From Protoeuglena noctilucae (taxonomy: Eukaryota; Chlorophyta; Pedinophyceae; Marsupiomonadales; Marsupiomonadaceae): 64,000 nt of DNA. The stretch covers positions 654,598-718,597 of the forward strand of contig OY253688.1 in NCBI GenBank assembly GCA_958009085.1, in the 5' to 3' direction. The position numbers were made by a program, and so were the translations under genes. Below, piece by piece: positions 1 through 64,000 of this stretch. Each line of letters opens with the position of its first letter. The first letter of the stretch is position 1. The notes below the pieces were generated by a model. The model was given only the letters and a program-made list of their open reading frames with translations. It did no database searches and was not told the origin of the DNA.

Positions 1-734
1 GTGAATGCCAGCGTAAGCGTGGTAGACCAGGTGAGACATGGAAGGGGTCAGAACAAAGAAGCAATACTTGTTTTCTCCAAGTTAGGTTATGGCTTCACCT
101 ATGTATCGCTCATGTCCCCTATTCCCACCTTCCCAGGTGGCCGCGATGGTGCAGCGTTTTGAGGACCGTCATTTGGGGTCGGCGCAGCTGAGATTCGATG
201 CCGAGACGGTGGCGGCGGAGGACCCCTCGCAGCTGCAGGACCTTTCAAATATCGGGAGGGCGGTGGCGGAGGTGAGGGGGTGGTAGATGGGGTGGTGGGG
301 TGCGTATGGAGTGGCGGAGGTGAGGGGGATGGTGTTTACTGGTTACTGAGGGCGGTGGGGTGGGGACTGATAGTGGATTTGTCTAACATTGGCAGGGCGG
401 TGGCTGAGCTGAGGGAGATCAGGTGGTGGTGGAGATGGGGTGGTGGTGGGTGGGTTGGGGTGGGGTGGGTGGGGCGGTGATGGATGGGGTGGGAATGGAA
501 TGGTGGGGTGGTTGGCATGTGGTGGTGGTGTCGCGGTGGTGACACAACAGGCAACAAATTTGAGTGGGAGTGGCAGTGATTGCGCGTGTGTGCTCTCTCA
601 ATGCCTCAGCATGACACTCTCGTGTTACACACTCGCAGCGTTACCTGGGCAAGGACGCCAAGCAGAAGAAGATAAGGCAGCAGGCGGAGCGGTGGATGGA
701 GGAACACGCGGAGATGATCGCAAGGGGGGTGTAG
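1..734 (+). CDS. 3' end of an unrecognised, helix-rich protein gene (5' part outside window)
   Basis: Two exons can be supported. The first is 137-271, preceded by a C-rich acceptor ending in cag and followed by gtgagg; it is 135 nt and phase 0. The last is 639-734, with stop TAG at 732-734. Together they encode about 76 residues, starting VAAMVQRFEDRHLG and ending RWMEEHAEMIARGV. The C-terminus is rich in K, Q, E and R and probably helical or coiled coil. The 367-nt intron between them holds a second, diverged copy of the exon end (376-410) whose donor has mutated from gtgagg to ctgagg. Upstream exons lie before the window. I do not recognise the family. Confidence 0.5.
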
Positions 735-1440
735 TGGGGGTATAGTGTGAGGGGGCTAGAGGGGTGGGGCAGAGGCGTGTGCGATAGCGGTAGCGGTAGC
801 GGTGGGGGTGAGTCCAACAGCAGTCACGCTTTGCGCGATGGCCGCCACGCTGTGTGCGGTAGCGGTGCGTTGGGGGCCACGCTGTGTGCAACAGCTGCTA
901 GGCTGCGTGCGATGACACATGTCCATGCTGATAGCGACCGCAGCAATCCAATGTGTTTTGAGTTTCACCTTAGCCTAGCCGGACCACAGCCATTCCCGCG
1001 CGCTCATTTCAAGCTTGCGCAGAAGCGAGATGTGTTATTGCAAACGCCAGATGGCACAGATGAGTCATTGCAAACGCCAGCTGCGTATATGCCACGCACA
1101 GCTGCGTCCCACATACGCGCTGTATGCTGGACATGCCCGGCGCAGCACGATACATGAAAGACGCAGCACAATACGTGCCAGTTGCAGCACCCGCAGCTGC
1201 ATCCATATGCAAGCCGCTGCTACACACATGCCAGCCGCAGTCGCACCACCCAGTAGTCCCCACACAGCCCCACCGGCGTGCCAGAGACCGCCACAGAGCC
1301 CGCCAAATCCCCGCCCTGCTCTTCCCGTCCTGCAACTCCCACAAACTGCCCACCGAGAAACCACATCTGCCGTGCCCGCACGCGCCTCCCATCCCACGCA
1401 CCCACCCCACCGTCCCCCTCCCAGCCCAGCACCCCCCCAA
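735..1440. other. intergenic, no gene seen
   Basis: No spliced or unspliced reading frame here has protein-like character; open frames on both strands reflect high GC. Short direct repeats are visible: a GGTAGC-type run near 785-805 and repeats containing tgcaaacgccag around 1035-1085. The segment lies between the tail of the first gene and the 3' end of the minus-strand ankyrin gene, so it should contain both terminators. Confidence 0.4.
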
Positions 1441-3173
1441 TCATCTGCGTCGCTGCCCCCGCACCCGCCTCACCATCTCCAGCAAATCGGCTGCCCAGCG
1501 CCTGCGCTCTTCGGCCTCCGCCACCACCCGCCGCACCAGCCCAGGCTCCTCGCCCGTGTTGACCAGGTCCGCGCCGCGGTCAGCGGACCGCATCACCAGC
1601 TCGTGATCCGCGGGCGGGGATGCCGCAACATAGATGGGCGTCTTGCCCTCCCCATCGCGCGCCTCCAGGTCCGTTCCGGCGTCCACCAGCAGGTCCACGC
1701 ACTCCGCGTGCCCGACGTTGTGCAAAGGCGTCCCACCGCAATCGTCCGCGACGTTCGGGTCCGCCCCCGCCGCCAGCAGCAGCCGCGTCAGCTCCACCGC
1801 CACCCGCTCCTCCAAATGCCCTCCCCCCGCGAAGTGGAGAGGCGTCACGCCCATGCCTTCCTCGTCTCTAAAGTTGACGTCCGCGCCCAGCTCGATAAAC
1901 GCACGGACCAAATCCACATGGCCGCCCATGCAAGCCCACTGCAGAGGGGACTCGCTGTACCCGTCGCTCTGCACGCTCGCCCCGCGCGATGCCAGAAACC
2001 GCACCACCTCGGGAGTCTTGGCGTAGTGCATCGCGTTGAGACGGTCCATGGTCGTCGCATGCACGTCCGCACCCAGGCCAATGAGGATCTCCAGTTGGGA
2101 AACGTCGCCGTTGATGGCTGCGACGTGGAGGGGGGTGAAGCCACCAGAGTCGCGGCCGTTGACGTCCGCCCCCGCCTCCACCAGCCGCCGGAAGATGCCC
2201 GGCGTCGGCATGCCCTTGCAGACCATCCCAAGCGCGTCGTCGCCGGTCGGCCCGAGCTTGGCCGACGCTCCCGCCTCCAGCAGCGCCTCCACCACCGCCT
2301 CGTGGCCCCAGCACGCGGCGTGCACCAGCGCCGTCACGCGCCGCACATAAGGCGTGCCCTCGATGTCCACCTGCGCCCCCGCTGCCAGGCACGCCTTGAC
2401 TGCAGCCAGGCGCCCCCATATCGCGCAATACGTCAGCACCGGCCATGAGTTGTGCAGCCTCCGGTTGATGTCCGCACCCATCGCCACGGCCGTCCGCACA
2501 TCCGCGCCGCCTCCTCCTCGCCCACCGCAAACTCCCATTGCAGCCTGCCGTCCGCATTGCGCCCCGCCGGCCGCAGCGCCCGCACCGCCAGCATCAGCGG
2601 CGACTGGTCGACGTCATCCAACGTTGGCAGATTCCACGAGATGCCGTTGAAGTCCGGCCCCTCCGCCACCAGCATGGCGAGCCACCACAGCCCCAGGCTC
2701 GCCAAGTGGTGCGCGTGCGACCCACCCATCGCGAACACCGCCACAGGGCCAGGATAGAGCATGAAGTTGGGCACACAGTGGCGTATCTGGAAGTCCCTGC
2801 GCGTATCCTCCCGCTTGTCCTTTGCCGTAGCGCGGACGCCCCAGGCCCGCCACGTCTGGTCGACCTCGTCGCGCATCTCCCACGACACCTGCCGCGCCGA
2901 CGTCGCGTCGCGCAGCGGCACCAGCCGCAGGATCGCGCGGTGCACCTTCCCCGGCAGGTCGTCCCACCCTGCGCAAGCGACCGGGCCACGCAGCGTGTCA
3001 TCGCGACCCAGCCGAAAAGCGATGCGACGGCGGACGGCCTCGTTGCAGCGGCGCCTCACCCACGTGCGGACCCGTCCGCTTCTCCTCCTGCTAAGGCGAT
3101 TGCTTGCCCTTCGCACCGCCCGGCATCGCGTCCCGCCTGCGCGCACGCCGCCCCGCAACGGTTCTCGCTGCAA
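1441..3173 (-). CDS. F-box / ankyrin-repeat protein, probably frameshifted
   Basis: The 5' frame (3173 down to about 2490) has a basic N-terminus and then an F-box-like helix set starting WDDLPGKVHRAIL, with the typical PLRD and ARQVS pattern. A second frame (2538 down to 1441) carries about eight ankyrin repeats with clear TPLHVAA, TPLHFAG and ADVN motifs, the last ending near GQRRR. The two frames overlap at about 2490-2538 and differ by one base. The ankyrin repeat containing GADINRRLHNSW needs both frames. No credible intron resolves it, so this is either a 1-nt sequence error or a recently broken gene. F-box/ankyrin proteins are usually SCF ubiquitin-ligase substrate adaptors; that role is inferred. 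The start at 3173 is simply the first ATG in the open frame. Confidence 0.65.
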
Positions 3174-3751
3174 CTACACAGGCCAATGGACAGCGCGAGC
3201 GCATCAGCCGCCTCGATGTCGGCCCCGTCCTGCCGCTAAGTTCCATGATAACTCACGAGTCCTTCAGCCGGCTCCGTCTGCCTTAAAAAGATGCGGCGCG
3301 GACGCTCCGGTTGCCTCAAGCTTCGTGACGTGAGAAGGCCGTCCGAGCTCACACCGCTCGTGCGCTGGCGCCCGATGGCTCAGGCTTGCATCCGACGACT
3401 CGCGAGATGTGCGCTGGGCCGGGCCCGAGTCCTGCGAACGGTCGGAGGGCCGCGCGGGGGAGGCCCCGAGTCGGTTGCGCGCCAGGCCTGCGCAGGAGTG
3501 CCGCCGTCTGCGGCGATGAGCGGACCGACCGGGCCATCCATCAGAGCATGTCTCCAGTCGCGTCCCTGCACCCGACGATTGCCCCGGGATGCGCGCAGGC
3601 AGCCTCGGCGTCGATGCGCGTCATTCTTCAGTCCTACCCTCTGATCTATCGGGATAACATGGGTCCCCGTTTATCGGATGTCATCGTTGCACGGCCATCC
3701 AGTGCACCATCAATCGCAAATTGCTATCGCTGTGCGCTGTTCCTCGACTCT
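3174..3751. other. intergenic, no gene seen
   Basis: This is the upstream region of the F-box/ankyrin gene and the downstream region of the 3752-4620 gene, both minus strand. Open frames on either strand lack recognisable motifs. I found no counterpart here of the last two exons of the 4981-6460 paralogue. Confidence 0.35.
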
Positions 3752-4620
3752 TCACAACGACGCCAGGACGGTGGTCCACAAGGGGTTCAAGAGGGCGAGG
3801 ATCTCGTGCACCTCTTCCACCGACGCGGAATTGTCATCTGCGGCGAGAGGCGAGACGGAAGGCATGACAGCAGTTGCGTCGAGGCCACAACATGGCGCGC
3901 AGGAGTCCTCGTCCCAGGGCTCTCACCGTCGTCGTCGATGATGTCCATGACCGCCTGCGCGACGCAGTGGCCGTAGATCCTGTCGCCGCGCTGCACGGCG
4001 GTCTTGGGCGTGTAGGCCTCCACCACCTCGGCCAAATCCGTGGCGCAGACCTCGTCTGATGCGGACACGTCGTCCATCAAGGAGTCCGTGGCGCTGCGGG
4101 CAGTCGCAGAAGGGTCGTTCAACAGTAAATCCGCGACACTTTGGGCGGTCCTGAGGGAGGGGCTAGGATTGGAGGATAGGCGTGAGGGCCGACCGCATTG
4201 CCGCGCGATGCAGTTGGGGGCCGCCTCGGCCTCACCACACCGTCAGCCTTGCCATAGCGTCGCGGAGACCGCGGAGAGCGTTCTTGTCGAAGCATATCTC
4301 TGCGAGGGGGTGGAGAGGGTGCTCGCAAAAAGCGACACGGTTTGGGCCAAAACGCACGCGCAGTTTCGCTGCCGACGAAGCACGCAGATGTACGCAGAAT
4401 GCCATTTTATTTACAAATCAGCGCAGACAAATCGGAAGCGCGGCGTGACGAGCGCGCCGGTGGCCTCCGCATGCTCTCGCATGTCACCCTCCTGATCCTG
4501 CTCCCAGGGCGACTGGTTGGCCAGCTTCACCGCCGAAACCAGCACGGAGTTGACGGCCATCGCGGGAACGGCCAGCGCCGCGCCCACTAGCGCGGCCAGG
4601 GCGGTCTTCCTCGACAACAT
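3752..4620 (-). CDS. secreted EF-hand-like protein, tandem copy B (149 aa)
   Basis: Four exons: 4488-4620, 4236-4299, 3927-4093 and 3752-3837. They total 450 nt with consistent phases and GT-AG borders. The protein starts with a classic signal peptide (LAALVGAALAVPAMA). A conserved block follows with CFDKNALRGLRDA, then SASDEVC, then HCVAQAVMDIID running into a run of acidic residues. That run matches a calcium-binding EF-hand loop (acidic positions 1, 3 and 5, Glu at 12). Exon 2 is exactly 64 nt, as in the neighbour at 4981-6460, and the Cys pattern and splice phases match, so the two are tandem paralogues. This copy lacks the intron that splits exon 3 of its neighbour and ends earlier. An alternative donor exists just before the stop, so extra 3' exons are possible. 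Function unknown beyond secretion and likely Ca2+ binding (inferred). Confidence 0.68.
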
Positions 4621-4980
4621 GGCTGCCTGGGTATGCTGTGCGGTGGTGGCAGCAGAGGGATGGGAACTGGAGGGCTACGGCTCGCACGCGCGCTGTGAAG
4701 CCGGCTACATGCAGTCAGAAACCTGTCCCTGGCAAGTAGCAGCCCGAGACGCAAATCCCCGTGAGTGAAAGCGCCCAATAACGGTTTTAGTATCCCCTAC
4801 CGGCGTCCGGAGGGTATGGGCATCCCGCAGAACTGCTCGGGTGTGCACGCATGCCGCGCTTCTCATTGCCCAGAGCCTGTCGCGCGCGAAGGCCGCGCCG
4901 CCCACCAAGTCTGGATCATTTCAACGCGAGCAGCCCTAGCTACACTGCTATCCGCAACGATCACTAGCCACGCGCGAGCA

Positions 4981-6460
4981 TCAGCACTGCGCATCCACGA
5001 GCTCCCCGAGCTCCTCCTCGTTCTCCTCGATGTAGTCGATGATGCTGCCTGCGGACATCGAACCAGAGAGACCGTCCGCAGTCGCGCCCGTCGCGTTCGG
5101 CGGACGCCGCGGCGCTGTCGCGAAACGACAGCCGAGGCGGCGCCACCCTGCCACACTCACCGATCTTGTGCACGTCCTCGGGGCAGAAGTAGTTCTTGCC
5201 CAGCGACTGCGTGAGCAGGATGTCGATGGCGCTGCGGGGGAGGCGGCGGGGGGGGTCCTGGATCACGCTGACGGACAAGCGGCCGTGTGCCCAAGCCAGG
5301 CATACAGCACAGTTCGCGCTCGCACCAGCTGATCTCCTTGACCTCGCGGGGGCTCATGTCGAAGAGGTCGGGGGCGATTAGGACGAAGTCGGCCACCTCG
5401 CCAGCCGACGCGCAGCCATCGCCTGCGGGGCGGGGGCGAGCAGGGTGTGGGGCAGCGCCTCCCGCGGGCGTGCCCGGGGCGCGAGATCGGTCAACCGCAT
5501 CACGTCGCGTCACTCACCGTCGGTGTCGATGATGGGCATGAGCGCGGTCGTCACGCACTCGCCCACAGCCTCCCCGACCGTGCGGACCTGGTCCGACTCG
5601 TCTGCGGGCGCACGTGCGCACGAAGAGGGATCGCGCTGCGCCCGCCACTGCGCACTACATCTGCTCAGGTGAGCGCGGGCATGGCACTCGCCCATCATCA
5701 TGAACTCCATCATCTTGCCCTGGATGTTCATGCACAGCTCGTCCGAGTCGCTCAGGTAGTCCATCACGGCCTCCGTCGAGCTGCAAAAGCGGCCACTAGC
5801 CTCCCCTTGAGCGGATATGCGCGCGGGAGCTGCTGGCGTGACCCACGCCGCGCGCGCGGGGGCGAGAGATGGCTTCATCTCTCACCAGGTGATGAAGTCG
5901 AGCGCGGCGTCGCGGACGGCGCGGACGCCGTCCTTGGGAAGGCAAACATCTGCAGGGACCAGAGAGGGGGGCGGCGCGCGGTCAGTCCCATGTCGGCACG
6001 CAGAACACCCAGTTGGTGGACGGGTCAACGGCCGTCCCCCGCGGCTGGCGGGGGCCCGGAAACGGGCACAGCCGCCGCATCCCGGAACAATGATCGCCCT
6101 TCTTCGACGACGTCGGACCGATCGGGGGCGGGGGACGTCGGGATGCGCGGCAAGGCCACCCGACGACATGCGCGCCCCCTGCCGCTCGGAGGGCATCGCG
6201 TGCGCCCTTGCCATCGGCCCGGGGGATTGAAAAGCTCAAAATCTGCGCGCCAGGCGCGCAATCCCCCGACCCCGACGCGCGGTGCGCCGCGCCGGGGCCG
6301 CGGTTGGCTGAGGGGTCGCAGAAGCGCGCGCGGCCTCACCCGACGGGTCCTGGTCGCCGTTCATGACCACGAGAGCCGTGGCGACGTGGTCGCGGACGGC
6401 CAGCGCGGGGAAGGCCAGAGCGGACGCCGCGAGGGCGCCGATGACAGCCTTGCGCATCAT
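4981..6460 (-). CDS. secreted EF-hand-like protein, tandem copy A (197 aa)
   Basis: Seven exons: 6340-6460, 5886-5949, 5692-5780, 5518-5601, 5326-5422, 5161-5231 and 4981-5048. They sum to 594 nt in frame. An N-terminal signal peptide (AVIGALAASALAFPALA) is followed by a Cys-containing helical region and a near-canonical EF-hand loop, DTDGDGCASAGE, whose codons are split by an intron. The C-terminus is acidic, ending LVDAQC. Eight Cys residues suggest disulfides. Intron 3 starts with GC (gcgagt at 5691 reading down) instead of GT. The protein shares its first two exon structures, cysteines and EF-hand position with copy B at 3752-4620. Expected to be secreted or lumenal and to bind calcium; the family itself is not one I recognise. 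Confidence 0.7.
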
Positions 6461-7263
6461 GGTAGCGACGTGGAGGTGAGCGAGGGAAGGTAACGAGCGA
6501 GATGTGGCCGGGGCAGGGCGCGTAACCGGGTCAAGCCTTCCCCAAAACCGGGAGGGTAAGGGGTCCCCCGAGGGTTAACACTAACGGTTGACTGGGCACG
6601 CTCAGGGCCCCCGCGGATGCACATGCGCGCAATCTAGGCGTGTCGGAACATTGCAGAGCTCTCGGGGACGCGCCTGTCTCTCTGCATGCATCTCCGAGCA
6701 TGTCACGAGAAGCGAGCTGGACAGGTGCGGCTCGCGACGACTTCATCGAGCGTGGGGGCCCCACGCGCGCTGGAATCCGCGCGCTTGCACGCGCGCGACG
6801 CGCCTGAGATGCTGCACGCGCCCACTGGTCACCAGGGCCACGCCCCGCGCGTCTCTCCGCGGAGCCGCGGTGGCCACCTGCGCTTGCTGTTCTCCGGTAT
6901 TCATTTGCACCCTGCTCACGGACGCGCAAGGCTTTTCGCCGCTCCACGCGGGCCTCCCGCAGCCTCATACCAGAGTCAACCCCCTGGAAGCTGACTGCGG
7001 GGCCCTGCTGAGCCCGCAGACGGCAAAGCCTTGTTTCTATCATGTCGTGTGGAGGGTGTCCCCTGCGCGCGTGCCGGTGGTGCTTTCCTTTGTTTCACTC
7101 ACGCTTTCGCACTCGCAAGCGGGGGTGGGGCCGCGGACGCCGCGCCTAGACCGCAACGCCCTACTTTCCCCTCCCTCGTGACGCCATGCCTGCAGGGCGG
7201 GGGCAGGCGGAGGACGCGGAATGTGTGCCGCTCCCCTTCGTGTCGGCCTGCTGCCCGCCCCAG
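6461..7263. other. divergent intergenic region between secreted-protein and kinase genes
   Basis: About 800 nt between the start of the minus-strand secreted gene and the start of the plus-strand kinase. It should hold both promoters. No clear TATA box or protein-like frame is seen. An in-frame ATG at 7186 would add 26 residues to the kinase N-terminus. Confidence 0.35.
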
Positions 7264-10200
7264 ATGGCCGCCCATGCGTCGTGGACGGTGGACCGCTTCA
7301 TCCGACTTCAGAAAATTGGCGAGGGATTTGCCAGTCACGTGTTTTTGGCAATCGACACGCTCGGCCGCATGCGCGTCGCGCTGAAGGTGCGTCGCAGCTC
7401 CGCAGATGCTCGCCGCGCGGCGCCGCGGCTCTGCGACGCGTCACCTTGGCAATGCCGCGTTTCTTCCTCTCAGATATACCAGAAAAAGAACCTGACCCCG
7501 GCGCTGCTGGCGTCGGTGCGCCACGAGGTGTCGGTGCATGGCCGCATCGTCCACCCGCACGTCCTGCCCCTCCTGGCCGCGTTCGAGGACGGCGGCTATC
7601 TGTGCATTATCACGTGGTGAGCACGCGACGAACTGCATCCGGGCGGAGCTCCCAGGGACTTCGCAGCCGCAGCGCCCGCACAACTGCACTTGGCGCGCTG
7701 GCTCCCACTGTCCCGCACGGCTTGTTGCAAACACCTGGTCCCATTACATACACGATTACATACATGTCTAATTCCGCGTTTCTGCCCTGCGCACCCAGCG
7801 TCGCGGAGAACTCGGACCTCTTCCGCCGCCTCCCCGACATCCGCCGTGACGAGCCGACGGTGGTCAAGCACATCCTGGGGCCCCTGCTCTCGGCCCTCGC
7901 GTCGCTCCACATTGCGGGGTACATCCACAGGGACATCAAGCCAGAAAACATCATGCTGCAGGTGCAACATGCTGCGCGCATGTTGCACCCGAGGTTCTCG
8001 GGTTGCGCGCACTTTGCACACGAGGTTGCACGCTCCGATAGCAGAGCTGCTGGGGAGACGCAAACACGCGCAGGGTTGCCTGCACGCTCCCATTCCCGCC
8101 CCTCTTCCCGCCCTCATTGGCCTTACACCCTGCTCTGCGCTCACCGCCTGCACCCCCACTCCCACCCCCACTCCCGCACCCACTCCCACCCCCACCCTCA
8201 CTGCCACCCCCACTCCAACCCTCACTCCCACTCCCACCCTCACCGCCCCACCCTTCCCCCCTCCCCCCAGGGCTCCCACGCGCTCCTCGCGGACTTTGGC
8301 TTCGCTATCTGCCACCGCCGCCGCCGCGCGCTCACCCGCCTGGGCACGCTCCAATTCATGGCGCCTGAGGTGGTCTTGAACGACCCGCACGACAAAGCCA
8401 CGCATCGCGACGCGGTGCCGCGGGGCGTGCGCCTGCCTTACTCGGAGACGGTCGACGTGTGGGCGTTGGGGGTGGTGGCGTTCGAGTGCATGACGGGCGC
8501 GCTGCCCTTCACGGGGACCACCGAGGACGACGTGGTGGACGCGGTGCTGAGGACGAGGCCGCAGTACCCGGGGACGCTCAGGTGAGGGGGAGAGGGAGTG
8601 GGGGAGTGAGGGTGGCAGAGTGGTAGCAGCAGTGAGAGTGAGGGTAGCGAGCGTCATGACCAAGAGTAAGCGTCTTACATGCAATCGTCTGCATCGTATG
8701 GTCACTGTTCACCCTTCGCAGTCGCGAGGCGGTGGAGCTCCTGAAAGTGTGTTATAAAATCATGACCGGTGTCATCGTGTCAATTATGCTGGTCACACTT
8801 CTCGTTATTATTGCAGTCGCGAGGCGGTGGAGTTCCTGGACCTGTGCCTGGCATACGACCCCGGCAAGCGAGGATCGGCCGTCGACCTCTACTACCACCC
8901 CTTCGTGAGTGTCACACGGACGGGCGATGGGCTGGCTGGGCACGCTCCCACGTGCACGTTCACGCACATCATCCCACTCAGCACATGTGCCAGCTGCGCT
9001 TCTCAACAGCACGTCTGTCCATGACATGACGTCACCCCAGCTGCACTGTTAACAGCCAGAGACGCCATGCCATGCGCACGCATCATCGCACATCGTCAGC
9101 GCCTCAAACGCTCCTGCTGGCTCCCACCCCACCCGATCCACCCCGCCACGCTCCTTCCTCCCCCTCACTCAGATCCGCAAGCACATGCCCCGCGACAACT
9201 GGCACAAGCTGGAGCCGTCTAATTGGGCATCCCCCGAGGCATCTGCCACCGCCATGGCAGCCTTTCCCGCCCTCGTGCCCTCCATGTGCCAGGTGAGCCT
9301 GCGACATGAGAACTGCCAGACACTTGCCGTACGGACTGCGGAATGCGAGAGTCACTCGTCGGAGTTAGCTTCGATCACCACGAGCTGACTGCGGCCGATC
9401 AGCGCAAGCGATTCGCATGGCATGAGACGCCACCACTCATCCCCCTCGCCCCCCCACCCCCTCCATCCCTCCTCTCTCACCTCGCTCCCTGACCCCACTC
9501 CCTCCTCCCCTGCCCCCCAGGCCCCCCCGCCAGTCACTGCAGATGACGGCGCTGACCCCGACCCCCGCACCCCCTCCGCCATCCGCCGCGCATGCGGCTC
9601 CTTCGCTCGCCCCAACCACGAGCCGGACACGCTCACTATCGGCGGCCAGCGGGACCGGTTCCGCGCCCAGCACTCCCAGTTCCAATCCAACCTGCCCCTA
9701 CCGCCGCCCTCGGTGGCGGGGTCGGCTGCCAACTCCCTGCCCATGGGGAACGCCCCGATGCCCTGGGGCCCGCCCACGCGCGACTGGAGCGACCCCGCCA
9801 ACGCCCCGCTCAGCCCCGGCCGCGCCGCACTGCCACCCGTCCGTGTGTGTGCCGGCGACCCTACAAGCGACCTCCGTGCCCGCGCAGTCCAGGGCTCATT
9901 CGCCCAGGCAGCCGCCGCGGCGGTCCACAAGTCCGCGCTCAGCTCCCCCGCGCTCGCCTCCACCCGCGTCCGGCCCAACCCGCGCGCCCCCCAAGTCGCG
10001 CCTGTCGACTCCGGGCAGTCGGCCACCGCCCCCGCACCCTCGGGGCGCAGCTCGGGCATGCTGGGGATCGGGCTCTGGCGCAGCCTCTCCCGGGGCGTGC
10101 GGCCCGCGCCGGCGGGCGTGCTACGGGGCACAGTGTCTGCCGAGGGGGGCGCCAGTGACCGGACCACGCTTTCGGGGGACGTGGCGTGCGTGGGGGGTGG

Positions 10201-10563
10201 GTCCGTGGGCCGGGCGCTGCGCCTGGCGGACGCCGGGCCGTCCACGGTGGAGGGCGGGGTGCTTGAAACGGTCGAGTCGGGGCAGATTCTGACGCCAGAG
10301 GCGTTTAAGGCGGCGAGGGCCGCGGGGGGGAGCAAGGGTGCGAGGGGGAAGGTGAGGGCGCGATGGGGTGGGTGGGGAGTGACGGGGTGGTGAGGGCATG
10401 GCCGGGTTGTTACGGGACATAGCGGTGGGGGTGGGAACAGTGCGGGTGTGCAGCATAGGCTCGTTTGCACATCACCACCTCACACCTTGTACTCGCCTCA
10501 CCTCGCCTCACCCTGCCTCTCTCGCAGGGTTTCTTCCAACGCATGTTCGGTTGTTTGGGTTGA
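7264..10563 (+). CDS. Ser/Thr protein kinase, tandem copy 1 (604 aa)
   Basis: Eight exons: 7264-7386, 7474-7616, 7799-7961, 8271-8581, 8817-8904, 9173-9292, 9521-10351 and 10528-10563. They sum to 1815 nt. The kinase domain occupies about residues 10-260. It has the glycine-rich loop IGEGFASHV, ATP-anchoring Lys in RVALK (about 41), catalytic HRDIKPEN (about 132-139), DFG (about 151), GTLQFMAPE and TVDVWALGVVAFE. All catalytic residues are present, so it should be active. The large seventh exon encodes a Pro/Ala/Ser/Gly-rich tail, and the last exon adds FFQRMFGCLG. The HRD/RRDE/APE context loosely resembles algal Aurora-like or CAMK-type kinases; no finer assignment is safe. The intron before exon 5 contains an echo of that exon's first ~28 nt. 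It heads a three-gene tandem array. Confidence 0.8.
8716..8744 (+). repeat. intronic echo of kinase 1 exon 5 start
   Basis: The acceptor cag plus about 24 following bases (tcgcgaggcggtggag...) repeat the true exon start at 8811-8839 with few differences. The copy then diverges and would run out of frame with the conserved kinase sequence, so it is probably not used. Confidence 0.75.
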
Positions 10564-11894
10564 ATCGCTTTCGGCCCCACCCACGATGTTTCTCGACTTT
10601 GCTTGTAGCAGCCCCTCCACATCATGCATGTGCTATGTTCGGTACGCCCACGCCCGCCCCCGACATTGGGGGACCAGCCTGGGCTGCCGACTTGCTGAGA
10701 TGAGATGCCGGCTGTTCTGTTCGTTTCCATCCATGCTGGAAACAATAGGTTTTTACCAGCCTTGCACCACCGTGGGGAGCTTGTCATGCTGGGGCCCTTT
10801 ACGCTGCACCTGCTACCGTGCAGCCCGTTTCCTGCAGCTGCCGCCCGCAGTCAGCATCGTGGCCTAGCCCCAGCAGCCAGTAAGCTCTCGCTGTCCCGCA
10901 CACAGCGCTTTTCCCGCCGCAGCCAGGCCGTAGGTTCGATCTCTTGCCTGCCGCTCAGCGCCCGTTCGCTTTTAGGACTGCGGCTAGGTGCGCCCGCCGG
11001 TCTCATGCGACCGCCGCGACCGCTCCGTGTTTCCTGTGTGCCTTTCCGCTGTATCATCTTGGGCCTGAGAGACACGCAAGCTGCCTTAGCCTTCCTCGCT
11101 GCCCCTCGCGCACGCGCCTTGATGCGTGACCTGATCTCCAGCCTGCGCCCCTTGTCGCCACACTGCAGACGGCGGGCCTTTCCTCGTTTCTTTGGGAGCT
11201 TTCCTCGACCTTCCTGTGTGCCGCACGAGCGCCAGTCTGGCTGTGGCCGGGGCACTCGAGTGGCAGCGAGGGAGCGAAAGCTGCGCTAGTTATCTGTTCG
11301 TCCCTTTGAAAAGCACAGTTTGACGGGCGGGCGGGGGCGCGGACTCGCGTAGAGGGCGCGGGAGGACGAGCATGCGGACAGAGGCTGCCTCCCGCAGCGA
11401 GCCCTCGCTCGGGGGGGCGACGGATCGGCAAGGTGCCGCGAGTAGGTGAGGCAGAACTGACAATGCGCATGCCTCGACGGTCGAGCTATACTGCGAATCC
11501 AGCGTGCCAGACTTTCCCGGCACGGAGCGCGCCAGGCGCTTCGGGGCGTCGGCGGCTGCGTGGTGCACTTGTGAATACTAACTTGGGGAGGAGGCCTCTC
11601 CTGTGCGCGCCTCGTTGTGTCGCGTGGGCGACTTCCGGCGTGACCGAAACGTGGGCGGCGTTATCTCGACGCAGAGCGTCCCGCTCGCCCATTCAGCGGC
11701 GCTATTTGTGGATTTAACACACGTATGCGTGCCGCAACCCAGGAGTTGTCCGTCGAGTTTGCATTTCATGGAACCCACGTGCCAGGCGTTTGACCATCTG
11801 CAGTTGCGAGGACACCTCGCCGCGATTGGAGGTTCTGGCGCCCATCGTCGGCACAAGCTGCACACAGATCGTCGGCGCCTCGTGTCCCCCGACC
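10564..11894. other. intergenic, no gene seen
   Basis: About 1.3 kb between kinase copies 1 and 2. Open frames on both strands are compositional. No tRNA, repeat family or conserved motif was recognised. The promoter of kinase 2 should lie at its right end. Confidence 0.35.
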
Positions 11895-14519
11895 ATGAGC
11901 GCGGCGGGCTTCTGCATGGATCGGTTTCGCAAGGTGTCAAGGCTCGGCTCTGGGGTCGGCGGGACGGTCTTCCTGGCCATGGACGCCGTATCCAGGCAGC
12001 AAGTCGCCCTCAAGGTTAGGCGCGCGAGAGAGTTCCCCGGGCACCCACGCCGATTCCGCGCGGGACGGCGGACAGGCCGTGTTTGCCGCGCGGTCGGTTC
12101 GAGGGCCAGCCGACTGTAATGCTTGCCGCGCGGTCGGCATGAGCTTAGGGTCTGTCGTCTCCTCGCCCATCCTCAGGTGTACAAGAAGAAGGACCTGTCG
12201 CCACCATTGATCCAATCGGTCCGCTCGGAGGTCCGCATTCACGCGCGCCTGCGTCACCCGCACATCGTGCCCTTTTACGCCGCTTTCGAAGACGAGACGC
12301 ACGTATGCGTCGTGACCAAAGCCGCCCAGGACTACGATCTCTTCCAGCGCATGTCTGATATCCGGCGCGACGAGAGGACCGTCGTGAAGCACGTCGTGGG
12401 CCCACTCCTATCCGCGCTATCGACTATGCATCTCGCAGGCATCATCCACCGGGACGTCAAGCCTGAGAACGTGCTGCTACAGGCAAGCACGTTTTCTGCC
12501 TGCACATTGTCATGCCTCCCTCGCTCCAAGTTGCACGCCCTCGGCCCATCAGCGGCTGATGGCTGCCGTCTTAGTGGGCCAGCAGGTGGGTATGTAGTAT
12601 CTAGACTAAGGTCATACCCCTGTGGGGATGCCCACATGCCAGAGCGACATGCCTGCCTGTCAGCCACGCACGCACTCCTGTGCCTGACATCTGAGCGCCT
12701 CACACCTTTACCCTAACCTCCAGGGCTCCCACGTGCTCCTGGCCGACTTCGGGTTCGCCCTCGCGGGCCGCGAGCGCGCCCTGACCCTCCTGGGCACCCT
12801 GTCCTTCATGGCACCTGAGCTGATGGTGCACGTCGACCGCGACTCGGGGCACGCCACGCTGCGGTCCGAGGTGCCCCGCGATCGGCGCGCGCCGTACGGG
12901 GAGGAAGTGGACGTGTGGGCCCTGGGCGTGCTGACGTTCGAGTGCCTCTTGGGGCGGCTCCCCTTCGCGGGGTCGTCGTACCGCCAGGTACTCGACTCTA
13001 TCTCCGGCGACCCCATCCGGCTCGACGGGCAGCTCAGGTAAGAGATGAGAGAGGAGGTGCGAGCTAAGCGCGTTGAGAGGTACATGCACAGCTTCAGGGG
13101 CAACAGCTGCCTTTGTATCACACTGATAGTGTGGTATGTGCCTCGTGTCACAACTCCGACACGCGCCTCGGGACTCAGCGACCGGGTGCTGCTCTCTCCG
13201 CACCCACGAGGCGATCGACTTCCTTCGGCAGTGCTTCACATTCAACGCTAGCGACAGACCCCACGCGACGGAGCTGTTCGCGCACCCGTGGGTGAGAAAC
13301 ATTGCTGATGCAACGTTGATGACCATACCATTAAAATACCCTCTTGCATTCTCGCTAGGGCGCGTGCCAAATGTGCATCACAGCTGCGATTGCCATTAAC
13401 CCGTGACCCGCGTCTTTGACTTGACTTTCGCAGATCACCAATCACATCCCCGCCAGTGTGTGGGCCTACCTCCACCCCACCAAATGGGCGCCCATTTTCG
13501 TCGCCGACGACAAGGGCAGGCCGTCGGGTGAGCATGGGCGGGACAGGATCGAACGAGGGTGGCAGCGGCACCCCACGCGCTACCTTCACCTCTACCCCGC
13601 CACAGCGCTCGCTCCCCCATCCCCCACACCCCCGCAGCTGCCCTATCCACTTCAACACCCTCGCCATCGCTCTCCCATCCCCCACGCCTCCGCAGCTGCG
13701 CTCTCCACCGACACCACCCTCACCACCGCGCCCGTGTCGCCATGCCCCGGTCGTGTGCCCTCTCGCCTTCACATGGTCGTCACCGGGTCCCCCAACCACT
13801 CCGCCCCCGGCCCCGGCGCCGACGATACCAACGTCCCTTCGCGTCCTTTCCCCGTCGCCAGCCACTCCCTGCAACTCTTCCCTATCAGCCACGACCCCTC
13901 TTCGTACGACGCACAGGCGCAGCCCTCCCCTACCACCGCCGCCGACCCTTCGCGGCCCTTTCTTCCCAACAAAGACGCCCCGTCTCCCCGCGTGAGAGTT
14001 TCCGCGGCGCACCGGCGCTGGGCCGGGCGCGGGGTGGCGGTGGTGCCCGCGCCGCGACTCCATGACGAGGCGGGCGTCGCACCGGCGCAAGAGGGGCGCA
14101 TCCACGGGGCCAGGGGAGCCCAGGCCGCATGCGGACTCGACGGCGGAGTGGCGTCGGCTCGGCGCAGCGGGGCGGTGCCCTCTGCCTGCAACAGCGCGCA
14201 CTCGGTGGGAGTGGGGGCGCTTGCGGCATTGGCGGCGCAGCCCGCGACGTCGCTGGCCGGGAAGCCCTCGGTCGGCGAGGCAATCAGCGGATTGACGATT
14301 CCGTGGGGAGCGCGGTCGACGCGGGGACGCGGGCTGCCGGTCACGGCGTCCGCGCCGTCGCTGGCCGGGGACGGGAGCGGCAAGTGGGCGCGGTATCAAT
14401 CCCGCACGCGCCGCACGGCGTCCGGCGAGGAAGAGGAGGAGGAGGGATCGACCGTGCGCAGCGTCGCGGAGAGCGTGAAGGCGAGGGCGCGAGGCCGCAC
14501 TCCGCTGCCCACTCCGTGA
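11895..14519 (+). CDS. Ser/Thr protein kinase, tandem copy 2 (about 637 aa)
   Basis: Exons 11895-12014, 12177-12482, 12724-13037, 13204-13291 and 13434-14519. Kinase signatures are complete: RLGSGVGGTV, QVALK, HRDVKPEN, ADFGFALA, GTLSFMAPE and EVDVWALGVLTFE. The 306-nt second exon corresponds exactly to two exons (143+163) of copy 1. Intron 2 has a GC donor (caggcaagc at 12483). The exon at 13204 is fixed by homology and by its conserved 88-nt length, but the preceding dinucleotide is AC, not AG. The last exon is one long open frame into a Pro/Ser/Ala-rich tail; a GT donor at 13528 could instead start another intron, so the tail is uncertain. The start ATG aligns with copy 1. Confidence 0.75.
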
Positions 14520-14955
14520 CGGCCACGCGACGCTGCCCGTCCTCGCCCCGCTCGCAGGCCGCGGCCCGAAGAGTGCTTTTCTGCGGGGCCCTTTGACGTA
14601 GCGAAATCCTTTCCTTTTAACTTTTTTCCTTCTGCGCGCACGGGCGGGCTTCCCTTTGCCCCCCGACCCTTAGCGCATTGCGCCGGTCCTTTTCAGCATC
14701 GCTTTGAGCTTCGACATCCTTGTTAGATTTGAGTCGGCAAGCGCGCAGCTGTGCGACGGCTCGTAGCCGCTGCTGTTTTTGGCACGCCTTCCTTCTTCAT
14801 CCCTCCCCTCCAATACAATGCCTTGCTCTGCCCTCGTCTGTGTGAATGTGGCGCCAGCACTCCACGACGCAGCGTCATTCATCCGCGCGCTGTGGCATAT
14901 CCAAAACGTGTGGCCAGGACAGCTGCTGCCGCTGACATGAGGTTATTCCCTGCCA
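14520..14955. other. short intergenic region between kinases 2 and 3
   Basis: About 436 nt including the 3' flank of kinase 2 and the promoter of kinase 3. A T-rich patch lies at 14600-14630. No gene is seen. Confidence 0.35.
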
Positions 14956-17900
14956 ATGGAGTTTAGGGCCCTGCGAGCACTCTCTGCGTGCAATTCACGC
15001 TTGGGGGGGTTCCAGCAGTTGCTGCGCGAGCAGCGAGGGGAAGCGCGTGGTCCTGAGCTTGAGGGAGCGAGCGAGATGAACGCTCTTCTGGAGGCTCCGG
15101 AGCTCCCGGGGGACCCCATCCGGCTGCCGTTCTTCTCCTCCGCATGTCCGCCCGAGTTCGTCGCGCCGCTATCGCAGCGGCGCTTTCTGCGGCTCCAGCA
15201 GATCGGGGCAGGGATGATGAGCACGGTGCACCTGGCCGTCGACACCATGACGAAGAGCAAGGTGGCTCTGAAGGTGAAAACGTTTGGGGCGAAGACGCGG
15301 CGGCGCTGGGCGCGCGGGCGAGCGACGCCCGTAACGCCCTGCCGGCCTAATGCTGCCTCAATGTGCCTCCGTGCGCCGTTTGACCCTCGAAGCACGCCTC
15401 TACCGCTGCCGCTGCAGATGTATCTTCTCAGCTCTCTCTCGCCGGCTTTGCTCAAATCCGTAAAAGCCGAGGTGGCAATACAAGTGAGTGACGTCGTCAT
15501 GGGTCGTCCCAGCGTCGCAGCTACCCCGCAGCCACGGATGGGCGTTTCACGCGCTGCTCCGCTTTTCTACCACCCCAGGGCCGTCTCCGCCACCCCCACA
15601 TCTTGCCGCTCTGGGCGGCCTTTGAGGATGGCAAGCACCTCTGCATCGTGTCCAAGTGAGAGAGCGGCGGCAGGCGGGCTATGGGGGCGGAGAGAGCGCG
15701 CAACGGATGTATATAATCGATCTCGATGGCCTGATGCGGGTCTCCCGTGAAACCCGGCTCCTTCGCCAAACTCCCGTCCGGCTGCGCAACGTCGTTGCTT
15801 TTCGCGCCTCGCAGGTACGCGGAGGGGACGGACCTCTTCCGCCGGCGCTCGGCTGTCCGTAGGGATGAACCCGCGGTGGTCAAGCACATCGTCGGGCCCC
15901 TTCTCTCGGCGATCTCGTCCATGCATTTGGCCGGCATCGTGCACCGGGACATAAAGCCCGAGAACGTCCTCCTCGAGGCGAGCCGCGCCCTCTCCGCGAT
16001 GCGTAGCGCCCGCGCCGCGCCGCGCCTCTACCCTGTGCCGCGCGTCGCGGCTTCTCGCCTAACGCCCGCTCGCCGCCTCGCCCACGCTATCGCTCCCCAT
16101 TTCCCGCCCCCCCCGCGCCCGCGCCGCCCCATCACCACCGAAACTTTCCATAATATGAACCATTTCATCTTAATCCTTCCATTTCCAGGGTTCCCACGCC
16201 TTCCTGAGCGACTTCGGCTTCTCCGTGAGCCTGCGCCACCAGCGCCCCGTGACCCGATTAGGCACCCTCGTGTTCATGGCGCCAGAAATACTCGTGGCTT
16301 ATCCGGACGGGGAGGGCAAAGATTCCGGGGCGGGCGTGATGCGGAGGGACGCCAAGAGGGACGCCAGGGCGCCTTATGACGAGGGGGTGAGATGGGTGGG
16401 ATGGAATGGGGGTTTGTGAATGGAGTTGATATATGTGTGGTAATGTCACACGGCACTGTTTGTGCATATATGAGACGCGAGGGCGCCGAACGACGAGGGG
16501 GTGAGGGGATATGAGATGTGTGGGGTGGGGCATGCGGGATGGGAGATGGGGGATGGGGATGCAAACAAGTGCACAGTGAGCGACAGTGGAGTAGACGAGC
16601 ACATGCAGAATGGGCCTGCGCTGCCCCTCCCATCTCTCAAATCTCTCACTACCTCCCCCCCCCGCTGTGTTGTGTGCGCATGTGGGTGTGTTTGTTCTGC
16701 CCTCTCCCATCTCTCAAATCTCTCACCACCTCACCCCCCCTGCTGTGTTATGTTCCTCTGCAGGTGGATGTGTGGGCGCTGGGTGTGCTGACCGTGGAGT
16801 GTTTGACGGGCCATGCGCCATTCCATGGGGAGTCGGATGAAGACGTGCTGAGGAGCATCGAGGGGGGGTGGGAGATGGGGGGTTCGGTCAGGTGATGAAT
16901 GGGGTGGATGAGAGAGTGGTGATGATAGGGGCTGTGGTGAGGCAGTGGTTGACAGCGACGGCGTGTTGGCCCACTCTACTGACACCATCGTCGTGCCTTG
17001 GCCTGTGCTGACAACACCCCCCTTTCTCCCCCCCCCCCAGCCCCAACGCGGCTGACTTCGTGCGCAAGTGCCTGACCGTCGACGCCAGAAACAGGCCCGA
17101 CGCCCTGGACCTGTACCGGCACCCGTGGGTGAGTGAGGGGAGAGGAGAGGTGTTTGAAACGCCGTGTGTGTCGTGTCACAAGCCATGGCTCATTGGCAGT
17201 GTGTGCGTGTGTATGCCCGGCAAGCTATGTGCATACTCCCTCACCCCCAGATCCGCGGCAACATGCCCGCCAAGCTCTACGCACACTCACTCCCCCACTC
17301 ACCCCCTCACCCCCTCACTCCCTCTCTCACTCACCCCCTCACTTCTCTCTCTCCTCTGCAGATCCGCGGCAACATGCCCGCCAAGCTCTACGGCTACCTG
17401 GACCCCACGCGGTGGATGCAGGGGGCGGCAGACCCCACGCCCATGACGGTGAGCAGTGTGTGGGGTGATGATGTAGGGAATTTGTGACGGAGTGGTGCTG
17501 TCATGCTGAGCGGTGTCTACACCCTCACTCCCACCCCCACTGCCACCCTCACCCCCACCCTCCCCCTCCCCCCCGCAGTCCCCCTCCCCCACCTCCTCCA
17601 ACCACACCACCCCCACCTTCCCTCGTCCCGACTCGTTCGCCATCGCCGCCCTCCCCACCTCCCCCCTCCCCTCCCTCCACCCCCTCGCCGCCGCACTCCG
17701 CGTCGCGCCATCCCCCGCAAGCAGCACGGTGGTCAGTGCTCACAGCGCCGCCCCCCGCCGGCCCCGCATCTTCTCGACACGCCAGTCGCGCCACCCCGGC
17801 AACCCCGGCACCCCCACCCGCGCCTCCGCTGCGCTCCGGGACCCCTCGCTGGGCCTCTCGGCGCACTCCGCTACCCTCTCTGCCACCGCCGCGACCGGCA

Positions 17901-18415
17901 GCCTCGCTCCCCGCACCGATGACGAGCGAGACACCTTTGCCGCCAGAATGCGCGCGCAAGGGAGGGTCGGGGTGCCGGACAGTGCGCGCGTGCGCGAGGC
18001 GGGGGGCAAGTCCCGGAGCTTCGCGAGGGGTCTGGGGGAGGAGGGGGCGTGGGGGGCGTACGATGAGGGGAGGACTGGGCACAATCCGATGGGAGTGGCT
18101 CCGATGTGGGCTGGGGAGGATACGATCGGGGATGGCTATGGGGCGGTGGCGATAACCGGGGGCAAGGGCAAGCGGATGTCGCGGTGGCTGGTGAGTGGGG
18201 GGGGTTGGTGGGGTGGGCGATGGGGCAGTGTGCCCCCATCGCAGACGCACGCTGTCGTGCCTGTCAGCACGCCATGGTTATCACAATCACATAGTACTGA
18301 GTACTATGTGACACAGATATATTATGAGTCTTGTCTTATTCGCCTTATCTGCTTTCTTTCCTCGCAGGACGCCCTGCTCTGCCTCGGGGGCGCCCACCAG
18401 GGCCGGTGCCTCTGA
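14956..18415 (+). CDS. Ser/Thr protein kinase, tandem copy 3 (594 aa)
   Basis: Ten exons: 14956-15273, 15418-15483, 15579-15655, 15815-15977, 16189-16386, 16764-16891, 17041-17128, 17362-17448, 17579-18190 and 18368-18415. They sum to 1785 nt. The N-terminus is about 65 residues longer than in copies 1 and 2. Kinase motifs are intact: QIGAGMMSTV, KVALK (about 106), HRDIKPEN, SDFGFSV, GTLVFMAPE and GVDVWALGVL. Exons 2-4 (66+77+163 = 306 nt) equal the single 306-nt exon of copy 2. The 88-nt exon is conserved in all three copies. Intron 4 has a GC donor (15978). Two introns carry exon-edge echoes. The tail is low-complexity and ends LGGAHQGRCL. Confidence 0.8.
16474..16505 (+). repeat. intronic echo of kinase 3 exon 5 end
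   Basis: It repeats 16360-16391, including the gacgagggg|gtgag splice junction, with a few substitutions. It lies about 115 nt downstream inside the intron. Confidence 0.7.
17248..17280 (+). repeat. perfect intronic echo of kinase 3 exon 8 start
   Basis: The acceptor cag plus 30 nt (17251-17280) are identical to the true exon start at 17362-17391. After that the copy turns into intron-type C-rich sequence. It offers a decoy 3' splice site 111 nt upstream of the real one. Confidence 0.85.
18288..18310. repeat. perfect 23-nt palindrome in last intron of kinase 3
   Basis: Two 11-nt arms, cacatagtact and agtactatgtg, flank a single g. It lies in the intron between exons 9 and 10. No known binding site is assigned. 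Confidence 0.6.
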
Positions 18416-20511
18416 CACGGTCACTCTGGCATCGCCGGGTGCCAGACGCCGGTGTCGGTGACGGTGCCGGCGCCCCGCGTCGACCCCAGATCGGCCGTCC
18501 GCCCCCTCCGGCCCCCCGCCACCTCCTGTCAGTCTCAGTTCGCTCATGCCACGAGCTAGAGTGGCCTGTCCGCCAATCTCACCATCCGTGCCACGCAGCA
18601 GCAGGGGGGAGGCGCGCCGCTCATCTGTCGCGGCTGCCCCCCGCCCGTCACCCGCGCTGCCAGCATCGGCCCGCGTTTTGTCGTACATCCCGCACCGCTC
18701 ACTCCCCCAGCGTGCGGCGTGGTGTTTTATACCTGAGTGGTGTTCACACTCAAACTCGTATGACATGTACATCTAACTTGTATATCACTCACAGTGGGGC
18801 AAGCATGGGCAAGCACGGCGCCCTGGCCTCACCGACTCAGCGCCCCTTACGATAATGGGGCTGACAGACTGGCTCGGCTATCTCTAGGATGACGTAAACT
18901 CATAGCCCCACTCGCGTAATCCCGGTTTCCATAATCCTAGTTTCTCCCTTTTCCCGCCCCCGACCCCGATTACCGCGCTATTGCACCCGCTGCCACGCGG
19001 CTGCATCACGCACCATCCCCCTCCTCGCCCCGTCCCCATCCCCGCCAGCTCCGCACAGCAAGTGTGGTGCGGCACATTCCCCTCAGAGTGGCTTTGCTCC
19101 CCGGCAGCGGTCCGAGCAGCCCCGCTGTTTCATCGCCCATCCCCGTCTCCCGCCCCCAGTCCCTCCAGTGCTGTGGATGGGCCAGCCCCAGTTAACCAAG
19201 GCGGTATGACCCCCTACGTCACCCCTGGCTGGGTTCTGACATCCCCAACACGCTTGTCCTCCCAATAGCCGTTTTCGCGCTACCTCTGTTTCCGTGCGTT
19301 CTGTTTTCGCGTTACCCCCGCGTTATCACCATTGCATGTGTCCCCTTCGTGTCCTCGACGCGCCCCAATCCCCGCGCTCGCACACGCACACTCACCGCCC
19401 CCCTTCCCCCGCTGTCGTTGATTGTCGGCGACGGGAGGCCCCTCGACACCCGCAGCGGCCGCCGCGCCGCGTCGTTTCTGGCAGCGTTTGGCTTCGGCCG
19501 AATGCCCCACCTCAGTGGCCCTGCTATGACGGGAAGGGTAAGCGACTACCCTACCCGTGCACGCCACCTCACAGAGACGACGCGGCTGCCGCCGCCTCAG
19601 CCCCAGCGCTGCCCCAAGCGCTGACGAGGGTCCTCTTTCGATCCGATCAATCGCACAGCTTTTCTCTCTTTTACCGCGATCGACGCACGCTTTGCCTTTT
19701 TCACGCGTGCCGCGCGCGAGGCCGTGGCCAGAGACGCCGGCCCGCGAGCGCCTGCGCGCCCGTACCCCCTCCCCCGGGGCGCAGCACAAAGCACGTACCG
19801 CGAAGCACGTCCTGCGCATGAACTTACCCCAACCCCTCCCTGCCCCTCCCTTTGCGCGGACTGCCCCCTTTCCCCTTCCCTGCCCCATCCCTGCCCCTCC
19901 CCTGCCCTTGCTGCGCGTGTTACATCGCGCACTGTACCACCTCCCCCAGACTCCGCCCTGTGCCGGCTCCTCTGTAACATCCGCCCTCATCTGTGCATAT
20001 GACTGCGGGTGTTTTCTGGCGCCCGCCGTCGCTGTGCCAGCCGGGGTGTTTCGTGAGCCTGCACCGCACGCGCGCCTTCCCATGTGCTGCCTGGCGCAGC
20101 GTATTTGAATATCCCAATATCCCCAATATCCATTACCTGTTTCAGTGAACCCATGTGGTTACACGCCAAGCCAAGCCAACAGTCAAAGAAACAGCCATGG
20201 ATGCACAACCGGGCGCAGCGGCAGGCACGATCACACGCACGGAGTGTACTGAGAGTGCGCGAGCCTTTTGCAGCAGGCTGGGCAGCGCTGAGCGCAACGT
20301 GGTCGAACCAACTCCCCTCCCTACCTGGCACCCCTCCCCACCTGGCATTTTCCTATGGCTGACTGACTGACTGACTGGCAGTTGCTGTCGCCAGCGTGAT
20401 GGCCCAGCTTCTGACTTGTGTGGCCGCCAGAGGCAGTCAGGCGTACCTATCAAGGGCAGGGTAGCCCCGCTTGACAGAAGCATGAGATAGAAGCATCCAC
20501 ATATATATGCC
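18416..20511. other. 2.1-kb intergenic region, no gene seen
   Basis: Low-complexity C-rich and T-rich stretches, with GC-driven open frames on both strands and none showing motifs. A tatata tract immediately precedes the ATG of the next gene at 20512. A (gact)n run sits at 20359-20377. Confidence 0.35.
20359..20377. repeat. short (gact)n simple repeat
   Basis: About five tandem gact units upstream of the ankyrin gene. Confidence 0.8.
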
Positions 20512-21557
20512 ATGGGCTGCGCGGCGAGCAAGACCGTAGGGGACCTTGTGCGCGACGCAGCGCGCCGGGATGACCTGGAAGAGCTAAAGGAGCTGCTGCA
20601 GAGCCACGAGGGCAAAGACGCGGAGAGCTTGCGCGACGTAATCAACAGCACAGACAGCCGGGTGAGGCATACCCTAAGTGCCCTCGCCTGCGGCCCGATG
20701 CAGCCGCTTATTGCCGTGTGTTGGCGCATGCTGAGCTAAGCATCATCATAAGTGCCATCGCCACCTGGCGCGCATCCCCGCAGGGCCGCACGGCGCTGAT
20801 GCTTGCGGCGAAGCGAGGGCACGCGGAAGTTGGCGGGCTCCTTTTGCAGCGCGGCGCCGATCCGAACATCGCAACGTATTCCCTCCGCGCGCCTCTCCAC
20901 GTCGCCGCTTACCGCAACGACCCGGCCTTTCTGCACATCCTGATGGCGCATGGGGCACGCCTGGGCCTGGAAAACGGGGGCGGGCAGGCGGCGCTGGACG
21001 TCGCGCTCGATATAAGCAATCACGATTTCGTCAAGGAGTGTTTTTCTTACTGCGCGTTCGCGGGAGAGATGCTGGTCGAGCCCCCGCGCGGCCGTTTCGT
21101 CGCGCGCTATGTGGTTTTGCAGGAACACAAGCGGCCCGGGGCTTTGCAGGGCCCGCGCCGGTGGCTGGAGATGACCGTGATCACGGACGCGAGCTCCACG
21201 AGCATCGCCGCCCGCGCAAAAATCTACAGCGCCGGCTCCAGCACCATCGTGAGCCAGCCCGGGAGCGACGGCCCCGCGCTGCAAATCACGGTCGGCGAAG
21301 AGGTGACTGATTGTGGCCCGGGCCGATTGCAGCATTCAGCGTTGGGAGATCAGGCTGGCGTTCAAACCCCGCCGGCTGCCGCTGTGCTTCCAATGTGTTT
21401 CTGATTGCAATCCTGCCAGTACGAGCCTTCGACTGCGGTGTCACCGCAGGACGCCGAGGGCTTCAAGGTCCACCGTTCTGGCTCCGGGGCCCAGGAGCAG
21501 CGTCACATCCTCGTGATGAGTGCCGACCGGGGGGAGGGTGGGGCGATACGCAACTGA
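20512..21557 (+). CDS. ankyrin-repeat protein with putative myristoyl/palmitoyl N-terminus (258 aa)
   Basis: Three exons: 20512-20661, 20784-21302 and 21450-21557 (777 nt, in frame, GT-AG). The protein begins MGCAASK, a strong match to N-terminal glycine myristoylation with an adjacent Cys for palmitoylation, so membrane anchoring is likely (inferred). At least two to three ankyrin repeats follow, with TALMLAAKRGHAEV, APLHVAAYRND and ALDVALDISN. The C-terminal ~110 residues are a mixed beta-rich segment (RYVVLQEHKR...RWLEMTVI) that could be a PH-like fold, but I cannot establish that. The start is supported by the MGC motif and an ATATATAT tract just upstream. Confidence 0.7.
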
Positions 21558-21923
21558 TGGAGATCCTGCAACGGTGGGAACCTTGATTCCAGCCCTCGGT
21601 AATGAAGACCCTCAGGATCCTATTCCCAATATCCCCATTCATGGCCTGTCAGGTCCCAGTGATCTCACTAGTGAACTTACTAGCAGTGTGTCTCGTCTGT
21701 CCTCTGTAAACATTCTGTAGTCACAAGCCAAGCCAACGTTCATAGAACTAGCAACGCTTAACACACCGCCATTGCTGTAGTTACTAACACACGCCAGCTG
21801 CGTCGCTCGTTAATCTTTCTCTCCTCGTCGACCCACCCTCGCTTTCAAACAAAAGCCCGATGCTACAAAGTACAAAAGCACAAGTCACCGATTCCAGACA
21901 ACACAGCACATCGCTGCACGTAA

Positions 21924-24900
21924 TCACAGGTCGGCCCCGATCGCCCCCGCGGCCGTCCCCCGGCTGCCCGTCGTCATCCCCGCACTCCCCGCCCCCCTCG
22001 CCATCGCCCCGTAAGTCACGTTATATGTCTTTGTGACCATATCCGCGTCGCTGCGCAGATTGTAGTTGCCGGGGCCGGGCTGGGCGGTGGTGGCGGTGGG
22101 GAAGCGACGGCCGGGACGCCACGCCATGCCCTGCGTGTGGTTGGTAACAGGGGATTTCAAATATTCAAATATCACGGGGAGGTGCACGCATCGTGGTTGG
22201 TGGTGCCACTAATTGGCGTGATGTCGCTGTCACCCTCGCTGCAGCCCTCACCCGCATGTTAAGACCCCAACGACCCTCACCCCCACAATCAACACACCAC
22301 CCACCCACCCCCCTCACCTTCCCCCTTTCCCTCAATCCCGCCTCATACTCCCCCGGGCCCGGGTGCACATCACTCCCCAGCAGCCGCGTCCCATCCAGCC
22401 CCGCATTGGCCGGCAGTCGCTGCGATGACACCAGAAAGCCATCGTCGCTCCTGCCACGCCCCTGCCGCGAGCGAGCGCGTGAGAATGCGTCGGGGGCGTT
22501 GTAGGCGCCGGGACCGGGCACGGGCTTGCGATACTCCACCTCCTCGCCCGTCACGTCGTCGCGGATGTAGACTGGGGGGGTGGATGGGGGGGGGGTGGTG
22601 GTGGATGGGTGTGGGGTGGGGTAAGGGTGGGTAAGGGGTGGTGGGATGAGGGGTGATGAGAGGGCGGGGTGGCAATAACAGCGAGTCCTTGAAACTACCA
22701 TGCACCCCCCACTTCCAGCCATGCATCGTCACCCACACCACCCATGTCACCCAACCACTACCCACCCCACCCACATGCACCCCCCTACCCCCCTCACCCA
22801 TGCACCGTCACTGTCACGTATCCGCACCCACACCACCCCTGTCATGCTAACACTACCCATGCACCCCCACCCATCCCATCCCCCCCTCACCCGTGCCGTC
22901 CCTTGTCCTGAACCTGTCCACTTGCGTGGAGAAGGAGCTGCTCATCTTGCCCCTCTCCTTATGTCTCTTGACGATCTGCGGCACGTCCGCCTGATACACG
23001 GCGGGGCCGGGGGAGGCGGGGGTGGCGGAGACGGGGCGGTCGTGGGAGGTGAAGCGGGGATTGGAAGTGCCGGAGACGCCTGGGGGATTAAGGTTGGAGG
23101 GGTGGGGATGAAGGGGTGGCACGAGTGAGGGTCTGGTGAACTGAGCAGCTGCTGCGTTCATTACTACCCCCACTGCCACCCTCTGTCACCCTCACCACCA
23201 CCCCCACTGCCACCCCCACTGCCACCCCCACTGCCACCCCCACCATCCCACCCCATCACCCCTCACCAGTCTTGGATGCCAGCATTTGCTGCACTGCCCT
23301 CTCCGTCGACGCCACCGCCTCCGCCCTGTAAGCGCCTGGCCCGGGCGACCGGGCCCTTTCCCTTGCAAACCGGGGGGACGTGGATCGAAACCCGGCGGAG
23401 ACCTTTTTCGGGCGCAGGCCGCGGGACTCGTAGGCGCCGGGGCCGGGGTTCTGTTGGGGGGGGTGAAGGGTGGGGGGGGAGATGAGGGTGGTGAGGTGAG
23501 GTGAGGTGAGAGATGAGGGGGTTAGGGGAGAGGAGTGGAGAGGATGTGAACTGAGAGGATGTAAGGTGACAGAAGATGCGATGAGATATGCCTGGCGCTC
23601 GGCACACGCATTGCCCACCGTCCCCACAACCACCATCGATCCCACACATCACCGACCACCGACCCACCCTAACCCAGCCACAACCCCCGCCTCCCCTCAC
23701 CTTAGTATAAGTCGGCGCATTCCGCATCGTATACACATCCTTCTGATACGCCAGTCGGTCCGTGGTGCTAAACGCAGGGCGAGGCGCGCGTGGCTGGGTA
23801 TCGCCCCCACCACTCTCGCTCCCATACTCCCCCGGCCCAGGCCCGTCCCTCGCGTCAGGAAACCTCTGACTGCCGGAGACGAAGTTGCCGGTACCAACTG
23901 CCGTCTCCCTCGGCCCCCGCCACCCCTGCACTCTCGGGACCGTGTCGCGGAGCGGGGCGGCGCGTGGTTTGGTGGCGTCGGAGTGATAGGCGCCGGGTCC
24001 GGGGTTGCTGGACGTCGCGAAGAGCTGACGATCCTTGCGGGAACGCTGCGGGGGGGGGGAAGGGGGGTGGGGTGATGGTGAGGGGTGAAGGGGTGTGAAG
24101 GGGGGAGTGAAGGGGTGTTGGTGAGGGGCAACGGGGTGTTGCAGAGGAGAAGAGGAATAAAAGGGCTCCTTCACTCTCACAATCCCCTCATCCACCACTC
24201 TCCTCACATTCTCACCACCCACCACTCCCATCCACCACTCTCCTCACACCCCCTCACCCCTCCCCCCCCCCCCCCTCCACCACTCTTCTTCAACCCCTCA
24301 CCTTCCCGAACTCCGTCGCCGACTCCCCCCTCCTCATCAGCGCGGGGTTGGGGTCATAATCGGTGGGGCCGGGCCTGTCGATGCCTACCACCGTGCGAAT
24401 ATTCGAGGGACGCTGCGGGACTAATTTGCCGTCGGGGCCCTCGTCGTAGCCGTACGAACGGAAACGGTCGGGGACTGCGAGGTGAGTATCGGGGGGGGTG
24501 AAGAGGTGAGAAAGGGTGGTGAAGGAGGGTGGATGAGGGGGTGGGGGTGTGCGGGGTGCGGGAGATGGTATGCACACCCACACCCACCTAACCACACCCA
24601 CATAACACACACATTTACGCACTCTCACACCCCCACACCCACCCACCCCTGCCTACCCACACCCCCCCATCCACACTCACCCGAGGGGCAGTTGGGCTGT
24701 CTCTCAAACCTCAGCGGCGACCCCCCCGACGCCGCCGGCGCCGTGCCGGGCGCATGGCCCCTGCTAGACGCGCTCGTGAGCCTGGATGCGCCCTGCTTGC
24801 CCCACTTGGGCTGAACCTCGTAAGCGCCGGGACCCGGGTCAGCCACGTAAGAGGACCAGTCTTCGTAGAGGCGGTCGGTGTGGGAGCGGAAGGCGGAGCG

Positions 24901-25536
24901 GGCCAGGCCCACCACGTCTGGGGGTGGGGGAATGGGGTGGGTTGGGGTGGTGGGGGTGGTGGGTGGTGAGTGCGGCAGTGACAGGTGGGTGCGTGATGAG
25001 GGTGACTGACAGGTGGGGTAGGGTAGGCGACAGGTGGGTGGGTGCGGGGGTGACTGACAGGTGGGGTGCGGGGGATGACGAGCAGAACGCGGCAGGTGCT
25101 GGCGTGGGTGGTGCGGCGATGCCCACGTGTTGGACAGCCCTAGCAAGCGCACACGAGCAGGCGTGACATCACCCACATCTGCCCCGCCCGCCCCACACCG
25201 TCTCTGGCCCAGTTGATGCGATGCACGGCGTCGTTCGTTCCGTAGTTGCCCGGCCCGGGTCGCGACGATTTCATGACGGGCTGGGAAGCATCGCGGATCT
25301 TCGTTGACCCGAACGGCGCGAGGTGCAGCGAAAAATCCAGACGTTGCGGATCCGCATCGCGGAGGTTATACGCTCCCGGACCGCACTGCGGACGGCGACG
25401 GGCGATCGGGCGTGGCGCGCGGCGGGGCGGGGCGGAAAGCCTCGCATGCAGCTGATTGACGAAGGCTTCTCACTTGTCCGAGGGTCGTCTTGGACTCCCA
25501 CTCGATCCTGCGGTCGCTCCTCACCACGAACGCCAT
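21924..25536 (-). CDS. SHIPPO/PGP-repeat (ODF3/STPG-like) axonemal protein (612 aa)
   Basis: Nine exons: 25474-25536, 25199-25385, 24681-24917, 24302-24474, 23701-24045, 23267-23450, 22891-23079, 22318-22571 and 21924-22130. Their sum is 1839 nt with every phase consistent. Twelve PGP(G)xY-type repeats are visible, for example CGPGAYN, RPGPGNYG, DPGPGAYE, RPGPTDYD, NPGPGAYH, GPGPGEYG, SPGPAVYQ, VPGPGAYN and QPGPGNYN. Such repeats define sperm-tail PG-rich/SHIPPO proteins, which associate with axonemal and ciliary microtubules. The start codon in MAFVVRSDRRIEW is followed closely by the first intron. The gene is divergent from argininosuccinate synthase. Confident on family; exact member unknown. 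Confidence 0.88.
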
Positions 25537-26924
25537 CGCGGGGCGCGCGGCGCGGCCGCCGCGACGCTGCGGGGGCGCGCGGAGGGTGTTCCGTCAGCTG
25601 CACGAGACTCCACGCCGCTCGGGGCGGTCGATGGGATATAACGCGAGCGCAGGAAGCAGTTACAACGACATATGAGTCAGCGGGCGGGACAGGACAGCGC
25701 GGAGCGGCGGCGGCGAGGCGCAGGGCTGGGCATGCCGGTGATGGGGCAAGACTCGCTGCTTTGCGCGAGGCTGAGCCGTTTGACCGGCCCCGCACCTGCC
25801 GCTGAAGAGCGCGGCCCTACTTGCCCTGCCCACGACGCGGCAAGCTGAATGTCTGCGGCACAGGAAAGAGAGGGCGCATGCTCGGCAGTTCTCTCGCTGC
25901 GAGGGAGGGCTCTCTTGGTTCGCAATGTGACGCCTGCGTCAAGGTTCTTATTACCGACAACAATGCGATGACCACACCACCCCTGTGGTCCCCAGGGCGG
26001 ACGGTGCAGGACCCTTGCCGCACATGCCACGTGGGAACCCGCGCCAGGCGGGCGGGTTGGGCCCTGCGGGTCACCTGGCGTGAGTGGTGAGGTTGCAAAG
26101 GACGAAAGTAGGCGCTACCGGCCTAGTCGAAGCCGCGGTGCCTTCAGGACGGGACCGGTTCTCACGATCAAGCCTTCCGTCAGGGCCTGAGCTAGCTCTG
26201 CGGCACGGCCGCAGCATAGAAAGCGCAAGGTTGCCGAGAAAGCTCATTCAATGCGCTCTGCAGACGCGCTGGCGGTAGGGTTTCCGTCCCCAGCGCTGCT
26301 TTTCTCCCAGCTGGCGCCATCCCTCGCCAGCCAGCACATCCCGAGGGCGCAATCGCTTCATCTCGTGTGCGTGTGTGACTCGGCAAGGGACATCTCGGCC
26401 GGGACGAGACATGCAGAGCCTTCAGGCTGCAGGCGAGTCGTGCGCACGCTGCGCGCACAAGACCGCCGATTGGACATCGCGACATTGCGCTTCATGTTTT
26501 ATTTTCCTGCTCTCTGCGGCCGTGGACCCTTTGGAGGCATCCTCGCCCGGCATCGCCCGGGAACTGCGCCACTGCGTCCCGGCGCCCATCCCGGGCCCAT
26601 CGCGGCGCGATGTCCCACCCGTCGATGGATATTTGCGAATCACCTTTCCTGCGAATGCCGCGTGGCCAGCAGACCCGGCGCGCGACGCCCCGGGAGTGCC
26701 GGCGAGGCCCCCCGGTCTGGCCCCCGCGAGTCGCGCCTCTGGCCCGTCCGGGCCCCTCGTCACCACGACCATCGCGACCTCGACCTCCCCACGCGTCGCC
26801 TCGCGGGATTCCGCCCCCGCCCCGCGCCCCGCCTCGTCGCGCGAGCCCCGCGTGTTCTCCCCTCCCGCCCGCAGCCCTCGCGGGCGCGCCCCGTGGGGCC
26901 CCGCTCCGGGCCTCCCCGCGCGCG
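25537..26924. other. 1.4-kb divergent intergenic region
   Basis: It separates the starts of the SHIPPO gene (-) and argininosuccinate synthase (+). No gene is seen. An open frame upstream of 26925 stays in phase with the synthase from 26610; it is Arg/Pro/Ala-rich and could be 5' UTR or a targeting extension. Confidence 0.35.
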
Positions 26925-28923
26925 ATGTCCTCCCGCTCCGTCCGCGCCTGCGCGGCGCCCGGCAAGCGCATCAACAAGGTCGTGCTGGCCTACTCGGGCG
27001 GCCTCGACACGTCGGTCATCCTGAAGTGGCTCCAGGACAAGTACGAGTGCGAGGTCATCACCTTCACGGCCGACCTGGGCCAGGGCGAGGAGCTGGAGCC
27101 GGCTCGCCAGAAGGCCCTGAAGATGGGCGTGCGCCAGGTGTTTATCGAGGACGTGCAGGAGGAGTTCGTGCGTGACTACGTGTTCCCCATGTTCCGCGCC
27201 AACACGCTCTACGAGGGCGTCTACCTCCTCGGCACCTCCATCGCGCGGCCGCTCATCGCCAAGAAGCAAATCGAGATCGCGGAGAAGGTGACATTGGGGG
27301 GGGGGGGGGTGTTATGATGAATGAGAGGGTGTGTCAAGTGGGGCGGTGCGGTGGGGATGGAGTGCGCTAGAATGTCACGGTTCCAAGCTAATATCTCGTG
27401 TGACTGGCTGCTGAGCTGACTGCGTGGCTACGCGGTACACCCAAGCCCTCGCGCCTGCCCATCGACCCTGCACTCCGTCACCTGTCACCCCCCTCACCCC
27501 TCACCTATCACCCCCTCACCACCCCATCACCCCCTCACCACCCCCCGTCACCTTAACACCCCATCACCCCCCTCCCCCCCTCCCCAGCTGGGCGCCGCCG
27601 CCGTCTGCCACGGCGCGACCGGCAAGGGCAACGACCAGGTCCGATTCGAACTGGGATACTACGCCCTGAAGCCCGACATCAAGGTCATTGCCCCCTGGCG
27701 CGAGTGGGACCTCAACTCCCGCACCAAGCTGCTGGCTTACGCCGAGGCGAACGGCATCCCGGTGCCGGCGTCCAAGCGGTCTGAGGCGAGAGTGGGGGTG
27801 GTGGAGTGGTGGAGTTCGGGTTAGTTATTGCGAACATTGGGAGCGGTCACAGAACGATCCGGGTTGGCATCCCTCACTCTAGCACCCATCCCTCCCTCAC
27901 CTGCCCTCTCTCACCTGTCACCCACCCCACCTCAAACGCTCTCACCCACCCACCTCCTCACCCACCCCTCACTCTCACCCACCCCCCCCCCCCCCCCCTC
28001 CCCCAAACTCCCCCCAGCCCCCCTACTCCATGGACGCCAATCTCCTGCACATCAGCTACGAGGGCAATGCCCTCGAGGACCCATGGGTGGAGCCGCCCGA
28101 GGACATGTACCTGCGCACGGTGGCGCCAGAGGTGAGAGACATGGGGGAATGGCTTGTCCAGATATGGTTTTTGCGTATGTATTCTGAATATTTGTATTTT
28201 AGTAATATTTTCTGTGTAAGTTTACACATGCTTCATAAATGGTTTTTTTTTGTTTTTAATCATGTTTTAGTTTGTATCTATACTAAATACTGGTAATTAT
28301 CAAAAGTTATTGTTTCTGTACCCCCGCAGAAGGCCCCCGACCAGCCCACGTATTTGGAGATTGAGTTCGAAAAGGGCGACGCCGTGGCCATCAACGGGGA
28401 GCGCATGTCGCCCGCAACGCTGCTGAGGACGCTGAACGAGGTGAGGGGAGGGGTGGGGTTTGTGTAGAGAGATATATCCCATACCGTCACATGCTCGACA
28501 CTGCTGAAGGGGTGTCGGTTAGCGATGCGGTGCTGCGGTAATACTGTCCATTACCCCATCTCATTCCATTCCACCAACCCATCTGACATCTCATATTATC
28601 ACATTCCCCAATTGTCACAGGTCGCCGGCGCCAACGGCATCGGCCGCCGCGACATTGTGGAGTCGCGCTTTGTGGGGATGAAGTCGCGGGGGGTGTACGA
28701 GACGCCGGGGGGGACGGTGCTGCTCGAGGCACACAGGCGAGTGCGATATTGTGTTATTGATAGTGTTACTGTTACTGTTATGGTTATTATCAGTGATGGC
28801 TGTGGTGTTGTGTGTATGAGACGCCGGGGGGACCGTGCTGCTCGAGGCGCACAGGTGAAGAGGACGTTGTTCTTGTTCACAATATAGTGATAGATGTTTG
28901 ACTGCATGTGCGTCTTCATCCAG
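26925..28923 (+). CDS. ASS1: argininosuccinate synthase, 3' end lost in assembly gap
   Basis: Exons 26925-27287, 27588-27791, 28018-28131, 28330-28440 and 28621-28736, about 302 residues. The next acceptor (cag at 28921-28923) abuts the N gap. The ATP pyrophosphatase P-loop [18 protein letters not shown] is near the N-terminus. [53 protein letters not shown] and YETPGGT all match the eukaryotic family. It ligates citrulline and aspartate using ATP in arginine synthesis or the urea cycle; about 100-130 C-terminal residues are missing. The last visible exon has a GC donor (28737), and its end is echoed at 28812-28854 with a normal GT donor. ATG at 26925 was chosen because family similarity begins soon after it. 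Confidence 0.93.
28812..28854 (+). repeat. intronic echo of argininosuccinate synthase exon 5 end
   Basis: It repeats 28693-28736 with a few mismatches, including gtgta(c/t)gagacgcc and the terminal acag. The true exon is followed by gcgagt, while the echo is followed by gtgaag. Confidence 0.8.
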
Positions 28924-29123
28924 NNNNNNNNNNNNNNNNNNNNNNNNNNNNNNNNNNNNNNNNNNNNNNNNNNNNNNNNNNNNNNNNNNNNNNNNNNNNN
29001 NNNNNNNNNNNNNNNNNNNNNNNNNNNNNNNNNNNNNNNNNNNNNNNNNNNNNNNNNNNNNNNNNNNNNNNNNNNNNNNNNNNNNNNNNNNNNNNNNNNN
29101 NNNNNNNNNNNNNNNNNNNNNNN
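28924..29123. other. assembly gap (200 N)
   Basis: Exactly 200 N. It interrupts the 3' ends of two convergent genes, argininosuccinate synthase (+) and the NRAMP transporter (-). The round length suggests a placeholder rather than a measured distance. Confidence 0.95.
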
Positions 29124-32100
29124 TGGCTGTTGCTGTTGTGGGTTGTTGTTGTTGTTGCTGCTGTCAAAATGGTGTTGGCATTGTTGGTTTGGATTGCGCT
29201 GTTCTTCGAAAGGCGGGACTGCGGGGGGGATTGAGAGGGGGTGGTAGAGGGGGTAGTGATGTGTGGAAGTGGCAATGAGTGTTTCCAATCCCACATATTC
29301 CAATTTAACAATCACCATGACTCACCAGCAGCTCCCCCAGCGAGCACCCCTCCTGGAACAGGTGTAACGTCGAAGGCGCATTGGCCCCCACACCCACACC
29401 CACACCCACACCCGCACCCATAACACCCGCGCTTGCCCCCATACCACCCACATTGGCACCCATACCACCCGCACCCGCCCTCATCCCACCCCCCGCATTC
29501 CCAGCCCCCACCCCGCCCCCCTCCCTCCCCCTTCCGCTCCCCCCCTCTCTGCCGATACTGAGCTTGCCGATGGCGAGGGCGGCGTGGGTATCGCTGGGGC
29601 TGCGCCTTAAACTGCGATTGGATCGGTCCTCGTGGTCGTCCATCATTGCAGACGCCAGAATGGATAAGTCACTGGGTGGGGTAAAAGGGGAAGGTGGGGT
29701 AAGGATAAAGGATGCAGATGGGCTGAAGATGGGGTGAGAATGAGGGCGATGGGAGAGGGGGAGCTGATGTGTCGCCATACACGCACCCCGCAGCATTGCT
29801 GAGTCGATGCATTAAAGAAACCGAGCCTAACATTATCAATGATGATAACCATAATAACAATAATAGCATTATAACAATATATCGACAATAATAATAACGA
29901 TAAGTAAGAAAACAACAATCACAATAGTAACCCCACGCCCCTCCCTCACCGCACGCTCCTCCCCGACCGCACCCGCCCCTCCCCCCTCGTCGCCCCCACC
30001 GACGCCGCCACCTGCCTCACCCCACCCCCACCCGCATTTGCAACACCCGCGTTTGCGGCGATTGCGCGCGCGTTCATTGCGATAGGGATGCCGCCCGCCA
30101 CGTGACTGCCGAACGCGGGCTTGGGATGCGGGTGCATGTGTGATGGCATGTGCGGGTGGTGGGGTGCGAGGGGTGGGGCGGGGGTGGGGTCGAAAGCGGT
30201 GAGGTCTGGGGCACTGCGGGGGGGGAGAGTGTGTGAGAGAGATGATTAGGTGGGATGGGGAAGGAAGGGGACGTTGGTGACACGTGAAAGTAACAATTAC
30301 GGTAACAACCGTAGGGCTGCAGGTGTGTCAGACCCACATACGCTGCCCACCCATGAACGGCATGCCGTTCATTCATTGTGTACAATATACACACCCCATC
30401 TCTTATCCCCTCTCACCTCATCTTCCAGTGCCCCTCCCAGCCCCCGCTGCTGCAGCTGTGCCGCGCCGCCGCCGCCCCCGCCCCCACCGCCCCCGCCCCC
30501 GCCTCCCGCGCGCGCATCAAAGCGCCGAATGTGATGCCGCCGGGGGGGATGGCGGGGACGGCACTGCTGTGGCTGTGATGGTTGTGGTTATCCAGCAAAG
30601 GGCGAGTGGGGGTGGCCTGCGGGGGTGGGGAGAGAGTGGGGTTAATGAGTTAGGGGTTGCGCATGTGTTTAATGTGTATCATCGCATTCCAATGCATCTC
30701 GCAAACCCCTATCACGCACACCTGCACCCCAGCATGCGCACAACCCATGCCCTCACCCCATCACTCTACCACACCCCCATCCATCACCCCCCCACACAAC
30801 ACTCACCCCCTCCGCCCCCCACCCCATCCCCTCCTCCCTCAATGCCCACGGCAGTGGCGCGTTCGCATCCCCCCCACGCACCGCCCCATCCCCCCCCCTA
30901 CACTCCCCCAGTATTTCATTCAAATCGTCATCGAATGACAGCGCCTTGCTGCCCAGATACCACAGCAGGTAGAGGTATGCGATGGCGCACGTGATGGCGA
31001 GGAGCCAGATGAGGGACGAAGCGAGGGGGCCGCCTGGATGGGAGGGGGAGAGGGGATTAGGGGGGTTAGGGTCTTTATAAAACTGAGGATTGGAAGGGGT
31101 GGGGTGAGGGGTGAGGGGATAAGGGGGTAAGGGGGGTAAGGGGTGATGTGGGTGTGGGAGGGGTCAGGTAATGGGGTGAAGTGATATGCTGGGTTGAGCA
31201 AAGAATGCAATCATGACTGAAGCACTCCCCACCACCCCTCCCTTCCCCCACACCCCCCCGCCACTCACCCCACCCCCACGCCGCCCTCGCCACCTCTCTA
31301 ACTGCAGGTGTCGCCTCGATTACGAAGCACCCCAGGTTGACAGAGACGAATAGCAGAGACGCGATTGCGCAGGTGATGGATAGCCAGAAGCCAGATGACT
31401 GGGGGGAGGAGATGGGGATGGGGGTGGGGTGATGGGGATGGCGGGGGTGGGGTGAGGGGATGGTGGGGTGGTAAGGGAGGGGTGGGGGTGGGGGGGGGTG
31501 GATGCGTGGGGCGACTGTGGCGTGTGAAAAGCAGCTTTGCTCTGCAATCTCCCATAGCAATCCCCACCTCACCACTGCCTGCAATTGTCACACCAACAAA
31601 ACTAACAACCTCGTTACATCTCCCATTCCTCCCCTCACCATCGCCCCGGTAATGGCGGGGTTGGCGCAGGCGGCCAGCAGCGGCACGAGCGCGAATGGCA
31701 GCTGGACGGTCTGCAGCACATTCAGCGACTGGTTGAGCGTGTCCAGTGCGTGGGGTGACGATGCCTGGGAATATGAGAGAGAGGGAGTGAGTGAGTGAGT
31801 GTCGGTGTTTGGATGGTCTGCAGCACATTCCGTGACCCATTCCCACTCTAACAATCTAACATTTCACCCTTTTCACTTCCCACACCCCTCACCATCCCCA
31901 CCACCGCCAGCGCCGGCCCCAGCGCCACCGCCCGCGTCACCGCCACCCGTTGCATGGGCCGCATCCGCACCCCCAGCAGCCCCGTCATCACGTGCTGCCC
32001 CGCCAGCGTGCCAGTCATCGTGCTCGAGTTGCCGCTCGCCAGCAGGCCCAGGCCCCAGATGTACCTGGGAGATGAGGGAGAGAGGCGGTCGTTACATGAA

Positions 32101-34099
32101 GTGTTACTAGTATTACTATACGGTACCATGGCAAGAGAGGGGTGTTTGGAAAATGTGTACAATGTGTGTGTGGATCACCCACCCCCTCTTCCCTCACTTC
32201 ATCGCTAACCCATCCATTACCACCGCATAACCCAACCACCCCCCCTATCCCCTCACCCCATCGCTACCCCACACACCCCCACCCCTGATCCCCCCCTCAC
32301 CTCATCGCCGGCCCATACGCCGCCACCAGCATCGCCCCCGCCGTCGTGAGCCCCGCCTGCCCCGCCCCCGGCTGCCCATAGAACCCTTTCGCAAACACCG
32401 CGACCACCGCCACATTGATCGCCAGCGATAGCAGCAGAGCGATGGCTGAGTCGGTGCCCAGATACCACAGCGCGCGCCGCTTGTGGGGGGTAGTGACGGT
32501 GGCGTCGCGCGTGCGCGTGAGGACGAGCGCGGAGTGCAGGAATACGTTGTGGGGCATCAGCACGGATCCCACCAGCGCGGCGGCGATGGTGGCGGTGCCG
32601 CGGGGGAGGGAGGGGAGGAGGAGGCCCTGCGGGGGGGGGGGAGGGGGAGAGGGGATTTGTTTTAACGGTTTATTTAAAAACTGATTGGGAGGACCAATAC
32701 GCCGTTCACACATGATCGTTACTGCAACAGCATCCATACCCATCCACTTCCCACTCACCTTCGCCACCTCGCTCGCCTCCACCCACCGCAGTCGACACAT
32801 CACATCTCATGATATCAATAAAGCATCGACACCCCTCCCCTTCCCACTCACCTTGGCCACTTCCCCCGCCTCCACCCCCGCCCTGCCTGCCATGACCCAG
32901 AAGGAACCCGCCATGACCGCCACCAGTGCCGCAAACATGCCCTCGACCATGCTGGGGGGGGGAAAGAGAAGTGGGAGGTTGGTTTTAAACACATACATGC
33001 ACTCAAAGATGGTAGTACGATACTAGAAGTGATAGCAATGCTGTGATGCGGGGGGGAGAGTGCAGGGAAGCGACGATCGTAACGTGCTCTCCGCAATGCT
33101 GGGGGAATCCCCATAAACACCCATCATGCACACTCGCCACCCTCATTGGAGGGTTAACCACCCTCACCGGAACCCGAACCCGTCCGCCGCGAGCATGAGG
33201 AAGGAGCCTAAGGCCCCCACCACAACCCCGGCCGGCAGCGGCACGGCTCCTTTTGACAGAAACGTCAGGGCTGCGGCACATCCCAGCACCTCCTGGATGT
33301 CGCTGCCCACCACGGCGAGCTCCATCATCACCCACAGGGCGAGTCTGGGAGAGGGGAGGGGTGGGTGGGGGTGATGGTTGCGTGGGTGAAGTGACGACAT
33401 CGCACGGTGGGGAGATGGGGTGTCCGTGTTACCCCGCACAGTACAGCACGCTTTCCACGTAATGTGCTCTGAGGCAGTCCAAGGACTGTGCCGGGATACA
33501 CACGCACACAGCTACAGCCGACGAACTCCCCCCCGCCTCCACCAGCTAGTCGCTCGCTAGCAACTTGCTCACCTGGGCACGCGTGGGTAGACCCCCCGAC
33601 AGACGGAGGCCAGGTCCCGCCCCGTCGCGACCCCCACCCTCGCTGCCTGCACTTGCAGCAGCAATCCCAGCGCAGTCGCCCACAGCACCACCCACAGCAG
33701 CGCCGTGCCGGAGGACGCGCCCGCCTGCAGGTCGCCCTCCAAGTTTCCGGGATCCAAAAACGCGATCGACATTAGCAGGCCGGGGCCTGAAAGCGAGGGA
33801 GGGCGCGGAAGCGGAGGTTTTCTCATTCGCGCAACCGAGCGCTTCTGGAAAGACGCGTGGGGCGACGCCGGTGGACGCGGCAGGAATCGCGGTTCGATGC
33901 ATTGTGCGTATATGCATTCGCAGACCGCCTCGCCTGTGAATCGCCAGAGCTCGCGCCACGAAAAGGGCGCAATGTCGGCGTCCGGGGAGGGGAGGCCCAG
34001 GAGCAGGCCGTGGCGCCGGTAGGACCCCGATCCGTGCGCGATGGATCCCTCGGGAGGTAACAGACGGAACGGCTCCTCCCCATCCCTGTCCGCTCCATC
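29124..34099 (-). CDS. NRAMP-type divalent metal transporter with long His/Gly-rich tail; 3' end in gap, 5' end uncertain
   Basis: Exons from the 5' side: 33934-34099 (start of this exon uncertain), 33573-33786, 33168-33344, 32852-32951, 32301-32626, 31893-32064, 31639-31764, 31269-31398, 30807-31033, 30417-30616, 29950-30213, 29326-29671, then a last exon entering the gap (29124-29218). TM1 carries [15 protein letters not shown] and TM6 carries [12 protein letters not shown], the two metal-binding signatures of [17 protein letters not shown] and [11 protein letters not shown] also match. It is a proton-coupled Mn/Fe-type transporter. The C-terminal tail is unusual: it contains [24 protein letters not shown] and Gly/Ala/Val repeats. 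Intron 1 has a GC donor (33933). The first Met was not identified; the open frame continues to 34486. Confidence 0.88.
32754..32790 (-). repeat. intronic echo of NRAMP exon 4 end
   Basis: actcaccttcgccacctc at 32757 repeats actcaccttggccacttc at 32847, i.e. the exon end plus its gtgagt donor on the minus strand, about 90 nt further into the intron. Confidence 0.65.
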
Positions 34100-35305
34100 C
34101 TGCGCGGAGGAAGGGACCCACGTTCCACTCCGCGTTGTAAATGCCGCGCGAAGCGCCACGAGCGCTCCCCGATAAGCCCACGCGGGCAGCGGACGACATA
34201 CAAGGGTGTTTAGTAAGCAGCCAAGCGCCCCGCCCCGGCAGCGAGGCGACGCGAGCTCCCCCGGTCCGGCCCTGAACGACACACGAGCAGTCCCAACACA
34301 GACGCCGAGAGGAGGGATGCGGGCGCGCATCGCACCGTCCCGTGACCGATGAGCGGCTCCGTCAGCGCGTCCCCGTCGCGGCCGGCCAGCCCCGGCGAGG
34401 GGCCCTCCCGGCCCGGCCCGAGCATCTCTCGCCAGCCAATCGCCCCTCAGCAAAGGGCCCTGGCTCTGAATCAGTCGCGGGCGCAAACGTCAGCACGCGA
34501 TGACACTGTTCCGACCGTCTCCCCATCCACGCGCGCGGCGCAGCGACAAGGGGATGCTGGAGCCATCATGTCTCGAGGATCAACGCAGGGGTCGCCGCGG
34601 CCAATAGCATATGCGGGAGATCGTTGAAATGCAGTAGGCGAGCGCGCAAAACCCCGCCTCGATCCTGCGTCAGCGCGATGGTCAGCGAGCGCCGTGCCGC
34701 CAGTGTGTCGCCCAGCCCTTCCCTCCTCGGCGCCCGCCTCCCCGCCCCAGTTTCCCCCCTGCCGCACCACCGCAGTCTCGCTGTCGCGCTCGCCCATTCA
34801 GCCCTTCCCTGCCTGGGGAATCCGCGGGGTCCGTCGCCATGACGGGCCAGAGGTGAGACGGCATCCTTCCTGCCCCGCCGCGCGCCAGGTTTGCTTCGTG
34901 GAGTCCCGCGAACGCGCGGCGGGCGCCCAACCGCGACCCGCCCGCGTGCGGTGCGCCGGGAGGCACGAACTGGTATGGCGACCTTTTTCGCGTCCCTGCG
35001 TGCGGTAGCAATCGATCCTGGGCCCGAGCGAGCGATGTCTGGCATTTCGACTTCGCGGAGCCACCGGTCGTCGCGCGCCCGGGCCCACGTCGTTCGCACG
35101 GCCGGGCGCTGGAGGGCCAGTGCCGAAAGCGTTCTGCAGGCCCGAGGCTGGGCCCTCCGTCGACCGCCGCCCGTGCTGGCATTGCTTCGCACACGACAAT
35201 CGCGATTGCGCGATCCTCGGTTCCCGCGCCCCCTCCCGCGACCGCTCCCGGCGCACCTTGCCCCCTCCGCAATCGCGCCTCCCCCCGCGCGTCCCCCAAC
35301 CCCAG
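34100..35305. other. divergent region between NRAMP and histone deacetylase genes
   Basis: It probably contains the missing first exons of both genes and their promoters. Continuous frames on both strands here are Arg/Pro/Gly-rich and not recognisable. I could not place the HDAC start codon. Confidence 0.35.
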
Positions 35306-37759
35306 GAGAGCGGCGTATTTTTACGATGAGCACATCGGGAACTTCACGTACGGGGGCGGCAACCCTATGCGCCCCCACCGAGTCCGGTGAGCGCCCGCAG
35401 TGCGCCGCTGCGTCCTGGGCCGCGCCACGGCCCCCCGCGCGCCCCCTCGGGTCCCTCGCCGCCCGCGCCGGGTTCCTCGTTCCGATCTGCGGCGCGCGCG
35501 CGCGTTTCATGTCCCGGCGAGCCCCCCTCGGTCCGCAGGCTGACGCACTCGCTCGTGACGCACTACGACCTGCTCCCGCGCATGGTAGTGCACCGGCCGC
35601 GCAAGCGGACGTTCGAGGAGCTCACTCACTTCCACGCGGACGAGTACGTCGATTTCCTGCGCATGGTCACGCCGGAGAACCAAGACGAGTACATCCAGCA
35701 GCTGCGCCGCTACAACCTGGGGCTGCCGGGCGAGGCCGACTGGTGCGCGGGCCCGCGATGCTTTGGATATGATTGGTTATTTATAGTGTATGACTTGGCG
35801 CGATCGCGGGGCGATGCGGGGCCCGGGCGCGGCCGGGCGGGGCCTGCTTTGGGTTTTTGAGTGCGTGCGCGCGCGCCGCGCGATCCGCGCCCTCCCGTCC
35901 CGCAGTCCGGTGTTTGACGGGATGTACGAGTACTGCCAGACGTACTGCGGCGGTTCCGTGGACGCGGCCGCGCTGATCAACACGGGCGAGGTCGACTTGG
36001 CTTTTAACTGGAGCGGCGGCATGCACCACGCCAAGGTGCGTGAGGGATGCCGGTCGCTGCGTGAGAAACCGACTGTGATGGTTGCAATTGCAGCTATCGA
36101 TATTAGGTGTTGTGCTCGGCGTACGCACCGACCGCTTCACCACGCCCCTGCCCTCACGCGCCCACCCTGGCTGCATCGCTGTCCCATGAATCTTCGCTTG
36201 TTACGCAAAAACGCAGAAAGCGGAGGCCTCTGGTTTCTGCTACATGAACGACATCGTGCTGGCCATCCTGGAGCTACTCAAGACGCACGCCCGGGTGTTG
36301 TATGTCGACATCGACATCCACCACGGCGATGGGGTGGAGGAGGCGTTCTATCTCACCGATCGCGTCATGACGGTCAGCTTCCACAAATACGGGGACTTCT
36401 TCCCGGGGACGGGGGCCCTGGGGGACTACGGTGAGGGGGGGGGGGGGGGGGAGTGGGGGGGATGGGGCTGTGCCAATCGCGCAATGCAAGCACACGCACT
36501 TAAGCATTTGGTTCGTCACACTCCACACACATGCACATTGTCGTACATCCCATCACCACCCATCCACACAACTCGCACCACCCACACCCACCCATCCCCC
36601 ATATTTCCCAACCAGGCCACGCCCGGGGCAAGTACTACGCGGTGAACGGCCCCCTGCTCGAGGGCATCGACGACGCCAGCTACGAGTACATGTTTCGCCC
36701 CATCATGCAAAGGGTCATGGAGCTATTCCAGCCGGGCGCGATCGTGGTGTGCGGGGGCGCCGACTCGCTGTCGGGGGACAGGCTGGGGTGCTTCAACCTC
36801 AGCCTGGAGGGGCACGCGTCCAACCTCGACTTCCTGCAGTCGTTCGGGTGAGAGCGTGGTATGGGGTTGTAACAGAGAGATGGTGTCGGGGTGGGGGACT
36901 ATGGTGGGCAGTGACTGTCCCTCCACTCCACTCTCACATACTCGCATACTCACCATAACCTGTCCAACCCCACCTCCCCAGCGTCCCCATGCTGCTTCTG
37001 GGCGGCGGCGGCTACACGATGCGCAACGTGGCGCGGTGCTGGGCGTTCGAGACAGGGCGCATGCTGGGGGTGGAGATGGCGGACGAGCTCCCATCCAAGG
37101 CCCTATCCGAGTTCAATTATTACATGGACAGCGGCCGCCTGCGCATCCAGACGTCCAACATGAAGAACGCCAACACGAGGGAATACCTGGATAAGGTGGT
37201 CACCACGTGCCTGCAGGTGAGGGGGTGGGGATAGAAGGGGGGGGTGTGCAGTGTTGGGTCAGTGGGAGATGTGGGGGGATGTGCAAAGGTTGTTAAACAG
37301 GCATGGGATGTATGTTATATCAGAGGATCTCTTTTGAGCTGCTGATACGCGCACTGACACGCATGCACTCACATGCACTTGCCCCCACTCACACCCCCTC
37401 ACACGCACTCACCCCCCCACCACCATCCCCAGAACCTCTCCAAGCTCCCCGCCGCCCCCTCCGCGGACTTCAAGGCCCCCCCCGATGCCATGGGCGTGAC
37501 CGAAGCTGAGGCAATGGACGAGGACGTCGATGCGAGGGGCGGGGGGCAGGCGGTGCGTGAACGTCGCATTGAGAGGGATGATGAGAGGGATGGGGGGTTG
37601 CCGGGTGGGAGGTACGAGTACAATCCCCGGGATGACCCTGATTGGGATGGGCCGGAGAAGCCTGCTGCGTTGGCGGAGGGGGGTGCGGGTGCGGGTGCGG
37701 GGGAGGTGAAGGGGGAGGAGGGGGCAAGGGGGGAGGGGGGGGAGGGGGGGGGAAGATGA
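35306..37759 (+). CDS. class I (RPD3-type) histone deacetylase; first exon not found
   Basis: Exons 35306-35386, 35539-35742, 35906-36035, 36217-36430, 36616-36847, 36982-37216 and 37433-37759. The first one needs two bases from an upstream exon. Motifs run in order: [22 protein letters not shown], the active-site His pair in [23 protein letters not shown] with zinc-binding Asp/His, [12 protein letters not shown] with the third z-ligand Asp, and GGGGYT with the catalytic Tyr. The acidic/Gly-rich C-terminus ([15 protein letters not shown]) follows [12 protein letters not shown]. It removes acetyl groups from histone lysines in nuclear co-repressor complexes. All catalytic residues are intact. 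Only a few N-terminal residues should be missing. Confidence 0.93.
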
Positions 37760-38343
37760 GGAAATGGGGGAGTGAGAGTGAGAGGGGATGGGGTGAGAGA
37801 GTGGGGTTGCTTAGTTGGGTGGAATGTGAGGGGTGGGTGGGTGTGGGAATTGTGTTGGTGTGTGCGGTGGGTGCGACTGGCTTATGAAATGTATGGAAAC
37901 GTCGCGTGTGCGGGGTTGGCGTTGCCAGTGGCTATTCTAATGAGTCTATCCAAGTCGGTGCTGCTTGAACACGACGCATTCGTCAGTCTTTCCAATATCG
38001 TCAGATTATTGTCAAATTCGAATTCAATCACTGCGCGGCGCCGCAGTTGGCGCTCGCATAGTCCATGCCAGCATGCGGTGTCAGTGCCCGTGCGTGGCGC
38101 GAGGAAGAGCGATCGCAAGCAAGGCTTTACATATTACGACAAACGGTGTTGTTGTTGTGACTAGATTGTATGTATAGGAAAGGGTCGTCATGCTCCGTAA
38201 ACCATACGCTCCACCCTCGCACCCTCACACACCCCCACCCCACCCCCTCCCATCCCCTCACAGCTGCCCCGCCACCCCTTCACACACCCATCCACTTACA
38301 CACCCTCACCCCCCCCCACCCCCCACACACCCCGACATCCCCC
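37760..38343. other. convergent intergenic region, partly AT-rich
   Basis: About 580 nt between the HDAC stop and the stop of the next minus-strand gene. Roughly 37880-38180 is notably less GC-rich than its surroundings. No gene is supported. Confidence 0.35.
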
Positions 38344-41300
38344 TCACAGCTGCCCCGCCGCATCGTCATCCTCATCGTTGTCCCCCTCATCCTCCCAGAA
38401 GCTCACCGGCCCCGCAAACACGATCCCCTGCGCCACCACGCAAGCGCCCACCAGCCCGCCACCCATGGACACGCTCGCACCCGCGCTCGCCTTGCGGCCC
38501 TCGGGGTCGCGAGACGCACGCACGTCCATGCGAGACCCGTCCGCCGTGATCAACACCCCGCGCAACTCCATTCCCTCATCCGACTTGTTCCCATTCCCAT
38601 TGCCACCCTCGCTGCCACCCCCGCACCCCTCCCCCCCGCACCCGCCGCCCTCGCCCCACCCGTCGCAAGAGGGGGGGTCGGCATCGGCACGCGCACTCGC
38701 ATTTGCGTCAGGCGCCCACCCGCACGCGCCACTGTTCTGTGCGGCCCAGAGAGCGCGCGCGCGGCCGTGGGTGGGGGGCCAGCGGGGCTTGGGGAGGAGG
38801 GCGGGGGTGGCGGTGGGGGGTGGGGCGGAGGTGGTGGAGGTGGTTGGTGAGGGTGACGAGGTGGGTGCGCCTCTCATGCGCGCTCGCTCCTCAATGCGGT
38901 GCCTGGGGGGGGGGTGGGGGGAGAAGAGGGGAGTGGGTAATGGAATGGCACTGCATGCGACCAACAACACTCCACCTCGCTCTCGCCGTCACTGCCCACC
39001 TACCCCATGCACTCCCTCTCTACCCACATCCACACTTCACTCCCCCATGCACTCCCTCCCACTCACCTCAATGCCTCTCCCCCATGCACTCCCTCCCACT
39101 CACCTCAATGCCTCGTTCTCGCTCCCCCTCCTCAGCAGCTCCTGCAGGCTGACGCCACCACCCCCCCGCCTGCGTGATGCGCCCAGGGGCAGCAGAGAGG
39201 CGGTGGATGTGGATGCGGAGAAGGGGGGGACTGGGGGGGAGAGGAGAGAGGGAGTGAGTGGGAGTGGGAGTGGGATTGGCAGTGAGTGTGACTGCGATGG
39301 ATGGCATGCCAAGCCAGCTCAAGTGCAAGCCACTTGCGAATGTGCGCGACTGCCGCATATGCATGCACCACACACACACGCTCCCCCCCCCCCTCACCTT
39401 CCTCTTCCCGACCCCTCGCGTCCCCCCCCCTCCCTCCCCCCCCACTCCCCCTCCCCCCACGTCGGCACCCCCCTCGGCTCCCCCCTCACGCGGATCATGC
39501 CGCCCTCGTAGTGAAGCACGTAGATGTCGCGGTCGCCCAGCAACACCTGAGAGTTGTGGGAAGTAAGACGTTAATTAGTATCATTGGGGTTACTAGTCAC
39601 CCAGCAACACCTGGGGGGGCGAATAACGAAAGGTTCAAGCATCCGTCATTGTCACCCAACAACACCTGGGGAGAGTGGAATGGCAGGAGTAATTCAGTTC
39701 ATTGAACATCAGATAATGGCATGGTTTGCGCGGGCGATATATCACAGATGTACCACCCACCCTCCCCACCCCTCACCTCATCCCCCTCCCCCTCCCCCTC
39801 CTCGCTCCCCCCCTCCTCGTCACTCCCCCCCTCCCCCTCATCCTCAGCCACTGCCTCTGTCGCTGCCTCCCCCTCATCGTCTGAGTCAGGCGCCTCCACC
39901 CCCGCAATGCCCAGCAGCTCCAAATTCAAACCCATGGCTGCGGAGGTGGGGGTGGGGGGTTAGAAATGTGTTGTTGGCATCTATGTTGCACACAGATGGG
40001 ATAGGATAGGCAACACATGCACCTGGGCAAGCATGCACACGCACACTGACTGACGCACGCACACACACACCCACACCCACACACACACACACTCACCCAC
40101 ACACACACACACCCAACTTATACACAAATACAAACACTAGCACCCATACACCCACAGACTCACCCGACAGCGTCGACTGCGCCGTGTAGTCCGACAAATC
40201 AAACACCTCCACCCCTCCCCCGGGCGCCGCCGCCGTGAGACCCCTGGGAGCCTCGGCCCCACTCCACGCCCCATTATCATACCCGTGACTGTTGCTGTGA
40301 AGATTCGAATGCTGACCACCCCAATGCCCCCTCTCCCCCCTCTCTCCCTCCAGCACGGTGTACCGATCTTTCGCCAGCTCCACCGCTCGTTCCAGATCAG
40401 TGGCGAGCACGGTGGCGAGCGGGGGCACGAGCACCGATCCGGGCCTCTCCACGTGCAAGTGGGCGTTGAGGTCGGATGCGGCGAGCACGGCCGAGGATGC
40501 GTCGACGCGCATGACGGATGCCGACAGGGGGAGGTACGGCTGCACGTTGTCGAGGAAGCGGTCAGCATCCGATTGGTCCTGGGTGATGAGAGAAGGGGGT
40601 GAGTGGGTGAGTGGGTGATTGAGTGGGTGAATGTGTGAGTGAGGGTGAAAGGTGCAGTGGGGGAGGTGTGGTGGGGTTGAGAGGGGAGTGTGTGTGTGGA
40701 GTGGTCAGGTGAAGAGGCGTCATCGATCGTGCATCTATCCATCACAGTCACCATCACCCCCTATAACTCGCCTGGAACACGGGCACGATGTCCCTGACCA
40801 AGTCGCACCCCTCCTCGACCGCCTTGAAGCAGTACAGGCCCATCATGCCCTCATGCTCGAATGCGAGAGCGAACACGCTGGGGGAAGGGGGAGAGGGGAG
40901 CGGGGAGTGAGCCTCTTACTCACTCCACGCCTCTTAACAACGTTACAGTCACACTCACACCCATACAGTCACCACCACAGTCACCCACCCCACCCCCATC
41001 CCACCCCCACGTCACACCCCGTCCCACTCGCACTCACCTCCTCGGCATCCACCCCTTCACGGCCCCCCACAGCGTCCACCCATCCACGTCCCCCTCCGCC
41101 GTCGCCTGCAGGTACCGCAGCGACAGCAGCGACTCCTCCATGCCGCCCGCGCCGAGCAAGTCCGCGGGGTGGGGGAGGGCGTCGAAACACGAGGGGGGAG
41201 GGGGGCCGTCCATGCCGGGGACACCGCCCGCCCCGTCCAGGCCCTGGGGGAAAGGATAAGGATAAGGGGAGGCGTTTGAATGAGTATAAATGTGCGTATA

Positions 41301-42393
41301 TGATGGATGACGTCGCGTGATGGGGCGCTGCGCTGTCCCAGTACCAGTACCGGTGCAGCGGTGGGTGGGTTTTGTAGCACCCCCTAACCCATGCAAACCC
41401 ATGCATGTGCGTAGTCGCTGTGCTTGCCTGGTTGGCGAGGGCGACGAGGGGGTCGATTGAGGCGCCCGGGGGGTACCGAATGCCCTTGTCGCGGAGGATG
41501 TCGATGATGGGGAGCTGCGGGGAGTGGCGGGGGGGGCTGACGTGGCACGACCGGGCACGAGGGCTTGCAACGCGCGGCCGGGACGCCGGCGACCATGCGG
41601 AGTGTGCGGAGAGGGCGCGAGTGCATCGTACGAACGCAGCAGAGGCGTCGGCGGGGCTTCCTGGGCCCGCGCCGGCGCTCGCGGCGGGTGGCAACCCTTG
41701 CGACCCACGTGCGCACTCTTTCACCGCGCCGCGGCTCACCCGGTGGTCGTAGAGGTCGTCGCAGAACATGGCGAACTCGATATCGCTCGAACACAGCGAC
41801 AACCAGCCCCGCTCGACCCACCGCCCCTCCCCGCGCGCCCCCAACACCACCGCCGGCCTCGCTAGGTCCTCCTCCTCCTCCTCGTCCGTGCCGTCGTTGG
41901 GGTCGTCCCAGAGCGGCTCCAGCGCAAACTCCAGCTCCCGATACGCCGCGGGAGGCTGGAAACCGAGCGCCGGGTCGATGTCGCGGCCGTCCACGCGGAA
42001 CTCAGCATGGCGGTAGTCCAAATAGAGGTCCAGGACCTCGTCGTCGCCCTCGTTAGATGCAGCTGCGGGGAGGGGAGGAATAACAGCGCGTGCCGGCGCG
42101 GGACGGAGGGGCGCCGCGGCCGGGGAGGGGCGGGGCGGAAGGATGGGGAGGGCACGTGTGAGGGCAGGAATCACGCGGCAAGCGGCGTCCGGGCGCCCCC
42201 GACGATGCGCAGACGCGCGCGGGACGAACGGACACGGCGTTCGAACGCCGCGACAGCCGCACCGCTGCGCCGGGGGATCGCGGCGGGGCTGCGCGTCCGC
42301 CCTGCGAGGGATCCCGCCCCGCCGCGCCCCGCCGGCGCCAAGCCCGCGCGAGACCGTCGCGAACGCGCGCGTTGCTCTCACCCGTACCGACAT
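38344..42393 (-). CDS. possible DUF3110-like organellar protein (tentative)
   Basis: Exons (5' to 3'): 41740-42393, 41428-41514, 41038-41243, 40772-40877, 40164-40578, 39777-39937, 39490-39546, 39104-39230 and 38344-38902. Phases agree through 39490, but the joint between 39490 and 39230 does not stay in frame, so the 3' part is uncertain. The N-terminus (MSVRVRATRAFATVSRG...) is Arg/Ala/Pro/Ser-rich, like a transit peptide, though an intron ending at 42063 would remove it. A central segment, VFALAFEHEGMMGLYCF then VFQDQSDADRFLDNV then GSVLVPP, loosely resembles DUF3110 proteins of cyanobacteria and plastids. The end is acidic and Gly-rich. Donors at 41427 and 40771 are GC. Function unknown. 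Confidence 0.55.
39595..39668 (-). repeat. two intronic echoes of the 39490-39546 exon start
   Basis: The string cagcaacacctg at the exon boundary (39536-39550) recurs at about 39598-39612 (tcacccagcaacacctgggg) and 39652-39668 (tcacccaacaacacctgggg). This gives three tandem copies of an acceptor-containing segment at ~55-60 nt spacing. Confidence 0.7.
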
Positions 42394-43623
42394 CCGCGCC
42401 CCCCGGGCCGCTGGCCCTCCGCGCGGTCAGGGGTCGCGCGAAGGGTCCACGCCCCGCGGCGCGCCGCCCCGTCCATCGCGCGAGGCCCGTGACAAGCGGG
42501 CGCGAGTTCCCACACGCATCCATTGGCCCAAGCTAGAGATGTGCGTGCCGAGACGGGCCCCGATCACAGTCGTGCGGGGCGCTAGGGCGCAGCAAGGGCA
42601 CCCGCAGGAGAAGCGCGGCCCCCGGCCGATCCCCGGGGCCGATCGAGGACTGCGCGGAAAGAACGTTACCCACAGACGCTGTGGGTTCGAAATATCGCCG
42701 CCTGCGGGCCTCTGCGGCGCGGCAGGGTCGCAACGAATCTCTTCGTTCGTTAATGCGCAGGCGGGAGCTAAGCGATTGATTCGTGGGCTCGCCGGTCACT
42801 CAGGCAAACATTGACGCGTCGGGCAGTGCGCTCGGCCGGAAGGCTACGCCACGAGGGCACGCGACCGAGACCGACTGACCAAAAGGGCTATTACCCAGTT
42901 GGTGGGGGGACAGCAGAAGCCACGGGCGCGATGCTCGCGCAGTGCGGGCGCGGAATAAGATGTGGGCGGGGCTCTATCCTGCAGCGACGACTCGAGGCTA
43001 GGGGCCGACCCCGGCATGCGACGAGTTGGCGGCCGGAGTGTAGCTCCGCGGCGAGAGCCTTGAGGGTCGGACTCCTTGCAGCGAAATTTCAGCAGAGCAA
43101 TCGTGTCGTTGGCGAAGGCGGGGCATCCCCAGGCGTTGTCCTCAGCGCGGGGACTCGTCTCCTCGCAGTGGCGCGCCTACGGTCCCTGCCTCAAGGGCGC
43201 CTGCCGACCGCGACGGGTGACAGGCGCGCGGCGGATAGTGTATACATTGCAATGCACCGCGTGTTAGCTGCGTCTCCGCTCGCTGCGCCTTGGGAGGTCC
43301 CGCACGTCCTACATGCTCGCTGTGGCGGGCCTCGCGCGCGCGTGTTCGAGGTCCCTTGCTTGACTGGCGTCACTGCGCGCATCATGTGTGTCATAGCTAT
43401 GCGTCTCTGTGCTTGTCACGCATCCCGACTCCCCACGCTCGCCTCCGTCGCTGTTGCAGACACAACGTCCAGCTTGAGTGGCCCGGGAGGGACCTTATTT
43501 CCTCTTTTGGCGTTGCCATTCCACGCATGTTATCATCCACATCCCTTGCTTGCGCTAACGTGTCCTCCGCCCCTCTCCGCAGGCTGAGCGGGTGGCCGGC
43601 CCTGTCGTTGGGCTCGGCGCGCC
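42394..43623. other. 1.2-kb divergent intergenic region, no gene seen
   Basis: It lies between the starts of the minus-strand DUF3110-like gene and the plus-strand coiled-coil gene. No RNA gene or protein motif was recognised. An in-frame stop at 43585-43587 supports the coiled-coil ATG at 43624. Confidence 0.35.
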
Positions 43624-46600
43624 ATGACGCAGGCCGCGCCGGCCCCGAAGCTGCCGCCGCTGGCAGCGGGGATCCTCGAGTCCCTCGCGGCGCGTCAGCC
43701 AGCGGCGGTGGTGGTATCGACGGCGAGCTTCGACGTCCCCACGGGCCAGGTGGCTGGCCGCGACGCGAATTCACGTTGAAATTGCCTAATTTTGGTACGC
43801 GCAGTTTATTCATATCATAAACTCCGCGTTTCTGTCCCCGCAGCGCCTCGACTCCCACGCCCTGGCCTCCACGTCGGGGCCCCCAGATGCGACCCCGCGC
43901 CCCAACTCCCGCGGCAAGGCCCTGCCCCCTCTGCTGGCATCGGCAGCCACCCCGGTGAGTCGAACCAATCCGGTGGCACACGGGTCGTGCCTGTCACACA
44001 GCGGGGCGATGCCTAACCCTGTGTGGGCGTGTGCGCATCCATACACAGCCATCAGCGCCCATCCCTACACATATGAAACCCCTCATTTCGCCCATCGCAG
44101 ATGACGGGGACTGGTGCACCGGCACGGGGTCCCTCAGACACGGGCAATGCACCCAGGAGCGCCCACGACAGGCTGGGAACGCGTGAGTGGGCGACTGAAC
44201 ACGTTGTGATGCAGCTGGCGGAGGGGTTTGCGATTGATCCCCCTGCCCATGAACATGCAGTCTACCCATCTCTTTCTTACCTTCCCTCACTTGTTTAACC
44301 CTCTCTCCCCCCACCCCCTCGCTTCCTCACCCCACCTCTGTTGCCCACCCACCCCCATCCACAGTATCGGTGCGCACGGCTGGCAAGGCGGGCGTGTTAT
44401 TAGAGGCAGTCACTGCCGATGCCTTCGCCACGGCTGCGGGGGCGGGGGAGTGGGACGACCACGGCCCGGACGGCATGCATGGGGTGCGGGGGGCACACGT
44501 GTCGGCAGCGGCACTGGAGGTGAGGGGGGCATTGGGGGGTGGAATGGGGAGTAAAGGGTAACACGTAGTCTCTGTACGCACATTCTCATCCCTCTTTTCT
44601 TACAGCGCACATTGTCTCACGTCGTCTGTGCACCCTCGAATCACACTGACACAATGCCAGTACATCATCACTACTCCCCCTCCCACCTGCAGCGTGCGCT
44701 GTCCCAGGTCGTCTCTGAACCACGCATGCTAATACATCACTACCCACGCATGCCAACGCATCACTACTCCTCTCCCCTTTAATGCAGCGCGCCTTATCCC
44801 AGGTCGTCTCTGCCCTGGATCCCTTAGGCGATCCTGGCCCCTCCCCCCCCCTCGCCCCCCTGCACCGACTGGGGCTGTCCAGGGAAGCACTGGGGCAGGC
44901 GGGGGTGCCCGCGGACATTGCAGAACGGTGAGAGGGAGGGACAATGTTTGAATAAGTACTGTTTGGTTGTTTATAGTCTCTACGTGCCTTCACTGTTGAC
45001 ACCCCGCATGCGTTAATGCTTCACTCCGTAGCTACACTTCAACCTCATCCCACCCCTCTACTCCAGCTTTCACAATCACCATCCCTCTCTCACATTCACA
45101 AAACTACTCCCCCCACTCCCCTCTCCTCAGCATCCACCGCCTCCTCTACGTCAGCACCGTCGGATTTGGCGCGTCGCTCTCCGCCGCCCTCCGCCCCTGC
45201 CGCCACCGCTCCAGCGACGTCATGCGGAGAATCGTCACGGGATACCTGGCCCTCGCGTGCGCGTCCCTGCGCCACACCTTTCACTCGGAAGTGCTGGCGC
45301 TGGCCGAGCTGACGTCCGCGCAGGCGGCCGAGCTGCACGACAGGCTGGAGAGACTGGCGCAGGTGGGAGTGACGGTGGGACCGATGGATGTGCCTCTCCC
45401 TCATGTCTCTCACATCTCTCCCTCATCTCTATCACTCTTTTCACCTCTCCCCCATCCCCATCTCACTTCAGGCCTACACCGACCAGTCCACGCTCGAGCG
45501 CGCCCTGGCCAGCGTCGTCTCCGCCCACGCCGAGGAGGTGTCGCGGAACAGGGCACTGACGGGGCAACTAGAGAACGTGCAAGCAACTGTGGAAGATTTG
45601 GATAAGAGATACGCCATGACCAGGCACCAATACATCGCGGAGGCGCAACACCGGGCGGACCTGCAAGCAGAGGTGGGGGCATGACGTGCGCGTGTGTGTC
45701 TGTGTCTGTGTCTGTGTCTGTGGAGATGTGAAATGCAGGGACTGCGAAGGAGGTGGATTGCCGGATCGGAGTGACTCTGTTACTCTGCGCTGCATGCCCG
45801 CTCACGCACCCACACGCCCACCCCACCCTCTCACGCCCCCCCTCTCCCCTCTCCCCCACTGTTACCCCTCCCATTCCTCACACCCCCGTTATTCAAATCC
45901 CCCCCAGGTCGCCTCCCTCCGGCAGCGCGTGGCATCGGCCGAGGCGACCGCGCAAGAGTGCCGGGAGGGGGAGAGGCGCGCGGAGGAGTCGCTGTTGAAA
46001 TTCAAATCGGAGACGGAAGCCGAGCTGGCCAGGGTGCCGGGGCTGGAGGAGGAACTGGCCAGGGAAAGGGGTGAGGGGGTTGGATGGGGTGCAGTGAGGG
46101 ATGGGATGGGGGCTTTTGGGTTGTGAAGACGGGTGAGTGGGGGTGAGGGTGAGGGAGAGATGGGGTTGTGGTAGGAACAGAAATGGTTATGGAGAGGGGT
46201 GAGGGGTAAAATGGCATGGGGGGTCGCGTCCCTATCTATCCCGCTCATCCCCTAACCCTCACCCCCCCATCCCCCCTCCCATACATGTCCCCTGTTCCCC
46301 CATCTCCCTTCCCCATCTCATCTACCCCCCCACCCTCCCCAATCCCCCATCTCCCAGGCCTGCGCGAGGCTGCCGAGGACCGCCTCTCCTCCCTCTCTTC
46401 TACAAACGAGCGATCGGAGTGGCGGCAGAGAGTCACGCACGCGCGCTTCCAAGAAGAGATGGGGGCCAAGGGGGCCATGCAGGAAAGAGTACTTAAAGCA
46501 GAAAGGGGTTTAACTGAAGCTACCGGGGAGCTCGCGCGGCTGAGGGAGGAACACCGCAAGCTGGGGAGGGTGTATGAGGAGTTGTTGACGGAGGGGGCGG

Positions 46601-48057
46601 GGCTGCGTGCGTCGGTGTCTCGGCTGGAGTTCGAGAGGGAGCGGCTGGTGGGGGCGAACCGGGAGCTGGAGACGAAAGGGATCGAGATGCAGGCGAGGGG
46701 GGTTGGGTGGGGGAATGGGGGAGAGTGGGTGATGGGGTGGTGTAAGGGATGGAGAGGGTGGTGATGGGAGATGAGCGTCAGGGAGATGCATGCGAGGGGG
46801 TGGGGGTGATGGGGGATGGGTGGTGTGAGTGAGGAGAGTGGTGGTAAGAGACTAAGGGGATTGAGATGCAGGCGAGGGGGTGATGGATGGGGAATGTGCG
46901 GGTGATGGGGTGGTGTGAGGGCTGGGGGCGAGTGGGTGACGGTAGCTGCCTCCATGCGTGCGAATGGGGAAGCAACGTGCTCCCCCGCCACCCCTCTCCT
47001 GCCACGTGTGCCACTCCCCTTCCCCCTCCCTCCCCATCCCTCACCTGCTCTCGTCTCCTCTTCACCACCCCAGGAGGCCCTGGAGCGCAAGCGAGAGAAG
47101 AAGCGCGCTTACAAGGCAGCCGCGTCTGAGCTGCGAGGGTCCCGCGACAGTGCGGTGGAGCAGATCGAGCATCTGAGGTCGCAGCTGCAGTCGGTGACCA
47201 AGGAGAGGCAGGCGGCGGGGAGGGAGTGCGAGAGGGCCATGGGGGAGGCGAGGGGGTTGAGGTGAGGGGGGCGGAGTTGGTGGCAGTGGTTGGGGGTGGA
47301 AGTGGGGGTGGGGGGGTGCGGGCGAGTGGGGAGATGACTGTGCTCACCCACACACATCCCGCATCATCCCTCATCCCACATCACCCATCTCACCCATGCC
47401 ATGCATTCACTCGCAGGGACCACCTGTATATACCAATGCGTGGCCTCACCCGCACACCTATCGTATCTCTCATCCCAAGCATCTCCTATGCACTCGCAGG
47501 GACCACCTCCGCTCCGTCACGCTGGGCTTCACGCACGCCGTCCGCGCCCTCCGCGCCAACCAGACGGCCAGGCGATACCTGCAGCGGAGAGTGGCGGAGC
47601 TGTCGGCGGGGTGGACGGCAGCCAATACGCGGCTGGTGGGGGTGGAGAGGAGACTGGAGGGGCAGGTGAGAAGGGGGGGTGGGATGTGGTTATGAGAGGT
47701 GGATGGGTGGGTGTGAGGCATTCCCTCCCCGTTTCGCACCCCATCCAATTCACCCTCCTTTTCAAATCTACCACCCGCACCCCACCTCACCCCATCATTC
47801 CCCCCCCATCCATCCCAGGTCGCCGAGTGCGCGCGCCTCAGGGACACTTTATCCGAATTGGAAAAGGACCTGCAGGCCGCATCCCAGCGCGCATCGGACG
47901 CCGAAGACAACGCCCGGCGACTGGAGGCGGCGTTGGCAGAGGCGGAGGGGCGGCTGCGTCTGGGGAGGGACGACTTCGCGACGGCGCAGGAGAGGCTGGA
48001 GGAGGCCAAGAGGGGGAGCGAGGGTGAGTGTGGGGGTGGGGGAGTGTATATGTCTGT

Positions 48058-48095
<38 letters not shown>

Positions 48096-50901
48096 CTGCA
48101 GGAGGCCAAGAGGGGGAGCGAGGGGGAGCGTGTGGTTGTTGTGTGGTAGAGGGAGGGGGAGGGTGGGGCAGAAGACATGGCAGGCCGCGACTCACCTCCC
48201 CGCTCCCGCCATCCCCGTCACTCCTCACCACCCACCCCACCCATGCTATTACTCACCACATCAACACCCCCCCCAAAACCCCTTATCCCTGCAGCTCTCG
48301 AGGCCACCTTAGCCACCCTCCGCCGTCAATTAGAAGAGCGCGCGGCAGAGCTGCAGGCGGCGCGTGACAGGGCGGACGCGGCGGAGCGAGAGCTCAGCAC
48401 CGTGCGTGGGACGGTGGCGACGATGAAGATCGAAAAGACGCAGATGCAGGGGCAGCTGCAGGCGGGGAGGCAGACGATACGGGTGAGTGGGAGGGGATAT
48501 ATAGTGTGAATTAAGTGATGATGGGTGCATGCGTGGGAGGCAGACAATACGGGTGAGGTTGAGGGGTGGGTGAGTGTCATGCACCATTTGCCAAGTGCAC
48601 CCATCACACTCACCGTCTCTCTGCCACATTCCACTGCTTTTGCACGACCTGTAGTCCTGAGATATGATATGCTCACATTCCTCTCTTATATTCAAATTCA
48701 CTCGCAGGATCTTCAGTCCAAAGTGGCCGAGGAGCAGACGCGCGTGAAGGACGGGCTGGCGAGGGAGGCGGCACTCAAGGCGACGGTGGCAGATCTGGAG
48801 AGGCAGCTGAGGGGGGCCACGGGACGGGGAGACGGGCTGCAGGTGAGGGGGTTGGATGGTAGTGGGAGAGATAGGATGGGGTGGCATTGCAGGGGAGAGT
48901 AAGGTCAGCGACAGCTGTGCGCAATCCAACTCCCTCTCCCTCTCCCGTATTAGATTCCACAAATACTCATTCTTTCTCACTATCTTATTCCAATTTTTCA
49001 AATCTTTACACCCCACTCCCTCTGCCCCTACGCAGACCCTCTTGGACGAGCAGCGTCGTCTTTTGGAGGAGGAGAAGCGCCTGCGAGCGGCAGACGTGGA
49101 GAGACTCTTAGCGGTACAGGCGGCGGTATCTGATGAGTTGGAAAAGACGAGAGAGGATCTAAAGCGGGAGGTGGAGGGTCGCGGGGAGGACGTGCAGTGG
49201 CGGGAGGAGGAGATGGCGCGGCTGCGGGCGGTGTTGGCAAAGCAAGCCGAGGAGATCGAGGAGAAGAAAAAGACGATCGAGGCCAGGGATAAGAGGATAC
49301 AGGCGAGGAGATGGCTGTACTGCGCGGTTGCATGGTTGGCTGGTTGTCCGCCGCGGTCGTTTTTGTGATGTGTTTGCACTGTTATATGGCTGCTTGTGGG
49401 GGATTAGCCCCTAGGCACATCACTGCTGTGCTGCTACCCCCAACCACCTGGTTACGGCAGATGTGCGATGCGAACGGGTCGGTGTCGTTGTGTGTGTCGC
49501 AGGAGTTGCGTGACCGCATTGAGAAGCAGAACGGCGCCTTGGAGGATCTGCGGGAGAGGCTGGACGAAGAGAGGGAGAGGAACGAGAGATTAAATGAACA
49601 GAAGGTCTACTTCGAGTCACAGGTGGGTATTTGAATGGGGGGATGGCAGGTGGGGTGAGGGTTTACTTCGAGTCACAGGTGCGTATTTAAAAGGCATGCG
49701 AAAAGCCCAGACAGACTATGGGTGTGCTCCTTTCACAAGTCTGACCCACTCACTCACTCCCTCACTCACTCACTCCCCCACCCACTCTCAGGTCTCTTCG
49801 ATCAAGGCGGCCAACGACCACTTGAACGACAGGCACGTGATGGACGAGGAGGAGATCCGCAGGCTGCAGGGGATGCTGGTGGAGGAGGGGAAGGTGCTGG
49901 CGTCATCGCAGGAGGAGCAGGTGAGTGTGTGACATGGGGCATGGGGCATGGCATGGCATGGGGAGGTGCTGCGTCATCGTATCCGGGAGATATCCGGGAG
50001 ACACCCGGGATCGCAGGAAGAACAGGCGAGTGCATGGCATGGGGCGCATGCGTGGTGTGATGAGATGGCATGCGGTGGCAAAGCAGAGATAGGCGCTCGT
50101 CTCCACCAACCCTCACTGCCACCCCCACTGCCACCCTTAACACCACCCCCACTCCCACCCCCACTGCCCCCCCCACTGCCACCCTCACCCTCCCCCTCCT
50201 CTCCCCCCCCAGGAGCACGCCGTTGCCAAGGCCCGCCAGCAGGCGGAGCTGGCCTCCCGCGCGCGCATGCTCAGCCAGGAGACGAAGTGGCTCAGCGCGA
50301 TGCGACGCGCAGTGGAGGACCTGCGTGATCGCGAGAAGGGGTACGACGCACTGCAGCGACTGTTCAAGGCGGTGGAGCTGAGCGTGGAGGACATGGGGGG
50401 GCTGGCGAAGGGGGTCCGGGACAACGCGGAGCCTGAGGGGGAGGAGAGGGGGGAGGGGGGGGCGGTGCGGGCGCAGCGCAGGCGAGCAAGGGGGGGTTGG
50501 GTCAGTGCTGGTTTGAGTACTGAGTGAGTAGAGGTTGTAAGAGTTGTGGTTGGGATGGGATGGAGGAGTATGCACGTGCATGATGCGACTATCGCCGTAA
50601 TCACCGCCACCGCTTCCCCCATGCACCCTCACTCACTCACCAACCACCCATTCCTTTCTCCTCACATGTTAATCCTCCCCCCTCTCTCTAATTATCTCTC
50701 AGGCTCACGGACCGCGAGAAGGACCGGGAGCGCTTTGTGTCTCTGCTGCTCGAGCGCGTGGACGTGGTGCGTGCCGATTTGGAGAAGGCCAAGGAAGTGA
50801 GGATGGAGTTCAATCGGCCCAAGTCCGCGAGGGGGTACCAGGCGATGCTCAAAGAGAGCCAGGAGCTGGTGGAGGAGTTGGGGGGGAGGGTGGAGAGGTG
50901 A
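43624..50901 (+). CDS. large coiled-coil protein (1136 aa, 19 exons)
   Basis: Exons: 43624-43749, 43844-43954, 44101-44182, 44365-44519, 44788-44927, 45131-45362, 45472-45672, 45908-46070, 46358-46692, 47074-47261, 47500-47665, 47819-48023, 48295-48482, 48708-48842, 49036-49302, 49503-49622, 49792-49920, 50213-50481 and 50703-50901. They total 3411 nt with all phases consistent. Residues ~1-200 are Ala/Pro/Ser-rich. About 205-282 is a compact helical region (IHRLLYVSTVGFG..., SLRHTFHSEVLALAEL). From ~300 to the C-terminus it is almost entirely heptad-like coiled coil rich in E, R, L, A and Q. Probably a cytoskeletal, centriolar or axonemal scaffold; this is inferred from composition only. Donors of exons 9, 15 and 18 are GC. 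At least seven introns hold exon-edge echoes. Confidence 0.78.
44601..44717 (+). repeat. two intronic echoes of coiled-coil gene exon 5 start
   Basis: Copies at about 44601-44630 and 44688-44717 repeat the true junction at 44781-44811 (cag|cgc...tcccaggtcgtctctg). Flanking intronic text (acatcactac..., catgc) is repeated too, giving a ~90-nt tandem repeat in three copies. Only the last copy opens into the long exon. Confidence 0.8.
46769..46884 (+). repeat. intronic echoes of coiled-coil gene exon 9 end
   Basis: The exon end ggatcgagatgcag|gcgagggg (46679-46700) recurs as a partial copy near 46780-46800 (gagatgcatgcgaggggg) and a closer copy near 46855-46880 (ggattgagatgcaggcgagggg), each with the GC-type donor context. 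Confidence 0.7.
48062..48094. repeat. (GA)n simple repeat
   Basis: About 33 nt of uninterrupted ga in the intron after coiled-coil exon 12. It is directly followed by an echo of that exon's end (48091-48123 versus 47993-48023). Confidence 0.9.
49662..49689 (+). repeat. intronic echo of coiled-coil gene exon 16 end
   Basis: tacttcgagtcacaggtgcg repeats the true exon end and donor at 49608-49627 (tacttcgagtcacaggtggg) within about 60 nt. Confidence 0.8.
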
Positions 50902-51438
50902 CGGAGGGGGACGGGGCGTCGCGCGCGGCAGTAGCGATGGGCGTGTACGTAATGGGGGTGCTTGAAGTGTTACACGGAGCCGAGTGGAGGAAGTGTACCC
51001 TAACCCTCGTGAGCGAGAGTGCGGGTGTCGCCATGCGCTCTGTGCCTCTGCGGCGAGGTGTGTTGTCATGGCATGACATGCGCACGGCAGGTCGGTCGAG
51101 TGACCAGGGCTGCGGCAGGAAGGCGGACAGCGCAATTGCCCCATTCACAGACGTTGCCCCTCTTCAAACGCGTCGCCCCTCCAAACGGGGCGGCGAGCGC
51201 GGGGCTGGCCGTGAGACTGCGGCTGGCTACACAGGGAGCGGGCCCTAACAAGGCCCAGCCAGGTTAACATACAAGACAAGACAGGGGGCGTGCGGTGGGT
51301 CAAAGACGCACGCCCGACAGAGAGGCAGGCAGCCAGGCAGTCGCAGCCGTCCGGTCGAGAAGGGAGCGAGCGGCGCTGGCGTGCCCAGAGATTGATGCGC
51401 GTACCACACGCATGCGTATGCGCATATTCAGAGGCGCG
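50902..51438. other. convergent intergenic region, no gene seen
   Basis: About 540 nt between the stops of the coiled-coil gene (+) and asparagine synthetase (-). It should hold both 3' UTRs. Confidence 0.4.
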
Positions 51439-54400
51439 TCACAGGCCGACGCGGGCCATGGGGACCGCCCCCGCGCGCCCCCGCACCCCCCGCACCCCGG
51501 CCGCTGCCCTCCTCGTCCCACCCACAGCCGGCTCCCTGACCAGGGGCCGCGCTTGGGGCGTGGGGCGTGCGTGGGTGCGTGCGTAGGTGGCCTTGACCGC
51601 CCCCTGCCGCTGCGGCGCCTGTGCCTCCCCCTGCTTGCTGACTGCGAGGGGGGTGAGGATAGGGATGTGTGTCGGGACAGGTGCGAAGCAGGGCATGGGG
51701 ATACCGACAGCACTAACCAGGCAGAGCACGACATGCGCCATGCCATAAGTATGGGCCAGTGACGAGGCACCTCGCCCCACCACCCCATGCCCCCCCCATC
51801 CAACATGTCTCACCCGACGCCCCGTTCCCCCCCTCGTGCCCCTGCATCTCGCCGTCCATGCTGGTGAAGAGGGAGCTGCTGGCGTGCACCTTGATGGCCC
51901 TCCCGCTGATTTCGTGCAGGTTGCGCCACTCGGGGTCCCACTCCACCGCCTCCGGGGTCGAGCACGCCACGGAGAGGCCCTTGGGCACCGTGTCTAAGGC
52001 ATGCGAGGACGGGAACTGCTCCTCGAACAACTGCAAGGGGGGGTGGAGAGATGAGTGAGGTTGAGGTTGGGCAGGTGCGGTAGGAAGGAGGGAGAGGTGG
52101 GAGGGGTGAGAGAGGAGGGGGCGCGCGAGGGTGGCGACGCATTTAGCGAAGGGCCGTGCACATGACCATCACCACCCCTCTCTCGCCTGCTGCCTGAGGA
52201 GGTCGTACCACTCACATCAACATTCATCATCCCCCACCACCCCATCCCCTCTCTCGCCTGCCTCAGGAGGTAGTACAGTCACACGACCACCCCCCCTCCC
52301 CCCCCTCTCTCGCCTGCCTCAGGAGGTAGTACTCGCGCGACCGCGGCGTGTCCACCGGGAAGCGCTCGTGCCTCTTGTCCCACATCTCGTCCGTCACCAC
52401 TGTGCGGGCGTAGGCCTTGAGGCCATCCACCCAGTCGTAGCCCACGCCGTCGCTGAACTGCTCCTTCTGGCGCCACAGAACCTGAGTTGCAATGGGGGAC
52501 ACAGGGGGGTTTACGATAAAAACGCCCCAGCGCAGAGACACACACGCCCGCTCGCCAGCCGCAGCAGCAGAGGCAATCGCACGTACACCCACACGCACAC
52601 GACATATGACATCACTCTCGGCTTTCATGACTCCTTCCTACCACACCCATGCCCACCCAGCCACCCCGCCCCCAGTCGCACCCCAGCCCACCCCCCTCGC
52701 ATCCCCCTCACCTCGTCCGGCAGGTAGGGGTCCTCGGGCCGGTCGAACGCCTTGCGCAGGATGTACTTCTCCATCTGCGGGTGCACCCCGTCCGGCTTCT
52801 TGGTCATGTCGCAGACCTTGTCGAGGGGAGAGACGTCCATGGCGTAGTTCATGAAGTCCCGGTCCAGGTACGGCACGCGGGGCTCCACGCCCCACGCGAA
52901 GGGGGCCTTGTTGGCGCGGAGAACGTCCCACTGCGGATCACGAAGCGTGGAGGTGGATATGGTCAGTCAGGGCAGTTACATAACAACGGCGTGCAACGGC
53001 AGCAGCTGCACATGCCTCGCCGCGCGCGATGGGACAACAAGATACGATATGCGCCATGTCACGCGCCATGTCACATGCCATGTTATGTTGCCACCAACCC
53101 CCCCTTCTTTCTCTCGCCTGGTGGAGCCTTGCCGTCTTCCTAACGCACTCCTTGTGGAACTCGTCCGGGCTGGGCGCCTTGTGGAAGTAGAGGTAACCCC
53201 CGAAGATCTCGTCGGCCCCCTCCCCCGACAGCACCATCTTGATGCCCATGGCCTTGATCTTGCGCGCGAGCAGGTACATGGGCACGGCCGCCCGCACCTG
53301 CTCGTAGCTCTCGATGTGCCAGATGAGGTCGCGGAGGGCGTCGAGGCCGTCCTCCACCGTGAAGTGGAACTCAAAGTGCTCGGTGCCCAGGAACTCGGCC
53401 ACGCGGCGGGCGGCCACCAGGTCCGGGGCGCCCTTGAGCCCCACGGAAAAGGTCTTGAGCCGCGTCATCTGGTAGCTGTTGCGGCTCTCGCTGAGGTGCT
53501 TCACCACGATGGCCGCCACGAGCGACGAGTCCAGGCCGCCGGACAGCAGCATGCCGTAGGGCACGTCCGTCATGAGGCGCTTCACCACCGCGTCCACCAG
53601 CAGGTCGTGGATCTTGGCCAGGTCCGCGCGGTGCTGGGGCACGTACGACGCGTCCACCAGCCACCGAGGGGTGAACCACTGGGTGAAGGACACCTGGCCG
53701 TCGCGGGTGGCGCGCATGTAGTGGCCGGGGGGGAAGATGTAGAACTCGCTGCACACCGCCTGCAGCGCCTTCATCTCCGACGCCACCCACACCGCACCCG
53801 TCTGCGGGACGGAGGGGCGGCGGCGGATGAACAGGGAAAGCGGCTCCGCGGGCGGCTTGTCAATCCCCCTTCGAGCTCCCCACCCACCTCGTCCTTGCCC
53901 CAGTACATCGGCGCCTTGCCCATCTCGTCCCGCGAGGCGTAAAAGTCCCCTGTCTTCTCGTCGTACATGGCGAGGGCGAACATGCCGTCCATGCGCTCAC
54001 TGACGGGCCTGCGGAACACGGACGCGGGGCCGGGGGTGGAGACGCGGCCGGAGGCGTCGCCGCGAGGGGCGCGGCGCGCGGGCTGGCCGAGGCGCCGTGC
54101 CAGTCCCGCGGCCGAGTCCGCGCCGCCCGCCAGGCAGCGGCGGCGCGAAGTAGAATGCAATCCCCATCTCCCAAGGCCCGGGAATCCCCAGGCGCCGCGG
54201 AGCGGGCGCGGGACGCCGGGCTCCCCACCCCTCTGGCCGCTCCCGCGCCCCGCGACGTCGATAGTCGCGCCGCAGTCGCAAAAACACGGCGCAGGGAAGC
54301 GATTTCCTCACCCGAAATCGCGGTTGTTGTGAACAAAGAGCGGCCCGGTGACGGCACAATCGCTCGACGACGAGAGCGCTTGTCCCTTGAGCTCCTTCTC

Positions 54401-54831
54401 CCGGATGTCATCGTGGTTGTATGTCTCTCCGTTCTGAACCCACACCACGCGCCCTTCGGGCGTCTGGATCTCGAACGGCTGCCTGCAATGTGTTGGATGG
54501 GCTCGGCGTCGGAACGCTATCCGCGGGGCTCCCGTTCGCGCAGCGCGCTGCTCCACCGACGCGTCCGCTCTATAGGCGCGCCAGGGGATCCGAGGCGGCC
54601 CACCAGCCGCGCCCCCCGGCCCGCTCGCCTCCCGTTTTCGGTGATGTCCACCACAATGAGCCGCTCGTGCGCCATGTAGACGCCGTCCTTGTTAATGATG
54701 TTGATAGCATTGCCGTCCGGACCCCGATGGCGCAGTATCTTGGACACGCGGAGCACCAGGCGCCGGTTCCGGTCGACCACCTCGGGGCTCGCGCCCGGGT
54801 CGCGGCGGTAGCACGCGAGAATGCCGCACAT
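51439..54831 (-). CDS. ASNS: asparagine synthetase, glutamine-hydrolysing (652 aa)
   Basis: Eight exons: 54629-54831, 54312-54482, 53888-54008, 53145-53801, 52712-52930, 52314-52481, 51814-52030 and 51439-51641. Their sum is 1959 nt. The start MCGILACYRR places the catalytic Cys2 of the N-terminal glutaminase domain, so the first Met must be removed. RHRGPDG, NGETYNHDDIRE and RMDGMFALAMYD follow. The synthetase domain has the P-loop LSGGLDSS (about residue 252), SGEGADEIFGGY, and RANKAPFAWGVEPRVPYLDRDF. It converts aspartate, glutamine and ATP to asparagine and glutamate. The last exon encodes a basic, Ala/Arg/Pro-rich tail absent from typical family members. Introns 1 and 6 have GC donors (54628, 52313). 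Exon 6's end is echoed twice in its intron. Confidence 0.93.
52181..52276 (-). repeat. two intronic echoes of asparagine synthetase exon 6 end
   Basis: ctctctcgcctgcctcagga followed by ggtagtac occurs at the true junction (52306-52332) and again at 52249-52273 almost perfectly. A more diverged copy lies near 52181-52210. All three keep the GC donor (gcgagag on the minus strand). Confidence 0.8.
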
Positions 54832-55201
54832 CCCTCCCTGGACGATACGGCTGATCGGTCCCCAGCGGAGGGCGGGCGCGCGGGGCCCGATGGCTTTGAT
54901 GCGCGACGCGCCGTCCTGCCCACTGGCAGGGGTCTCCCCCGCGTCCACGGGACGATGCAGAGGCTGGCCAAGGGTCATTCCACGTCTAGAACGCCACTTC
55001 AAGCACGGCTGGGCGGCACCTGCAGGCCGCTGCGACCCGCCTCGCGATGCACTGGGGCGCCATGCGATCCAACCCAGTGTGCCGAGGCTGGGGCCATCGG
55101 CAAGGCACCGAGTGGCGACGCGCCGCTGAGCGAGAGCGGCAGACCCCAGGCATCGTCCGAGGATAGCCTGGCTGGTGGGGGACACCCCTTCACAGCCGCG
55201 T
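54832..55201. other. intergenic, no gene seen
   Basis: 370 nt upstream of asparagine synthetase and downstream of the roadblock gene, both minus strand. The open frame upstream of MCGIL is not conserved in this family. Confidence 0.35.
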
Positions 55202-55999
55202 TCACTCGACGGTCGGGTTCTGGATGACGATGAGGATGAAGTCGCCGTTCTTGCGGAACTCCGGTGTGATGATCATCTCGTGTTTCTCCGACCGAAGCCG
55301 TAACACCTCCAGCTCCTGGAGATGGCACGAGGGGGCGAGAGAGGTGTGATGGGGGAACGAGCCGCTGCTCCTGACCCTACGAGGGACAACCAGGGAGCCC
55401 TACGCCTCCCAGGCCGCGATCGAGTGTCTCCCTGCCCCCTCGCCTGCTCCTGGGCGTGGTCCTCCTCATCCGCCGCGCCCGCGTCGTCCGACGAATCCTT
55501 GCGCGGGGGCACGGGGAGCTTCTTCACCAGGTCCCACGCCTTCTTGACAAACTGCGTGACCAGCCCGGCGTAGTTGACCGTCTCCTCGTGGGGCAGGTCC
55601 GACTTGATGGGGATGCCGTCGCCCGTCAAGATCATGATGCCCAGAATCCCTGGGGGAGGGGGTCACGGGGGGAAGCCTTGGGTGCACGCACGTCAGGGGA
55701 AGCGCACGTGCCACGCAGACTAGGTGGCGCACAGATTTCGATGCAGGTGGTTGCCACGCATCGAGCCCGCCAGCCCGGCGCACCTTTGTGGGCCTTGATC
55801 CTCTTCAGCGTCTCCTCCACAATGTTTGCCTGGTCTGCCTGCGGGAAAGGCCGAGTGCGGCGAACGTCGGGCTGCGCGCATGCCTCCTGGCGCCACCCAC
55901 ATCGCGCTAAGCTGGGTGCCAGGCCACTGCCGAGGTCCGCGACGTATCCGAACGCAAGAGGACGCGCGCCGGGATGCCAGCGGGCGAGTAACTCACCAT
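55202..55999 (-). CDS. DYNLRB: dynein light chain roadblock/LC7-type (125 aa)
   Basis: Exons 55997-55999 (just the ATG), 55784-55838, 55444-55649 and 55202-55315, totalling 378 nt. The sequence VEETLKRIKAHKG, then LTGDGIPIKSDLP, NYAGLVTQFVKKAWDL, LRLRSEKHEMIITPE and FILIVIQNP is a full-length roadblock/LC7 domain. This light chain homodimerises on dynein intermediate chains. It is longer than the usual ~96-105 residues because of an acidic insert (PPRKDSSDDAGAADEEDHAQ) before the second half. Placing the start codon alone in exon 1 is inferred from phase and the good ATG|gtgagt donor. Intron 3 has a GC donor (55443). Confidence 0.87.
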
Positions 56000-57156
56000 C
56001 TCTGCGCCGGAACCGCGGATGCCTGGCGAAACCCGCCTACGGACCCCTCGAGTAGTCGGTCTCTGCGAAAGCACGCGAGGACAGTTGAGGCGTTGACCCA
56101 GCCATGGAGCGCCAACACCAGCCGCACATGAAATGCATACGGTGCCACAGGAGGAGGCCGTTCCTAAGTCCCCGGGGCTCTGAAAAGCAAAACACCATGT
56201 CTACGCAGCCCTGTGCCTAGCCGGGGCAGGCTCAGCACTTGTCCTTCATCCGAGACACCGCTTGAGGTCACAGAGATCGCGCAAACGGAAACGCGTGGAA
56301 GGAAGTCACGCCAGCGGCTTTGGGCGGGCCAGCGAGCGCCACCCAGCGTTTCCCCCGTTACTCGCGACTGGGTGGCTCGCATGGCACGACGCACGCGCTC
56401 CACAGCACATGAAAGGGCTACATGTGGCATGGCGAGGTTAGGTACCGCCAAAGGTCGCAGAGATGATGCACCGCGCGGTGGACATGCCCCACCTGGCCGA
56501 AGGCTCCCCCGCGGGCCACGCAGCTGACAAACGCCCGCCCAGGAAGCGGCGACTGCTATGACCTGGAACCCTCTTCCGCGGTGGCCTCGGATGGGATTGA
56601 GCGGCCCGACAGATACGTGCAGCCTGCTTTGATGACAAATGCGGCAGATGCAAGGGGTCGGCGATGCGTAGGACGGTCTCAGCAGCCGCTTTACGTGTGA
56701 AGTGCTGCATGAGAGGTTCTGCCATCCCTGGATGGCCTCCCCGGAGCCTCCCGTGGCTGCCAGAAGCCACTGCTTGACGCACGTGTTTCGTTGCTGAGCG
56801 GCCGAGGTCTCCGCCGGCCGCGACGCATCCGGTGCAGTCAGCTGCGCTGCCTGAACTCCGTCGTGGCTGAAAGGCGGCCGACAGTTGTTGGTGACGACCC
56901 TGGCAACGACGCCGGACAGCGAGCAGAGCCAGAAGCAAGTCGCTGAGCCGAACGACAAAGCCCCATAACAACGTCAAGAGCATACGGCCCTTCAACGCGG
57001 CGCTCCTAACGCGGGGGACATAGCCACCAGTCGCCGCAAGTGCTCCACAAGAGCTACCAGCTGGAGATCGGCACACCTGCCGAGCAGCTTGCCCCTGCCC
57101 AAAAGTCTGAGCTAGGCGAACGCGTGCCCACTCAGTAGCGCGCCTCGGCTGCGCCG
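56000..57156. other. 1.15-kb intergenic region, no gene seen
   Basis: Between the roadblock gene promoter and the stop of the next minus-strand gene. GC-driven open frames only. Confidence 0.35.
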
Positions 57157-57993
57157 TCACTTAGCCCACTTGGCGATCATGGCATGGTCTGTGAGTGCTT
57201 TGTCGGAGATGCTCTCCAAGTCGTCGTGCCTGCAAAGGACGAGACAGGTCGCGTCGGTTCCAAGCACCCTACCCCTCGCGTGTGCAAAAAGCGCCGCTAA
57301 GGCAGCCTGTTCGCGCTGGGCACCCTCGCTCGCAGGGTGCACAGGCATCACGGGCATCCAGCGCGCGCACTCACGCGATGTCGTAGACTTTCTCGTTCTC
57401 CAAATCCACGACCCAGTTGCGGTGGTGGCCCACAAACTTGTCCATCCCGTCGTTGTACATGCGGATCGTCACGTGGGACCAGAACAGAGCGCCTGCGGGG
57501 TGGGGCGGAAAGGCCAGGTCCAGGCCGAGCCTCTCCGGGTCCAGAGACCCCGCCGCTCGGCGCCTCAGACGTTGACGCTCACCGATGGCCGTGGCCACGT
57601 AGAGGTACGTCTTGGACGGCTCCGGGGGCGTAATCTTGGTCTCCTTCCAAATGTCCGCGTGGCCCCCTGCGGTTGACGCGCCGCAGCGGTCGTCACGGAC
57701 GCCCGAGCTGCGCAACTTCACACGCTGCTCGGCCGACGGCGCAAGAGGCGCCGAGAGGCGCCGAGCTTGCCGCAACACGGTGGTGCGTCAACGTGTCTCC
57801 AGCCCGGGCCTGTGCGGTCGATCCCACCCCCCGGCACTCAAGCACGCTGCGATAAGACGTCTCACGGACTCCGACATCGCGACCGCGAGGACGCACCTGC
57901 CATCCCACGCATCTGCTGCCCCGCCACGCGCCCGCTGGTCGAGGCCGCCTCCAGATGCCGCGAGGCCGCCCGAGCGAGCTTCAACAGCGACAT
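57157..57993 (-). CDS. small mitochondrial single-pass protein, possibly complex I NDUFB2-like (123 aa)
   Basis: Four exons: 57897-57993, 57583-57666, 57375-57492 and 57157-57229 (372 nt, all phases consistent). The N-terminus MSLLKLARAASRHLEAAS is a textbook mitochondrial presequence: amphipathic, basic, with no acids until residue 15. One hydrophobic segment, TYLYVATAIGALFWSHV, could cross the inner membrane. It is followed by RMYNDGMDKFVGHHRNWV. The 'aromatic helix, then DG, then GHH' arrangement recalls the small complex I subunit NDUFB2 (AGGG), but the match is by eye and weak. The C-terminus is soluble (SISDKALTDHAMIAKWAK). Confidence 0.65.
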
Positions 57994-58665
57994 CTTGCGC
58001 GACGCCGGACAGCCGGCGCCCTGGTCCGCGAAGGGCGAGAGGCGCTGACGTCCGTCGTCCCAGCGGAAGGCGGGGAGGGCGCTGGGCGGCAATCGTGCGC
58101 TTTCCCGGGAACAGGCTAGAGTTTCCGCGCGATGAGGACGCCGGTGACGTGCCAGTCATCAATTCTGACACGATGTTTTCCACCCCGTGCAGCCGCTGGG
58201 CTCCCTTTGCACCGACTTGCCATCATTGCCACGCAGAGGCCACCGGAGCAAGGACGGATGCGCAGCTGGTACCGCCGAGGGCTTGGGATTGGGGTTCTGG
58301 CATCGCCCAGACCCAGTGCTGCGCTGCCTGCTCGCATGGACATTCAAAACTACTTCCGAACGCATCTATCGGTCTCTCTAAGACGGTAAAGGACCCAGCT
58401 AGGGGCAGAAATGGACGAAAACCAAGCTGGGGGTGTGGAGCTGCGAGATGCGCCCTTGCCTGGTGGCGATGGTGCTCAGTGGGAGGGAGCTATGGGAGCG
58501 AGGCGCCGCCACGACACTGCATCATGTCATAGTACGGCGTCGATGGGACAGGGGCCGCGTCCACATGCTGTGGCGCGGTGCGGGGCAAATCAATCCAGGG
58601 CATGCATGGCAGGCGGGCAATGGGCGTCACTGGGTCGAATGGGTCAAGGCGTCGCGATACACGTG
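57994..58665. other. intergenic, no gene seen
   Basis: About 670 nt between the starts and stops of two minus-strand genes. No motif was recognised on either strand. Confidence 0.35.
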
Positions 58666-59549
58666 TCATTGCATCACCGTCTGCCACGGCGCTGGCGGCG
58701 GGACGCGACGAACGGACTGGCTCGGCCCCTCCCCGTCCGCATCCCCCGCCACGCCTTCGCTGGCCCGCTTCTGCGTTCAGTGGGGGTCGCTCGCGAATGT
58801 CAGCAAGCAAGCAGTCCAGGGGGACGTGCAAAAGGGCCGCATCGTCCCCCGTACGGGGTCCGAGGGCAGCGCAGCATGCTGCGCCGTGCTGGGGCCAGGG
58901 AGGAGGCTCAGGAGCGCAGGGTGCCGCTGCCGTGCACAGGACGATGCCACGTGGCCGCCGCAGTGCTGCTCGCCTGGGACATGCGCCGCTGCATGCCGGG
59001 CGGGTTGGGGAAGACGCGTCGCGACACCCGGCAAATGGTGTGGTAGTTATCGAAGAAGACGCGGCACTGGCAGGTCTGGTCGCACACGTGGTACGTGCCT
59101 GCAGGTGCGGGCGGCAGGGCGACGCGGTTGGGGCGCCCAGCAGCGCGAGGGGGCTCCAGAAGCACGGAGCCAACCATCGGTCGCTGGGGGCCCCCCACGT
59201 GCGGCTCCCGCGTCGCCATCGCGTCTCTCGAGCTGATTTTGAACAAGACCGCGCCCGGGCTCGCGAGGCGGCAGGAAAGCGAGCGACCGGCCGAGGAAGC
59301 GCGGGAAGGTCGGTCTTTGAACCCTGGGCCAGGCCGCAGCGCGGTGCGCTCTTTCCGCTACTCTCGGCGCTTCCGAGCAGCCATGCGAACCAGCCGGGAC
59401 CCGACCCGGCGCGCTAGGGGCGGCAGCTGCGCACCTGCCGTCCGGCACAGATACAGGTTCCCCGCCACGTTCTCCACGCAGCAAGTTTTGCTGCAGACGT
59501 GCTCGCTAGCGAAGGCCCCGCGGGGAGCGGCGGGCTCGTCCACCTCCAT
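58666..59549 (-). CDS. Cys/His-rich putative zinc-binding protein (about 114 aa)
   Basis: Three exons: 59435-59549, 58974-59098 and 58666-58770 (345 nt, in frame). The core has the pattern HVCSKTCC, NLYLCRTAG, TYHVCDQTCQC, then DNYHTICRVSRRVF. That is nine Cys and several His in about 55 residues, arranged as CxxxC pairs expected to bind one or two zinc ions. The start MEVDEPAAP was chosen over an in-frame ATG at 59666. Intron 2 has a GC donor (58973). The last exon (KRASEGVAGDADG...) is assigned only by phase and an AG acceptor, so it is less certain. I do not recognise the family. Confidence 0.55.
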
Positions 59550-59825
59550 CGCAGGCTGCTGGGGAGGCTCTAAATTGGGCGGCTGCACACGGTTCCTAAG
59601 AAGCTGAGCAGCAAGTTTTGTAGGGCCCGGGGAGGCGTGGCCACTGGAAGAGCGTCCCGGTCGCACTGGCGGGGTGGGGATGGCCCTCGCCAGTGCGTCG
59701 CCCCCCAGGCTCCCCCTTCGCGGCCAACTGACCGTGCGCGGGACACTCCGTCCCCATTTTCAAACGCTGGCCGAAGCCGCGCCGCAGCCGCGCCGCAGCA
59801 CGCGGTCCCAGCCCCTCCCCGCGCC

Positions 59826-62800
59826 TCAGTTGTGGATGCCGAGCCGCTGCAGGTCTTGGTCGATGTGGGCCTCCCCCGCCCCGGGCCGGTGGTCCTCCGG
59901 CTTCATGGCGGGGAACAGCAGCACCTCCTTGATGTTCTGGGGAAGCGAGAACGCGAGGATGGCGCTCGCGGACGGTGGCAGCCCATCGTGACGAGCAGCA
60001 ACGTATTCACCACCCAAGACAGCAGCGCTGGCATGCTTGGCGTCTTCTGCCACGCACGAACCCCGCCCCCACTCGCCTGGGTGTCGGTGAGGAGCATGCA
60101 CATGCGGTCGATGCCCAGCCCCCACCCCCCCGTGGGCGGCAGGCCGTACTCGAGCGCCGTGCAGAAGTTCTCGTCGATGAACATGGCCTCGTCGTCGCCC
60201 TCCGCCTTGGCCAGCGCCTGCTGGGCGAACAGGTCCCGCTGCTTGAGGGGGTCGTTCAACTCTGCAAGTGGGGGGCGAGGGGGGGCGCGTGTCGTGGCAG
60301 GCGCTCCAGCGGGAGCGAGGATGGAAGCCCAATCCATGCGCGATAGCCACTTTACACCGCTCACCCGTGTACGCGTTGCACATCTCCTTCTTGTTGATGA
60401 AGAGCTCGAAGCGCTCCGTCTGCCCCGGCCGCGACCGGTGGTACTTGGCGAGGGGTGACATGATCTGGGGGTGGTCGCAGATGAACGTGGGGTTGACGCA
60501 CTGGGACTCGAGGTACTCGGCCACCAGGGTGTCGAGGAGGCGGGCCGTGGTGCGGGGGGTTGGGCAGTCGAGGCCACGGCTTGACACCTGCGGGAAGGGA
60601 GGGAGGGGGCCAACGGGTCGGAGACGGGGCGGCGAGGGGAGCGCGGAAAGGGGGGCATACGCAAAGAGTGCGGGACGCGCCACAGTGGCAGGGCCACGCG
60701 GCGCAACACCACGACCAGGCGATGGCTATGACCTATGCACAACCGCCACCCCCCACTGCTCACCTCCCTGTCGAGGAACGCCCTGCACTCGTCTCCGTCG
60801 AAGTCCTTGGGGATAACGATGTTCAGCGCCTGCTCGAGCCCCTCCACCATGGAGATGCGCCGCCAGGGGGGCGAGAAGTCGATCTCAATGGGGTCCGCGT
60901 CTGGCCCGTTGGCGTGGTACTGGATCTTGTAGCTCCCCTTGATCTCCCGCACCATCTCCGACAGCATGTGCTCCGTCAGGTCCATCAGGTCGTGGTAATC
61001 GGCATAGGCCATGTAGAACTCACACGTCGTGAACTCGGGGTTGTGCGTCAGGTCGATGCCCTCGTTGCGGAACTGCTTGCCGATCTCGTACACCCTGCGA
61101 GCGATACGACGGGCAGCGTGTATCACCCAGGCCCTCCCCCAGCGGTGCATCGACAGGTCCGCGCCCGTGCGCCCTGCCCCCCCTCGCGCCCCTCGCCTCT
61201 CGAGCCCCCCCACAACGAGCATCTTGAGGTAGAGCTCGGGCGCGATGCGCATAAACAGCTTCATCTTGAGGTCGTTGTGGTAGGTCACGAACGGGCGCGC
61301 GGCCGCCCCCCCCGGGATCATGTTCATCATGGGCGTCTCCACCTCCAGGAAGTCGCGGTCGTCGAGGTAGCGGCGCACGAAGCGGGTGATGCGGGAGCGA
61401 GTCTGGAAGATCTGGCGCACGGGCGTGTTGACCATCAGGTCCAGGTATCGCTGGCGGTACCGCGTCTCTTGGTCCGTCAGGCCCACGAACTTGGCGGGGG
61501 GCATGTGCAGGCAGGGGGACTGAGGGAGAAGAGAAATGACGCGATCAGACCCAAGGCGAGAGCAGTCGACCCCTGTGACCCTGCTGCAGCCGCATCGCGT
61601 CCCTCACCAGCACCACCATCGACGTGGGGAACACGGACAGCTCGCCCTTCTTGGTCTTGCCGGGGAAGCCACGGATGCCGACGATGTCCCCGCGGTGCAC
61701 GGACGCGTGCTGCGGGCAGCGACGCGCGGGCTGGCAGTCATATAGAACGCGTCATGGCAGGTGCGGGGGTGACCTGCCAGCGCGCACAGCCCCGTGCCCG
61801 CCCCTCACCAGCGCCCGGAACCCCTCCTCGTCGAGGCCCTCCGCCGTCTGCAGGCTGGCCATGACCTGCGCGTGGGGAGGAGCTGCCGGTCACGCTGCGC
61901 ATATTACAGCAGCCCAGAGTCACCGCCGCTGACGGGGCTGGTGAACCGGGTCGGCATGTCCCCCGGTACGTAAGCCCCGCGCGGGTGGTGCGCCCCTCGC
62001 GGCACTGAATGCCGGGTCAGCCGCGCCCGTGGGCACCAGCCATAGCTCTAGGCGCTCAACGGAGGGGGGCGGCGGTGGAGGGCACGCCGCCCACCCCTTG
62101 GGGCGCCTCGCTGGTGGAGTCGAGCGGGAAGTGGCAAGCGAGGCAGGAGTCGTAAGCGTGTGCTGCCCCCGCCAGGGTAACAACCTACCCCGCACTCGCC
62201 TGGATCTTGACCCCGTCGGCCTTGAGGTCGTAGAAGACGAGCTTGGCCCCCGAGGAGCGCTTCAGCATCACGCGTCCCGCCACCGACAGCGGCACTTCCG
62301 TCAGCTGCAAGGGCGACGGCGTAGCAGGCGTGGGAGGGCAGCACAGCTGGCGGGGCTGGCAGTGGGTGGCGGTGGCTGTGCCGCCGCGGGGCGCCTCGCC
62401 TGCGCGCCAGCCTCCAGATCTGAGTACTTGGCCACGATCTCTGGCAGCCGCGTGTCCACGTGGAACTTGTGCGGGTAGGGGTTGTCGCCCGCCGCCTTGC
62501 GCGCCACCACCGCCCGGCAGCGGTTCTCGAAGTACGCCGTCGGGTCCAGCTCCTCCTCCGCCACCTCCGCGTCGGCCTTCTTTGACGCGGGAGGGGCCGC
62601 CTGCGGGGGCCGGGCCAGGGGCCAAGCGCAGGATCGCACACCACGCCCGTCGGCATCGGGTCTGCACGCCCCTGGAGCCGACCTGGACCGGCGCCCCCCG
62701 CACCTCGGCCTGCTTCGCCTTCTTCTCCGCACGCTCCTTCGCGACGCGAGCCGCCTTCTGCCGCTTCTTGAACTCGCTGCGGGGGCGGTGGGGTCGCGGG

Positions 62801-63116
62801 TCGGGCGCCGCGCCCGCTGGGGATCCTGCGCCCCGCGGATCGCCCAGCCGGGGCGCCCGCAGCCCCGGAGGCGCGCTGTCCCATCCGTGATCGCACGGCC
62901 TCGCGCGGGGTCCGGGGGATCGCGACGGAGGCCGCATCCGGGCCCCCCGCGAGGGGCGCGGCGGCTAGCCGGATTGGGGCGGCGCGTGGAATCCCCGGGC
63001 AGCGCGCCCCCGCGTCCCTAGGACAGGGCCCCTCCCCACCTCTTCGACATCGGGTTCCCGTCCTCATCCCGGAGGTCCTCGGACCAGTTCTCGGGGAGAG
63101 CGTACTCGGCGCTCAT
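59826..63116 (-). CDS. KARS1: lysyl-tRNA synthetase, class II (595 aa)
   Basis: Eleven exons: 63040-63116, 62704-62776, 62400-62600, 62200-62304, 61809-61865, 61608-61709, 61197-61519, 60764-61094, 60365-60587, 60077-60261 and 59826-59936. Their sum is 1788 nt. A Lys/Ala-rich N-terminal helix ([20 protein letters not shown]), typical of eukaryotic cytosolic enzymes and binding tRNA, precedes the OB-fold anticodon-binding domain (NPYPHKFHV...[13 protein letters not shown]). The class II core has motif 2 ([14 protein letters not shown]), [20 protein letters not shown], and motif 3 ([10 protein letters not shown]). It charges tRNA-Lys with lysine. Four of ten introns have GC donors (62399, 62199, 61196, 60076). 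It is divergent from a tRNA-Lys(UUU) gene ~290 nt away. Confidence 0.95.
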
Positions 63117-63363
63117 GGCTGCGGACGCACGTCTCCCGAGCTGGCGTCTGACGCCGAGAATGAACGCTCCGCCGCAAGGGGGGCGCGAGGCGGAGGTGCT
63201 GTGCGATCCGGGAGTGCGAAGGGACGTCGCTGCCGCACCGCAGAGTCTCAAACGCGGCGGGGTGACACGTTTTAACGAGAAGAGGCCGCAGACCGGTCGG
63301 AAGGGGCGTCAGGGCCCTCAGGCGCTCAACTGGCGACCGCGAGGTTTGCCCTGGCTTGTCTGG

Positions 63364-63381
63364 TTTATATATCATAATTTT
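63364..63381. promoter_or_regulatory. TATA-like AT-rich tract between LysRS and tRNA-Lys
   Basis: tttatatatcataatttt is an isolated AT-rich element in GC-rich surroundings. It ends 27 nt upstream of the tRNA, a spacing suited to a TBP-binding element for Pol III. It could equally serve the divergent synthetase gene. Assignment by position only. Confidence 0.4.
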
Positions 63382-63407
63382 CCCTAGTTGCTGTCCTTGG
63401 AAGCCGC

Positions 63408-63480
63408 GCCCTTCTAGCTCAGTTGGCCAGAGCGCGCGGCTTTTAACCGCGTGGTCAGGGGTTCGAATCCTCTGAAGGGC
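63408..63480 (+). tRNA. tRNA-Lys (anticodon UUU)
   Basis: 73 nt, no intron. The acceptor stem gcccttc pairs perfectly with gaagggc. The D arm is gctc...gagc. The anticodon stem cgcgg/ccgcg closes the seven-base loop cttttaa, giving anticodon TTT. The T arm aggg(g)ttcgaatcctct carries the invariant ttcgaat. Internal A and B boxes (tagctcagttgg and ggttcgaatcc) are intact. CCA is not encoded. Confidence 0.96.
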
Positions 63481-63511
63481 AGGCACGCGAGCTCGCATTC
63501 GGAGCCGTCCC

Positions 63512-63515
63512 TTTT
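63512..63515 (+). terminator. Pol III T-run after tRNA-Lys
   Basis: First run of four T downstream of the tRNA (31 nt after its end), the minimal Pol III termination signal. No stronger T-run intervenes. Confidence 0.5.
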
Positions 63516-63718
63516 GGCGCCCCTGTTGCGCGAGCCTAGCTCGTGCGGCGAGGATCCTGGGGGGACTCACGGAAGGCCGGGGGGACTCGGACGCGCGATG
63601 GCGCGATCCGCCGGCCGCCTCCTCGTGGCGCCCTCTGGACACCGCGCCTTTATGGCCGGTGACGAAGAGCCGGTTCACAAAAAATGGCGCGGTGGCGCGC
63701 AGTGCGGTGGTTCGGCGG

Positions 63719-64000
63719 TTAGGGTCAGGGTTTTAGGGTAGGGTTAGGTAGGTAGGATAGGGTAGGATTAGGGGTAGTTTTTTGGGTTAGGTCAGGGTAG
63801 GTAGGGTTAGGGTTTGGGGTTAGGGTAGGGTTAGGGTTAGGGTTAGGGTTAGGGTTAGGGGTTAGGGTTAGGGTTAGGGTTAGGGTTAGGGTTAGGGTTA
63901 GGGTTAGGGTTAGGGTTAGGGTTAGGGTTAGGGTTAGGGTTAGGGTTAGGGTTAGGGTTAGGGTTAGGGTTAGGGTTAGGGTTAGGGTTAGGGTTAGGGT
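63719..64000 (+). repeat. telomere: degenerate then perfect (TTAGGG)n
   Basis: About 63719-63825 holds imperfect variants (tcaggg, ttttaggg, tagg, ggggtta). From about 63826 to the window end it is essentially perfect ttaggg with one extra-G unit near 63860. The G-rich strand runs 5' to 3' toward the right edge, as expected at the right end of a chromosome. The degenerate proximal and clean distal pattern is typical of true ends. Confidence 0.97.

What the first reader, a model, noticed from the sequence alone, without database searches (positions are those of the whole stretch)
137..52481. Exon-edge echoes: introns repeatedly contain copies of the adjacent exon boundary with its splice site
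In at least 17 introns from eight genes a segment of ~15-45 nt spanning an exon/intron junction recurs inside the intron. Examples by position (true/echo): 240-271/376-410; 8811-8839/8716-8744; 16360-16391/16474-16505; 17359-17391/17248-17280; 28693-28736/28812-28854; 32845-32878/32754-32790; 31700-31731/31807-31838; 39536-39550/39598 and 39652; 39094-39115/39055-39076; 44781/44688 and 44601; 46679/46780 and 46855; 47494/47410; 47993/48091; 48463/48535; 49602/49662; 49896/49966-50040; 52306/52249 and 52181. Tandem duplication of AGGT-containing sequence is an established model of intron birth. Here it seems ongoing and also drives intron lengthening, and it works at both donor and acceptor sides.
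Basis: partly seen in the sequence, partly recalled or inferred. Interest (0 to 1): 0.85.

Follow-up and report, generated by a model that had tools for sequence, protein, structure and literature searches.

The report
Tandem duplications hidden inside introns
Short stretches of DNA that straddle exon ends have been duplicated and ended up inside the neighbouring introns, probably making them longer; this is real, but it looks like ordinary tandem duplication that splicing happens to hide, not the birth of new introns.

Summary
All 17 listed groups contain real repeats, and 16 of 17 sit at a splice junction of an independent gene model. Over 532 introns, exon edges recur in their own intron 24 times against 2.8 expected; inverted copies (5 against 3.1) and copies in neighbouring introns (2 against 5.1) show no clear excess.

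The best reading is local tandem duplication at spacings of 37-182 nt: spacers tend to be repeated too once gaps are allowed, and one unit is a perfect 37-nt tandem. Exon edges are not clearly special. Among complex windows of the C21 end, 8 of 216 edges and 19 of 514 interiors have a copy, though only 23 of 1280 within 12-120 nt of the edges (p=0.11). Splicing to the outermost copy hides the rest.

Intron birth is not supported: its signature shows no excess in 554 introns. Echo splice sites look neutral (23 of 29 intact, about 22 expected). The effect is regional: 17 of 154 introns at this chromosome end, 6 of 351 in another block, 0 of 27 and 0 of 22 in two small samples. Lengthening is plausible, not proven.

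The parts
238..429 (+). Donor at 272: true edge 238-298, copies 311-328 (d=48) and 375-429 (d=137)
8699..8846 (+). Acceptor (exon starts 8817, protein kinase gene): true 8790-8846, echo 8699-8751; homology favours the outer copy as the real one
16360..16505 (+). Donor at 16387: true 16360-16391, echo 16474-16505
17236..17392 (+). Acceptor (exon starts 17362): true 17347-17392, echo 17236-17281, 31 of 31 exon bases identical; part of the spacer is a CTCACCCC-type tract
28693..28858 (+). Donor at 28737 (GC donor in the model): true 28693-28740, echo 28812-28858; the model's next exon is doubtful
31703..31836 (-).
32729..32881 (-). Donor at 32851 (minus): true 32822-32881, echo 32729-32789; similarity continues 30 nt into the intron (4 mismatches)
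39003..39114 (-). Donor at 39103 (minus): perfect 37-nt tandem duplication across the junction plus an older third copy
39532..39668 (-). Acceptor (exon first base 39546, minus): true 39532-39549, echoes 39596-39613 and 39651-39668
44576..44812 (+). Acceptor (exon starts 44788): true 44759-44812, echoes 44666-44717 and 44576-44631; units of about 90 nt
46669..46896 (+). Donor at 46693 (GC donor): true 46669-46717, echoes 46767-46830 and 46848-46896
47380..47508 (+). Acceptor (exon starts 47500): true 47465-47508, echo 47380-47425
47990..48138 (+). Donor at 48024: true 47990-48038, echo 48090-48138; the echo reads GG where the true donor has GT
48457..48566 (+). Donor at 48483: true 48457-48496, echo 48526-48566
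49601..49694 (+). Donor at 49623: true 49601-49638, echo 49657-49694
49905..50045 (+). Donor at 49921: true 49905-49940, echo 50010-50045
52172..52342 (-). Donor at 52313 (minus, GC donor): true 52290-52342, echoes 52232-52288 and 52172-52208; near-contiguous tandem array
43624..50902 (+). Hand-modelled gene used as standard: 19 exons, 18 introns, 1137 aa, apparently coiled-coil protein (by eye)

Best explanation
The echoes are fossils of short local tandem duplications (copies now 37-182 nt apart) that arise in the introns of this chromosome end, including across exon/intron borders. When a duplicated unit spans a border, the gene stays functional if the spliceosome keeps using the outermost (exon-side) donor or acceptor; the inner copy, with its piece of exon, is then spliced out. 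Duplications wholly inside exons are mostly removed by selection, so copies survive in the intron and up to about 45 nt into the exon. Afterwards the copies drift: the intron part of each unit, G-rich after donors and C-rich before acceptors, is scrambled by substitutions and slippage, whereas the exon part of the true copy is held by the protein, so the exon edge is what stays recognisable. Repeats of the process give arrays of 2-3 copies and probably longer introns. Shown: the repeats, their locality and mainly direct orientation, repetition of spacers as a group, local duplications in intron interiors too, neutral-looking state of the echo sites. Inferred: replication or repair slippage as the duplicating event, selection as the filter, slippage as the scrambler.
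For: Copies in the own intron: 24 against 2.8 expected; inverted 5 against 3.1; neighbouring introns 2 of 1736 comparisons against 5.1. Spacers between copies tend to be repeated once gaps are allowed: of 24 hits 19 were testable, 8 with p<=0.043 and 17 with p<=0.205; 13 of 29 intron parts beyond the splice consensus have p<0.035. Perfect 37-nt tandem across a donor. Complex 24-nt windows of the C21 end with a copy: edge 8 of 216, interior 19 of 514, exon 49-72 nt away 0 of 195. Echo dinucleotides intact in 23 of 29, about the 22 expected from the 13% mismatch of the exon parts. Echo introns longer at the C21 end: median 235 against 170 nt, p=9e-5. In the kinase gene the outer junction gives the best domain match: 158.6 bits, against 155.6 with the echo as a micro-exon and 142.9 (truncated) with read-through from the echo.
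Against: Some very similar copies (17362, 31/31 exon bases; 49623; 48483) show no significant similarity in the spacer (p=0.13-0.17), and 11 of 19 spacers are not significant on their own. The ungapped view looked like dispersed short copies. Interior windows 12-120 nt from the edges have a copy in only 23 of 1280 overlapping cases, half the edge rate (p=0.11), and interior pairs are counted at both members, so a moderate edge excess is not excluded; a slower loss of the exon part could give about a factor of two (inference). At the C21 end alone inverted copies are 4 against 1.3 expected. Introns there carry more local duplications than intergenic DNA of the same region (3.7% against 0.75% of complex windows, p=0.0003; p=0.02 at score 15), which a uniform duplication process does not predict. 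No RNA or population data: use of the outer sites is inferred from reading frame and homology.
Confidence: 0.74

Rival explanations
1. Templated insertion: during break repair or replication stalling at G-rich introns the polymerase switches to the similar motif at the intron's edge, copies 20-45 nt of exon and returns, leaving an isolated copy.
For: Ungapped repeats are short relative to their spacing, and several acceptor echoes match the intron over little more than CAG. Echo introns have more G-runs in their first half (4.97 against 3.13 per 100 nt, p=0.015; p=0.11 among introns over 150 nt). Edge rate about twice that of near-edge interior windows (p=0.11).
Against: No clear excess of inverted copies (5 against 3.1; 4 against 1.3 at the C21 end), although this kind of repair commonly gives them (recalled, not tested). 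Spacers tend to be repeated too. No copies from 49-72 nt into the exon (0 of 195).
Confidence: 0.16
2. The echoes are functional alternative or decoy splice sites kept by selection.
For: 23 of 29 echo dinucleotides are intact, 10 of 10 acceptors keep AG, and acceptor echoes score as well as true ones (9.5 against 9.2 bits).
Against: Intactness is close to neutral expectation; donor echoes are weaker (6.6 against 10.5 bits, p=0.002); spacing shows no multiple-of-3 bias (7, 12 and 10 of 29 for remainders 0, 1 and 2); read-through from the kinase echo breaks the domain.
Confidence: 0.05
3. Intron birth by tandem duplication of AGGT-containing exon (Rogers 1989 model).
For: Tandem duplication does occur here.
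Against: Predicted signature not in excess: exon tail at intron end 1 of 554 against 1.2 expected, exon head at intron start 0 against 0.27 (score >=8).
Confidence: 0.02
4. Introner-type mobile introns or an assembly artefact.
For: None found beyond the presence of repeats.
Against: Of 10 similar intron pairs between different genes among 554 introns, 6 belong to tandem gene copies on C4 and the other 4 are 33-38-nt matches in repetitive-looking sequence. Echo copies are diverged (13% mismatch), local and scattered over many genes, unlike typical assembly errors (inference; no reads were seen).
Confidence: 0.02

Closest known systems
[quoted passage not shown] Hellsten 2011 ATP2A1; potato RdRp case PMC4974935; passages of that paper read, the first two known through it)
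   Same: Short tandem duplications in genes whose effect on the protein is hidden by splicing; the potato duplication covers an intron-exon structure.
   Different: There the duplication creates a new intron; here an existing intron seems lengthened and no birth signature is found.
Intronic tandem repeats (minisatellites; general knowledge)
   Same: Local direct repeats, arrays of 2-3 units, low-complexity turnover, one perfect 37-nt array.
   Different: Units overlap the exon border, so they carry copies of splice sites and coding sequence.
Direct repeats near splice sites (Rogers and Bendich 2025, PMC11782384; abstract and first part of the discussion read)
   Same: Direct repeats at intron borders.
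   Different: Those pair the 5' border with the 3' border (4-30 bp, mean 11.4) and are read as insertion footprints; these pair one border with the interior of the intron, 37-182 nt away.
Introners (PMC9860276; passages read)
   Same: Repeated sequence tied to introns.
   Different: Introners insert copies of themselves into many genes, some with 3-9 bp target duplications; no dispersed intron family was seen in the 554 introns.
Tetrahymena LRR-gene intron length cycle (PMC6564038; passages read)
   Same: Intron lengthening concentrated in particular chromosome regions.
   Different: There it is tied to a retrotransposon and arrays of 90-bp exons; here to local duplications of tens of bases.

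Membership tests
Local tandem duplication | Copies in direct orientation and nearby | tested here: met
   Direct 24 vs 2.8; inverted 5 vs 3.1 (4 vs 1.3 at the C21 end); neighbour introns 2 vs 5.1
Local tandem duplication | Copies contiguous (spacer repeated too) | tested here: inconclusive
   Clear in single cases such as 39103, 86600 and 172205 of C4, 13696, 32851; low p values as a group, but 11 of 19 not significant alone
Intron birth by AGGT tandem duplication | Upstream exon tail repeated at intron 3' end and downstream exon head at intron 5' end | tested here: not met
   No excess in 554 introns
Introner elements | Similar introns in unrelated genes | tested here: not met
   10 inter-gene pairs (17 of 554 introns): 6 pairs in tandem gene copies, 4 short repetitive-looking matches
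Functional alternative splice sites | Splice signals kept better than neutral | tested here: not met
   23 of 29 intact against about 22 expected; donor echoes weaker
Functional alternative splice sites | Use in RNA | not testable with these tools
   No RNA data

The most novel reading that the evidence does not exclude
Introns of this chromosome end are a hotspot in which duplication is tied to being an intron (for instance through transcription and R-loops over the G-rich sense strand of the 5' half), so that splicing both hides and lets accumulate a one-way lengthening of introns at their edges, with donor echoes weakened by selection to avoid mis-splicing.
Probability: 0.2. Interest if true: 0.6.

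Novelty: new member of a known kind. Interest (0 to 1): 0.36.

Why it matters
It gives a readable record of how introns may grow: tandem duplications can eat into the exon border without harm because the outer splice site still defines the exon. Each such event also supplies a duplicate splice site plus exon fragment, possible raw material for alternative splicing. The sharp contrast between two sampled regions (17 of 154 introns at this chromosome end, 6 of 351 in an interior block) would let the rate of intron growth be measured along a chromosome.

Tried and rejected
Gene finding. The first HMM trainings collapsed into merged genes and were thrown away. The kept model fixes the splice matrices from the hand-built gene. 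Introns shorter than 50 or longer than 600 nt, with a flanking exon under 30 nt, or in genes scoring below 30 or with under 450 nt coding, were dropped: 532 introns were used, against 584 from the genes that pass the gene filters. One search stopped with an error after its donor half; it was not limited to complex windows. redid both sides for the C21 end with complex windows only. At two junctions (-20847 and -2290) the predicted donor may be a few bases off by eye, so the intact count could be 25 of 29; the -20847 pair is also weak (13 mismatches in 40).

Templated insertion. Ungapped extensions (11-49 nt in 26 of 27 hits, 84 in one) suggested isolated short copies anchored on junctions, and I held that view for a while. 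Gapped comparison of spacers and the anchored intron parts turned me away from it, not beyond doubt.

Edge specificity. In the complexity-filtered list, 15 of 33 repeats overlap a predicted junction (classes EI/I, I/EI, EI/EI, N/EI), and several of the 11 classed as intron-intron carry splice-like motifs by eye, so it looked like edge targeting. The window counts do not establish it: edges 3.7%, all interior windows 3.7%, near-edge interior windows 1.8% (p=0.11 against edges). Exon stretches 31-60 nt from the junction gave 0 and 3 hits against 0.5 and 0.8 in the earlier gene set, so the acceptor side has a slight excess there.

Subtelomeric effect. The 10-kb sample near the end of C4 (22 introns, mean 163 nt) has no echo at score >=14, and the middle of C21 has 0 of 27. 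Whether chromosome ends in general are affected stays open.

Organism. Not identified. The rRNA search did not complete, and the lineage was not tested otherwise.

Literature. In seven searches I saw no title or abstract start on exon-edge tandem duplication as a source of intron lengthening. They cover open-licence PMC papers and these terms only, and most listings were cut at 10-25 papers.

Odds. After rechecking, confidence in the best explanation went from 0.78 to 0.74 and templated insertion from 0.13 to 0.16, because one search had been left out of the edge-against-interior comparison.
Full report
What was checked. Because no annotation is held, I built gene models. The gene at 43624-50902 was modelled by hand: 19 exons, 18 introns, consistent phases, a 1137-residue product and a stop. 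Three of its 18 introns have GC donors. A hidden Markov gene finder trained from it recovers 17 of the 18 introns while predicting 20 in that span; one of its extra exons, 50017-50025, lies at an echo. It also assembles a lysyl-tRNA synthetase (59826-63116, minus, 11 exons) that aligns from residue 21 to 585 with a solved LysRS with no gap longer than 3 residues. On these models 16 of the 17 groups lie at a splice junction, in eight genes; 31700-31731 lies inside an exon.

Is it more than chance? For 532 introns in 334 kb (C4:1.0-1.2 Mb, C21:604598-718597 including the window, C21:300-320 kb), the 30 nt of exon next to each junction were aligned to the intron. At score 14 or more there are 17 donor-side and 7 acceptor-side hits, against 1.9 and 0.9 expected when the intron is swapped for a length-matched intron of another gene. 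In an earlier gene set (469 introns) the edges gave 17 and 10 against 1.0 and 0.5, and exon stretches 31-60 nt from the junction gave 0 and 3 against 0.5 and 0.8. In the hand-modelled gene alone, 6 of 18 introns reach the threshold against 0.14 expected.

Orientation and range. Inverted copies show no clear excess overall (3 and 2 against 2.2 and 0.9), though at the C21 end they are 3 and 1 against 1.1 and 0.2. Copies in the neighbouring intron are not in excess (1 and 1 of 868 each, against 3.1 and 2.0). So the copies are mainly direct and stay within the same intron.

Tandem or dispersed? Ungapped extension gave matches of 11-49 nt in 26 of 27 hits at spacings of 27-188 nt, which looked like dispersed copies. 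Allowing gaps changes the picture. The spacer between the true edge and its echo tends to resemble the stretch beyond the echo: of 24 hits 5 had too short a spacer; of the 19 tested 8 have p<=0.043 and 17 have p<=0.205 against other introns. For 29 pairs at 24 splice sites (24 pairs entered by hand, 5 found automatically), the intron part beyond the splice consensus is significantly alike (p<0.035) in 13. Some units look contiguous: 39040-39114 is a perfect 37-nt doublet, and 52172-52342 and 44576-44812 read as three successive units. The echo 17236-17281 has 31 of 31 exon bases identical but no matching spacer; part of that spacer is a CTCACCCC-type array (17290-17342), which suggests later slippage growth (inference).

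Is the exon edge special? With low-complexity windows removed, a nearby copy is found for 8 of 216 exon-edge windows, 19 of 514 intron-interior windows and 0 of 195 windows 49-72 nt into the exon at the C21 end; at C4 for 1 of 557, 4 of 903 and 0 of 522. Swapped introns give about 0, 1.2 and 0 at C21. Taken only 12-120 nt from the edges, overlapping interior windows have a copy in 23 of 1280 cases (15 of 651 counted from the donor, 8 of 629 from the acceptor), half the edge rate (p=0.11). Interior pairs are counted at both members. A factor of about two in favour of edges is expected because the true exon copy is held constant while both intron copies drift (inference). So an edge excess of at most a few-fold is possible, but edge targeting is not established. 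The exon part of the echoes runs from 9 to 41 nt in ungapped extension (44 nt with one gap at 28693-28736).

Fate of the copied splice sites. Exon parts of the echoes differ from the true edge at 85 of 654 positions (13%). If the splice dinucleotide decayed at the same rate, about 22 of 29 would be intact; 23 are, counting GT and GC as intact donors. Spacing is not biased to multiples of three (7 of 29). Donor echoes score lower than the true donors (6.6 against 10.5 bits, n=19, p=0.002), acceptor echoes do not (9.5 against 9.2, n=10). In the kinase gene, the outer junction completes the Pkinase profile to its last position (158.6 bits); an echo micro-exon scores 155.6 and read-through from the echo 142.9, stopping at position 245 of 263.

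Where it happens. Introns with an echo: 17 of 154 at the C21 end, 6 of 351 in C4:1.0-1.2 Mb (p=1.4e-5), 0 of 27 in the middle of C21, 0 of 22 near the end of C4. C21-end introns are longer (186 against 116 nt mean in C4) and richer in G-runs in the first half and C-runs in the second. Echo introns are longer still (median 235 against 170 nt); long introns also give more room for a match, so this is not proof of lengthening. In the same region intergenic DNA cut into intron-sized pieces shows 0.75% of complex windows with a copy against 3.7% in introns (p=0.0003; p=0.02 at score 15; in C4 0.27% against 0.44%, not significant). That excess in introns is unexplained and is the most interesting loose end.

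Intron birth. The AGGT duplication model was tested by its own signature, which is not in excess. Introner-like families were not seen: of 10 similar intron pairs between different genes, 6 belong to a recent tandem gene array at C4 local 44-49 kb and 4 are 33-38-nt matches in repetitive-looking sequence.

Verdict. It is best explained by local tandem duplication in the introns of this chromosome end, hidden by splicing when it crosses a border. Intron lengthening is a fair inference; intron birth is not supported.

Noticed in passing
window 43624-50902 and 337 frame-breaking predicted introns: GC donors (mostly AG|GCGAG) look unusually frequent: 3 of 18 in the hand model and 64 of 337 predicted introns whose length is not a multiple of 3 (prediction-based).
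   Followed up: partly
introns of C21:604598-718597: Intron composition flips in the middle: first half 40% G and 21% C, second half 19% G and 42% C, so the two halves could pair; no folding was done.
   Followed up: partly
63717-64000: Window ends in a TTAGGG-type telomere array; contig C21 (718597 bases) ends with the window.
   Followed up: no
59826-63116 (minus): Complete lysyl-tRNA synthetase gene of eukaryotic type with 10 introns, 602 aa.
   Followed up: yes
63408-63481: tRNA gene close to the telomere (Rfam RF00005, 68.1 bits).
   Followed up: no
C4:1044780-1049050 (locus L009): Recent tandem gene copies with introns identical at 100% over 55-147 nt.
   Followed up: no
8722-8748 and 50017-50025: The gene finder reads two echoes as in-frame micro-exons; for the kinase one, homology slightly favours leaving it out (158.6 against 155.6 bits).
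   Followed up: partly
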